64,000 bases of DNA, from positions 68,554,926-68,618,925 of the forward strand of contig CM049309.1 in assembly GCA_026874595.1 (NCBI GenBank). Reading direction: 5' to 3'. The notes under the pieces were generated by a model. That model was not told the DNA's origin, ran no database searches, and saw only the letters and a list, made by a program, of their open reading frames with translations. Positions within the stretch are counted from its first letter, which is position 1; each line of letters begins with the position of its first letter. Of the stretch, positions 1-64,000 are shown piece after piece. A program made the translations under genes and the position numbers. This DNA comes from Sipunculus nudus. Taxonomy: Eukaryota > Annelida > Sipuncula > Golfingiida > Sipunculidae.

Positions 1-907
1 TTTCCTGACATGTGGTTTGGTTTGCCTGTTTAAGTAATACAGTAATCATAAAGTCTGTGTTACTTTAAATGAAGAAATATTAAGCGAATGTCACAAGTAC
101 ATGTATCTGACATTCTCCTCACGTTTGTTTCTGTTAAAGCTATATGACAGTGGACCTTGAACCACTTTAAAACTATACAAAATAGTCTGACCCATGTTCT
201 GCTCCTCCAACCTGTGTCCACCTGTTTTTTTAGGGATTATTTTCTTAAAAAATTATATTTTTTTCAGTAGTTTCCCAGAAATCAGCATGTGAAAGTGACG
301 AACTAATGGGACAATCAAGAATTTCTTTAATTTTTTTTATTAATTCCTTTATTTTTTTTTACTTTAAAAATAAATCTCGAGTTTATGTTTCACTGCGTTT
401 TGCATGCTTTCAGTGATCTGAGGGACCAGATGTGTCCCTGTATGAGTAGCAATCATCGTTACAACTTTTCATATTTACTAAATGTGTTTAGATGACATTA
501 TTCAATCAGCAGCTGTTAACTGAGTCTGTTTTTCATGTGGCAAGTGACTGTGATATACATAAACGGCCTCATGAATATGTTGTTAAATGTAGACTGATTT
601 CTATTATTTAGAAAAGTCTATTAGATATTTTGAAAGGTAAATGTTTATTTCCCCTGTTTTAGATATGTTCTTTCCACATGTTTGCCTTGGAACATGCTTT
701 TATTTAATAGTGTCTTACTTATTACACTTCTTTAGCTTTGGGACGAGAAATAAATGAACGTAATTTAGAATTCAGGTAGGGGTGGTCGCAGTTCTGAGTA
801 ATTCATCATTGAAATAATACTTTAAAATTTTCAGGACCAAGAAAAGTGGTCATAAATTGGGGTTTTTTGCAACTGTTGGGTGGTCGCAAGGCGGGGATCC
901 ACTGTAC
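1..907. other. AT-rich non-coding stretch
   Basis: No exon, RNA gene or recognisable mobile element seen on either strand. If the CARD-like exon that begins at 908 is real, this is its downstream intron. Confidence 0.5.
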
Positions 908-1166
908 CTGTATACTGCTGACTTGAACAGCACTGATAGCCTCCAGTTCTAGTAGTTTGTCCCAGAGCAGTGTATGTGCTATATCCACGTGCTCGCACAG
1001 GTAGGTCCGCCTCATGTTCAGTGCCTGTCTCTTGGCTGTGTCCTCCTTGCTCTCCTCGTGCGTCCACTCCATGAGGGAGACAGTGACATTCTGCCGGTCA
1101 CCCGGACTCGGCGCCCGCACCCTTGCCGGCTTATCCCGTACCTTTCTGCCCACCACAGGTCGCGGG
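908..1166 (-). CDS. Internal exon, likely start of a CARD (death-fold) domain
   Basis: Minus-strand exon of 259 bp between a good acceptor (TATTTTCAG before 1166) and donor (CAG|GTACAG after 908). It is far more GC-rich than its flanks. It begins with 1 nt completing a codon and ends in phase 0. The first half encodes a basic, proline-containing linker. The second half has the pattern of the first CARD helices: MRRTYLCEHVD, then LLWDKLLELEAISAVQVSSI, resembling the 'L..L...LL..L...G.L......I' pattern of CARDs, with the splice inside the predicted third helix. CARDs mediate homotypic assembly of caspase, RIG-I-like and NLR signalling complexes in the cytosol. The family assignment is by eye only; no partner exon was found in the window, so the full protein is unknown. 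The coding call is firmer than the domain call. Confidence 0.6.
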
Positions 1167-1375
1167 CTGAAAATATAAGTAATAATACATGTAAATAAAC
1201 TTAAGGTTCCCTTAGCGGTATGCGAGTGATTGGACGCGACAGAGATCACCTTCACAAGACACGCGATATTCATGCGTTTTCAATGTGGTCCGCGTTCTTT
1301 TATGTTTTCACGATTTTTCGTGTGCGATATTACGCCTCTTTTAGGCACAATATAACTGAAAACGCGGCAAAAAAA

Positions 1376-1487
1376 CAAGGGAAACGCAGCTAGAGCACAG
1401 GGGAAAAGCAGCCAAAAAAAGGGGAAACGCAGCCAAACACAGCCAAAACACAGTGGAAACGCAGCCAATACACAGGGAAAACGCGAT
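1376..1487 (+). repeat. Degenerate minisatellite, GGRAAACGCAGCCA units
   Basis: Five or so imperfect copies of a unit containing GGAAACGCAGCCAA, spaced 16-25 bp apart. A minus-strand open frame through it is a by-product of the repeat. Confidence 0.7.
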
Positions 1488-1862
1488 AGTGGTCGCCTGC
1501 TGTGTTCGGGTCAAATTAAACTACTTAGGCATTCGTCTCATTGCATTTTTTCAACTGAATGATAAAAATAAGAAGGAATGGATAAGACCACAGCGTAAGA
1601 AATGTTTGGTCAAGTGAACCAACATAACGGTCAATTGTCAAGTTAAATTAAATACAAGCCGGGAGCCCAGACAGGAGCGCCCGTGTTCCATATTTATAAT
1701 ATTTATTATGCTTTTTGATTTTATGAATACTCAGTGTCAGTCACTGTCGACAGATGTCTCTAGTTCTTTGGGGAAGTTTCTGTTCTGTTTAACGGGACTA
1801 GCTGTCCTTACCTCAGGCCATACCTTCATTTTATGACCATATTAGAATCGCAGCTCAACACA

Positions 1863-1864
<2 letters not shown>
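1488..1864. other. Unannotated AT-rich stretch
   Basis: Nothing recognised on either strand. Confidence 0.5.

Positions 1865-1931
<67 letters not shown>
1865..1931. repeat. (TA)n microsatellite
   Basis: Uninterrupted TA dinucleotide tract. Such tracts recur through the window and are the insertion sites of several elements. Confidence 0.98.
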
Positions 1932-1934
<3 letters not shown>

Positions 1935-2970
1935 GCTCAAGACATTTGCTCGCAATCGTATCAAGGCGAAAAGTTGTGCTTTGTAATAGCTTACTCGCCT
2001 GTTTGTGCGTCAGGACGTTATAACTTAAAACGCTGGAACAATGGTCCATTCAAACTGAACATTGAAAGTCTGTACTTAACTGAATTTTGAAAGGTTGGAG
2101 AAAACCCATGCGTATCGATTCTTCTCCCAACACATTACCACATTTTAAATACATAGCATAAGCCATTTGTGACAAAAGCTACATATTCTAACGAGTAACA
2201 TGTCTAAAAAAAACTATTAAGTTCCCACAGCTCGTTAAAATTAATGTACAGTATTCATCTTGGGATTCACAAACGCGCCGCGATTTCTTCTGCTATTTGT
2301 GTCCAGATGACGCCGCTCCGGGGCCTACGTCCTTACTATCTCTCTTGACACATTTATTTTCTTCCCAAAGTAGAACTTCTGGAGGAGAGATAATTGCATT
2401 TAAAACCCAGTTCTGTAGGACAGTAGATTAAAACTTTATCATTATAACAAAAACCTAAACTTCCTCATTAATCGTGCGTGTTTATCAGTGACTGATTATT
2501 TCAAAATAAATGTCCAAGCTACCCGATCAACAACATTTAATTGATCATCACCTATATTTTCCCGCATATACATTATACAATAGCCCGTGTTGTAATGAAA
2601 GTGCAGACACCAGGAACACCTCTGGGCCTCAGCTGAGGGAATAACTCATTCAATTATATAATAATGGGCTTTGAACATACAGAAAAAAATGAGCTCCGAG
2701 TTAACTAACTTATCCCACCCCCACCCCCCCAACAAAAAAATAGTTTCTTGGTGGACAGATTTTTGTTTCTCTTCAGATATCTTCACCAAAATAGACCTAA
2801 AAGGATATCCTGTGGCATTCTGTCAAAATATGTTCTTATGGCAAATGGGCCTGGTTCACACAGTGTACCTTTCAGGTATATACACCTGGCCACAGAGGGT
2901 CCATGTTTTTAACGTAAAACACTAGCGAGTAAATTTGCCAGATATGTTAAAGTTGGTAATTTATAATGGA
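1932..2970. other. Non-coding stretch
   Basis: No supported gene. A short GC-richer patch at about 2270-2330 has several CpGs, but no splice-bounded open frame could be defended. Confidence 0.45.
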
Positions 2971-3036
2971 ATTATTATTATTATTATCGTTGTCCTTATT
3001 AATATTAAAAATAATAATAAATTATTATTATTATTA

Positions 3037-3083
<47 letters not shown>
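2971..3083 (+). repeat. (ATT)n trinucleotide repeat
   Basis: Long ATT repeat with a few interruptions. It produces an artefactual poly-Ile/Leu open frame. Confidence 0.95.
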
Positions 3084-3086
<3 letters not shown>

Positions 3087-3217
3087 TATATTTATTATTA
3101 TTTTTGTGGTAACTTTATATTATATAAAGTCATGATTTATTATGACTGCTAATTACACATGAACCATCTTTTAATAATTAGACCCCGACATGACTATTTA
3201 AACTGTGATAAAAAGGC

Positions 3218-3219
<2 letters not shown>

Positions 3220-3313
<94 letters not shown>
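3220..3313. repeat. (TA)n microsatellite
   Basis: Roughly 94 bp of uninterrupted TA. Confidence 0.98.
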
Positions 3314-3314
<1 letters not shown>

Positions 3315-3419
3315 CCCGGCTGCTGAAGCGTTATTGAGAAAGGACTTCCTCTCATTCAAATGTGTGTGTACTGCTCCTTGATCCGTTAGTGGAGTACTCT
3401 CACACAGGAAGCGGGTTGA

Positions 3420-3610
3420 CAAGAAGGTAAACACGCCTGGCTGGTGATAAGGGTGTGGGAACACAGTGCGACCTCCCCGGCTCGCCGTAACATAGCTGAA
3501 CCGAGCACCCGGCTGGTCCGGACCGCGGGCTCACAAGTCAAGATGTCCCACCCAGGATAAATTAGCTCTGGGTTTTCCGCCACGGCGAGGGCGGCCGGGA
3601 CCGAGGGATG
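3420..3610. promoter_or_regulatory. CpG-dense GC island, possible promoter or first exon
   Basis: After the TA tract the composition switches sharply to GC-rich, with dense CpGs at 3465-3605 (around CCGGACCGCGGG and GCCACGGCGAGGGCGG). In an AT-rich genome this may mark a promoter or 5' exon. A minus-strand promoter would suit the CARD-like exon downstream at 908-1166, but no TATA box, start codon or splice pair decides it. Confidence 0.3.
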
Positions 3611-5540
3611 ACCATTGATTAGTTTTAGGTTTTGCGCAAAGGCCTACGCACATAAGCTTTAAGGTACTAAGATATAAAAGGGAATCCTATAAAAAATAAA
3701 GGATTTTCGTGAGCCGATGATAATTACAAAGTTGTTTAAAAAGAGCTGAAAACTGAAGGTACTCATTTTAATTCTTATCAGTTTACAATGGGGTGCAATG
3801 TGTGTGTGTGTGGGGGGGGGGGGGGGGGGTTGCAACAAAAAAGGGGAAATTCAACGGAAGCTCATAAACCTTCTCTAAGCGGTTCTCCGTCGGCTGTTCT
3901 CATTTATCTACCCTACAGAAATGGAATTTAGAATGCAATAATAATTTCCTTCTTCATTCTCTAGTTTCCTTTATCATTGTTCGTAGGCCTAAATGATCAT
4001 ACATCGATACGATCATCGATGGCTCTGGCAGGAAACCAATCGAGTTTCGAGTTTATACGAAATGTAAAAACTTAGGTTGCTTTTTCTTTAAATTCTGACT
4101 GAAAAAAATAATACAATATGCTGCTATGTTTTCAGTTACCAATGGTTACCTTTAAGCCCATGCAGTGCATTTGATAAATTTCTCCGTTCAACGAAAGGGT
4201 AAAGATCAAACGACCAAATTTCCCATGTTGAATACACAGATTATATGTTTTTTTAAATTATTCTTCCTCAAAGTGGGATGCCAAATTGCCAGTCAGTCAG
4301 TTTTTCAAGCAGCGCTTATTCCGAAAAACGGGGATATAACAACCGCTCATTGCTCCCACATCAATGCCGCACAGCCCCAGCTAAAAGGATCAGCGTCACG
4401 GCGGTGACTAACGGTTCAAATTGCTTTGATAACCACCGTGTGTATGACACAATGGTGCAATCATTGGAATTTGACCGTTTATCTGAGCTAGTTTATGTGC
4501 AATGTGTTGAAGCTGTTCCATATTGTAACACTACACTGCTGCCATGACATGTGAACATGTAAACTATATATCATGTAGATTCAGAACTGTTTAAACGGGA
4601 CAAATAAAGTCATGCATGCACAAAATGTATATACTGCAGCTTAAAGAAAAGTCGTTACAAGACCGACCAATCGAATTAACTTTGGTAATTTTTACACACA
4701 CACAAACACACAGAGAGAGAGAGAGAGGGGGGGGGGGGGAAGATTTATATGTAAATTAAAACGGACCTTTTCCATGTATTGAAGGGTTCATGCAAGTGTA
4801 TTACACAAATTGGTAGTCTCCAGAGACTACAAATTATCTTAGGCGATAAATGCGATGAGATAACACAAATTTTATATTAGTACTTCGATCGTCTCTTCTT
4901 GTGATCCAAAAATACTGCTAATTTCCAAACATTATTTTGAAATATATTTAATAAAACAAATAATGCAAACTATGAAATATTATATAATTTAAAACAATTT
5001 GCTCTATTTGAACTCAACTAATAGTGTGTGTTTTCCAACAAGATTTCGTGCATTTTCAAATTAAAAAACCGGTAGACTATTAAGCATACCCTTATGAAAA
5101 AGTAGGATAAATGTAGGAAAATAGAAAAGTGGGAAAACTACACATGTAACAACATAATTTATACTAACTATTGAAAAACGAATGTGAACTAAAAAATACG
5201 ATAACATTAGAACATATTTAATGTTTTTATGTATAGTGCTCAGTAAGTACCAACAGTTTTCAGATCACAAAGTTCTCCAACCTGTTTACTTATAATACCA
5301 CATGGACAATTTCACAGCAATTCACAACAGTTTAAACTGCATTTAACAAAGCAAAAGTAGAACAAATAGGAATTTTCAAGTAGATACTATGCCATGGGTA
5401 AATATAGGACTGAGACTTAGGAAAAATAAGTAGGAACAAGCACGATATGCATGATCGCTCAACTGCCGGAACCAGAAGTACTTATATCCAATGCCACTCA
5501 GTTGCTCTGTGAACCTATAGTGTATCATTATATATATTAG
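3611..5540. other. Non-coding stretch with simple repeats
   Basis: Holds a (TG)n/poly-G tract near 3800-3830 and a (CA)n(GA)n(G)n compound repeat at about 4693-4740. A plus-strand open frame at 4278-4547 is followed by an AATAAA at about 4603, but has no recognisable domain and ordinary composition, so I do not call a gene. Confidence 0.45.
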
Positions 5541-5700
5541 TAGCGGATCAAGAGGGGGTCCCTTTTTCAGCCGCTATACCCTTTTTAAGGGATTCATACC
5601 AATGTTTGCGGTCCTGAACCCCCCCCCCCATTTTTATCAGAACTTTTTTAAGGGAGTCTTCCTGGGTTGGACCCCCCCCCCCCTTTGTTTCTAAACTGTC
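5541..5700. repeat. Fragment of the GCGGATC / C-run element family
   Basis: Begins AGTAGCGGATC and contains two long C-runs separated by AAGGG motifs, like the better-preserved copies at 20283, 31677 and 52671. The right terminus is not clear. Confidence 0.45.
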
Positions 5701-5929
5701 GAACTTGTATTTATTTCATTTAAAGGAAAATGGCCTACAGGCCTAATGCGAACCTGTGCAATGGGATATACATCAGGTATAGTGCTTCCCTGCTGGACCG
5801 TTACTTTTCACGTACAAGTAAGACATGTATATGTTCAATGCAAGCACTTAACATTTTGAACCCGAGTATATGCACCAATTACACAAATGTCACTGCTGAA
5901 ATACTGGCATGGGTGCATACAACATAAAA

Positions 5930-7665
5930 ATGATTGTAGGTGGCACCACCAGTCTTGTGTAGGGGAAAGCTATCAAAGATGTATGGACATGCAAAATTTC
6001 AGGCAGATACTTAAAACCACTCTTCGGCTATGTGCACAGATGTATGAAACAATTGTGGGTGGCGCCTGTGTTGCATACGTCGAAGCTGTCTGAGATGTAT
6101 ACATATGCCCAATTTGAGGCTGATATGTCAAATCCATCCTGAAAAATAAGCAGGGACATACACTTGACCTGTTGCATAATCTGATACAGTTGGCAGTTTG
6201 TAAAAGCTATAAACAGATCCAGACTGACCTTTGGCCTGTTGCCAAATCTGAAATAGCTGGCAGTTCCGACAGATACAGACACAATTTTGGCCTGTTGGTT
6301 AATCTGTTTACACATACTGAAAGACTTTGGCTACAATACTTTTTTTTCAAGCTGACAAATTCATAAGATTTTTTTTTTCAAAATGTTTAGAATAATAATA
6401 GGTGCAGTTCTTTCAATCGTTTCAGTAAGCTTGAACAAAGGCCTCCTAAGAATAATTTTTGTGCAATGTTACAAAGTTGAAACAACAGTTTTGCCGAAGA
6501 AGACTATTGCAGTTTGAAATAGGCTTATTAATGGCCACAAGACCAACTTCAGCTTTTCTTTGACTATACCAAAATTAATGAACCCACCTTTTCTTATACA
6601 ATTGTAAAAACACAACCCTAGGATAATTCTTGTGAAAAATTAAACAATTAAGCTTGACAGTTTCATCATAAAACATTTATAAGTTGAAAGAGGCTAACAT
6701 TATGAGGTTTTTGCCCGTAAGAAAAAAAAACAGATCTCTGTAGGTTGTGCTACAAAAACTGCAATTTCAAATATGAATCAGGTGACCAACATTTGCACAA
6801 AACTTGGTGATGCTATCTCCTGTCCTTTCTGAGATTGTTATGTTAGTATGCTAACTTGGCCAAATGACTAAGTTCAAATTCTTGTAACTAAACTCAGCCA
6901 AAATTCTTCAAACCAAAACCATTTGAACTAATTTGAGAGAACTCGTCTCTAGGATTATTTCTGTGAAATATTAAACAATTTGGCTGAATGATTTCAGAGA
7001 AAAAGATTTTCTAAGTTTTTTTTTTTTTAAGATTTTCCCCCGTTTATATAGTTAATGCAGGTGGCGCCACAAAAAGCTCAATCCCACAACATTTGATATG
7101 TGACAGAATTTGGCAAAAAATTTGGGGATGCTAGCTCCCGCTATTCCTGAGAAATTATGGGTTAATGTATTGATGAACGTCGTTCAAAAAAAGGTTGATG
7201 CAGGTGGCGCCACCAATACCTCAATTTTAAATAGGAGTCGTATGACCAACATTCTCATAAAATTTGGTGATGACAGCTCCAGCGGTTTCTGATATTATCA
7301 TTTTAGTATCCTTTTTTGGCAAATTTGGTAAAATGACTAAGTTCAGCTTCCTGTGACTCGGCCAAAATTCACCGAACATGAACCATTCGAACAAATTTGA
7401 GAGAGATGGTATCAGAGATTATTTCTTTGAAACATTCATCAATTTGGCAGGATAGTTACGGAGAAGATTTTAAAACTTTATTTAGCTTTTCCCTCTAAAA
7501 AATTTAAAGTGAATGCAGATAGCAAAAAATCAAAATCCGATAGATTTTTTAAGATGACTGATATTTTGCATAAAATTTGATGATGCTAGCTCCAACGGTT
7601 TTTAGATGGCATATGTTAACGTACGACGGCGCACGGACGACGCTGCGCCATCGCATAAGTTCACA
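5930..7665. repeat. Degenerate long-period repeat with GGTGGCGCCAC motifs
   Basis: Related paragraphs recur with GCAGGTGGCGCCAC (about 7059 and 7200) and diverged versions at about 5940, 6055 and 7512. Each is associated with phrases such as TTTGGTGATGCTAGCTCC and CAAATTTGAGAGA. It ends near 7660 in a CGACGG-rich tail. Period is roughly 150-450 bp and uneven. This is an old dispersed or tandem family with no coding capacity. Confidence 0.6.
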
Positions 7666-8712
7666 GGTTCGCTAAAAAACTACCTGTTTGCATTTCACAT
7701 GCTTACAAAATATTACTTACTCCAAGAAGTCTTTACCACAAAAACACCCAATCTTTTTGTAATTTGCTTGAAAAAAAAATCTTATTCAACATATTTGAAA
7801 GGACTACATTACCGTTTTCACCACATTTATACCTATATACGCCGCTGGTGTATTGTTGGCCTTGGATTTCAATGCCAAAAAACCTTAAACTGCAGAGTCG
7901 GACTCAGATTCTGCGCAGTGCGTCCAAAATCCTTGACCCGCCTTTATATATACCGTTGTTCCCAACAAAAAGAGCCTAAACATTGACTTTAACTGAAGCA
8001 TGGGTGGTTTCCATTCGGCTACAAGTGTTGTGCAAACACTCTGCCGTATATTGGTATCACCATTGTCGAGCGACAGTTTTTTTTCCCTAAGTATAGTGTA
8101 TAAACCTGCAGTCCCTACAGGCCAACAAGCAGAATTATAAAATAAACACCAATAAATAATGGAAGAGATTTATATTGGTCAACACATTAATAAGTGATTT
8201 ATTTTTAAGTAGGGCATCACATAAATTAATAGACTTGTTTAGTGTATGAAAAGATAATTAAACCCCAATAAATAGTAATTGATTTTAACAACATATCAGA
8301 TCTATGATATTATCCATGTAACTGTATAACTTAATGATAAAACAACGTGGTCAGTTAATCTCATGCATGAATGCAGTGCTTGTTTTCAGTGATTTCCGGG
8401 TATATTGTTACTTGTGTCCTATAACTCAGAGGACATCCCTTCGTTTAAAATATATTCAGCACACAGTCTGGTTTATCTAATCAGCTACATCATACTCGGC
8501 AGTTTAATATAGAACACCTCTTTACGGTGTTAATTGCAATAAGCACTTTGTAATATCATTAATACATATTTACATATATACATTCCAAATTTGTATGAAA
8601 TACTGTATTTTCTACGCACCTTCCTATCATATTAAACGAACGGATGGTTTCCCAAACTGCAAAAGAAAAGTTTGAAAAAAGTCAGAACTCAATGTCGTGG
8701 GATTCCCACCAG
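7666..8712. other. Non-coding stretch
   Basis: AT-rich, nothing recognised. It would hold the 3' UTR and downstream flank of the minus-strand gene ending at 8713. Confidence 0.45.
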
Positions 8713-8800
8713 TCAGGGAGGATACGGGAGTGGTCCGGGGTCAACAGGTACAAATCTCGCAGGGTCGTCCACATCCGGTGTCTGAGTAAACTCGGTTCTC
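8713..8800 (-). CDS. Terminal coding exon of a split minus-strand gene
   Basis: Minus-strand exon entered through the acceptor TCTTTTTAGCAG (just above 8800) and ending at a TGA at 8713-8715. The upstream exon at 10455-10527 ends with two nucleotides, so the first G here completes a codon and sets the frame. That frame reads RTEFTQTPDVDDPARF and ends PLPYPP, a proline- and acid-rich tail. The other two frames are also open for long stretches: one runs to 8682 and contains ILPDWWESHD, the other reads CGRPCEICTC. The frame is therefore chosen by phase, not by exclusion. No domain recognised. Confidence 0.55.
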
Positions 8801-9043
8801 CTGCTAAAAAGATTTCCTGCTAATACGGCTGGCTTATAGCAATGAGAGCAGATGCTCCAACTCCTCTCATAATCCTCGCGCGCTCATGTGAAAAATCATG
8901 TTTTTCCTATTTTTGTGATAAGATAAATAAGGCACAAGAGGTCTTTGTGCGAGTTATTAGATTTTGCTCGTGTAATCTACCGATCAAAACCATGGTAGGC
9001 GGGTGATGCGGGATAAACCATAACGCTGGGCCGCTTAAGGAAG

Positions 9044-9051
9044 TATTTAAA
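9044..9051 (+). promoter_or_regulatory. Possible TATA-like box
   Basis: TATTTAAA at this position lies about 135 bp ahead of the small open frame at 9184. A pyrimidine-rich segment about 30 bp downstream could hold a start site. Weak evidence alone. Confidence 0.2.
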
Positions 9052-9183
9052 CAGTGCGGGTATTGTTTGTTCTACACCAGTTTTTTATCTCTCTATATTA
9101 TCTATTACTGTTGGGTGTAAATAACCGCGTATATTACATCCTATTTGTTGTCAAGAGTTTGAATAACTAAGCTAAAACGAGCA

Positions 9184-9318
9184 ATGGGTGAATGGCATGC
9201 ATGGTCACCTCCAGGACCCCTTCAATTTGTTCACAGTAATGCTTCAAACAATGCAAATAATTATAGTACTACACAGCCTCCGGGCGTTGTGACAATATGT
9301 TATGCTTATAATCGGTGA
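9184..9318 (+). CDS. Small open frame or first exon, 44 codons, unknown
   Basis: ATG with adenine at -3, followed by MGEWHAWSPPGPLQFVHS and an Asn/Ser/Thr-rich stretch, then a TGA. Composition (Trp, Pro, Asn-rich, low Leu/Ile) is unlike frames thrown up by the AT-rich background. A possible donor (ACA|GTAATG) lies inside it, so it may be a first exon. It lies on the opposite strand within the last intron of the minus-strand gene at 8713-15917. No homology recognised. Confidence 0.3.
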   Translation: MGEWHAWSPPGPLQFVHSNASNNANNYSTTQPPGVVTICYAYNR

Positions 9319-10454
9319 TAATTATTGATAAAAATGCGTGCACTCATATTATTCCTGGCAACAACCTTAATTGGATACGCCCCACTGATAGACATGGGGG
9401 GGGGGGGGACGTCCCCCTCCCCCCCCTTAAGCTCCCAAAATATTTTGGAAATAGAATGATATAATCCAAATACCGAAAAGCAGCGCAAAATATTGCATCT
9501 CGCACCGTTATCTTCCCTACTACTTTATGTTAACGTCTATGAGCACTCTCGGCACACTCCTGTAAAGGTCTGAGCCCCGACTGCCCCTTTTTAAGATATT
9601 GTATCAGCCCCACGCGTGACATGGCAAGTTATATTTATCCATGGCAGTTTTTGAACTTCGTTGTAGGTACATCTGAACACGAAGCACTATCAAAACGCCT
9701 GTACAATATTAAAAGATAGTCGATTAAATCTGTTTTCGATTACAGCCTTTCATATTTTGACAAACGCACACACATATATATAAATATATATCTATATTGA
9801 TGCATATTGTCACGTATTGATTATATTTATGGTTATTGCTATGGCCATCGATGACTATACTGACTCTATATACTGATTCAGTGGTATGACACGCGGGTCC
9901 TAACAAATTGGACTCATTTGGCACATGGTGTCATTTCCACAATATATTGCATGCATTAGCAATATACCGAGGACGGATGCCGATTCAACCACCAAGTCCG
10001 GTTAAGTCCATTTATTTATCAAAACCTCTTAATTAAACACTTAATTAAAACAGATCAAAACCATATTATAAGAACATATACTTACGTATTCATATTTCTA
10101 AACATTGTTGCTACAACTTGCTTTTTGAACAAAGGTGCTGTATATAAAACATCTGCTTATACTGATGTAAAACCACGTGTGCAGAGAACGAGTCTAATTA
10201 TTAATTTGAAACCACACAAACTCAGAAAGTCAATCTATCTTCTCTGAACAAACAATACAAAATCCCTCAAGGTTAAAAAAGTGTGATTAAGTGGTTAATC
10301 CTCGTGGATGACGTTAAAAATCCATCTTTTTGGGAGGGGAAACGGCCCATTACTTAGGCCTGTGAGGTGAACATTGGACCCTCCCCGAAGACGCATGATC
10401 TAACCACAATGTATGGCAAACCCCACCCCGGGTTTAGGTTTCGGTAATACTCAC
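9319..10454. other. Intronic/intergenic stretch with a G-run/C-run palindrome
   Basis: No coding exon seen. At 9395-9428 a run of G is followed by ACGTCCCCC and a C-run, able to fold on itself and resembling the GCGGATCC family interiors. Confidence 0.4.
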
Positions 10455-10527
10455 CGTTTGCGGCGCACCGAAGAACGTCCGGGACAGGACGATGAGCGAA
10501 CCACTCCGGTCATCTCCATCATGTCAT
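10455..10527 (-). CDS. Internal exon of the split minus-strand gene
   Basis: Exon of 73 bp with acceptor TTTTACATTACAG before 10527 and strong donor ACG|GTGAGT after 10455. Only one of three frames is open; it requires 1 nt from the previous exon, which the exon at 12591-12630 supplies, and it leaves 2 nt for the terminal exon. Encodes DMMEMTGVVRSS followed by a basic, serine-rich segment (SSVRRK). No domain recognised; it looks like a low-complexity, possibly phosphorylated C-terminal region. Confidence 0.65.
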
Positions 10528-10547
10528 CTGTAATGTAAAACCACATA

Positions 10548-10549
<2 letters not shown>

Positions 10550-10607
<58 letters not shown>
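10550..10607. repeat. (TA)n microsatellite
   Basis: Uninterrupted TA tract next to the exon at 10455-10527. Confidence 0.98.
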
Positions 10608-10610
<3 letters not shown>

Positions 10611-11059
10611 GCTTCCTGGTCTGATCACTAAAGGTTGACTTTTTTACTGTTCTGAAACACTTTGCAACAGAGTATTGCACACAAAACCTAAAATTCGTTG
10701 GTTTTCTGGTCGCAAGGGTTAAAATTTCGCGACATTCTCGAAAGGATGCACACCGTAAAACTGACCAGCTTCAAAATTGGACAGGCACATTATTATAAAT
10801 AACATATTTCATATTAAATAAAATAGTATATATTATTCATATTAATTATATATTATACATTGAATGTTGCTACTACGAATAATAACAGACATTTTATATT
10901 GTCTGCCAAAAATGAACAGGAATTTCCAGTTGTTCGACGTTCCCTTTAGTCAAATGATTAAGATTTTCTAATCCGCACATTAAATAATAGAATAAGTAGA
11001 CATTTCTAGCATCGGAGATGCCCTATAAAGTATCCCAAGACATTGGCAATACACCCTTT

Positions 11060-12130
11060 AAAATTGCCCCCCCCCCCTTCACATGAAGCACATATTGACA
11101 CTTAACAGGCTCAAGGTCACCAAGGTGAAGCTAAAAAAAATTTCAACCTGTCCTACAACTAGGTTGAAACAATATGTGTATCAAAATTGATTAAAAGTAT
11201 ACACTATACTCCAAAAGTTATGGGTGTACAACTATGTTGAACTATCATGTTTTCGCTGATTTCACCCTAAAGTCCCAGGTCAAGGTCGTCAGTTTTCAAA
11301 CATGTCCAAGATTTTGGTTGAAACTGGTGTATCAAATTTGAGAATAAAATATGTGGTAATTAAAAGTTTATAAGGTTCACAAAAGACCTAATTCAAGGTC
11401 ACTAGTTTTGTATCCAGTCCAAGACTGTACTGGAAAAATGTATGTGTCGAATTAAATGAAAAAAATATAAGGAATTCATAAGATATGGGGTCATAAAACT
11501 ATCTATATTTCTGCAAATTTGACCTTAAAGTTCAAGTTCAAGGTCCTCAACTGAAAACTTACAATCTGACATCTTTCATTTAGATTTTTTCATTTAGATT
11601 AATACATAAAACGACTTGAGAAATTTAATTTTACCACATATGGAAATATTGAGATATTGGGTTAATGGATTGAGGCCACTCTCATGGTGAAGGTCATAAC
11701 CCGAATTTAAATAGGCTTCATCAAATAATCCATATCTATGCACATGCATAATATGAAAGAAATCTGTCAATTAGTTGTTTACTTATACAGCTCGCACTGC
11801 TCTAAAGTGGCAATCATGGGGTATTTACAGGCACGCAAGCAAGAAAAGGATAATCGGTGGCGTAAAAGACAACACTATATCCAAGATCTTCGGTCAAACT
11901 GAATTTTTAGGCCAATCCATGCAATCTGTGTTGAGACTTTTAAGATTTTGTGTGATTTTCACCAACAATGGACCTATTCAAGATCAAGGTCACTCTCCAA
12001 TTAAAGGCCAGGTTCTTATTTTAAATAGGCTTCGTCCTCTTCACCCATACATAAAAAGTTTGATAAAGATCCGTGAATTATCTGGGTTGTCTCGCATACA
12101 TGTCGAGATTTTTTTGCGGCGGCGGGACTG
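11060..12130 (+). repeat. Diverged array with TCAAGGTCA motifs
   Basis: Several related paragraphs each contain TCAAGGTCA or a one-base variant (near 11110, 11280, 11391, 11541 and 11984, plus a looser copy near 11690) and share phrases such as GTATCAAA and AAGTT...TAAGG. Units are unequal, roughly 110-150 bp. A similar isolated paragraph lies near 44530. No coding capacity. Confidence 0.6.
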
Positions 12131-12590
12131 CATACAATGAATTTACTCTAGGTTAATCCATGATGACATTGCACGCGAAATGGTACCCTTGCGAAACAAT
12201 GAACATTTGAAAATCGTTAAAATTTAACCCAACGAAATGAAACAACTAAGATTAATATCAGTAAATGATACATGCATGATTAAAATATGAAAGACATGAA
12301 CTGGGTCTTGAATGAGACTGAATTTTTATCATTTTCTCTGTAAGAATTAAGATGCTTAAACGTTATATGTACGGAAATTACAACACTGTAATTAAGGCTT
12401 GGCTGTTGTATATATTCGCAGTTTAGCATTAGCCCACATCCATGTATTAGAGTGAACATGCGTGTCTGTGAACTCCCCGTGTGTTTACAGGTACGCTGAA
12501 TAAACTACATGTAAACTGAAGCTGTATATATAGATGGTTTACATGCCAAGGAAATCCGCAGGCGTCGTCGGCCTGTTCGTCTAAACTTAC

Positions 12591-12630
12591 ACCCCGATTT
12601 TAAGTCAACTACGTGTTTCATCATAGCAAC
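12591..12630 (-). CDS. Short internal exon (40 bp) of the split minus-strand gene
   Basis: Lies between CTGTATCACAG (acceptor, before 12630) and a canonical GTAAGT donor after 12591. Read in phase 0, as demanded by the exon at 14468-14552, it is open and encodes VAMMKHVVDLKSG plus one nucleotide, which completes a Tyr codon with the exon at 10455-10527. The acceptor tract is purine-interrupted, the weakest part of the call. Phase agreement on both sides is the main support. Confidence 0.5.
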
Positions 12631-13085
12631 CTGTGATACAGGTAACTTTGCAAGTCTCACAACGTAATATTTGTATCAATTATTGCATCATATTACTCGT
12701 TATTCTGTTAATTATATGACACAGACGGATGCACAGGCGCCGCAAATGCAGTAGTAGTTAATGTCTTCACCGTGACATAGCTCGCTGATAGATAATCCAT
12801 AAACACCACGCACTTAACGCCGCAATAACGATGATATTATACACGTATACGCACATACGCACCGCGTAGTAAAATAAATTGTGATGCTGAACTACAATGG
12901 AGACGCTGACCTCATGCAGTTCACAGACGGCAGTTCCGCTGCAGTTCAGATGTTACGTCAAAATCATGCCCCCAAATTATTGATGGAGACACTTTTAAGA
13001 TCTCACGTCTAATAAAGTGATGTCTCGCAAGAGAGGTTATAGGTCAATGCAAATTAGGCGGTTTGTAACTGATGGAGACATTGAC

Positions 13086-13885
13086 CAGATCTGTTTGTAA
13101 ACCATGGATATCCATAATAAAAACAGACACTGACCGGATCTAAATTCTCATTCCGCGTCAATGTAAACCTGGATGTCCATAATTAAAACAGACACTGACC
13201 GGATCTAAATTGTCATTCCGTGTCAATGTAAACCTGGATGTCCATAATTAAAACAGACACTGACCAGATCTAAATTCTCATTCCGTGTCAATGTAAACCT
13301 GGATGTCCATAATTAAAACAGACACTGACCGGATCTGAATTCTCATTCCGTGTCAATGTAAACCTGGATGTCCATAATTAAAACAGACACTGACCAGATC
13401 TGAATTCTCATTCCGTGTCAATGTAAACCTGGATGTCCATAATTAAAACAGACACTGACCGGATCTGAATTCTCATTCCGCGTCAATGTAAACCTGGATG
13501 TCCATAATTAAAACAGACACTGACCGGATCTGAATTCTCATTCCGTGTCAATGTAAACCTGGATGTCCGTAATTAAAACAGACACTGACCGGATCTAAAT
13601 TCTCATTCCGTGTCAATGTAAACCTGGATGTCCAATTGTCCATTATTAAAACAGACACTGACCGGATCTAAATTCTCATTCCGTGTCAATGTAAACCTGG
13701 ATGTCCGTCATTAAAACAGACATGGAGAGGATCTAAAGTCTCAGCCTGCGTGAATGTAAACTTGTGAGGTCCATAAGTAAAGCACACACTGACTGGATCT
13801 TAAGCCTCACACCGCGTCAATGTAAACCTGGATGTCCATAATTAAAACAGACACTGGCCGGATCTCAAGTCTCATGGTGTGTGTA
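13086..13885 (+). repeat. 65-bp minisatellite, about 12 copies
   Basis: CCTGGATGTCC recurs exactly every 65 bp from 13168 to 13623, with diverged copies on both edges (13103, 13696, 13757, 13826). Inner copies are nearly identical; edge copies are degraded, as expected for unequal exchange. Intronic to the minus-strand gene. Confidence 0.95.
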
Positions 13886-14467
13886 GAGGTTATATGTCAA
13901 TATCAACTCAGATATCCATTATCAACCGACGGAGACAATGGCCCATTAAAAAAGCCACATAAGTCGTGTGTTCTTGTTCATACGGCATATGTATTGTTTA
14001 AATTTTGTTCGTTGGATTTCATTGTCATTTTTATTTCGGCCCGTATTAACAAGGCTTGCTAATTATTCATGAAATACACACCAGAACGGCTCGCTGAATC
14101 AAGGCCTGCGAAAGCGCTGCTACCGCAGACTTGATAGTACGAAGATGATCACGAATAAATAACACGCGGTCAGAAATACTGGACAATTCATGCATGTCAA
14201 TATATATCACAGCCTTCTTTCAGTCCGGACACATACGACAGACGGTGTAAGGGATCTTCTTATAGTTATAATCACATCCGCCAAATTGTGTTGTGCACGG
14301 CAAAGGTCGACAAGTGCGCGCGAAATGGAACGACCGATTAAAGAGAACACCTGTGCACGATGCAGTGAGAGTACAGGCCACCACGCTCCACTGCCCCGGG
14401 CCGCCATCACGCTCTCTGTCAGTTACCCCACGGGGTCACACTCATGTAAACTCTCACTTATACTCAC

Positions 14468-14552
14468 TTGCGCCTCGAGAAGTTCACAACAGAAGCGTGC
14501 ATCATACAGTCTGTTTTCCAAGATGTCGCAGTTAACTGCTAACGTGGATGGC
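14468..14552 (-). CDS. Internal exon of the split minus-strand gene
   Basis: Exon of 85 bp between acceptor CTTTTCAATGACAG (before 14552) and strong donor CAA|GTGAGT (after 14468). Only one frame is open; it needs 2 nt from the preceding exon (supplied by 15859-15917) and ends in phase 0. Encodes ILENRLYDARFCCELLEAQ, an amphipathic, helix-like segment with paired cysteines. The flanking non-coding strand carries stops in the other frames. I do not recognise the family. Confidence 0.65.
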
Positions 14553-14945
14553 CTGTCATTGAAAAGGGTTAGCTTGACATTTTCAAGCTAATGATTTGTA
14601 TCTGTCGTCCTTTTAAACTCCTCAAAGCAACTATAAGTATAAAACATTAATTCAGCTGGATTTTGATACAGATTATACATAAATAGCCAGAAATACACGA
14701 AATCTGGGTTTCAAAAGAAGCGCCAGGCTGTGATTTTTTCTAGAATTATTAGGATATTATAGCAGTTATACAGTATTGGAAAACTACCCCGGTGTCATAT
14801 ATTTATAAGTTTATTCTTATTCCATCGTAGCTAGATCATTATTATAATTAAGTCTTTCCTGTTCAAACAAGAAACGGCCGAGCCATATATTTAAGCTTGT
14901 TAATACCGTGGCTATGTGAGTATACACATATTTCCTGCATTCCAG

Positions 14946-15095
14946 GTCTCACAAAGCCAAAACCAAACCGAACATCGGCATGGACATGTGGCACGCACAT
15001 GTACCGTGTATGATGTTCGGTCGTCTGCTCCGATTTGGCGTGGACCCCTGCTCCCGCCAGGCAGAAAGGCTGAGACAGTTCATGGGAGGGCAAAG
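14946..15095 (+). CDS. Candidate plus-strand exon inside an intron of the minus-strand gene
   Basis: Acceptor ATTTCCTGCATTCCAG precedes a GC-rich open frame encoding MDMWHAHVPCMMFGRLLRFG and VDPCSRQAERLRQFMGG. Residue composition is protein-like. The donor (AAAG|GTCACT) is poor, and the frame stays open to 15216, so the right end is uncertain. It could equally be a chance frame in a GC-rich intron segment. Confidence 0.25.
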
Positions 15096-15114
15096 GTCAC
15101 TCGTAGACCCTCAC

Positions 15115-15144
15115 GTGGGGATGCCAAGTCTGGGGCCCATTAGA
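15115..15144 (-). CDS. Possible 30-bp microexon of the minus-strand gene
   Basis: A 30-bp segment sits between AATTCTTAG (acceptor) and a GTGAGG donor on the minus strand. Being a multiple of three it keeps the phase between 15859-15917 and 14468-14552, adding ten residues (ending RLGIP). Such short matches arise by chance, so confidence is low. Confidence 0.15.
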
Positions 15145-15448
15145 CTAAGAATTATTTTGGATTTACTTAACGGCCGCGGAATCTGTGACGCATGGATAAG
15201 GTTTATTGATGGATAGAAGTGCGCTGTCTGATAAATTCACAGATTACTTTTGCCACTAGGCTTCCTTTTGTTAGCTTACCCCCCGCGGAGCATCCGGATT
15301 GGGAGGTGCTTTTCTAGGTCGTATTCTGTACGCCTAAACATCCCGCGGTCTTTGATGAGAGGCTATATGCTAGCATATAAACCGATCTAACAAAACACGT
15401 TTATACCGCCATCCTAAACATACCTGACCCTTGATCTCTCTCTCTCAT

Positions 15449-15482
15449 TATATTTATATATATATATATATATATAAATATT

Positions 15483-15517
<35 letters not shown>

Positions 15518-15551
15518 AATCAAACATATACACATACAAGAATGAATATAT

Positions 15552-15582
<31 letters not shown>
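15449..15582. repeat. Compound (TA)n/(TG)n microsatellite cluster
   Basis: TA tracts at 15450-15502 and 15553-15582 with a TG tract between them. Confidence 0.95.
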
Positions 15583-15586
<4 letters not shown>

Positions 15587-15858
15587 TACCTATGTATATT
15601 CAGAATTATATGCATGCATGGAGTCCCTTTCCGTCAAATTTCCTACTTTCGACTACACCTGTAGCGCGAAAAACCTGTTCTAAACCCAGGAGATGAAACC
15701 AAATGCGACGAAACCCACAGGACGCAAACCAACTCGACGTAACCCATATGTAATAATAGAGTCACTGCGAGCCGGGAGAAATCTGATCAGCTTCCGGTAG
15801 ATGCTATCAGCCCGGGCAGACGGGTGTAAACAAAGCCCATTGTGTACTCTCAACTCAC

Positions 15859-15917
15859 GTTCCTTGGCAACCGGTATCTCCAGCATGCATCCAGGGGAGC
15901 GGACGCATGCCGTCGGA
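15859..15917 (-). CDS. Internal exon of the split minus-strand gene
   Basis: Exon of 59 bp between an acceptor ending ATATCTACCAG (before 15917) and strong donor GAAC|GTGAGT (after 15859). All three frames are open. Phase 0 gives DGMRPLPWMHAGDTGCQG and leaves 2 nt, exactly what the next exon at 14468-14552 needs. Upstream exons must lie at higher coordinates; one candidate is the segment near 21626-21663, but that is unproven. Family not recognised. Confidence 0.45.
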
Positions 15918-16261
15918 CTGGTAGATATATTATATCCCATAATACTTCAAGATTTATAGGAACATCTTTTCTCAGAGTTAAACCTTTTATACTATGACAG
16001 TATATTGTTGAGTCACAGGTAGATGTTTTAGGAGGTACTAACTTGATTTTAAACTCCAAATCCAGCGCAAAGTGACAAGTGAAAATAATATCGAACTTAT
16101 TGAAAACGAAATACCTTTAGGGGCATATTTTTGTGTTTGCGTGTATATGTATGTGAAAAGATATACAATTAAAACATTGATTTGAAACAAGAAAATAAAG
16201 TCACTGGAAGTTGGGCCATCTAGGATTTGCGATTTTACATATATAAATATTAAAATTAGTT

Positions 16262-16280
16262 GCTCTCTCTCCCTCCCCCT

Positions 16281-16335
<55 letters not shown>
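16262..16335 (+). repeat. (TC)n microsatellite
   Basis: CT-rich tract, impure at its left end. Confidence 0.97.
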
Positions 16336-16338
<3 letters not shown>

Positions 16339-16459
16339 ACATTTAAATCATGGATTCAAAATAAAAGAGAGTGATAAAAAACCCACTTTGGGGGAAAAAA
16401 TCTATCTTATAAATAAGAATATGAAATACTAAATAGAGAAAAAAATGAGTTTATATATA

Positions 16460-16893
16460 CTGTGGTTGGCTTCATATTCGCGAGGCTGAAATTTCGCGAT
16501 TTTTTTTTTTAATGTTTTGCGAGGGTTTCATTTTCGCGATCTCACAAGAACCTACTAGTATATCAAATCTTTGGCAAAACCATATACCTTTGTGTTTTAT
16601 AAAATGAGAATAGGTCATGCGTTTGTGACATTTTCTTATATAATGATGGGCCAGTACACACAGCATAGGTGGTTTAGTTCAAATTTAAGGTTTAAATTTC
16701 CTTATACCTGCAAGGATGTAATTTATTAAAAAATTCTCTCTGTTCTAACCTATTACCATACAAGTATTGATTACACTAAATATGAAGAACATTCTCAATT
16801 GGCCGATTATTCCCGAGGGTTTCATTTTCGCGATTATTTCCCATTCGCGAATATCGCGATATTAAAACCCTCGCGAACAAAAAGGCAACCACA

Positions 16894-16894
<1 letters not shown>
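16460..16894. mobile_element. Short TIR element rich in TTCGCGA (copy 1, 435 bp)
   Basis: Left end CTGTGGTTGGCTTCATATTC and right end (reverse complement) CTGTGGTTGCCTTTTTGTTC form imperfect TIRs flanked by TA inside a TA tract. Subterminal TTCGCGA motifs recur in both halves. No open frame, so it is a non-autonomous MITE. Related copies at 19070-19448 and 61605-61716. Confidence 0.75.

Positions 16895-16896
<2 letters not shown>

Positions 16897-16951
<55 letters not shown>
16897..16951. repeat. (TA)n microsatellite
   Basis: TA tract abutting the right end of the TTCGCGA element. Confidence 0.98.
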
Positions 16952-16953
<2 letters not shown>

Positions 16954-17519
16954 GTGTGCGTACTATATATATAGTGTGCATATACATGTATATATCTCCC
17001 TAATCAAGCCAGACAAGCATAAACACGTGTACGTATACGTTCCTTTATAAATGAATAACGTTTCTTGGTCTTCATTTTTGACGACGATAACATGATGGAT
17101 CCATCATTTCATGCAGAGCTCAACCCATTTTTTGTTGTTACTTTATCAAAACCAACACCTTCGGCTTGATAAAAGGAACAACCGCTGAGGACACATGCTA
17201 CGGGGCGGGGCTGTGGCTCGCGTGCCTGTGTGGATGGGGCTTAGAGTGGGCAGGGTTAAGCCATATTGCCGATCTCAGACAGGATAATGGGGGCTGGGTA
17301 AAACCGTATTGCGATCCTCCCACTGAATAGAAACAGTCTGTAGCTCATGACTATTAAACCTAGGTATGCGCTCAGGGAGAGATAACCATCCCAATTTAGA
17401 TCTGGAAGGAGTAAGTCACAGCTAGGCCATCAGGCCTAATAATGCCCGTGGAAATGGTATAATTTTTTTATGCATTATTTTGTACAAGAGATAAATTGCC
17501 GCTTTATTGTGCTGGACCT
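16952..17519. other. Unannotated stretch
   Basis: A GC-richer patch at about 17190-17330 contains no defensible exon on either strand. Confidence 0.4.
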
Positions 17520-18665
17520 AACCGTCAGGTCGTTTTTCATTACACTGACATGTTCCGATCTTTAGGTTGTTTTTCTGGAAACTGACATGTTCCAATCGTG
17601 AGGTAGTTTTTAATGACACCGACATGTTCCAATCGTCAGGTCGTTTTTCATGACCCTGGCAGATTCCTTTTTTAATGAAAATGACATTTTCCAATCGTCA
17701 GGTCGTTTTTCATGACACAGACATGTTTCTATAGTCGAGTCGTCTTTCTTGACAATGACATGTTCTAATCATCAGGTCTTTTTTCATGGCACTGACATGT
17801 TCCTATCGTGAGGTAGTTTTTAATGACACCGACATGTTCCAATCGTCAGGTCGTTTTTCATGACCTTGGCAGATTCCTTTTTTAATGAAAATGACATTTT
17901 CCAATCGTCAGGTCGTTTTTCATGACACAGACATGTTACTATAGTCGAGTCGTCTTTCTTGTCAATGACATGTTCCAATCGTCAGGTCCTTTTTCATGGC
18001 ACTGACATGTTCCTATCGTTAGGTCGTTTTTCATATGACTCTGACATGTTCCAACCGTCAGGTCGTGTTTTGTCGAGACACTGACTTGTTCCAATCGTCA
18101 GGTCGTGTTTGTCGTGACAATGACATGTTCCAATCGTCAGGTAGTGGTTTTTTTCATGACACTGACATGTTCCAATCGTCAGGTCTTGCCATAACAGTAA
18201 CATGCATGATCCAATCGTCAGGTGGTTTTTCATGACAATGACATGTTCCAATCGCCAGGTCGTTTTTCATGACACTGACATGTAGCAATCGTAAGGTCTT
18301 TTTTCGTGACACTGACATGTTCCAATCGTCAGGTCCTTTTTCATGACACTGACATGTTCCTATAGTCGAGTCGTTTTTCTTGACAATGACATGTTCTAAT
18401 CGTCTGGTCGTGTTTTTTTCGTGACACTGACATGTTCCAATTGTCAGGCCGTTTTTCATGACACTGACATGTTCCAATCGTCAGGTCGTTTTCATGACAC
18501 TGACATGTCCCAATCATCAGGTCGTGTTATTTCGTGACACAGACATGTTCCAATCGTCAGGTGGTTTTTCATGACACTGACATGAAGCAATCGCCAGGTC
18601 GTTATTCATGACACTGACATGTTCCAATCGTCAGGTATTTTGTCGTAACACTGACATGTTCTTAA
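17520..18665 (+). repeat. Minisatellite, about 38-bp unit, roughly 30 copies
   Basis: Unit resembles CCAATCGTCAGGTCGTTTTT followed by CATGACACTGACATGTT. Unit length drifts between about 34 and 42 bp. A block of several units starting at the motif AGGTAGTTTT (17601) is repeated 210 bp later (17811), showing a higher-order duplication. Repetitive open frames on both strands are artefacts. Confidence 0.95.
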
Positions 18666-19069
18666 AACTTTTAACTGAAACGAGGCAAGTAAAAATATTT
18701 TTCTTAATTTTTTCAGTTTTCAATTTAAAGATTTCTGAGGTCGGAAGGTTCGAAAAAAAAATATTAAAAATCTGGTCTAAAGATATGAATGCTTTCCGAT
18801 GGCCTTTGCATGCATGCGTAAAGTACAAGTTTTGTTTTTATTCAGGAGTATAAGTGATATCACGATTTGTATATATATATACATGTACATAACGTAGCTT
18901 TACTTGTTAGTATATATGACTTAAATTAACCGGAGCAGAGAATTAACAGAGTGACTATAAGTACGCTCAGTACATGAAATGTTATATTTATTATCTGTAA
19001 CAATAATGACTATATATGTGTTAATCTCTGCACACATTTTAAAAAGCTGTGTGCAAATATAAGCATGTT
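18666..19069. other. Unannotated AT-rich stretch
   Basis: Nothing recognised. Confidence 0.5.
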
Positions 19070-19448
19070 CTATGGTTGGCATCATATTCGCGAGGTTAAT
19101 CAGTTACGTTATATCACGTAAAATCTAAACAATTGTATGAGGGGCAAAGAGAACATCGAATAGATGAAAATTCTTCATTTAATATGGTTAAATATAAAAA
19201 AAGAATTGATATTATTTTAATTTCCAATCTCTGAATTTTGAGTAACATAAAATGTATGCTAACATTGAAAATAAAATGTATGCTAAAATGTATGCTCCCG
19301 GCACAATATATGTGAGATGCCACTGAGGCTATAGAATATATCATTGTTCAACTGTTCGGATGCTGATTCTTTTTCACGAAGGTTTTATTTTCGCGATAAT
19401 TTCGTCTTCGCGAAGTTAAAACCCTCGCGGACATAAAGCCAACAACAG
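19070..19448. mobile_element. Short TIR element rich in TTCGCGA (copy 2, about 379 bp)
   Basis: Left end CTATGGTTGGCATCATATTC and right end (reverse complement) CTGTTGTTGGCTTTATGTCC match copy 1 at both termini. Inner right half keeps TTTTCGCGATAATTTCG. Non-coding and more diverged in its centre. Confidence 0.7.
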
Positions 19449-19794
19449 TACATGTCGTTACTAGCGCAGTGCTGAGATGTTAATCCTTGAGATTTGCAGC
19501 AATATTAAGTACACTGCCGACCCTTTAATATGCAACAATATTAATATTACCCGCACCATGACATGCACGTGAAGTAATACCGGCATTACGTAAGCATTAA
19601 ACAAATAATAAACATACAAAATTAAACTATCTCTTTGAAATTTTTATCATCGCAGTGACAAGCAGGCTTGTTTTATGAATATATATGCATGAGAGAATAG
19701 TTACTATATATATATAGTACAGAACAATCACATATAGAAGAAGTTCATTATGATAGGCTTGATAGCTCATTTCCTATGAAACATGCAGGAGCTC
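19449..19794. other. Unannotated AT-rich stretch
   Basis: Nothing recognised. Confidence 0.5.
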
Positions 19795-20760
19795 TGACGC
19801 TGAATATGATAGTTGACATGATAAAGATTCGTGCTGAATATGACAGGACACTTCCCATAATAAAGGATCTTAGACGCTGAATATGACAGAATATGAAAAG
19901 TAGAACAAATGATATAATAAAGATTAAAGCCCGTAAACGCTGAAAATTATAGAATATTTGCTATATATTAAAGGACCGTATACACTGAACATAACAACAT
20001 TAGACGCTGAATATGACGAAATATTTTCTATGATAAGGGAGCTAAACTGACAAACATGACAAAATTATTTGCCATTAAAATGACCCAAGAAGCTAAATGT
20101 GACAGAATATTTAATATATAATAAAGAATTTAAGACGCTCAGAATGACAGAAAATTTGCTAAAATAAAGGACCTTTGACGTTGCCTATGACAGATGAAAC
20201 TTTCTATAATAAAGGACCTGTAAACAGAGGCTGCATATGACAGAAAACTTTCTATAATCAAGAACTCAGAAGCTTTGACGTTAAGGAGCGGATACAGGAC
20301 CTAGGAAAAGGAGGGATCCAGAGCAAAGAAGACTAATGGCATAACTTCAAAAAAGCCCCCAGGTCCAGAAAAAGGGGGGCTAGGTCGCAAAAAAATGGCT
20401 TAAAACACTTCAAAAAGTTGCAGCGGCTGAGAAAAGGGGGGTACGTACACCCTGGACCCCCCCCCCCCCCCAACAACCCCCGGATCCGCTTCTGACGTTT
20501 CATATCTGATGGAATATTTTTTTAATAGGCCTTAAATACCTTAAATACGTTTAATATATATAATTGAGAACCTAACATATATAATAGAATATTTGCTAAA
20601 ATAAAGGATCTTCAACAGTGCATATGACAGAAAACTTTCCATAATGGACATCAGACGCTGCATATGAATGTACACGTTCTATACTATAGACTAATAAAGG
20701 ACCTTTAGAAATGTGACGAGACGCTGAATGTGACAGAACATTTGCTATATGATGTATGAC
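19795..20760 (+). repeat. Degenerate tandem array, about 45-bp unit
   Basis: Roughly eighteen imperfect units of the form GACGCTGAATATGACAGA followed by an AT-rich spacer with TATAATAAAGGACCT. The array is interrupted by the small element at 20283-20493. Confidence 0.75.
20283..20493. mobile_element. GCGGATCC element (211 bp) with 6-bp target duplication
   Basis: Ends AAGGAGCGGAT and (reverse complement) AGAAGCGGATCC. It is flanked on both sides by GACGTT (20277-20282 and 20494-20499), the motif of the host 45-bp array. Interior has G-runs on one side and a long C-run on the other. No coding capacity. Confidence 0.75.
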
Positions 20761-21448
20761 AACAAGTCTGTGACCTGGTCCTGACGGAGGAGGATATGGT
20801 CGGTGAACTAACAGTCTGTAACGTTAACGTCACATGATTTCTGCACTCCATAACTTTATATAAACCACCGGGGTGTGGCAAACAGGCAGTCCCACAAACC
20901 AGGATCCCTTCTATAGAGCTTGAACGTACGCCATGTGTATACAAACACAGGCCAATAATACATTACTTATATACACGTGGTAGCCTACATTCACAAGTCT
21001 AGGTACTCAATCAGTCAATATACTCACGGATACAAGTACTTCTTACATACATACATTCATTCATTGACGGGGTTTTACTCGGGTACACATTCATGAAGAT
21101 GAACACGCTAAATTGGCACACACACACATACACATTCAGCCGAAGTTACTGACATACCGCTGACATAAGGTCATAGCAGATATATATTCATGCGTTCATG
21201 TATATATACAGATTACACGCGTTCATGGTGATAGCGCACTTGTTATCAATATAATGGTTAAGTTTGAAACATGCTCCAACCTTATATATTGTCCAGCTGA
21301 CAATATCAGAGGTCTGGTACTGCTGGGAATGCCGATGGGCCGTTGTCCCGTACTGACCTTACTGCGGTGTCAATGAACGTCAAAAGCATGCGAAGTCTGT
21401 CTTCGTTCGTGTGTGTGTGTCGTCTGCTTTCACCACAAGCCCGGCTAG
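20761..21448. other. Unannotated stretch
   Basis: A minus-strand TATATAAAG at about 20852-20860 looks like a TATA box, but no transcript start or coding exon could be tied to it. Confidence 0.35.
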
Positions 21449-21663
21449 CTATCCGCAAGTGCATACAACTTTATCATTCACAATGCTTCGGCTGTACAGT
21501 ATGCTGAAAGCGCATGGAGATGCGGTCCAGAGCATGTGAATAAGTCTGTCGGCCCGCTCGCCGGAAATGGGATGGGCCGTATTATAAACGCTCCTGCCTC
21601 TATGATCACCAGCAAGTCGTCGCGAATTGTACGGCGGGAAGTCATGGCTGTGTATACAGATAA
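21449..21663 (-). CDS. Candidate coding segment, frame unresolved
   Basis: Minus strand, after the acceptor GTATACACAG, a GC-rich segment stays open in two frames. One reads NTAHPISGERADRLIHMLW to a stop at 21449; the other begins MTSRRTIRDDLL. A weak donor (CTG|GTGATC) after about 21626 would end the second in phase 0, which would suit the exon at 15859-15917. Either could be real; neither is proven. Confidence 0.2.
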
Positions 21664-23717
21664 AACATAAATATATACCCTGGCTAATGTTGTTACCGCT
21701 TGTTTTGATCACGTGTCCTATACAAAGCCACATGTACCACATTTGAACACGTCTGGGGCTGTATATTGCCATGTAAACTTACAAGAATAAAATAAGTATA
21801 TTGTTTTAATATGAATGTGTTTTGTTTTACAGTATATGTGGTAAAATTTAAATAAATTTATTAAGTAAAAAGTAACGTTGATATTAAATGTTGCTTCAAA
21901 ATACACACATAGGCCTACATACATTTGTGTGCACTTTGTATATATCTGTATATAAAAATGTATGTGTTTGTTTGTGTGTCTCACTCTGGGCTAAAGAAAA
22001 GGAACAAAAGGACGATTTTTATAGTCAAATAATAATAGAAACAAAATTGCGACAGTTCTTGAAACTTATGTGCACATGATCAACACAAAGTTTAATTCAA
22101 TTTCAATGGTTCCTTTAGGCATAAAAAAATGTATTATTTTGTTTCAATTACGATTTCTTTTGCAGGGATCCAGACAAGAGCAGCAAATAAAAGAAAGGTT
22201 GTGGTGCTCGTGCATTGAAAATATGATCCATAAAAAAGAAACGACGAATCCGAAGAAAAGGTATTTTTTCTGGTGTGCTCTACAGAAATATGCACCTATA
22301 TAATTAATTAAAAGTAGTATTATAGTCATATTAGTATATCCGATCTACAATGTCAGCTTGGAATAGGCCCATCTCCCAATGTTCATTTAATGATATCGAT
22401 AATAATTTATACACTTTTATATCTAAAAAACACAGACACAAAATTAAATTTATTCAAACAAATAATTAAATCAATGTACATGGTACAGAACCTTCGTAGG
22501 TGTTTAACTTTTCACTTACCAGGTACTTTCTACAAAGAATATACATCTTACCATATGAAGATTAGCTTCAACACCGAACGAAATAAATTAACACGCTAGT
22601 CATGCTTGTCAAAATTGTGACTTATACACGTGGATTTAAGAAAAGATCAAAACAATGAATTAAGAGAAAGGTGCCAGTCGGGATGCCTTGTGATAAGATA
22701 ATAATTCATACAGTTATAGGTACCTCAACCCACCACTCAGACAACACATCTATAACTGCAAAATAAAAAAAAATCGCCTTTTTCCTCCCTCCCCACGCTC
22801 TCCCCCTCAATAATATCCGCCCTTTAAATTTCATTATTATTTATATTTTTTTCTTCTTTTCTTTTATAAAAACCTGTTTCGAATTAAAATATGTATAGAC
22901 CGGGGAATATGTACACTATACAAAATAAAATACTCTGGGATTGAACATTTATTTCATCTATTTATTTTTTTTAATTCAAAGCTGTCAGCATGCATGCATT
23001 GGAAGATCATGATCGGATATTAAATTGCATTGTCTGACCCATCTATAGATAGGCGGCACAGTTTCCGTTGGTTATTGGGTCAGATCGGAATGATTGCGTT
23101 CGACATATGTATATATATATATGCATATATAATATTAAGAATTATAATAAAATAATAAAAATAAATAGTCACACAATATGCATATGCTATATTAATCTAG
23201 ATGCCTTATACATGCTATGCAGTTTACAAATTGTGACTAATATAGGCCAGGAGCGATATATGAATATGAATCTATAATGAAATAATCATCTCGATTATCG
23301 GTGGCTTTTACAAAAATCAATAAAATAAACAATAGCTCTGACAATAATAAATTTCTATCACAGATACTTTTTTATAAACTGTTCATAACAAGTTCTCATG
23401 AGATTAAATTTTATCCGTATCTCACAGATACTGGAACAAAGATTTTATACAGTTAAGATATTTCAAAGATATACAAGTTGAGACATATAGCCCTTTTTGT
23501 TTACTTATCATGACAGTGTGGTGCTACTATTTTCATTTTAATCTTGCCCGCGGGAATTAAAAATATATATTAGAATGTAGCTCTTTTACTAAGAAATATC
23601 GCTATTTTATTCTTAAATTCACGAGGATAATCAGTTTCAGTATCAATAGGGCCATCAGCCCCACAAATAAAGCTACGGTTTCTAATACTCGAAGGCGACA
23701 AGGTTACGGATAGCTAT
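21664..23717. other. AT-rich non-coding stretch
   Basis: Very AT-rich. The open frames here have low-complexity composition and no splice support. Confidence 0.5.
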
Positions 23718-24617
23718 TAGTGGTGGGAGTCGGTTCCTTTTTCATAATCGATTTGGGCAAACCGATCGATGATGGATTATTAATCGGTTCAGACCAATAT
23801 AAAGAAATGTGCAATTATCTGTGAAACTGTACTCTCTTAACCCAGCCCGAATGTCTTAGTAATTCTAACTGAGGAAAAGAAGTTTTTTGCCTTTTTTATA
23901 TTTTCCTTTTATCAATTAGATATGCTATTCAAAGTTTCATTTTGATTAATTATAGTAATCAAGAATTAAACCACAGTCCAGGACATCTACTTGTTGGCCC
24001 TCATGAATACTCCCACGTATCATTTTTACTTCACTACCAGGACTTTCATTTTATAACAATTATGATGACTGCCGACATGCATACTGGTTTCACAGGCCTG
24101 CCAATAAACTACAGGCCCATATAATTTTTGGTAAAAATTAAAAAATAAATAATTGAAAGCTAAAAATATAATTACTCATGCCGCATCGGCACCTGCATGA
24201 CATCAGTTGACGAGATTATTTCTAAGAGAATCTTGCAAAATTGGCATAGACCTGGAGCATTATGAAACATTTAACGCAATACCGCCCATATTTTGTAATG
24301 AACATCTCGTTAGAAAACTCTCCGCTAATTCTGCAGCTCCCTGCCAGTTCACAGAGGTTTAATACGTCCTCCGTTCTCTCATCTACCGTGTCATACTCAG
24401 TTATACACGAAGGTAATTTGGGAACACAGACACATTATTTGAAGCGCGGAATGTTGTAAAAATGAAAGAGTAATTTTTGCCTATAACTTAAAGACATTCT
24501 GGTAAAAACAATCATGAGTATGATGTAATCGATAGTTGCATTTCGTAATCGAGCGCTTGAAAGTTGCAGCAAACCAACTGACTTTCGAAAAAAAAATCGA
24601 TGATCGGCCCACCACTA
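23718..24617. mobile_element. hAT-like non-autonomous element, copy 1 (900 bp)
   Basis: Begins TAGTGGTGGGAGTCGG and ends CCACCACTA, flanked by ATAGCTAT on the left and ATAGCTTA on the right: an 8-bp target duplication with two changed bases. Subterminal TCGATGATCG-type palindromes at both ends. It shares its interior with copies at 46955 and 49478. TIR sequence and 8-bp duplication are typical of the hAT superfamily. No transposase. Confidence 0.8.
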
Positions 24618-26099
24618 ATAGCTTAATCATCACACGACCTATATAACAGGCATTTATATTCGATTTAGAGGGTTATTAGTTGTAATACAAGTCAAATGGA
24701 AAACTAAACATCTAAAAATTCTTTTTTTTCAATCAACGTTCCTTATATTTCATTATTTAGTTTTGTAGGAACCATAAATGGCTGAGATACAGCCAAACCA
24801 CCCATGCCATATGTTTCATAATATTATTTTCATTAGATAACAGTGTATACGATTTGGATTCCCGGATGTATTAATTTCAACAATTATAGTACCCTCAATC
24901 TTAGTAATATATCATGGAACAAGAACAATGAAATAAAGGAACAAATGCCTAAGTGATAACCTGTGAATATTTCGCAAATGACCAAGGCTATAGCCTAAGT
25001 AAAACGTCCTGCACGTATAATTTAAATTGCAGAGCAGTATTTGTTAAATTATGTTTGATAACAGACCCAAAATTAGTATAATATAAAAATAAGTCCTTAG
25101 AAAAAGGGCACTATAGTTTTGAGAGAGTCTTGTGTATCTAAATATATATAAAAATTAAGGTGCTGCCACTAATCTTTTATCTAAATTATACAGATATCTA
25201 TATGAAACAAACACTTATAAAAATGGAAAGCCATGCAGTTCGACCCCCTGCACATATTTTCACGCAGAGCAGAACATGCATACGGTCACGTGACACTGCA
25301 CGTGACAGATCTGCAGATGATCCTAAATGGCGTAAGTTCTATATAAATACAAAATATTTCATAATTAAATATCGCCATAGAAATTCACGCTCATATTCAG
25401 TTATTTGACGTTAATGGCTATTGTATAATGCAAATATAAGAATGAACACCCACAAAATAACATCACAAGCGAATATGTCATCAGAAAAGCTTGAATATAA
25501 ACTCGCCAAAACGCGACCGTGGGGATGTAATACATCTTGTTTGCTTGCAGAAAAGCGCGAAGAAAAGTGTACATGGGAAACGTCAAAATGACGGCCAGAC
25601 GGGGCACCTTGATAAAATGCATACACCAAATTGTTTCTCCGGATTACACGTAATTACCAGTATTTCCCAATCGGAAAAATCGGATTTGGTCGACAGGAAT
25701 GAAAATATGCTTTTAATATATTTCCTAGCTCATTCACTATATTGCTTGACACATTTATACTCATGCGCTTTTTTTTCTGAAAAAAAAACCCTATAGGACA
25801 ATTTAATTATATTTTTATGTGCCCATTTAATTCTAGGTCAAATGAAGGGGGCGCCACTGTAATACCGTTCCACAAAAGAGTGAAAGCGGGAAATATTGTG
25901 ATCATGATCTACATTAAACAGTCATTTGAACCGAGTGTCTGAATATTTTTATCAAAATGTTTGTAGTCCTATATTTATTATTTAAACCCACGTCAGAATT
26001 TTCAATAGACAAACCGAGTTAGATATATCTTATGAAGCCGAATGCAGTCTTGGTCGGATGCTGTAAAATGATGTATAACAGGCAGCTTCTACTTACATG
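24618..26099. other. Unannotated stretch
   Basis: AT-rich, no supported exon. Short open frames at 25401-25796 lack splice or domain support. Confidence 0.45.
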
Positions 26100-26245
26100 T
26101 TTCTTATCTAACTATGGTAATAAAGATTTAAAAAATCTGTAAATTATCAACGTTTTTATGTAATGAATTGCAAGTCAACAACAAATTCCTGGAACTGAAG
26201 GCTAATAAATGTTATCTTATCTTATCTTATCTTATCTTATCTTAA
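26100..26245 (+). repeat. Probable retroelement 3' end with (CTTAT)n tail
   Basis: A short non-coding tract containing GGCTAATAAATGTTATC leads directly into about seven copies of the pentamer CTTAT (26213-26245). Short tandem tails after an AATAAA are typical of LINE/SINE 3' ends. No coding part remains. Confidence 0.4.
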
Positions 26246-26307
26246 ACCAATACAGAGTGCAATTCAGAGCAGGTGGTCCACTGAGCAAGGCGACATCTGG
26301 GAGCAGA

Positions 26308-26417
26308 CTAAGGAATTAGATACAGCAGATATGCCAGCCTTCGCCGTAGTCTCTTTTGCGCAGACTCAGACTCAGAAGAGTACGACTCTACTGTTTCGGG
26401 ATTGTTGGAGTCAAAAT
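26308..26417 (-). CDS. Weak candidate terminal exon
   Basis: Minus-strand frame after GGGGGTCAG encodes PETVESYSSESESAQKRLRR and ends at a TAG (26308). Acid/serine then basic composition is protein-like, but the acceptor is purine-rich and no partner exon was found. Confidence 0.18.
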
Positions 26418-26655
26418 CTGACCCCCACAATGCACCGGGGCTTCTAAATATACCAGCGGCGTAGGTATGAATGTAGTGAAGAGGACAATGTAGTCCTTTC
26501 AACCGTGTTGGATCAGAACTGTTAATAAGGCAAATAACGTTGACTTTGGTTTTTTGTGATAAGTTCTTTACGGAATATATAATATTTTATAAGCATGCGC
26601 ACGTGGAATGTAAAAAGAAGGGGTTTCCTTGAAATGTAACAAATTTTACCCACCA

Positions 26656-26935
26656 CCCGATCCGGCGGGATCGGGTCGCATGCGCAGTGCGCGTCTACCT
26701 TATATGGTAATAGAGGCGGAGTGACATGGTGTTTGGCAACAATATCTAGCACGTGTACACGTACTTGCGTGAGCTCGGCAGATTACTGCTGTGCAGGATT
26801 ATATAACCAGCGAATGACCAGAAATGTATTCCATTAAATGTAAAAAAAGCATCAATTTTGGTTCCTCAGCGCTACTCCACAAGTCCAAGAAATTTAATGT
26901 CCCTTTGGATTGTGGGATTACGTCAGCCTTCCGGT
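26656..26935. promoter_or_regulatory. Promoter-like cluster of NRF1, CRE and ETS type sites
   Basis: A perfect 8-bp inverted repeat CCCGATCCGGCGGGATCGGG (26656-26675) adjoins TCGCATGCGCAG, close to an NRF1 site. About 230 bp on, TTACGTCA (CRE-like, 26918) and CTTCCGG (ETS-like, 26928) follow in a CpG-richer patch. This grouping is typical of TATA-less housekeeping promoters, but no adjacent first exon was identified. Confidence 0.3.
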
Positions 26936-27005
26936 TTGACATGACCTCGAAACGCGAACTCGCACATGTTGACACTGGCGGGCGCATGGCCGATCGAGTG
27001 ATGTA

Positions 27006-30000
27006 CGCAGTAATTCTTTGACACGTTTGATTGTAGGAATTTATAAAATGACACATCGAGTGAACAAGGTAGGCGTATTAGTGGCCATTACATAAAATTC
27101 TTTTGAATATGAGTCCTTTATATATTGTAATAACAGTCCACGCACGACAGTAGAAAAACGAACATGCATGGCCGGCGGCAGTGGAAAAAAAATGGAAATG
27201 ACCGGCACGTATGATTACCGCGCATTATATGCAGTTTTGTAGACGCAGGCCTATTGAAATAATTTTTAACGTTTTGCATCATTTTGGTATACCGGCATGA
27301 GGGTATAAAATTATTTTTATTGTCAGACAGATTTTTTTTTTATTGCACTTGCGGAGTTTGCTCAAACAAGACTTCGTTTGACTTCGAAGATTCTGAAAGT
27401 TTTGTCGTCAAGAATTATTTTGAAAGAAAATATGTAATATGACACTATAACTTCAATTTACACATTTTCTCCATAGAGAATATTATTAGCCTGATTTGGT
27501 TTTTCTGATTATCGACCACATGTCAGCCAACTTTTTCTTTTACGAAATATCCCCATTTTTACCAGATACATACACTGGACTTTTATTGTTGTTACTTTAC
27601 ATGAGCAGAAATGAATATAAATTCACGGAATGTGTATTTTTATTTTCAGCTCTCTTGTATGCCTCTTGAACTTGTAACATTGCGGTTTTGATATGCAACA
27701 ATGTAACTAACATAAGTTCAACGCGTGCATGCACATACAAATGAAAGTTTGTTATGACGAGCAGTAGGCCTATATGTAAAAAATACAGTAGTGTCATCCC
27801 ATGAGGCAATATAATATTGGATGACACTTGGAGGAGGTTTGTTATGGGTTCATATCTGAAATAAGATGGCTTGGAGTCCCAGGTGTGTGATTCTCTGCAA
27901 AGAAAAATAAAAACTCCCCCTGCCAAAAAAAAAAAGTTTGGGTATACTTGATGTATACGTATATTTACACACAAGCATACCTACATGAATGTATCGATCA
28001 GTGTGTGCTTTGAAATATGATGAACAAATATCTATAGAACCAAGAGCAGTGAAGAAGACGTGCAAGAAGAATCCTACATTCGCAAGTGAAAACCAAACCA
28101 AATCCTTGTCACAAGACTTCTCTTTCCTCAAGGTTTCCATGAAGTTATACAAGACAAACAGAAAAAGGGGTAATAAAATAACCTTATTGAAAACGTACAT
28201 ATTTTTCAAAGTGCTTTATCCCGGTGAGGGAAACCTGCATGAACAAACCTGATGTTTTTATTGCTGTAAACGTGAACATCTATGCTTTTAATGACACCTC
28301 GCTAGAGAATGTTAAAAAAATGAAGCCGATCGTTAAACAAGCATTGTTGCATAAAAAGATTATACATCTTTTAGCAATGCAGAACAAATCAAGTGGGTAA
28401 TTTAGGCAAAACTTTTTTTTTATAAAAAATATTTTAAAGTGATATAAGTTATACATGTTATTTACATTATTGCTACAATATTCGGCACAAACACATAGTT
28501 ACCGGTACATGTACAGGACCCATTCCTTATCTAACATACCGGATTAACACTTAAAAAAACAACAACATAAATTTGAGTAATAAACTTCTTCTTTAAGTTA
28601 ATATTTGTATAACATGGTTATGTTTTGTGATGATGAAAATCATTTTGGGTTTCTATGAGACACATGTTAAAATATTCTTCTGCCTCTACCAACTGACGAC
28701 TAATCCTTTGTGTTTGCTATTTCTCAACGCAAAAGATCCCGCGAACACTACAATAGTTAGGTGACCTGATCCTGACAGTTGGAAATTAAACCAATAGCAT
28801 TCTTCGTATGAATTTTTTTTTTTAATTAGGCGAAGGACCAAACCCAGAATGGCTATTCGCTGAATATGTTTACTGACCATGCAGACTTCATTCACCAACA
28901 CAGAGAAAAGTTCAAATAATTAATCAGAATAAGTGGTCTAAGTGATTTTAAAATATGAATAATACTTAATTTACAGTGGCAGCGCAAAATTTCCAATATT
29001 TTGCTATATGCACGAAATTATGGTATTTATGTTTCAAAATATTTCATGAATGTCTTTGTTAAATTTCATAGTAAAAACAATCCCATTCTACCAACTTTTG
29101 ATGTTCTTAAAATCAGTAGTCAACAATCAGTTGAACAATAATTAAACAGATATATGTGCCGATGAGGTGCTTCATGAGCAGAAATATAAGTAATATTAGT
29201 TCAGTGGACGTAGAGGTTCATTACAACGACTCTCATTCCACTGTGTTTTGAGAAGGCACATTATCAGACAACGCCCACTAAAACACGTGCAGTCTGTTAT
29301 TGTTTACACCTCCCGTGACCTCCCAACTGCCATTTCAAACCTATGCAATCTGACAGTCCGCCTCGGCACTAGAACTAGGGAAATCTACAAAAATACTTGA
29401 TTTTATCACTTTTAAAATAAGAATAATAATATTTGATGCGTAAATAATGTGTACGTTATGTCTGGGAGAAAAACTCGCTCGATAAAACTAAAATTATCCA
29501 GTCTTTCCAAGCTGGGGGTGCCGAGTGATCGGCAATGACAGCTGACCGGCTGGTGAGCAACATCGTCAGATATTGAAGAAAATATATAACGTATGATAAT
29601 TTTAATGGTCACATTTGATTTCTTGAGTTAAAATGCGTATGTCAGACAAATATTAGACTGGAAAATGGGCTAGAATTCAAGTATGATGGCTTTTTTCATG
29701 ATTTTGGGCGATGTGTCTTGACAGGTATTTAAATGTCCATGACTGACAGCTACGCCATCTTGCGGGCCCTTTTTATACTCCTGGTGGGTCTTTAAAGTTT
29801 GACAGTTTTATAGACAATGATTCCCGAACATACCAGTGCCCAAAGTAAAGAGACCCGAATTTTCTGATATTTGACGCGATTTTTTTTTCAGGAAACTTTA
29901 CAAAACCGAGGTCCTGTTTGACTTTTTTTTGCAAGGAATTCCCTCCAGCAAGGTCACCCAAGCAAACGGCAGGTGCCCATTCATTTGAAATATGCAGGCT

Positions 30001-30099
30001 CTTAGGCTTTCGTCATCAACATACAACGTGCACTGAATTGTATCTGTTTGTAACATTTTTACAACAAGCTTCGTGCACGCATCCCATTGGGTGACCATG
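27006..30099. other. Long AT-rich non-coding stretch
   Basis: No convincing exon on either strand. A minus-strand frame at 27597-27864 follows a fair acceptor (ATCTTATTTCAG) and is hydrophobic, but its composition is what AT-rich DNA gives by chance. Confidence 0.4.
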
Positions 30100-30655
30100 T
30101 TTAGACTGGTACTCCGCTCTATTATGGCACCGCTGCTCTAGGCCAATCATAGAGACAGGCGTACACGCCATCTTCAGGACTCCCGGCAGACTGGTTCCAA
30201 CTCAAGTATGATTTATATATGATAAAAATAAGCATTTCGTTTGCTAAGAGAAGTTGTTAAAAGTTGGCTGTACATTTCGTGTGACATTTATGATTAGATT
30301 AATAGGTATTGATAATAAACCAATGCCACGTACAGTAGAATATCAAGTATTCAGTTTATCGTATGATTCGTATCATCTATACATCCATCAGTCAATTTTT
30401 GTGCAAAAACTCATTTTTCAATATTTGGAAACATTAAATAACTGAAGAAAGTAATTTTATAAGTAATCTTCACGGATAATCAGCCAGGATCGCGAGAACT
30501 TCCATGACAATCGGTGTGAGCATACAGACTTGAGTTGGAACCAGTCTACAGGTAGGTCAGGAGTTGCAACTGGGAGTACTTAAGATGGCGTTGTACGCCT
30601 GTCTCTATGCTTGGCTTGAGGGCCTTAATAGAGCAGGGTACCGGTCTAGACCATG
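30100..30655. repeat. Foldback-like inverted repeat
   Basis: Arms of about 110-125 bp: AGAGACAGGCGTACACGCCA (from about 30150) is matched in reverse complement by GTACGCCTGTCTCTATG (from about 30593), and CTGGTTCCAACTCAAGT (30192) by ACTTGAGTTGGAACCAG (about 30528). About 320 bp of AT-rich loop. No coding capacity. Confidence 0.7.
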
Positions 30656-31250
30656 TTGTTCATATATGTAACATAAGCAGGTCAATGCACAGTTACCGGG
30701 CCAAGTGACACCATAGATACAAACTGCATGATTAACACCACACAGAACAGACTTCACTTTACCTTGTGACATTCAATCCTGCTTTACGACTTTTGTATTT
30801 TCCACCAGATGCCGCTGTGGTTCAAGTTTACATCAGAGGAACGAAAGTCCAGAAATTATCTCCCGATTTGTGATGGACGGCAATGACCCTGCTTCCTATC
30901 AAAATAGGAATGTTCTCAAAATTCGAGCATCGGAATTTCAAGTTAATGATATTATACTCTACCAAAGGAAAATTAATTTAATGATATTATAAGCAAATTT
31001 TCAATTGAGAAAACTGGGAAATATTTAACTTTTTTAAAACATATGAAATTAGCAAATTTCAATAAACTTTGCTACCACTTATACTATTCGTTTCATTGAT
31101 GGGTTCCTGGTGTTTGATTTTAGGATAATTTTTCTATTTATAATGCGTTCTTATTCGCAACCAGTCGCTGAAAAGATTGAAACTGACACTGACTAAAGAT
31201 GGCGCCACCTAATCTCAGTTTCCTTGCCGTGCTTCCTCTCATGCTCTATA
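30656..31250. other. Unannotated stretch
   Basis: No supported exon. A plus-strand frame beginning MPLWFKFTSEERKSRN at about 30809 follows TTTTCCACCAG but is short and unconfirmed. Confidence 0.35.
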
Positions 31251-31649
31251 AAGCTGTGTTTCCATTCATCCGTAAATCTCGTACGTCTCGTACGCAAAAA
31301 ATCGGATCCCTCTTTGTAAGATGAACTGTTTCCATATGTACGTTTTAACGTGCTTCGCAAACGTATCCGCAAAAACGGACAGCATCGAATCGGATCGGTG
31401 AGCGATTCATCCGTTTTACGGATGGCAAAAATGCTTACATTTCCCAACAGTGCCCCGGAGCCAGGTGTGATGAGACATATTGACCTTCTTCCTGCCTGTC
31501 GTCCTTGCAGTTAAAAAAGGGGCACGTGAAAGGGTATCCGCAAGAAAAACGTACGTACTTATGGAAACAGTTTTTGCGGACTGCGCACTATGGAACGTAC
31601 GTACGTCTTTAACGGATAAGTTTTTTGCGGATACATGGAAACACAGCTT
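31251..31649. mobile_element. 399-bp TA-flanked MITE
   Basis: Left end AAGCTGTGTTTCCAT and right end (reverse complement) AAGCTGTGTTTCCATG, with TA on each side. Long TIRs continue inward with repeated GTATCCGCAAAAA and ACGTACGTAC motifs in both halves. No open frame. A TA duplication suits Tc1/mariner-type mobilisation. Confidence 0.8.
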
Positions 31650-31676
31650 TAAGCGGACATCATATCCTCGGAGTCT

Positions 31677-31846
31677 AGAGGCGGATCCACGATTCCGGAA
31701 AAGGAGATCCAGAAAAGTGTGGGGGGGGGGGGGGGGGACTAATTTGGCCTGAAACCCTTGAAAAAGGTTTCGACGTCTGAAAGGGGAGGGGGGATCTGGA
31801 CCCCCTCGACCCTCCCCCCCCCCCCTCCCCCCAGGATCCGCTTCCT
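31677..31846. mobile_element. GCGGATCC element (170 bp)
   Basis: Ends AGAGGCGGATCC and (reverse complement) AGGAAGCGGATCC, flanked by GAGTCT and GATTCT, a 6-bp duplication with one change. A long G-run lies on one side of the interior and long C-runs on the other. Confidence 0.7.
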
Positions 31847-32059
31847 GATTCTCGTAAGGCTCGTCCACATAAGCTTTATCAAATTTTCATATGTGAATGA
31901 AACTCATCGGCTACGTTAGCTGGCTTATTTGTTATCAACACTTCGCAAAAAGTAATGAACGAATTTTAAGGAAACTTTAGGGAGGGTTGGGGAAAAAGAA
32001 CAATTAATTAAATCTACCAATCTGGTTAACCAAAATATATTTTTAATCCAAACAGGATT

Positions 32060-32215
32060 TAAGGAAAGCAGGGGTCCAACCCAGGAGGACTAACGACAAA
32101 ACATAAAAAAAGGTCCCTAGGTCCGGAAGGGGGGTGGGTTGGAGGGGGGGGGGGGGGGTCCAGGCCAAAAAATTGCCTTAAAAACAGGTTTCTCCGGCTG
32201 TTAAAAAGGGGTGGG
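32060..32215. repeat. Fragment of the GCGGATCC / G-run family
   Basis: Contains GGTCCCTAGGTCCGG, a G-run and AAAAACAGGTTTCTCCGG, matching interior phrases of the copies at 20283 and 31677. Termini not preserved. Confidence 0.5.
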
Positions 32216-32222
32216 GGTCTAC

Positions 32223-32440
32223 AACGACTATTACTACTGCTTCTGCTACTACTTTACTACTACTACTACTTCTACTTCTATACGACTACTACTACTACTA
32301 CGAATACTATACGACAACTACTTTTACTTCTTTTACAAGTGCTACTACTACTACTAGATTGCAATTCTATTACCGGTTACTACTCTGAATAAAATAAGAA
32401 TAATAAGAATAAGAATAACAAAATGAAAAATGGGATAAAA
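32223..32440 (+). repeat. (CTA)n and (AAT/AAG)n trinucleotide tract
   Basis: Imperfect ACT/CTA repeats to about 32355, then AATAAG-type repeats. Confidence 0.85.
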
Positions 32441-32447
32441 TCATTTA

Positions 32448-32535
32448 ACTAGAAATTTGCATTCTAAGGTATGTGGGGGTCCCTATTGTTGGATGCTCCC
32501 AAAACCATGTTTGCAATTCATTTATTCCACCATCT
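32448..32535 (+). repeat. Dispersed repeat following a trinucleotide tract (copy 1)
   Basis: GGATGCTCCCAAAACCATG and the preceding phrase with GCATTCTAAGG recur at 63905-64000, again directly after a trinucleotide tract. The full extent to the right is unknown because the second copy is cut by the window edge. Confidence 0.55.
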
Positions 32536-34411
32536 CCCTGGTTTATTCATGCATAAGTTACTGTACATTTGTAAATATGATTACAATCCTGAATCTGGAT
32601 CATGTGCCGAGTCCACACCAAATCTAACTGATACTTTATGGGTCCAGTCCAAAATGCCCTGAAATTTCATGAGATTCTGTTCATGATTTATGAGTTATGT
32701 ATTATATACAAACACACGAACGGGGATGAACGCATGCATGTATATATACACTCCTGGCGGCAATGAATGCGCACAAAAGCCCGTTTCAATATTGTGCAGG
32801 GATACCAAGTGTCGAAATTTTGCTGTTATTTGCAGAAGGCTCTATGTAGAAGTCATACTGGTATTAATGAAGGAATCCCCTCAATATAAATGCCATTTCG
32901 ATTAATATACGGATTTGTGGCCACGACATATAGTTCTGGCTATAATTTTAAGGTACGCCATTTCCACGCTGAGGGCGATCTTCTCGTTCCCTAGCGGTAT
33001 GAATGACGCCATTGTTGTTTTTCAAGGACGGAGACGACATAATATGTCTTGCTCTTAACCTCTCAACCATAGATCAAACACTGTCCAAAATTTATTACCT
33101 GTCCTAACAGGTGCATAAGAGGCAAGATTAAACATATATTGACAATAACTTAACCTTGTGAAACGAGCAAGTGTCTAAATTTCGGCCGTTACCTTGACTT
33201 TTCAGCGTAGTTTACAAATCAGACTTAATTTACAATATGTAAGGTGACTCTACACAGAAGATTTCACGGTAATATAGATTACTATATTAAGATAATCGAT
33301 CATCGGTCGTTTTCTCTCTTTCAGTCGTGGAATATGATTTTACGACCAATGCTTAACACTAATACACCTTCTGGATCACCAAATATAATCAATATTCAGA
33401 TGAAAATATGGGTATTAAATGTGTTAGAAATGTATTTCATGGTTCCACAACTCGATTGTTGCATCAAAGCTCAACTCTGATCGCTAGATTAAGGACAGGT
33501 CTTGAATAACGTCGAATAACGTTTGCCCTATTGGCACGAATAAATAAAGTGCTCTTCCTCGTTATGCTTGAGAATCCTTAAAAAATATGGGGATCCAAGT
33601 TACCTCGAATATATGACCAATAGTTTCTCGGGTGTAAGCCAAAATCTCCACAAAATTAATTGATACAGATGTACAGTTTCCCCAATTTCAATTAATCTAT
33701 GTTAGCTTCTGAACCATTCTGTTACAAACTAAGTATCCATCATCCATGGGTGCCCGCGATGAGACGTCACAGTGACTTAATTTGGACCTAATTCAGGAAT
33801 AGATAATTATGAAAAGTGAGTGATTATGTTTTCTCGCTTGAATATGAAGAAGTTAGGGGGTAAAAATCGTGTGTGTCAATAAAATTTATATTCATCAATT
33901 CTCATTCAATTTCCTTAGTCTGCACGGAGGAATACCAACCACGATTAACATATAGGCGGTGCCATTCTGGCACACATGCACTTACCATTTTTCTCGTGAA
34001 ATAAATGCAGATAGCTGCAGCCATTTTTGGTATAATTAACTGTAATCCTACATTTGGGCCGAAGTATAATAGAGTTTTCCAGTTGCTTAATTCTCAAGGA
34101 TCTTAGATTCATTAGCGCAATGGTTTGGACAGTTCTTCAGACAATGTACACTAAAGGAGATTTTGCATCCCTGACTGTCGGCCATAATGGATTTTAAACA
34201 TTTTTGAATTTGTCAGCACTCATTCTCCTATAAGGGAGGGGATTATCTTATAATGGCCCGACCGGTTCTTGGATTATTGAGTTCTAAAAAATTTATAGGA
34301 TTGCTGACATAACGAATTTCTAGTGAGTTTGAAATTAGATAGACAGTCATACCATCCACTGATAGACACGAGTTACCATATAAAAATTTACGGAAAATGC
34401 TTGAATCGTTC
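32536..34411. other. Unannotated stretch
   Basis: No supported exon or element. Confidence 0.45.
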
Positions 34412-35639
34412 TTAAGGTGGCAGGACTGGTCCCCTCACCTGACCTGGCTTTGTTTCAGTTTTTCCTTTGCATGGAACAATCTGATGCTTTAATACCCCCT
34501 AAAGTATACATTTTCTGAAACCTAAGAAAATTCTCTATAGTTTGGTGATAATAAACTTTGTTTCCGAGGAACCGATTTGAATTTGTAAGAATTTTAATTT
34601 AATTTTAATTATTTACAAAAAATCGTTAATTCCAGCACAACTAAAGCAGATACAGAAAATCTTCTTAAATAAATTGAGAATTTAGATAATAATCCCCAGG
34701 CGTTTGTTTTTGTTTAGTGAGTTAAGTTTAAAAATTACGATTTTACAGAGTATCTAATTTTGAAATCTTCACAAATCATTTCATTTTTACTTTTACCTTA
34801 ATAAAATCCTTCAAATTAAGTACAGGCGTAAAATAAAAACACGCTTTTTAGAAGACATATTAACAATTATATATCTCAAAGATGGTATTTTTCGAACAAG
34901 TGATTACTGAGAAATAACGCTCTAAAGATAAGGTGTTCAGGTGAAATGATGTTTCGAGAAAATGGCCAAAAACTATATTCGTAGAGATCATTCGTCCGAC
35001 ACACGTAACTAACCACAACTACATGCTGACAGTCACATGAATTTGGTCAAGACGGTGGTTCTTTTCAAACCATGCTATAATAACATGGATTAATTGACTA
35101 TTTTGCTTTAAAAACATATTAAAACGATAAAAGTTTGTCCTGTCACACCAACGATTTGTCAAACACCACGTGCATGGACTTCAGTAGGCGGAGCTTACAG
35201 TTTTGGCCGAGTGCCAAGGCGCGCTGAGCACTCGAAAACCGGGACCCGCGGCTGAACAGGTGCATAGCCGGGCCTAATAGGTAACCACGTGTTTACATAG
35301 GAACAAGGGGAGCGGGATCTATGGCCATTCAAGGAGAACGAAGATTGATTTACTTATCACGGTTTACATACATTATAGGTATTTGGGAGTTGACAATAGA
35401 GACGAGTTTATAACGATCATACAAATCTTGTATAAAATAATTTATATATTTACTGACTACCGAGCGTCAACATCCGTGTCATGGAGAGTGCCTCGTATTA
35501 GTTATTATAAATAGTTGTACAATCCATGTAAAATAAATAAAGTGTATATTTAAATCTCGCTTACACACACAAGCCATATGTGAAATCTGGACTTATTGTT
35601 CATTGGAGGAAAGTACAACAGCTGCTGACAATAGCGCGT

Positions 35640-35798
35640 TTAGTTGATAACACTGCCAAAGTCGATAGGTGTCGACCTCCGGTTTTCCTTCATCATAAAC
35701 GTAGAGATACCGTCATCTGACAATTCATCGTCGCTGGCCATCAGTTTGATCACGGAAGTAGGTTCGGCCCGCTGAGACTTCTTGATATCATTCAACTG
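35640..35798 (-). CDS. Terminal coding exon inside the TTAA-flanked element
   Basis: Minus strand, acceptor AAAAACTGCAG before 35798, then 52 codons in phase 0 to a TAA at 35640-35642. It encodes QLNDIKKSQRAEPTSVIK, then MASDDELSDDG and ends STPIDFGSVIN. The acidic DDELSDDG patch and balanced composition mark it as genuine coding sequence. It could be the C-terminus of a degenerate transposase or a host exon captured by the element. It was not matched in phase to any other exon here. Confidence 0.5.
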   Translation of the reverse strand, partial: QLNDIKKSQRAEPTSVIKLMASDDELSDDGISTFMMKENRRSTPIDFGSVIN

Positions 35799-36028
35799 CT
35801 GCAGTTTTTAAGTGGCATTCGGGATTCGCGTCGTCGGCCCCTCATAGTTTCGTTTGGTATTGGCGTAATATTTATTTGTTGCGGTGTTGACAGTATGAAT
35901 ATCATAGACGTTATGGTTGGGATATGAAGCAGCTTATTATAAAGTAATTTTACGTATCTGTCGATAGGCTCAGGATATAGCAGAAATAACATGATGTCAA
36001 GTGAAAATTTGTGTTCGGCGTTACATAC

Positions 36029-36093
36029 CCGACAAAAGACAGAAAGGCCAATGACACTAACAGATCATTCACAAGGACGGGTTTGATTGCACA
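36029..36093 (-). CDS. Weak candidate exon with a hydrophobic segment
   Basis: Between acceptor CTCTAGCTAATTAG and donor CGG|GTATGT the minus strand encodes PVLVNDLLVSLAFLSFVG, membrane-like. It ends with 2 nt, which does not fit the phase-0 start of the exon at 35640-35798, so the two are not directly joined. Could be chance. Confidence 0.18.
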
Positions 36094-36804
36094 CTAATTA
36101 GCTAGAGTTAGGGTTGCTCTCCAACGCTTATCAGTTGTATGCTCAGCTAATTAGATTGGGCAAACAAACGTCGACCGTCAGTACTTGCCACCTCCTGTAC
36201 GGAGGTACTTGGCCCATGCATTAATTAAACTCTTGCACCCCGCGATTGGCTGAATGACCCAGGTGAGGGCTTGGGGCAGACTGATTGACAGGTCTGTGGC
36301 AGGGCTGGAGTTAGTTTACAAACACCCTGTCAACACATCTTGGTGTTTACTGAATAGAAATCACCCTTTTTCACAAAATGCAACCGGCGACCCAAAATGT
36401 GCTTAGATGCATTAGATCCGCCCAGTATTCAATATTACGTATACCTTTTATTGAAAAAAACACCAATTTTCAGGATTTTGACCAGTCCTGCTACCTTAAG
36501 ATGGTGTGTGAAAGGAAATCTTAGTCCGCAACCTGGCGTCCATATCAGATTTTTTCTTAAATTTTAGCGCACAATCCTCTTATGAGGAACAATCATCAGA
36601 TAAAATTTCACAGCAATAGCGGGAACAGACAATGGAGAGACAACATGACGGATGGATCAAAGGAAAAAAAAGGACAATCAGAACCTGTCAGGTATCCACC
36701 ATTACACAGTGCCTTAATTACACAATATAACAATAAAGCTGAAGGGTTCATACTTTCCGACTTATGTTTGAAAGGTGAAACGGTCGTTCAGGATTGAAAG
36801 AAGA

Positions 36805-36805
<1 letters not shown>

Positions 36806-36857
<52 letters not shown>
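36806..36857 (+). repeat. (GA)n microsatellite
   Basis: GA tract with one interruption. Confidence 0.97.
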
Positions 36858-36858
<1 letters not shown>

Positions 36859-36934
36859 CAGAAACAGAATCCAACCGTTCACCTTGAATCAGGTACGTTT
36901 TGATTGTTGTATTTGTATAAATTGTTACGAAGGC

Positions 36935-37030
36935 AAATTGTTGAGGGGAAATCCCGGTCGATCCCGGTTTCGAAACCAGGTCGGTGGCGCACAAGTCCGG
37001 CGAACCAACCGCTTCGCTAGTAAAAGCAGG
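36935..37030 (-). repeat. tRNA-derived SINE relic
   Basis: On the minus strand TAGCGAAGCGG fits a pol III A box and GTTTCGAAACC, about 40 bp on, is close to a B box, with a tRNA-like spacing between them. The cloverleaf is not intact, so a SINE head is likelier than a functional tRNA. It abuts the TIR of the composite element at 37041. Confidence 0.4.
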
Positions 37031-37573
37031 CTTCACTATAGTGCAGCGGTTAACGGCAAAATACAGAAGAATTGTTCAGATTGTGATAAAAGTACCAAAT
37101 TTTGTGGAGATGAAGTTTGGATAATACATTAAAATTTTTTTATTAGTTCCACCAAATCTTCTCAGTGTAACGGGGGTGGATCCTATGTTAAATTTGGGAT
37201 ACTCAAATTTATATGAAAAATACACGGAAGATCATCATAGTTACATTACATCTTATACATTCCTTATAGATAGGGTAATATTTTAGATTATTTGGTTCTA
37301 TTTAATTAACATCATCATGAGAAATGTAAAATTACCTTTGTAATCTCATTAATGTAAACATTTATAATTAAAAGATGACTATTTGCCATTCAACGACATG
37401 TAGTTAACTGAAGTTAATTTATTGTTAAATATGACATAAATCCATAAATCTTCTGTTTTAAAGTAAGGTTTAATCACTATTCTCAATTCACATCTCGTCG
37501 ATGTCTCCTTTGATGAATATAGGAGACGGTGGGGGAGGGCAATGAGAAGGGGGGGGGGGGGGTTACTACTTAC

Positions 37574-37723
37574 GTAGTATGGGTTCACTGTATAAACATT
37601 ACTTATTTCATCATACAATGTGTATGTTGCTTCGTGCTTAAAAATCATGTACAGTTTTATTGTTCTTAGTGCAAAATATCTGTTGTTAGTATTAATGAGC
37701 TTATGGACATTTCCATATGAGCA
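37574..37723 (-). CDS. 150-bp splice-bounded exon inside composite copy A
   Basis: Acceptor GGTTTATTTCAG and donor TAC|GTAAGT enclose exactly 50 codons in phase 0-0, containing NRYFALRTIKLYMIFKHEAT. It differs from the copy-B exon at four bases (two silent, two changing residues), so there is no sign of purifying selection between the copies. Family not recognised. It may be a captured host exon or part of the element's own gene. Confidence 0.4.
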
Positions 37724-37826
37724 CTGAAATAAACCCCTGAATTTCCAGGGGCGGATCATATTTAATTATGAGGGGCGGATCATATTTAATTATCGTGGTA
37801 CATTCTTTTAAAATGTTATGTACAAC

Positions 37827-40545
37827 TTAACAGCGTTTTAAAGTTTTATTTCTACAAACAAATCTTGAAAACCAACAAACTCTATCCATTCGCGTATACC
37901 TTCCCTTTTCAATTATCAAATCATGACATAAACATCTCAATCTGGCTAGCGCTTGTTTATGCTTGGTATTAGTCACACACAGATATTTCTCCATTAATTG
38001 ATAGCATGGATTTAAAAGTACCATATAAATTTAATTTAGTATTTACTTCTACATCACAAGACCAGTTTTGTTCTACCATATCAATAATTGTTTCCTTAAT
38101 TTTAGCCAAAAATATTCTAATGTCTCATACTTCTTGAGTCATCCACACATACCCAATACCTGCGCTGCATATTTTGCTTCTTATATGAGTAACCCATGTT
38201 TGTTTTCCATCCATATCTAGAGTAAACAGCATGTTATATATACGCTTTGGATATCTATTATTACCATAATGTACTGGTTTTGTCCAGTATTTTACACATC
38301 TGAATAACTGACCGACATACATGGGTGCCTTCCAAACTCTCTCAATGATGCTGCGTTCGGACCTGAAGAGCTAATTTTTAGAGTGTACTTGCAAAGTTTA
38401 TATTGCACCTTTTCATTTATTTTACATCTTTTATAGCCCCACAGTTCTGAACCATATAATAATACCGGATTAACCATACAATTAAATAGATAAAATAGCT
38501 GGCTCACTTATAAACAACTATATTTCCTATAAAAGTTTTTTTATGAGAGTCACTGCTCTTTCAGCCTGCATTGCTTGCAGTTTCTTTGTTTTATACCATG
38601 ACAATGTACTTGTAAATATTACTCCTAAGTGTCTATTGTCTTTTACCGTTTCAATTTGAGTATTTTTGATAGTGCCATTTCTGTAATCTTTTTAATGAAC
38701 CATGAGTCTAAAAAAACATAATTTTTGTCTTTCCTAAATTAACTTTTAAGCCATAATTGAAAGAAAAAAGAGTTTCCCTGTTATCCCAGTTTTAACTGAA
38801 ACATACCACAATAAATCATGTTGTAAACTATCAAAAGCAGTTGAAAAATCAATAAAAGTGTAATAAACCCTTCTTTTTTTTTTTGTTAAATATTTCTGCA
38901 CACACCCCATTAAAGAAAATGTATGGTCTACTGTTGAATAACCTTTACTATAGCCAGCTTGTGCTTCACATAAGAATCCAGCTTGATCAACATAATTTTG
39001 AATTTCTGTTTGCCAATATTTTTGTAAATAGTTTACCCACGGTATTAAGCAGTGAAATACCTCTATATAATTTTTTAGCATCTATGGTGGAAGCCTTTTT
39101 GTGAATTGGTACAATAAATGCTTCACTTCAAGAGGCTGGGAAAATCCATTTCCTAATACACTATTATATAATTGTAATATATGAGAACATATGTGACATA
39201 TGTATCTTTCAATATATCTATACCGTTATCCCGTAAGGCCATGTGGCCTTTCCTCTTTTCATTTCATTTATGGCTTTCTGTACTTCACAAGGTGTTATGA
39301 GTCCATCAAGCACTGTATCATTTTTTTAAATAGTCCAGAGTATGATTCTTAAACTATTGATTAATTTCATGTGTTGATGAATTCAAAAGTTCTTTAAAAT
39401 GTTTGTACCAACGTACCAGTTCTACTGTTGTAACAATTTTCTTTTTATTTAAAAATCTCATGTTTTTCCACATGGAATCAGTGTCTTTCGCACCTATCAC
39501 CTTTTGCATCCCCGGGGCTTGGATGATTGCCTTCTTTTCTTCACATAATTTTTTCAACATCTGTTTTGTTTGTTAATAATTAAGCTAGTCGCCATCTGAT
39601 ATTGTACATCTGCACTTATTCAAGCTATAATGTTTTATTTTTACAAAATTCACATTCTATGTCCCACCATTTTGGTTGCTTTAGTTTCATGTTGTCTAGG
39701 CAGTTTGGTTTATTTTTGTAGGATATATTTTGATAAATACTAACCAATGCCTCACTTGCTTTGTCCGGATATGTTTCTAAGGTTTCATTAAATGTGTTGA
39801 AAAGTAACACACATTCTATTTGTTCTAATGATTTTGAAATATTTGTTTTATCTTAATCAGTCTGATAAAATTTTACCCATTTTGTCAGTTCGCATATATG
39901 TTCTTTCGAAAGCGTTTTCCTTGGTCTGATAATATTAAATGAACAGCTTAAAGGAAAGAGATCGGACGGATCATCTGATGATACACAGGATCCATCTACC
40001 TTATGAAGTAGACAACTTATGACAATTACATAATCAACTACACTGCTACCAAAAGGAGTTAAACACGTAATTAAGTCTCCTGGTATATCTGGTATATCTG
40101 TTATATTTACACTAATAGCATTAAAATCACCAAGGAGAATTAAATTAAATTCATCAAACTCTGCCAAAGTATCTACCAATAAATTTTTTTCAGCCTGTTG
40201 ATACCATTTATTTCATCTTCATCCACATAGAATGATGAACCTGCTGGTGCAATATAGCAGCAAATTATGGCCAAATCTTTATCTTCATTAATTAAGGTAC
40301 CATCATACCCATTAATTTCTGTTGCACGTAAACTAACACCCCTCCTATCCCTGTACTCTTCCTGACTATTCCATAACCATAGGATACGTGGAATGCATCA
40401 GAAAATTCATCAACCTTGGTTGTCCATGTCTCATTGATACATACTATACTGTGATTATTTATCAACTCTTTAACTTCTAATGATTTAATTTTGTTCTTAA
40501 GTCCATGTGCATTCCATATTGCTATTTCTGCATTAGCATTTCTGC
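37827..40545 (-). pseudogene. Degenerate LINE open frame: AP endonuclease + deleted RT (copy A)
   Basis: Runs 40545 to 37827 on the minus strand with several frame breaks. The endonuclease start reads AIWNAHGLKN, followed by CINETW and later PSDLFPL. The last is the SDH catalytic motif with His replaced by Leu (codon at 39958-39960), so the nuclease is probably dead. The RT part shows the motif-A region FIDFSTAFDSLQHDLLW, then jumps directly to LKVNLGKTKVMFF: the segment with motif B and the YxDD box is missing. The C-terminal part has LLYGSELWGYKRCK and REFGRHPCMS, typical of LINE post-RT regions. It cannot encode an active protein. Confidence 0.8.
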
Positions 40546-40687
40546 TAGTGCTGGACTAGTTTACATAGGGGGAAATATTAAGTTTAAGTTGAAAAATATG
40601 ACAAACAGAAACAGGTTTTTATCCATATGCATGACGGAAAAAATCCTACTGATTCAAATAATATTAAATAAGATATATCTGAAATAA

Positions 40688-41345
40688 TGTGTGCAATAGA
40701 AAATCACGGACTGTAGTCTGTTGGCCATATTTAATTTTGAGCAAGTCTGTATTTCAATAGGTCAGAAGCCCTCATAGGCACCAATGATCCCTGTGAATTT
40801 GAGAAAGATCAAGCATATTGTTGCAAAAGAAAATCAACGATAGTGCTCTGGTGGCCATATTGGAATTCAGACAGGTCTGCAATTCGATAGAGATGGAGCC
40901 CTTATAGGTACCCACACTCTGTGTAAATGAGACAGATCAAGCTTGTTCTTGTCGAGATATCGTGCTTAAAAGAATATCGCCAATTGTGCTCTGGGAGCCA
41001 TATTGGAATTCTGACAGGTCTGTTTTTGGAAAGGGGTTGTGTCCGTATAGGCACCAATGATCCCTGAGAAAAGATAAAGACCAAGCATGTTCTTGTTGAG
41101 ATATCCGGTGCGAAAGAAAATCACCCATTATGATCTGGTGGCCATATTGGAATTCCGACAAGTCTGTAATTCAAAAGGACTGAAGCCCTCTTATGTATCG
41201 ATCATCCCTGTGAATTTGGGAAAGCTGAAGTATGTTGTTGTTGTTGAGTTATCACGTGGGAAAGAAAATCAGCGATTGGGCTGTGGTGGCCATATTGGAA
41301 TTCTGACAGGTCTGTAATTCAATAGGTCTAGAGCCCTCGTATGAA
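40688..41345 (-). repeat. Tandem array of about 140-bp units (composite copy A)
   Basis: Four to five units with GGTGGCCATATTGGAATTC and AGAAAATCA...GATT phrases. On the element strand it lies just upstream of the LINE frame, where LINE 5' UTR monomers or promoter repeats often sit. Confidence 0.8.
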
Positions 41346-41929
41346 CAGGAAAAGTAGATAGGCAGAGAAACATTTTACTGAATAAATAACTTGCTCTTTA
41401 GTAAGCTGATGGACAAACATAAATAGTTATAATTATATCCATGTAATAATTCATGCTGTCACCATACCCTTTATTAAGTGAATTATTCAATAAATGGTAA
41501 GCCTAAAGTTTGTTATAATTAACATGAAACATGTTTGCGATATATACATGTTAACAAAATTTAAAAGGCGTGCTAAATCGTGTTAGCTCTGCATAATACT
41601 TGATAAATAAATCCTGCTCCATTAATCTGGTCGTTTGTTAAACTGAATTAACTTCACTTGAAAGTAAAGTTTTAGCATCAGCAGACTTCTGTATTCCATG
41701 TACTGCAAAATAAAGGCCTTGATCGAACACTTTTAGATTAGACATTATTTATCAATTATTTAATTTATTCATCAATACCCCCAAAGTAATTGCAGGATCC
41801 ACCCCTGAAATACCATGAATATATCGTGGAACTATTTCTTAAACGAAAGCCAGTGTACAATACTACAACTGTACCAAATTTGGTACTTTTATCACAATTT
41901 GCACAATTTTTCCATTAGCCGCCACACTA

Positions 41930-42731
41930 TACTAGCGAGACAGTTCAGTCCGCTTCTATGTGCACCCCGTAACAAAATATATTCTGTTTTTATAGCCCGG
42001 TTATATGTAAGTTGAACGTGTGTAACTTTTTACACGGGAAGACCTGTTACAATACACGTGGGCGCGGTATGGCCCGATGGTCTTTTGTAGCCTGCAATAA
42101 AACCCTTTTGGAAGTATTTGTTATGCTTTAGAATTAAACATATATGTTATAAAATACGTTATAATAAATGCACACCCTTCTTAAGAATATATACACTACA
42201 TGGCCATAATATGTCCTGGAGACGCACACACGCATACATACATATATACACACATTTATGTAAATAAAGTTGCTATAATGTGAGTTGCATAGAGAATGCA
42301 TTGGAGTGTTTTACAGACAAGGGCTCCAATTTGCTATTAAAATGAGACGCGAGTGCAAAAATAGTATTGAAATTAAAAAAAAAATTATGTTTATTCATGG
42401 TGATTTTCAGCAGGACAGAGGTTAAGTCAGGTAACTTACTGTTATTGTAAATATTGTAATAAGTAAAGACGTCCATGTTATTTTGTATTTATATTGAGGT
42501 TCTGGTCAGTTTAACTCACTGCTCATTCATATGATAAAAAGCACTTTCAAATAGGAGTTTGGTTAAGCTAGTTAATTTCATATAAAAAATTTACCATATT
42601 GTTTCGTACTAGAGAAGGTCTTAAATTTTCATCTCGTGCAGTAAAGTGTTATCAACATCAATATCTATTTAATTTTGTATAAATAATGTACATGATTAAA
42701 CGAGTGTATGTCTCTACATCTTGAATTTGAT

Positions 42732-42737
<6 letters not shown>
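41930..42737. other. Unannotated AT-rich stretch
   Basis: Nothing recognised. Confidence 0.5.
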
Positions 42738-42801
<64 letters not shown>

Positions 42802-42985
42802 AATTAGTCTGTCTTTCAAGACTTGCAAGGGTACATTTCTTTTGTATCGTTAAATGGATTAAAGATTCAGATTTTAATTGATGAAGAGGGTATTACATGT
42901 ATAAAAAAAAGTCACACAATTAACAGAGAGGAAGGGGCAGACATATGGCACCTAGAAAAGTCTAGAATTTTATATATATATATAC

Positions 42986-43031
<46 letters not shown>
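42738..43031. repeat. Two (TA)n microsatellites
   Basis: Tracts at 42738-42799 and 42972-43031, separated by ordinary AT-rich DNA. Confidence 0.95.
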
Positions 43032-43035
<4 letters not shown>

Positions 43036-43360
43036 ACTACTTCATACAACTGAAAAAAGGTGTTCCTCTATTCCTCTATCGCATTTAGCAATAGGCCTAA
43101 ATGTTAACGCCATATGGAAGATTTAGAGCAAGATTTTCATAACTTGAGGATTATTAATTTGATTTCGTTATTTATTTTACATTTTACCAGTATAATTGAA
43201 TCAAGGTTTTCAGAAAGTCTTTTCCTTTTTTAACAAGTAACCCAGTTCGGCTGAGGCCGGAGAAGTAAGGTTAACCATGAGAGTTAACCGTGCGACCCTT
43301 TCACGATGATATCACACTCTGTTTGTGTTTGCTGACAACTTGTTGTAGTAGCGTGTGAAA

Positions 43361-43468
43361 ATGTCGGCGGCGCACAATACCTCATCACGTAAACATCTCA
43401 TCCCCTCGCTAATGAGGGGTCATGTACCTGACTATACCCATCAGCACTGGATTGCATTACCCACCGGT
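43361..43468 (+). CDS. Candidate first coding exon, plus-strand gene
   Basis: ATG at 43361 with adenine at -3, in a GC-richer segment. Encodes MSAAHNTSSRKHLIPSLMRG and DYTHQHWIALPTG. A donor GGT|GTAACG would end it in phase 0 at 43468, matching the phase-0 exon at 45440. If unspliced the frame runs to 43687, but that extension is Ser/Thr/Leu-rich and includes a C-run, so it looks like intron. Family not recognised. Confidence 0.35.
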
Positions 43469-43789
43469 GTAACGGCTTCAAGCTACACCTCTTTTCAGAC
43501 CTCCCCCCCCCCCGGCATTCTTAGATTATACTACACATGTTACTCCCCGGGGGTAGTTAATAGGCTGAGTTCATGCTACCCCCTTCCTGTTCAGATCAAC
43601 CCCCTCACCCCCTACCTAATACGATTATTTCTGGTATGTATACAATACACCTTTCCCCATTTCACTAGTGCCACCTACCAGCCATAAATGACACTAAGGG
43701 TTCGGGTCTGTTAAAGTAAGAGTCTGTGCGATCGGAATTGTGTTTCCAGGAACTGAGCTAATTGTATATATATTGTACCACAAGTCGGG

Positions 43790-43985
43790 AGAGAACGTGG
43801 CTAGTCGCAGTTCTGATCACAAGGTCGTACGACCAGAGGTGCCACCAATCGCGAGGTCGCACTAGCGCGGTGGCACGACCAATCGACTGGTCGTGCGATG
43901 ACCAAAGACTGGTGGTACAACCTTCTTGCGAGCTCCTACGACCTCAAAATTTAAAAATTCGGTCGCAACTGGATTTTGAACATGT
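43790..43985. repeat. Palindrome-rich GGTCGTGCGACC segment
   Basis: Dense self-complementary motifs: AAGGTCGTACGACC, GGTCGCAC, and GCACGACCAATCGACTGGTC followed by GTGC (9-bp arms). Probably a non-autonomous element or its terminus. Boundaries and target duplication not established. Confidence 0.45.
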
Positions 43986-45439
43986 TGCGAGATTTTACTT
44001 AATTATTTCACTAGAGGCCATAGTTTTGGAGCAGTCGTTTTAAAACTGATTTATTTAATGTTGCAATGATATTTCGAAACCAATCTTTAATTTTTAAATA
44101 GCCACCAGGGGCGCTGCAGCAAAAACTATAAAATGTCATTGTCGTGCCTTACCTTTAAAATTATGAACAGTGTCACTACTTATATATAGCAGCATTTGAA
44201 AGTAGGATCAATAGACGTATTTCCTTATAAATAGACGCCCGGCCTCATTCTGCGGTAATCATTGTTACCAATTTTTTTTAAATCCATGAATTTTTTACGT
44301 TTATTTTTTTAATTCACTTTTAAAACTAGAGGTATAGTTTCGGGAAACATTTCGATAGTTTTAAACGATCTTATTTAAAGTCTCGCAACGTATCACGTCA
44401 AACATGATCTTGCATAAAATTATGGAGATGTTCTATCTCTGACACAACCCCCTTGCTATCTCTTTAAAACTTTAACTACTGGTATATGTTTATTTCACCA
44501 CGATACCTTTTGTTTTTGTCAAGATTGGTGTCCAAGGCCAAGATCAAGGTAAAAAAAACCTCAAGGCGTGTCTTATACTTTCACAACTTGGTCAAGAAAT
44601 GTTGTATTTAAAAAAATGTTACTCATTTTATGCATTTCACCATAATATACATGAATTATCTGGCCTAGAACTAGTTTATTTCTGTACGTCCCTCTGTTTG
44701 TTAGTCCACCCCTTTACAAAATAAGCAAAGCTGCACAAACTTATTGTTTTTTTTCTGCTTCCTCTAGGGTTATTCATTTGACTATGTCTCATTTCAACAT
44801 CTGGCAAGCACTCGACCTATGGTCGTATAGTTTATTTATTCAATAAACTAAAGCGCATGCTCATTTTTTACAAACATGAGGCGTTCAAGGATTATATCAA
44901 TTTGAGAAACTCAGATGGAAAAACATTAAGATATAACAAACAAATATTCATTAAGAATTGGCATTAATAGAAAAATTTAAATCAATAAGATATCATAATT
45001 TAAACCTACATATGTAACAGTTACCAAATATAACAATTTATTTATTATTATTAATAATATTATTGTTATATTATCATTACTTAATTATCACTTTTAAGTA
45101 ATAGTATTTGTGTAAATTAGTAGATACTGTTTTTCACGTTGTTGTTTGTTTTTTGTTGTAAACTTCTATAAGTAAGTATAAAACATCAAAAGGAAACTGT
45201 ATTTTGGGTTTTCCAGTCGTAGGGTGTCGGAGATTATGAAGAGATTGATTTCAACGTACAGGCGAAACCTACACCCAAAAATCTGATTACGATTCAATTT
45301 ATAAAATTAAAACCGGCGGGGGGGGGGGGGGAGGAACTGTGACGGAGGTTATCTGAAACGCTACACCGGCCACACCTTATACATATACGTATACATGTAC
45401 CACGCCTTGTTTACGAAAATGCTTTGAGGACTATCCCAG
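43986..45439. other. Unannotated stretch
   Basis: AT-rich, with one diverged AAGGTCA-type paragraph near 44530 and a G-run at about 45317-45331. No exon seen. Confidence 0.45.
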
Positions 45440-45607
45440 AAAGCTTTGGAGCGTAAAAAAAAAAGACTCGAGAAAGTTCGGCTTGATCACCTGGACGTGC
45501 CGGGCCCCACTTTGAAGACCTCAGACAGTGCGGGGTGGGACTTCCAAAGTAAACACTGGGTCACTCCGGAGGTTCGTTTCTACAGCGATATATATAGACC
45601 GCCACAG
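45440..45607 (+). CDS. Internal exon of a plus-strand gene (56 codons)
   Basis: Acceptor GGACTATCCCAG and donor CAG|GTATTT enclose exactly 168 bp in phase 0-0. Encodes a basic start (LERKKKRLEKVRLDHL) and then SDSAGWDFQSKHWVTPEVRF and YSDIYRPPQ. Aromatic- and charge-balanced composition strongly suggests real coding sequence. Phase agrees with the candidate first exon at 43361-43468. No downstream exon was found before 50 kb. Family not recognised; I considered axonemal proteins because of the style but cannot support it. Confidence 0.5.
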
Positions 45608-45740
45608 GTATTTGCTTTTGTATTGCTCTCGTGGAACTCGTGTCTTACTCTCAGTAAAAGAAATACAGGTAGGATGATTTTTAATTCGTTATGAATTTCA
45701 TGATGTATAATGTAATACATTTTAACAGTTGTAACGGAGC

Positions 45741-46830
45741 ATATATATTTATTTATTTATTTCAATATATTTATACAGGGTAGCCTGTTCAGTAATACAG
45801 TCTGTTCTTCCACAGGGCCCTGTAACCTTAAACATGATATAAATACCTGGTACAAAGATTATAAAATATACAGTATGCATATGTAACACAATATATGAAT
45901 CATCAAAGATACATGTACATAAATATTATATACACGACAAATAAGTCAGTCATGATATGCTACAATACATTAAACGCTACAATAGGTAAAATTCACTTTA
46001 TACGTGAACAACATAGTCGTACATAAAATTTCGTAATACATTCAAAGGGTAATGTATGTAAGAAAATGAGTAAAATGCACAATAATCATAAAAACTCGTG
46101 TAGACGCGGTTATAAAAGAATCCGAATAATAAAGACGGGTATTGACGATGCATATTAGGAAATAACATTGTCTTTAGGTTGTAATACTAAGACTTTAAAA
46201 GAAACGCTTTGGTCTTATGTTTAAAAGTATTTAAAGATTTTATAGATCTGATCTCGTATGGTAAGGTATTCCATACCGAAGGGCCTCTGTATAAGAAGCT
46301 ATTTTTGAAGAATTCATTTTTCGGTTTTGGCAATGACAGAAGGCCACTTTCAGCGGATCTGGTAGAATGATCATGCGTATCACTGACCCATATGAACTGT
46401 TTTGGATTATGGATATTCATTTGATTGACATATTTATGCATCAGGATACATATGAAATATTCACAGCGTTTAGAGACTGTTAGCCATTGTAGCTGTTGTA
46501 TCAGAGTGGCACTTGGGATTTCATGATCATAGCAGCTGGTAACAATACGTGCTGCACGATTTTGAATTTTTTGCAGTTTTCTGTGGCAAATTGAGGATTT
46601 CGTTTTGCCCCATACACTTATGGCATAGTCGATATGTGGCTGGATCTTGGTATTATAGACTGTTATTAATGTATTTATGGATAGTACTTTACTAAGGCGG
46701 TGTAACAGTGCTAAGTTTGGTGACAACTTTTTACATAGGGTAGTTTCATGTGAGAACCTTGATAAATTAGAATCAATAGTTACACCTAATAGTTTGGTTT
46801 CCGATGATTCTTGGAAATATATATATATGC
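45741..46830 (-). mobile_element. 5'-truncated LINE with AAAT tail
   Basis: The minus-strand element holds only the last part of a LINE frame, a short 3' UTR with the phrase AACAGGCTACCCTGTATAAA, and an (AAATA)n tail at the low-coordinate end. The 5' end is cut in a TA tract, as usual for incomplete reverse transcription. It lies inside one unit of a duplicated AT-rich segment (see findings). Confidence 0.8.
46187..46815 (-). pseudogene. C-terminal LINE reverse transcriptase remnant
   Basis: Open from 46815 to 46187. Begins ETKLLGVTIDSNLSRF, the thumb-region motif of LINE RTs. Continues with IQPHIDYAISVWG and LQKIQNRAARIVT, then HDHSTRSA and GPSVWNTLPYEIR, the usual C-terminal signature of jockey/CR1-like LINEs. 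Fingers, palm and endonuclease are absent. No frame breaks in what remains, so the insertion may be fairly recent. Confidence 0.9.
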
Positions 46831-46910
46831 CCTAAAAAAGTGTATTTTGAACAATTGTTACAGCTTTTTAAACGTAATTCAAGGTATTACATGTTAACAG
46901 TTGTAACTGA

Positions 46911-46954
<44 letters not shown>

Positions 46955-46957
<3 letters not shown>

Positions 46958-47795
46958 TGGTGGGAGTCGGTTCCTTTTTCATAGTCGATCATCGGTTTGA
47001 GCAAACCGACTGATGATCGATTATTCATCGATCCTGTGTTTCCCCGGCAGGTATTCTCCTCTCGCGCACGAGTGTAACGATCCTTCCACGTATAAAGACA
47101 ATCAGACTAATTTAAAGATCAAATTTAACGACGGGTAATATCTTTCATTGTGGAAATTAAGAGCGTCTAAGAATGTTAGGCCTATAGATGGGCTGTTTTT
47201 CTATCACATGAAGTCAGATTTTACGGGCCCAGGTGCGCTTGGGGCAGATCATCCAAAAAAAATTGCAGACTAGTCCAAAATAAAATTCCAGCTGAAATCC
47301 AAATATTCGACCGGCCGGGTTAGCCCCAACAAAGATTTTTTTTAAGGACGGCCTAAACAACGGCACCTGACATCCGTTGAATAGAATGTTTCTAAGAGAA
47401 TCTCGCAAAATTGGCATAGACCTTGAGAATTTATGGAGCATTTCAACGCCTTCCCGCCCAATTTTGCAGTCTACATCTCGTAAGAAAACTCTCCGCTAAT
47501 TCTGCAGCTCCCTGCGAGTTCACAAATAATAAGTTTAATAAGTCCTCCGTTCTGGCATCTATATACCGTGTCATACTCAGTTTTATATGGAAGTTATTTG
47601 GAAACCCAGACTCATTATATAAAGCGCGGAATGTGGTAAAAAAATGAAAAATAAATATTGCCTATAACATAAAGGCATTCTGGAAAGAATACAATCATTA
47701 TTATGATGTAATCGATAGTTGCCTTTGGTAATCGAGCGCTTGAAAGTGGCAGGAAACCGACTGACTTTCGATAAAACTGGATGATCGGCCCACCA

Positions 47796-47798
<3 letters not shown>
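46955..47798. mobile_element. hAT-like non-autonomous element, copy 2 (844 bp)
   Basis: Ends TAGTGGTGGGAGTCGG and CCACCACTA, inserted in a TA tract so that the flanks read ATATATAT on both sides. Interior is more diverged than copies 1 and 3. Confidence 0.8.

Positions 47799-47850
<52 letters not shown>
47799..47850. repeat. (TA)n microsatellite
   Basis: TA tract continuing the one split by the hAT-like insertion. Confidence 0.95.
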
Positions 47851-47853
<3 letters not shown>

Positions 47854-48311
47854 TTGTAAAAGTGAATTTTGAACAATTGTTACAGCTTATTAAACGTCAT
47901 TGAATAATAATATGGGCCTACATATATCTTTTAGATAAACACTTTTCACTATACCACCACACTCAGCAAGCTCGCCCACAAACACGGGAATATCGAATCC
48001 TTCGTGTTTCGTACGCTTGTTCTGTGTTACGAAAGCGTTGAGGGTCTAATGATACTAGTATATAGTAGAACCAAAGAGAAAACAAAATAACATATTTTAA
48101 TTATATACCTGATCAGAAAGTAACAGAAGTAAGAGAAAACAGAAGTAAGCGTTGTAGTGAAAAAGCTCTATGGTAAGGGTGGTAAAGACCTGCTAGTAAA
48201 ACGCACACAGACGCGGATATGTTAGTTCCGACCCTCCCATCGCATGTGGAATTTATCCATTGTTTTACACAATATTTACACTATATACATGTATCTATAT
48301 ATGTGTGTATA

Positions 48312-49009
48312 GGTTCGAGTACGAGTACTTGACAGTAAACCGAGTACAAATACGAATACAAGTACAGGCATGCTCTCATGTACTCGATACAAGTACAAGT
48401 ACTCATGGTTTGAGTTTATTTCCTTGAAAGTACTTAACAAATCTTTTATTACCGATTACTTTAATTTTTTTTTTGTTCTGTATCAATACAACAATGTACA
48501 CAATGTTTATCATTCATTACATTAAAAAAAACTGTATTTTCTGACCATAAAATCAAAATAAACTCTTGCAGAAGTCCACGATTTTTTAATACATCCATGT
48601 TTTATGTATCATTCTATCATTATTTACAGAATATAGATCTCTGAGAATTTGCTCATATTAAGTGAAACTTTAACCCTGTTAACCGAGTTCTGAGGATTGG
48701 ATCTCAAGTAAATATTTTAAAGTTTAATTTAAGAAGCAGGTTATAATATTTGATAAATATATATAAATTAGGCCTATTATGTTCATACCAGGTGGGAAAT
48801 AAGTAACCGAATTTAATTTCAAATGCATAAATTTGTTTTTTTAGTGCATATGCAAATTAATACTGTATTATAGTTACTTTACTACAAGTAAAATCTGCAA
48901 CAATTTTAGAAAGTACTTAAAATGTACTCATGAGTACTTGAATACGAGTGCAAGTACACAGAAAAATGTATTTAAGTACCAGTACTGAGTACTTGTACTC
49001 GCCCAAACC
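48312..49009. mobile_element. TIR element with GAGTACTTG motifs, about 700 bp
   Basis: Left end GGTTCGAGTACGAGTACTTG and right end (reverse complement) GGTTTGGGCGAGTACAAGTA, with many GAGTAC/GTACTC repeats in both subterminal regions. A clean target duplication is obscured by neighbouring TA tracts. Interior AT-rich, no coding. Confidence 0.6.
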
Positions 49010-49011
49010 CA

Positions 49012-49015
<4 letters not shown>

Positions 49016-49091
<76 letters not shown>
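49016..49091. repeat. (TA)n microsatellite
   Basis: Interrupted once by AC. Confidence 0.95.
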
Positions 49092-49092
<1 letters not shown>

Positions 49093-49477
49093 GGATTTTA
49101 CTGGATTATCCCAGTTAAATATGGAGAATCAACCATTCCACCCTCTTAAGACAAAGTGAAAATACACGGAATATATCGGTATACTTGTCTGCGTAATAAT
49201 AACCGATTCTCTGCAGGCCTGGAACACTTAGAAAATGGAAAGGGTCGAAGTTTTAGATTTGAAAACGCGTTTTGAATTTTATATACTAATTTAAAAATGC
49301 TTATTGTAATTCTTCTTAATTGCAGTTAATACTGTTACACAGTCGTCTTTTGATACTCCTGATTTGGGTCACTTGAGTTTTTAGGCAACTTTAACATCCT
49401 AAATTTCAAGGAGTAATAGTCATTTGCAGCCCTTGATAACCGAGTAAAATATGTTCTGTAGGCCTATGGGCTCTGGC
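49092..49477. other. Unannotated stretch
   Basis: Nothing recognised. Confidence 0.5.
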
Positions 49478-50396
49478 TAGTGGTGGGAGTCGGTTTCTTT
49501 TTCATAATCGATCATCGGTTTAGGCAAACCGATCGATGATCGATTATTAATCGGTTCAGACAAATTTAAAGAAATATGCAATTATATTTGAAACTTTACT
49601 CTCTTAACCCAACCCGTATGTCTTAGTAATTCTTCCTTATGAAAAGAAGTCTTTTCCTTTTTATAATAGGAATATTTTCCTATTATTACTAAGCTATGCT
49701 ATTAAAAGTTTCATTTTTATTAATTATAATAATCAAGAATTAAACCACAGTCCAGGACATCTACTTGCTGGCCCTCAAGAATACTTCGGCGAATCATTTA
49801 AACTTTACCACCAGCAAGGACTTTCATTTTATAACAATTATGACGACTGCCGACATGCATACTGGTTTCAAAGGCCCGCCAGGAAAATTACAGACCTCAA
49901 TAATTGTTGGTAAAAATTTAAAAAAATTAATTGAAAGCTTAATATATATAATTACTTATGCGGCAGCGGCACCTGACATCAGTTGAAGTGATTATTTCTA
50001 AGAGAATCTCACAAAATTGGCATAGACCTGGAGAATTATGGAGCATTTTAACGCCATATCGCCCATATTTTGCAATGAACATCTCGTTAGAATACTCTCC
50101 GTTAATTCTGCAGCTCCCTGCCAGCTCATAGAGGTTTAAAAATCCTCCGTTCTCTCATCTACCGTGTCATACTCAGTTAGATACGGAGATTATTTTGGAA
50201 CATAGCCTTATTATATGAAGCGCGGAATGTTGTAAAATATGGAAGAATAATTTTGTCTATAACATAAAGACATTCCGAAAAAAAAAAAACAATCATGAGT
50301 ATGATGTAATTGATAGTTGCCTTTGGTAATCGAGCGCTTGAAAGTGGCAGCAAATCGACTGACTTTCGAAAAAACTCGATGATCTGCCCACCACTA
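49478..50396. mobile_element. hAT-like non-autonomous element, copy 3 (919 bp)
   Basis: Begins TAGTGGTGGGAGTCGG and ends CCACCACTA with a perfect 8-bp target duplication GCTCTGGC on each side (49470-49477 and 50397-50404). This copy fixes the family boundaries and superfamily type. Its right end lies only about 100 bp ahead of the TATA box of the CUB gene. Confidence 0.88.
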
Positions 50397-50493
50397 GCTC
50401 TGGCCTAGCTTCACGAAAAACACCTATCAGTGATGGTTGATGACGCATATTACTGTGCCCTGTCATTTATAATGTTGTCACATGTTATACAGG

Positions 50494-50501
50494 TATAAAA
50501 G
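50494..50501 (+). promoter_or_regulatory. TATA box of the CUB-domain gene
   Basis: TATAAAAG, a consensus TATA box, about 30 bp ahead of a plausible start near 50524, and followed by a non-coding exon with a good donor. Confidence 0.6.
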
Positions 50502-50523
50502 CGTCTCTGTCTATTTTTCGTAG

Positions 50524-50596
50524 CTGGCAGAATTAGCTCCTTTTCTTGGACACGCTTTCTTTGTTATCAGTGACGATTATACCTCTCCAGCCAAAG
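50524..50596 (+). other. Inferred non-coding first exon of the CUB-domain gene
   Basis: From the predicted start about 30 bp after the TATA box to the donor AAAG|GTAGAA. No ATG-led frame of note; it would be 5' UTR spliced to the exon beginning at 51013. Confidence 0.45.
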
Positions 50597-51012
50597 GTAG
50601 AAGGTGAAAATTAATGTTAATTATAGTATTTTTTTGCGGCAATGGTTTCTCTGGTGCGTCATGTGAAATATACATTCAGGCGCAAGCAGACGACACGCGC
50701 GGGTGAAATGTACATGATGACTTCACTCATTCACAGATGACATGTGCCGGTTAAAACTTGCGCCAGTTTTATATATTTTTTTTTATTTCGTCTGTTTTGG
50801 TTTGGCTGTGACTCTGATTTTATTGCCGAACAATGAATCTTATCATAAGTACTTTTTTAGTTATACTTTTTTAACTTTTAGGTTTTAAGCTCCACTTTTA
50901 AAGGTTTACTTTTTAATTTCCACTTTTAAACTTTACTTTACCTTTTTTTAAGTTTTACTATTTATATTTTACTTTTTATATTTTACACTTTGAGTTATAT
51001 TTTAACTTTCAG

Positions 51013-51109
51013 ACTTGGTCCATGATGCATGCATCCCAATATTTTATTGTCTTCCTCCTTGCCGTAGTGTTGAGTCTTGGTGGAACGCAGCTTGTGCCAG
51101 CGAAAACAC
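51013..51109 (+). CDS. Signal-peptide exon of a secreted CUB-domain protein
   Basis: Acceptor TTTTAACTTTCAG at 51012, ATG at 51022 after 9 nt of 5' UTR, donor CAC|GTGAGT after 51109. Coding part 51022-51109 encodes 29 residues: a short N-terminus, a hydrophobic core FIVFLLAVVLSLGG and a likely cleavage region around TQLVPAKT. It ends with 1 nt (phase 1), joining in frame with the CUB exon at 51727. A second ATG follows the first directly. The protein should enter the secretory pathway. Confidence 0.75.
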
Positions 51110-51451
51110 GTGAGTGTTGTTATTCTATTGAAATTAATTTTATATTAAATAAAATTAATATGTTTAATAAATATATATATATGTGTGTGTGTGCTCATCT
51201 CCAAGACCGCTATCGGTGGTGCATGTATAAAAAAAATATCGATGCAAGTAACAGTATACTTTTAAAACTCCATTCATTGCATCTAATGTTAAGTTTTAAT
51301 ATATAGTTCACGACATTTTCAGAGATATTAGCTTTTTAGTCTCATCGGATTGGTCATACTCTTGGGAATTTTTTTCTTCTGTTATATTATAACACACGTA
51401 CAGTTGCTTCAAACTTTATCTAATCATAAATATCTCAGGATATCATATCAA

Positions 51452-51452
<1 letters not shown>

Positions 51453-51526
<74 letters not shown>
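51453..51526. repeat. (TC)n(TA)n compound microsatellite
   Basis: In the intron between the signal-peptide and CUB exons. Confidence 0.97.
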
Positions 51527-51529
<3 letters not shown>

Positions 51530-51726
51530 CACTTCATTGTGCATGTGACCAATGACCAATGAGTCATTCTAATTATCAAATTTAGCCAATGCTTGTTTCC
51601 TGCATTAAAGCTTCATGAAGCTAACTTTTTTTTAATAAAGCAGTCATATGTGCATGAAACTTTTAATTATGCATGAAAAATTACACCATTATTACAAATA
51701 ACTATTTCGATTGTCTTTTTTTTCAG

Positions 51727-52218
51727 CAACTCTGTACTTTCCACATATGTGCCAGAGACTGAATTTTTTAGGATTTTACGGTATAAATTTGGTTTCCCAG
51801 TCGACGGATACATACGCAGCCAACTATCAGTGTATTGTCACCGTGACTCTCTCTAGAAATTACTACGCCAACCTGACATTCACGAGATTTGAGCTTGAAC
51901 CTCCATCAAATGGCGTATGTAATGACTACTTGCAAATATACCAGGGCAGGAGTGCCGATGGGCCTCAGATAACGGGTCAAGTCTGCGGTTCCGTTCCTCC
52001 CTTCCACAATTTCATAGCCAATACCTCGGAGATCACAGTCATATTCAAAACAAACCATGTCAATGAACGTCAAGGGTTTCGTCTGGAGATAAGGCGTGCG
52101 CAGAAATTGCACAATAGCGGAGGATCTTCCGGTTTAAGCGGTGGTTCGTCCGGAGGTTCCGGTGTGACCATGCCTTACGGCGGTGGAGGCGTTTATAATA
52201 CTGCAGCCAGCCCACTAG
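51727..52218 (+). CDS. CUB-domain exon of the secreted protein
   Basis: Acceptor with a long T-run (TTTTTTTTTCAG) and canonical donor CTAG|GTGAGT; 492 bp, phase 1-1. It encodes one CUB domain with the family's four cysteines, at HMCQ, YQCIV, GVCNDYLQIYQG and GQVCGS, the aromatic/acid core motif NDYLQIYQG, and a closing VIFKTN...GFRLEIRR strand. CUB domains bind proteins or calcium outside cells. It is followed by a Gly/Ser-rich linker (SGGSSGLSGGSSGGSG) and PYGGGGVYNTAASPLG. A single CUB exon with equal phases is the classic unit of exon shuffling. Confidence 0.9.
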
Positions 52219-52670
52219 GTGAGTTCATGAAGCATAATTTTCATGATACACTGAACCCTCGAATCACTTTAACTGATCCATGCATCCACGTGCTTTATTT
52301 TTATATATTCTTACATTTTATAAATACAAAATCATTTTTACAAGGATTTTTGTTTATGTTTGAAGAGTACTATAAATATCACATTCTGTAGAACTCATGG
52401 AAACGAGGTGGCGAATCTCGTTAACAGGCCATTCCCCAAAATGGCTAAAAACTTTTTTTGTCTCGCATACGGACAGTCATGTGTGAACAAAACTTTTAAT
52501 CGGCCGGAAAAAAGGAATTATTGACAATTATCAGAACTCTTTGGATAAAAGTGCCTGTCGATGTCATGAATATGCACCAGGTCTACGACATGGACTTGAT
52601 TTAATCGGTTTTCCTTTAATTGTTGCCAATGAAAAATAAGTAGATAATCCCTTGAACGTTTTTTATTGTG

Positions 52671-52820
52671 CAGGCGCGGATCCAGGATTATTTGCACGTG
52701 GGGGGGGGGGGGGGGGGTAGTGTCAACGCTAGTGTAGATAAACATAGGGCGATTATTATTCCGAGCAGTCTAAATTTGGTCGAGATTCCCCCCCCCCCCC
52801 CCCCCCCGGATCCGCGCCTG
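52671..52820. mobile_element. GCGGATCC element (150 bp) with perfect 13-bp TIRs
   Basis: Ends CAGGCGCGGATCC and its exact reverse complement, flanked by TTGTG on both sides. A run of about 18 G follows the left end and a similar C-run precedes the right end, so the element can fold nearly end to end. Lies in the last intron of the CUB gene. Confidence 0.8.
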
Positions 52821-53435
52821 TTGTGTCAACCGAAATGAACGCTTTTCTCGAATAGCCTTTGCATATCAAACTCGCATGTGGTTGTTTTCTGTTGGTCCCC
52901 TTTAATTTCACCTATACGGGGTTTAGTCCATTATACATACTAATATATTCAATTGTCCATTTTAATAAAGAAACATCCTATAATGTCCACATAAGAAATG
53001 AAACCAACGAATCATATAATGCCAATATTTTGTGGTAGTAAATTTACAAGCGAGTGGCAATGCTCTGAGCTAATAAACAGTTACCGGTCTGAAAGGTCAA
53101 CTATCGGTAAGCATACCTTATTCATGGCAACGTACACTGAGGAATTCATTTAGCTGTAAACCCCCGACAATTGAAACCATTCACACCTATGACTTTGTAT
53201 GCAATTTAATAAGAAGAAAGAAACAAACACTCAACAAAGTACGCATATATACACAACCACTTAATACACTGTAAAATACCACCTCATAGTGAACATGGGA
53301 TGCACTGTTCGCATGTCCGACGTGTCAAACTGCGACTTAACACAAATGTCACAGTAGGTGTTCAGTAGTAACAGATGAGAGGAGGTACAGGTATTTAATA
53401 TTTACTCAGATTCGAGTGGGCTTTATGTATTTCAG

Positions 53436-53512
53436 AGGCGACGCCTTGGACAAAGTGGACAACTGTTACTCTTTTATTGGCATCTAGGCTGTCTGACTCT
53501 CTCAGCAGATGA
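53436..53512 (+). CDS. Candidate terminal exon of the CUB-domain gene
   Basis: Acceptor TTATGTATTTCAG at 53435. The 2 leading nucleotides complete the codon left by the CUB exon, then ATPWTKWTTVTLLLASRLSD leads to a TGA at 53510-53512. An AATAAA lies about 240 bp downstream. With this exon the whole protein would be 218 residues. Support is phase, acceptor and poly(A) signal only; a different last exon is possible. The tail is mildly hydrophobic but not a convincing GPI signal or membrane segment. Confidence 0.4.
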
Positions 53513-53752
53513 AACGGCGACCACTGTTTCCATGGCATTTCGGGTCAAAGGCTTGTGAAGTCATGACACCCTGTTCTAGCTTCTGGTGGCACGGTTGGTA
53601 AGGCCACAAAAATGAATAAATTGTTCCATGAACTCTGGGACCATACATATTTGGAGCCAGTGATTTGTTTTCTTTTATATGTAACTGGCATAGAAAAATA
53701 TAGTTCACATGTTGCAGCTTGTAGGAAGGATAATGTTGGCCAATGTCAAAAT

Positions 53753-53758
53753 AATAAA
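53753..53758 (+). terminator. Candidate poly(A) signal of the CUB-domain gene
   Basis: AATAAA downstream of the candidate stop at 53512, followed by T-rich DNA. Confidence 0.35.
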
Positions 53759-53775
53759 GTATTGCATATATGAAG

Positions 53776-55685
53776 AAAACAAATTTATTAAGTTTACAAT
53801 TATATCTTTATAAATGAAAATTTACATGATTGATACTCAGCAATTAGCAATGTTAATACCTAGGACTTATTGCTTATTATTCAAAGTCTCCCTAAATGGA
53901 TATGTAAAAACAGGAGTGACAATTCCGTATAATTTTCTTGGTGTGCCTAAATGATTCATGAGGCACCCAGGGACCGCTTCAGAGAGGAGCTACCAAATCA
54001 TATCTTTACTTGAGCGAAAACGTTTACTTACTTACAACGCCAATGACGAGTACATATTTCCACTCAGTTTATAATTGACAAGAGGCGTTGGTGTTTTGCC
54101 AGTGTTAGCTGGTTTAGATCAAGCGGTGAGTGATTGGATACGTGGCCCCTCCCTGTTGCCATGGAGTCATGTGCATTTATCAATCTTCGGTCAGGAATTC
54201 AGTTTCATGCGTGATTTATGTAACCTTACAACTCCACCCTAACAGTATATGGCTACGCCTGCCTTTTTATAGATTGTTTTTTTATGGAGGTTAACACTTT
54301 CTTTGTGATTTTTCCTTCGTTACTTTGAATATAAACTACTTAATTATTATAGCCCCGTACGAAAACTTTTAATTTTCTTTTTTTAAAGAATTCCTTTGGT
54401 GGAGGTAGCCGCCTCCATTTTTTTATGCTTGATTAAATATAAGTGATATGTACATCTGCAGAATTCTATTGCGGTTTCGGACTACGTGACACGTGGTAAT
54501 TCCGGTGTCAACCACACTCGGTGTATACACTGAATGCGGGTCCTGGGTGTGTGTTATCCACCTAAGAATCTCCTTTATGATTGAGACAGAGCGCTCACCC
54601 TGGGTTGGGACCGACAGTGTGAAGGTTAAGTAAACCTATTCCACGTGCGTTTGTGTGAATGAAGGATTTCATCTAGTCCCAGGCTTTGCCCTGATTTGAT
54701 TGGGTGGTACACATGTGATATCATGGACTGAATTTTATCAACAACTCAGATCTAGTAATGCATATTGTTTTTATTCTCTGCTAAAATTTTGGGACCGACA
54801 CTGGCAGAAACACTGTGTTTTTACTGAGATCTAGAATTTTTGGTCACAGGGGATTTCCCAGTGTGTGACGTCACTGCCGTGATTACATTGCTCATAGATG
54901 TGACAATAGTGAACAAATCACACAACCTCATGTTTTTAGTAGGAAAATATATGCAAAAAATGTTTTCCTCCAGGAATTGGGCTCATTATATGTACTATCT
55001 ATATTAATATTTTTTTTTTATAACCAGTTATGTTATATGATAATATAATGAGATTTGGAATACGTTTGCTAGACCTGAAATCTCACTGCCTCGGCCGAGA
55101 TACGAAATCATGACCTCCTTTGAGCCCGGAGCTCTATCCCAAGACGATGGACGTCGGTCGTTACGCGTGCCTTAAAGAATAAGAAACCGGCACACATTTG
55201 TATTATTCATGAGCAAGTTTTCATTTAAAATCGATATATTATCCCGGTTTTCGTTCCTCATGATTTTACATCTATCTTTCGCTCATGAATTTTCCAGTTA
55301 CTCGTACATAAATAAATAGGACCACTTGCAAAATGCTCTAAATAATGTTATCTGTTCATACTTTGTTTGTATTGAAGAAAGGGATACGAAACAAGTATTG
55401 TGAGATTTTTCTCACTAGTTATTTCTAGACTGCTGTCTTCCGGTGACATGTTTGTCTTTGTATGTGTATGTGTGTGTTTAAATGCTGTTTTTTTATTGCG
55501 TCCTATTCATCAGAAGATTTTGTGGCCATGTGGTTTTACATATCTACTTTAACATTTCATCTGTCAGACACCGCATGATGTCAATTTATACAAATATGGG
55601 TGCATTGTTAATGATTGTATTGATAGGCCAGATTAGTGTAATAACTAACCTAACCGGCAAGTATGGTAACACGAATTCTGTGATA

Positions 55686-55687
<2 letters not shown>
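53776..55687. other. Intergenic stretch with a possible tRNA-like relic
   Basis: No exon supported. On the minus strand at about 55070-55155, GGATAGAGCTCCGGGCTCAA followed by GGAGGTCATGATTTCG resembles the tRNA-derived head of a SINE; boxes are too degraded for a firm call. Confidence 0.35.
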
Positions 55688-55733
<46 letters not shown>

Positions 55734-55746
55734 TCATCATCATCAT
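55688..55746. repeat. (TA)n then (TCA)n microsatellite
   Basis: TA tract followed by about five ATC/TCA units. Confidence 0.95.
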
Positions 55747-56639
55747 AAATCATGAGTGATATATTAATAATTAAAATATCAATTGCATACTGTATTGATG
55801 TTTTATAATAAAAATGTTAAATGTTACTTGACACCTTGTACACTGTTCTTAATTTGTTGATATTTGATGTAGATTGCTATTATCGGGAACTTAAAACTGC
55901 GTCATTTTTTTTAATTGAACAACGTTAAAATATCATATAAAACATTAAGCTGACAACGTACGCCGAAAGTTCTGATTCAGTAGCAAAGGAATGTGTAAAT
56001 TCAGATCCATCAATCAATACTTGGACAGCACTAATTGCTGTACCGGTAAGTCAAACCAGCAGTCAGCTGCGTGGACATATACAGCTATCTTGTAAACTTA
56101 AACCGTTAGAGAGTTCAGTGTATCAAGTATAAATCTATATATACTTTGTGGGGTGTTTATGAATTTAAAATGACATCACCTCATGATCTACATGCAGCTA
56201 CGCTGTCACTTAAAACCTCACCTCAACCAGACCATTCGTTAGATAGTTTTGTGTACATTCTCTCAACACCTTATACCTGTGCGAGAAAATTCCCTTATAA
56301 CTGATATATTGGTAATCACTCCCCCCCCCCCCCCCTCCACATGTTTGTTGAATTTCTGACCGCATGAATACAAGAACACGATACACGGGTTACTGGGAAA
56401 CTTGAACGCGACACGGGACAAGTAACCATGGAGATGGAATTATACTTTGGTTTGTGAGTTCACATGTTTATTTTGTAGCCTAATGTTAAGATTACCACAA
56501 TATCCATGCAGTACGATGGATGACCAGGGCTGTACATTTCCCAGTATAACTTGTGTCTCGACTCAAGTGGGCATTTAAGTCAAATATGAATGCCTACTGA
56601 GACGTGTATACATGTTTAATTTTGTTACTTAACAAAATA
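55747..56639. other. Unannotated stretch
   Basis: Nothing recognised apart from a C-run at about 56320-56336. Confidence 0.5.
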
Positions 56640-57236
56640 GTGCGGCGGCTAATGGGAAAATTGTGCAAATTGTGATAAAAGTACCAAATTTGGTACAGTT
56701 GTAGTATTGTACACTGGCTTTCGTTTAAGAAATAGTTCCATGAAATATTCATGGTATTTCAGGGGTGAATCTTGCAATTACTTTGGGGGAACCGATAAAT
56801 AAATTAAATAATTGATAAATAATGTCTAATCTAAAAGTGTTCGATCAAGGCCTTTATTTTGCAGTACATGGAATACAGAAGTCTGCTGATGCTAAAACTT
56901 TACGTTCAAGTGAAGTTAATTCAGTTTAACAAGCGACCAGATTAATGGAGCAGGATGTATTTATTTATCAAGTATTGTGCAGAACTAACGCGATTTAACA
57001 CGCCTTTTTAATTTTTTTAACATGTATTTATATCGCAAACATGTTCCATGTTAATTATAACAAACGTAGGCTTACCATTAATTGAATAATTCACTTAATA
57101 AAGGGTATGGTGACAGCATGAATTATTACATGGATATAATTATAACTATTTATTTTTGTCAATCAGCCTACTAGAGCGCAAGTTATTTATTCAGTAAAAT
57201 GTTCGGAACTCTGCCTATCTACTTTTCCTGTTTATA

Positions 57237-57880
57237 TGAGGGCTCTAGACCTATTGAATTACAACCCTGTCAGAATTCTAATACGGCCAACACAGCCCAA
57301 TCGCTGATTTTCTTTCGCACGTGATAACTCAGAAACAACAACATCCTTCAGCTTTCCAAAATTCACAGGGATGATCGGTACATACGAGGGCTTCAGACCT
57401 ATTGAATTACAGATTTGTCGAAATTTCAATATGGCCACCAGATCATAATGGGTGATTTTCTTTCGCACCGGATATCTCAACAAGAACATGCTTGATCTTT
57501 ATAATGTTCTCAGGGATCATTGGTGCCTATACGGACATAATCCCTTTCCAAAAACAGACCTTTCAGAATTCCAATATAGCTCCCAGAGCACAATTGGCGA
57601 AATTCTTTTAAGCACGATATCTCGACAAGAACAAGCTTGATCTATCTCATTTACAGAGAGACGATTGGTACCTATAAGGGCTCCATCTCTATCGAATTGT
57701 AGACCTGTCGGAATTTCAATATGGCCACCAGAGCACTATCGTTGATTTTCTTTCGCAACAATATGCTTGATCTTTCTCAAATTCACAGGGATCATTGGTG
57801 CCTATGAGGGCTTCTGACCTATTGAAATAAAGACTTGCTCAAAATCAAATATGGCCAACAGACTACAGTCCGTGATTTTA
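57237..57880 (+). repeat. Tandem array of about 140-bp units (composite copy B)
   Basis: Same units as in copy A, with ATATGGCCACCAGA...GATTTTCTTTCGCA and ACAGGGATCATTGGTGCCTA, ending about 150 bp ahead of the endonuclease frame. Confidence 0.8.
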
Positions 57881-58033
57881 TATTGCACGCATTATTTCAG
57901 ACATCTTCTTTAATATTATTTGAACCAGTAGGATTTTTTCCCTCATGCATATGGATAAAAACCTGTTTCTGTTTGACATATTTTTCAACTTAAACTTAAT
58001 TTTACCCGTATGTAAACTAGTCCAGCACTAGCA

Positions 58034-60665
58034 GAAATGCTCATGCAGAAATAGCAACATGGAATGCACATGGACTTAAGAACTAAATTAAATCAGTAGA
58101 AGTTAAAGAGTTGATAAATAATCACAGTATTGTATGTATCACTGAGACATGGGCAACCAAGGATGATGAATTTTCTGATGCATTCCAGGTATACTATGGT
58201 TATGGAATACTCTGGAAGAGTACAGGGAGAGCAGGCGTCTTAGTTTACTCGCAACAGAAATTAAAGGGTATGATGATACCTTAATTAATGAAGATAAAGC
58301 TTTGGACATAGTTTGCTGCTATATTGCACCAGCAGGTTAATTCTAAACAGGCTGAAAAATTTATTGGTAGATACTTCAGCAGAATTTGATGAATTTAATT
58401 TAATTCTCCTTGGTGATTTTAATGCTAGAACTGTCAATATAACAGATATACCAGATATACCAGGAGACTTAATTACGTGTTTAACTCCTTTTGGTTGCAG
58501 TGTAGTTGATTATGTAATTGTCAGTAGTTGTCTACTTCATAAGGTAGATGGATCCTGTGTATTATCAGATGATCCGTCCGATCACTTTCCTTTAAGCTTT
58601 TCACTTATTATTATCAGACCAAGGAAAGAGCTTTCGAAAGAACACATATGCGAACTGACAAAATGGGTAAAATTTTATCAGACTGATGAAGATAAAACAA
58701 ATATTTCAAAATCATTAGAACAAAAAGAATGTGTGTTACTTTTCAACACATTTAATAAAACCTTAGAAACATATCCGGACAAAGCAAGTGAGGCATTGGT
58801 TAGTATTTATCAAAATATATCCTACAAAAATACACAAAACTGCCTTGACAACATGAAACTAAAGCAACCAAAATGGTGGGACATAGAATGTGAACTTTGG
58901 AAAAATGAAAAATTATAGCTTTGAATAAGTGTAGATGTGCCATATCAGATGGCGACTTACTAAATTATTAACAAACAAAACAAGAGTTTAAAAAATCATG
59001 TGAATGAAAGGAAAACAATCATCCAAGCCTCAGAGGTGCAAAAGGTGATAGGTGTAAAGGACACTGATTCCATGTGGAAAAACATGAGAATTTTTAAATA
59101 AAAAGAAAATTGTTACAACAGTAGAACTGGTACGTTGGTACAAACATTTAGGAACTTTTGAATTCATCAACATATGAAATTAATCAAAAGTTTAAGAATC
59201 ATACTCTGGAATATTTAAAAAAAAAATGATACAGTGCTTGATGGACTCATAACACCTTGTGAAGTATAGAAAGCCATAAATGAAATGAAAAGAGGAAAGG
59301 CCAAAGGGCCTGACGGGATAACGGTAGATATATGGAAAGATACATAGTCACATATCGTCTCATATATTACAATTATATAATAGTGTATTAGGAAATGGAT
59401 TTTCCCAGCTTCTTGGAGCGAAGCATTTATTGTACCAATTCACAAAAAGGCTTCCACCATAGATGCTAAAAAAATTATATAGAGGTATTTCACTACTTAA
59501 TACCGTGGGTAAACTATTTACAAAAATATTGGCAAACAGAATTCAAAATTATGTTGATCAAGCTGGATTCCTATGTGAAGCCCAAGTAAAGGTTATTCAA
59601 CAGTAGACCATACATTTTTTTAATGGGGTGTGTGCAGAAATATTTAACAAAAAAGAAAAGAAGGTTTTATTACACTTTTATTAATTTTTCAACTGCTTTT
59701 GATAGTGTACAACATGATTTATTGTGGTATGTTTCAGTTAAAACTGGGATAAAAGGGAAACTTTTTTTTCTGTCAATTATGGCTTAAAAGTTAATTTAGG
59801 AAAGACAAAAGTTATGTTTTTTTAGACACGTGGGTTCATTAAAAAGATTAGAGAAATGGCACTATCAAAAATACTCAAATTGAAACGGTGAATGACTGTA
59901 GATACTTAGGGGTAATATTTACAGGTACATGGTCATGGTATAAAACAAAGAAAGCATAGCAATGCAGGCTGAAAGAGCAGTGACTCTCATAAAAAAACTT
60001 TTATAAGAAATATAGTTGTTAATCAGTGAGCCAGCTATTTTATCTATTTGATTCTATGGTTAAACCGTTATTATTATATGGTTCAGAACTGTGGGTGTAT
60101 GAAAGATGTAAAATAATTGAAAAGGTGCAATATAAACTTTGCAAGTACACTCTAAAAATTAGCTCTTCAGCTCCGAACGCAGCATCATTGAGAGAGTTTG
60201 GAAGGCACCCATGTATGTCGGTCAGTTATTCAGATGTGTAAAATACTGGACAAAACTAGTACATTATGGCAATAATAGATATCCAAAACGTTTATATAAC
60301 ATGCTGTTTACTCTAGATATGAATGGAAAACAAACATGGGTTACTCATATAAGAAGCAAAATATACAGCGCAGGTTTTGGGTATGTGTGGATGAATCAAG
60401 AAGTAGGAGACAGAAGGTTTTTGGCTAACAGTAAGGAAACAATTATTGATATGGTAGAACAAAACTGGTCTTGTGATGAAGAAGTAAATATTAAATTAAA
60501 TGTATATGGTACTTTTAAATCCATGCTATCAATTAATGGAGAAATATTTACTGTGTGTGACTAATACCAAGCATAAACAAGCGCTAGCCAGATTGATATG
60601 TTCATGTCATGAGTTGATAATTGAAAAGGGAAGGTATACGCAAATTGATTGAGTTTGTTGGTTTT
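58034..60665 (+). pseudogene. Degenerate LINE open frame: AP endonuclease + deleted RT (copy B)
   Basis: Endonuclease start AEIATWNAHGLKN, then CITETW, and the catalytic DDPSDHFPLSF with its His kept (unlike copy A). The longest clean frame is 58313-58918. The RT start MKRGKAKGPDGI and RGISLLNTVGKLFTKILANR are present but broken by frameshifts. As in copy A, the sequence passes from the motif-A region (HDLLW, about 59720) straight to VNLGKTKVMFF (about 59790), omitting motif B and the YxDD box. The post-RT part (60026-60564) is the best preserved, with LLLYGSELWVYERCK and REFGRHPCMS. Inactive. Confidence 0.82.
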
Positions 60666-60718
60666 CAAGCTTGGTTTAGTTGTACATTTACGATAACATT
60701 TTAAAAGAATGTACCCTG

Positions 60719-60766
60719 ATAATTAAATATGATCCGCCCCTCATAATTAAATATGATCCGCCCCTT
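60719..60766 (+). repeat. Two 24-bp units at the LINE 3' side (copy B)
   Basis: AATTAAATATGATCCGCCCC occurs twice in tandem just after the LINE frame, and likewise in copy A (about 37745-37795 on the other strand). It may be the short-repeat tail of the LINE. Confidence 0.6.
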
Positions 60767-60788
60767 GAAATTCAAGGTTTTATTTCAG

Positions 60789-60938
60789 TGCTCATATGGA
60801 AATGTCCATAAGCTCATTGATACAAACAACAAATATTTCGCACTAAGAACAATAAAACTGTACATGATTTTTAAGCACGAAGCAACATACACATTGTATG
60901 ATGAAATAAGTAATGTTTATACAGTGAACCCATACTAC
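60789..60938 (+). CDS. 150-bp splice-bounded exon inside composite copy B
   Basis: Acceptor GGTTTTATTTCAG (60788) and canonical donor TAC|GTAAGT enclose 50 codons, phase 0-0: CSYGNVHKLIDTNNKYFAL through FKHEATYTLYDEISNV to NPYY. Reading on through the donor adds a C-run-coded polyproline stretch, and in copy A the frame shifts there; both support the donor as the real boundary. Not a recognised domain, and not a usual LINE or DDE transposase segment. Confidence 0.4.
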
Positions 60939-61604
60939 GTAAGTAGTAACCCCCCCCCCCCCCCTTCTCATTGCCCTCCCCCACCGTCTCCTATATTCAT
61001 CAAAGGAGACATTGACGAGATATTAATTGAGGATAGTGATTAAACCTTACTTTAAAACAGAAGATTTATGGATTTATGTCATATTTAACAATTAAATTAA
61101 TTTCAGTTAACTACATGTCGTTGAATGGCAAATAGTCATCTTTTAATTATAAATGTTCACATTAATGAGATCACAAAGGTAATTTTACATTTTTCATGAT
61201 GATTTTAATTAAATAGAACCAAATATTCCCCTATCTATAAGGAATGTATAAGATGTAATGTAACTATGATGATCTTCCGTGTATTTTTCATATAAATTTG
61301 AGTACCCCAAATTTAACATAGGATCCGCCCCCGTTACACTGAGAAGATTTGGTGGAACTAATAAAAAAAAGTTAATGTATTATCCAAACTTCATCTCCAC
61401 TAAATTTGGTACTTTTATCACAATCTGAACAATTCTTCTGTATTTTGCCGTTAACCGCTGCACTAAAAGGGTGGAAGCCAGATGAATATATAGTACAAAA
61501 AAAGTGAAAGCAGATTGAGTGTTCTGTATATTTTATTGAAACAAACAATTCACATGCACCCTAACTGAACGTCCTGCGTCCCCATTGCATACACTTGGAT
61601 TTAT

Positions 61605-61716
61605 ATGCTGGTTGGCTTCATTTGTTTTTTTTTTTACATAAATGCTTTTTTGCGATTTTAACCCTTTCATGAATATTCTAAATTTAAAGCCCTTCCGAAT
61701 ACGAAACCAACCATAA
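61605..61716. mobile_element. Internally deleted TTCGCGA-type element (copy 3)
   Basis: GCTGGTTGGCTTCATTTG at the left and (reverse complement) ATGGTTGGTTTCGTATTCGG at the right match the termini of the elements at 16460 and 19070. The centre is reduced to about 75 bp. Confidence 0.55.
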
Positions 61717-62298
61717 TATTGTCCACAGGTAGAAAAATATGATATGATAATATATAAACTGACAATGATTCTAACTGCATGCGCGCACCAAGTAAAAAAA
61801 TATTGTTCTTAAAACATGTTCCAATGCAGTATATGGGATAAGAATTATATATGACTACCTCGCAATAAACTTCATAAAGTATACCACAGCTGACAACACA
61901 CGAGGCACTGCTATATATAGAAATCTATTCAAACCAATTTATTCGTCTCACCCAAAATAATTGCCAAACTTTTTATTGTCTAACTTTTTTTAAATTTCTA
62001 TTATCTATATTCGTCCAACTTATTTTAAGAAAACATACTTATGCGATTTGTTACATTCCATTGTAAAGTAATTATCCTCTGTACTTTTTTCTATTTTTTT
62101 TTCTTTATTTATACAAATTATAAATTTTATGCGACATGCTTTTCCCTTGGAAATTAGAACTGATTACCAGAAAAGACAGTTTCAACCTCAGTTCATCTCA
62201 TAGAGCATTACAAGAAACAACAAACACAACAGCAAAACACGCAACAAATATACGAAAGGGCATGATTTAGTCACCCGACTACACCAACAGAATCAGGC

Positions 62299-62301
<3 letters not shown>
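61717..62301. other. Unannotated AT-rich stretch
   Basis: Nothing recognised. Confidence 0.5.

Positions 62302-62367
<66 letters not shown>
62302..62367. repeat. (TA)n microsatellite
   Basis: Uninterrupted TA tract. Confidence 0.98.
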
Positions 62368-62370
<3 letters not shown>

Positions 62371-62985
62371 TATGCGTATTTCAGCCATTTATAGCATCTT
62401 CTCACATTAGTAAATATTAGTTCGGTTCCAGTTGTACACCTAGTATCTCTATTCTGATCATGGTCACAACGAGACCCATTTTGCCATAATAAAAGCTATA
62501 CCGGATTTACTAAACGTGGCACGAAAGATTGATAAAATCTTTTTTCCTGTGTTGTCTTCCAAATAAGATATATTCAGGAATATTTTGGTAATATACACAG
62601 CCTGGTGAACAGATTAAAAGAACAGGGTCATACACACAAAAAAAAAACAAGTTTTTCTACGGATTTTAGACTACCTAGTTCGGGTCGAGAGGGCAACTAT
62701 TTTATCTTTCGTTTTAAATCAAAATAAAATTTCGCAAGGAGAATACAAATACATATCATGAAAAGTACTAGCAACATTAACGAGGACTGCGAGCCCACCA
62801 GGGTATCGCTTCACGCTAATAGGGGGTGCTGGTGTTCTGCTAACCTGGTCACCCATCCTTTTCATTTTGACGAGGGGCGGGGGGCTTGGGTAAGTTATAT
62901 TTAATTTTATCTATAGTGTTAAAACACCCTGGGTTCTGTTTAAGGCATTAACGCCCTGCAAATTGAGAGGCGCAAGATCCATTGC
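62368..62985. other. Unannotated stretch with one ambiguous open segment
   Basis: At about 62760-62890 both strands are open. The plus strand would give a frame ending EGRGAW at a GTAAGT donor; the minus strand gives KMKRMGDQVSRTPAPP. Neither could be preferred, so no gene is called. Confidence 0.3.
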
Positions 62986-62989
62986 AAAT

Positions 62990-63121
62990 TGGGGGGGGGG
63001 GGGGGGCGGAGGTGTGACCTCCCCTAACATATGGACCCTTGTAACGGTTTAACACATTTAAACCCCCCCCCTTCCCCCCCCCCCTATTTTCTCAATATAG
63101 TGCCGGGGGAGGGGGGGGGGC
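62990..63121. repeat. Cluster of long G-runs and C-runs
   Basis: A run of about 16 G, then two C-runs, then another G-run within 130 bp, reminiscent of the GCGGATCC-element interiors but without clear ends. Confidence 0.6.
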
Positions 63122-63588
63122 CCAAGTGTTTTCAGAGAATCGCCACTGTCGAGTGTGTGTATTTGCTGGGGTGGTTGGGTGTGGGAGGGATGTCAATCAA
63201 CTAGCGTTGTTTGAATCTTTAAATTTATAATCAAAATTTTAGCAATATTGCATTAATTTTAGAAGAAGATGGCAGTGCAAAGTATTGCTTCAGGATTCAA
63301 CAGGAAAACCTGCATGATTTTTTTTACTTGAGCATTAAATGACTGAGAACCACAGTTTCGAGGAAACGGGTAAATCATATCTTCAGCCATTTATTTATTT
63401 CTGAAACACTGCAACCGATTGATATTTGAGGAAATTTGCCACATTGTAACACCTATTTTCCCCCACCTAATTGCGCTCATGCCCTTTTGTTCCAAAATCT
63501 TTCTAGTCTCCAGCATAGCGCAATGGGCCACTTTAATTACTTATAAACGTGTGACCTTGCTTGTATGTAAAAAAATTACAGCAAATAA
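63122..63588. other. Unannotated stretch
   Basis: Downstream flank of the minus-strand exon at 63589-63757; nothing recognised. Confidence 0.45.
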
Positions 63589-63757
63589 TCACATGGGCAT
63601 TAAGTTACACTTTTTAATTCCTCTCTCACGGTCCGAGTTCTTCTTTGTACCCTTGTTGTCGGTTTCAGCCTCGACCTCGTTTTTGCTTCTCTGATTATGT
63701 AAGAGCATGCGCATCACATCATGCATCTTCTCCACAGTCAGGGAGACATCCTTCAGC
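63589..63757 (-). CDS. Coding exon, helical (coiled-coil-like), minus strand
   Basis: Acceptor CATGTGTTTTTCAG before 63757. One nt completes a codon, then LKDVSLTVEKMHDVMRMLLH with heptad-like hydrophobic spacing, then a charged NQRSKNEVEAETDNK. If it is terminal, the frame ends at a TGA (63589-63591) after GIKKCNLMPM. If internal, a donor AAGG|GTACAA would end it at 63651. I cannot decide between these. The gene continues upstream beyond the window. The helical segment could be a short oligomerisation coiled coil; family not recognised. Confidence 0.5.
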
Positions 63758-63848
63758 CTGAAAAACACATGCCAGTTATTGTATGGTCAGCAGGTATAGC
63801 TATCGGAGTGATTTACTGACAGGTTTATACATCTATCGAAATAACAAA

Positions 63849-63904
63849 AATAACAACAATAATATTAATAATAATAATAATAATAATAATAATGATAATA
63901 ATAA
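63849..63904 (+). repeat. (AAT)n trinucleotide repeat
   Basis: ATAATAATA tract with two interruptions. Confidence 0.95.
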
Positions 63905-64000
63905 CTTGAAATCTGCATTCTTAAGAATGCAAGTCTCCCCCTTGCGGGGGGGGGGGGGGGGGCTTATTGTGTGGATGCTCCCCAAACCGTGTTTGCATTC
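63905..64000 (+). repeat. Dispersed repeat following a trinucleotide tract (copy 2, cut by window end)
   Basis: Contains GCATTCTTAAGAATGC, a G-run, and GGATGCTCCCCAAACCGTG, matching 32448-32535. Confidence 0.55.

Follow-up and report, generated by a model that had tools for sequence, protein, structure and literature searches.

Two inverted copies of a terminal inverted repeat element carrying a LINE remnant in Sipunculus nudus

Movement of retrotransposon cargo by DNA transposons is, to our knowledge, a general phenomenon that is already known. Tx1 of Xenopus laevis is a DNA element with terminal inverted repeats (TIRs) that contains tandem repeats and, nested within it, a LINE encoding endonuclease and RT; the TIRs of Tx1 are short, the target is TTAA, and the LINE is intact and targets the element. 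Composite Tx1 elements of X. laevis were reportedly described by Garrett, Knutzon, and Carroll in 1989, and Tx1L is a site-specific LINE of Xenopus. Among the superfamilies of DNA transposons, Tc1/mariner has a TA target and hAT an 8-bp target-site duplication, with TAGTG fitting a hAT-like start. Internal tandem repeats are also present in the Tetris/DAIBAM foldback elements of Drosophila virilis, which the abstract of their description presents as apparently non-autonomous TIR DNA elements with a probably autonomous partner as the mover (PMC4079207). The Pearl, or HINE, elements of oysters are non-autonomous Helentrons that contain short central arrays of 140- to 180-bp repeats and insert at TT with no target-site duplication, according to the excerpted account (PMC7492417).

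A 64-kb window of S. nudus DNA (the whole stretch analyzed here, 64,000 nucleotides) was found to contain two copies of a TIR element with a LINE inside it. These are the only copies known, both within this window, where neither a LINE-less copy nor an empty site was seen.

Inverted units, their ends, and their flanks

Comparison of the window with itself (blastn) produced a single long inverted match between unit A and unit B (37039 to 41930 versus 56637 to 61465), with 4,919 columns and 92.6% identity. Unit A (37041 to 41927, plus strand) is a TIR element with LINE cargo, and unit B (56640 to 61463, minus strand) is its inverted second copy; each is about 4.8 kb in length (4.8 to 4.9 kb), and the copies lie about 14.7 kb apart in opposite orientation. 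Global alignment of the units with 4 flanking bases contained 4,546 matches, 263 substitutions, and 30 gaps, 1 of which falls within the flanking bases, and divergence inside the units was about 5.5%. TA was present on all four sides, as a first-pass annotation of this DNA had claimed, and TATA is also a possible reading for unit A. The presence of these TA flanks is genuine in both copies (n = 2), and they represent either a duplicated target site or bases belonging to the TIR itself; if TA is counted as part of the TIR, another short duplication is possible (TA in A and AAA in B).

Imperfect TIRs of about 145 bp bound both units. The left TIR of unit A (37041 to 37186, plus strand), with GTGCAGCGGTTAACGG as its outer sequence, ATTGTGATAAAAGTACCAAATTT as its inner sequence, and an inner edge near GGGGTGGATCCT, corresponds to the TIR at 61320 to 61463 (minus strand) of unit B, and the right TIR of unit A (41791 to 41927, minus strand) corresponds to that at 56640 to 56780 (plus strand) of unit B; the inner limits of all but the left TIR of A are approximate. 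The arms were 70.7% identical over 123 columns in A (E = 9e-13) and 72.9% identical over 96 columns in B (E = 1e-11). The inner TIR motif, which the earlier annotation had placed at the ends of both units, occurred four times in the window, once per end per unit and nowhere else, compared to 0 expected in 100 shuffles. As a control, 2,000 random pairs of 160-bp segments were compared, and 6 of them reached the score of the TIR arms of A; five of these were parts of units A and B paired together, and the sixth (3183/46847) sits among TA/AT microsatellites detected by TRF.

The blastn match overran the TIR ends by 2 to 3 bp, that is, through the TA, and then ended. The 300-bp flanks of the two units, when compared with each other, had a best E value of 0.14; no flank of this length matched elsewhere in the window at an E value of ≤0.01, and a search within the window for additional fragments of unit A (E ≤ 1e-3) returned none. 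The observation of two inverted units with common ends and differing outside flanks is confirmed by these results. The first-pass annotation had taken identity continuing past the TIRs as the mark of a plain segmental duplication, and such a duplication is excluded within the window because the outer flanks are unrelated. A derived form of the same idea, in which the units are the arms of a segmental inverted duplication that lost or replaced its outer parts and the TIRs lie at the ends by coincidence, would be in keeping with the inverted arrangement and spacing of the copies but is very improbable, as identity stops at most 2 to 3 bp from the TIR ends on four sides and recently common flanks should remain visible at the internal divergence observed. 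With TIRs that coincide exactly with the limits of the duplicated unit and with independent insertion sites, the units probably belong with the non-autonomous TIR DNA transposons.

Internal repeats and the LINE remnants

The internal order in the first-pass annotation consisted of a tandem array, LINE endonuclease and RT, 24-bp repeats, and an exon; the first three were all present, and the exon had no supporting Pfam match. The open frame adjoining the 24-bp repeats in unit A (37379 to 37765, minus strand, 128 amino acids) had no Pfam match at an E value of ≤1, and its counterpart in unit B (60747 to 61043, plus strand) had only one, far below the cutoff. The tandem array of unit A (40671 to 41343, plus strand) has a period of about 144 bp and five register copies, and that of unit B (57234 to 57888, minus strand) was delimited by self-blast, with TRF giving 57409 to 57753; the period reported by TRF was 144 to 145 bp, with 3.5 copies in A and 2.4 in B. 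The 24-bp repeats, of which there are two in unit A (37747 to 37793, plus strand) and which were located by TRF in unit B (60714 to 60772, minus strand), have the motif GGGGYGGATC in common with the inner edges of the TIRs. All seven exact matches to this motif in the window fell within units A and B, at the inner edges of the TIRs and within the 24-bp repeats, a distribution that links the latter to the DNA element. Judged by this motif, the 24-bp repeats appear to belong to the transposon and not to the LINE; their interpretation as a LINE 3' tail was dropped because the motif is common to the TIR inner edges.

Pfam comparison recognized parts of an AP-type endonuclease and the first half of an RT in both units. 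The LINE remnant of unit A (37870 to 40560, minus strand) contains the endonuclease, the first half of the RT, and a putative C-terminal part, in several frames; that of unit B (58030 to 60660, plus strand) is organized as in A, and the limits of both are approximate. E values for Exo_endo_phos were 1.3e-5 (B), 8.3e-5 (A), 0.0015 (B), and 0.044 (A), of which only the first passes the Pfam cutoff. Those for RVT_1 were 1.5e-5 (A) and 0.018 and 0.054 (B), none of which passes it, and the matches covered positions 24 to 90 in A and 7 to 41 and 57 to 96 in B of the 205-position model. Most LINE-sense pieces past the RT half had no Pfam support. PDB sequence searches with one endonuclease piece and one RT piece returned no convincing match (an R2 protein at an E value of 0.8 for the RT piece). 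The YxDD catalytic motif was absent from the LINE segment of both copies; when units A and B were scanned over their full length in the three LINE-sense frames, [YFM]xDD was absent from A and had a single occurrence in B, which lies at 61192 and not within the LINE. Differences between A and B in the five open LINE pieces of A were spread evenly over codon positions 1, 2, and 3 (20/435, 22/434, and 16/436, respectively; P = 0.59), as expected for DNA without coding selection. A working or selected LINE was ruled out by the missing YxDD motif and the lack of codon-position bias, and the LINE is dead cargo that probably travelled with the TIR element.

A candidate LINE target-site duplication, CATATTTAATT, was found in unit A at 37757, 37781, and 40726, and CTGAAATAA, a 9-bp match in both copies, was within chance by estimate. 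The occurrence of CATATTTAATT both in the 24-bp repeats and at the LINE 5' side in unit A, together with the position of the LINE inside the TIR element and adjoining the tandem array, would suit a site-specific LINE that targets this transposon family, with its lineage still active and the two copies as dead members. Such a LINE is nevertheless most unlikely, as a single insertion is common to both copies, with no sign of repeated targeting, and unit B lacks an exact copy of the candidate duplication. A lasting partnership, in which a LINE lineage targets this TIR transposon at the array or the 24-bp motif and is propagated through its own retrotransposition as well as by being carried along with the transposon, would make this locus a second, independent Tx1-like composite in another animal lineage; this is very unlikely as well.

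Proposed movement of the composite

Cargo and carrier have diverged equally between the copies, with identities of 95.5% in the left region, 94.35% in the LINE, 94.0% in the array, and 95.4% in the right region (P = 0.41). This evenness speaks against copying of the LINE-bearing TIR element by means other than cut and paste, such as gene conversion or template switching involving neighboring TIR elements. The copies are near each other, the TIRs alone could supply the homology for such copying, and the first 600 columns of the unit appear slightly better conserved between the copies than most other parts (97.0%, 96.8%, and 98.0%), but this explanation is considered unlikely.

The preferred reading, to which a probability of roughly 0.8 is assigned, is that a non-autonomous TIR transposon received a LINE insertion, that the LINE decayed, and that the composite then transposed as a unit by means of a transposase acting in trans. 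The transposon, bounded by its imperfect, roughly 145-bp TIRs and inserting at TA, would have been present with its array before the LINE entered, and the LINE would have inserted antisense to the plus strand of unit A. Decay, with loss of the middle of the RT together with its catalytic motif, probably occurred before the copies separated. A transposase supplied from elsewhere would then have moved the composite, giving the two inverted copies. The earlier suggestion that a DNA-transposon-like element took up a LINE and moved with it is supported by the coincidence of the unit ends with the TIRs, the unrelated flanks, the equal divergence, the lack of codon-position bias, and the common lack of the RT motif. 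The other option raised at that time, a chimera representing a new and undescribed type of element, was not sustained; the LINE seems to be a dead passenger, and none of the 63 open pieces of at least 50 amino acids within the two units matched a transposase.

If this reading is true, a DNA transposon moved a dead retrotransposon as cargo and left two copies near enough for base-by-base comparison, and a non-autonomous TIR element would remain able to move with several kilobases of cargo. Such composites could also mislead repeat annotation, in which each unit may be filed as a LINE.

Comparison with known systems

No relative was found in a viral collection searched with the TIR pattern and the endonuclease piece or in bacterial and archaeal genomes searched with the TIR pattern and the LINE C-terminal piece, collections in which the host is not expected. 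A literature search of titles and abstract openings, with a coverage that takes in few subscription journals, returned no description of this element. Scans of the window for tRNAs and Rfam families (gathering threshold) found nothing. The window also contains a CUB-domain frame and a hAT-like repeat (49478 to 50396) that, unlike units A and B, has an 8/8 target-site duplication.

The units resemble Tetris/DAIBAM in being apparently non-autonomous TIR elements with internal tandem repeats, whereas the repeats of Tetris/DAIBAM lie within the TIRs and LINE cargo is unmentioned in the abstract describing them (PMC4079207). A short array of repeats of similar length in a non-autonomous element is a likeness to Pearl and HINE as excerpted, but those elements insert at TT, in contrast to the long TIRs and the TA on both sides of the units (PMC7492417). 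Membership in the Helitrons or Helentrons (HINE) was ruled out by the long TIRs and by the TA that borders each unit at either end. The end of the unit reads TAGTG if TA is included, as in hAT, and hAT membership was rejected for want of an 8-bp duplication (1/8 in A and 2/8 in B with TA counted in the TIR). The TA flanks of both copies would suit the TA target of Tc1/mariner, and in that respect the units are Tc1/mariner-like; no transposase match was found in them, and the superfamily is not proven.

Compared with Tx1 in organization, the units are alike in combining TIRs, internal tandem repeats, and a nested LINE, and they differ in their TA flanks, TIRs of about 145 bp, and dead LINE, where Tx1 has TTAA, short TIRs, and an intact LINE. 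The locus is a clean example of an already known kind of nested mobile element.

Two inverted units and their ends

Comparison of the window with itself produced a single long inverted match (positions 37039 to 41930 against 56637 to 61465; 4,919 columns, 92.6% identity), in agreement with the first-pass annotation of two inverted copies of a terminal inverted repeat (TIR) element carrying a LINE (unit A, 37041 to 41927, plus strand; unit B, 56640 to 61463, minus strand). When the units, extended by 4 flanking bases, were aligned globally, 4,546 columns matched; the differences comprised 263 substitutions (122 transitions and 141 transversions) and 30 gaps, 1 of which falls in the flanking bases, and divergence was approximately 5.5% of aligned bases. 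The match extends through a TA on each side and ends there rather than continuing past the TIRs. The 300-bp flanks, which had been described as different, gave a best match of only E = 0.14 with one another and none to the rest of the window at E ≤ 0.01. Beyond units A and B, the window contained no further piece of the element (E ≤ 1e-3).

Unit A has the left end GTGCAGCGGTTAACGG and the reverse-complemented right end GTGTGGCGGCTAATGG, and unit B has the ends GTGCAGCGGTTAACGG and GTGCGGCGGCTAATGG. As proposed, the ends are common to both units: ATTGTGATAAAAGTACCAAATTT and its following bases were present at all four, and a search with up to 3 mismatches returned these 4 matches and no others in the window (0 expected; 100 shuffles). 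The two TIRs of a unit could be aligned as far as position ~145. In a control, the score for those of unit A was reached by 6 of 2,000 random segment pairs; inspected post hoc, five of these joined a part of unit A to a part of unit B, and the other one lay at TA/AT microsatellites. Flank inspection also confirmed TA on both sides of each unit (readable as TATA in unit A). If the TA is assigned to the TIR, the flanks become TA in unit A and AAA in unit B, and the target-site duplication is thus probably TA.

Internal order and the LINE remnant

From the left, unit A comprises a TIR, an unrecognized stretch, two 24-bp repeats (37747 to 37793), a LINE (about 37870 to 40560, minus strand), a tandem array of ~144-bp repeat units (40671 to 41343), a further stretch, and a TIR. 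The parts of unit B run in the same order, as annotated, and the “exon” also annotated inside the units had no Pfam support. All seven exact matches to GGGGYGGATC in the window were inside the units, where they occupy 24-bp repeats or the inner edges of TIRs; because the motif is common to both, the 24-bp repeats appear to be subterminal repeats belonging to the transposon. With one mismatch allowed, 15 sites were found in the window (2.35 expected), 7 of them outside the units. CATATTTAATT occurs in both 24-bp repeats of unit A (37757 and 37781) and at 40726, upstream of the LINE endonuclease; this may reflect a target duplication made by the LINE or may be coincidence.

The annotated LINE endonuclease and reverse transcriptase (RT) were recovered in both units, mostly below the Pfam cutoff. 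Exo_endo_phos matched endonuclease pieces of unit A (E = 8.3e-5, model positions 3 to 80 of 225; E = 0.044) and unit B (E = 0.0015, positions 21 to 82; E = 1.3e-5, positions 147 to 225), the last being the only match to pass the cutoff. RVT_1 matched one RT piece of unit A (E = 1.5e-5, positions 24 to 90 of 205) and two of unit B (E = 0.054, positions 7 to 41; E = 0.018, positions 57 to 96). The later portion of RVT_1 was matched by no piece of either copy, and a search of both LINE segments in the three LINE-sense frames found no [YFM]xDD. Judged from the frames and the general features of LINEs, by which the putative C-terminal part was also named, the first RT motifs appear to lead almost directly to the post-active-site part in both copies. 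A frame change of equal size lies at the corresponding place in both endonucleases (unit A, 40292 to 40555 and 40173 to 40397; unit B, 58087 to 58284 and 58179 to 58340), where the alignment is gap free; we read the second frame, which has no Pfam match, as the putative coding one. These common lesions suggest that LINE decay preceded separation of the copies.

Probable movement as one unit and candidate superfamily

Identity between the units was 95.5% left of the LINE (763/799), 94.35% within it (2,487/2,636), 94.0% in the array segment (733/780), and 95.4% right of the array (557/584), with no difference among the four regions (P = 0.41) or between the LINE and the remainder (P = 0.40). Judged from this evenness, the LINE and the transposon parts are of a single age within the unit. 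Differences at codon positions 1, 2, and 3 in the five open LINE pieces of unit A (20/435, 22/434, and 16/436; P = 0.59) gave no indication that the LINE had been maintained as a gene after the copies formed. In the simplest account, the composite of TIR transposon and LINE would have transposed as a whole, with transposase provided in trans. All 63 open pieces of at least 50 amino acids overlapping the units, and one shorter piece, were scanned; none matched a transposase family, and other weak family matches were all below the cutoff.

The TA flanks point to Tc1/mariner as the candidate superfamily. Membership in hAT is argued against by the lack of an 8-bp duplication at the unit flanks (1/8 positions agreeing in unit A and 2/8 in unit B), though such a duplication is visible in a hAT-like, nonautonomous repeat of 0.84 to 0.92 kb in the window. 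Its three copies (23718 to 24617, 46955 to 47798, and 49478 to 50396) have ends TAGTGGTGGG...CCCACCACTA, are ~83 to 86% alike in the longer matches, and have 8-bp flanking repeats agreeing at 6/8, 8/8, and 8/8 positions, respectively, the second being an uninformative AT repeat. That second copy is embedded in an AT microsatellite, and its middle (about 47031 to 47357) could not be aligned with the other two.

Surroundings and comparison with known elements

The window is eukaryotic in appearance, with a G+C content of 36%, numerous AT microsatellites, and a CUB-domain frame (51702 to 52391). It also contains two long tandem arrays, at 13096 to 13875 (period, 65 bp; 11.8 copies) and 17523 to 18661 (period, 37 bp, alternatively 74 bp; 30.9 copies). 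Adjoining unit A, positions 36930 to 37038 (minus strand) resemble a tRNA-derived SINE head (GGTTTCGAAACC, AGCGAAGCGGTTGG); ARAGORN and Rfam made no call there. A 214-amino-acid open piece (46187 to 46831, minus strand) had no Pfam match at E ≤ 1 but resembles the C-terminal region of LINEs of the jockey/CR1 type.

In organization, units A and B resemble the composite Tx1 elements of Xenopus, in which a LINE likewise lies within a TIR element that contains tandem repeats. Internal tandem repeats are also described for two nonautonomous DNA elements: Tetris (PMC4079207) and the oyster HINEs (PMC7492417), whose repeats are 140 to 180 bp compared with ~144 bp here. The units are regarded as a further example of a kind of element already known.
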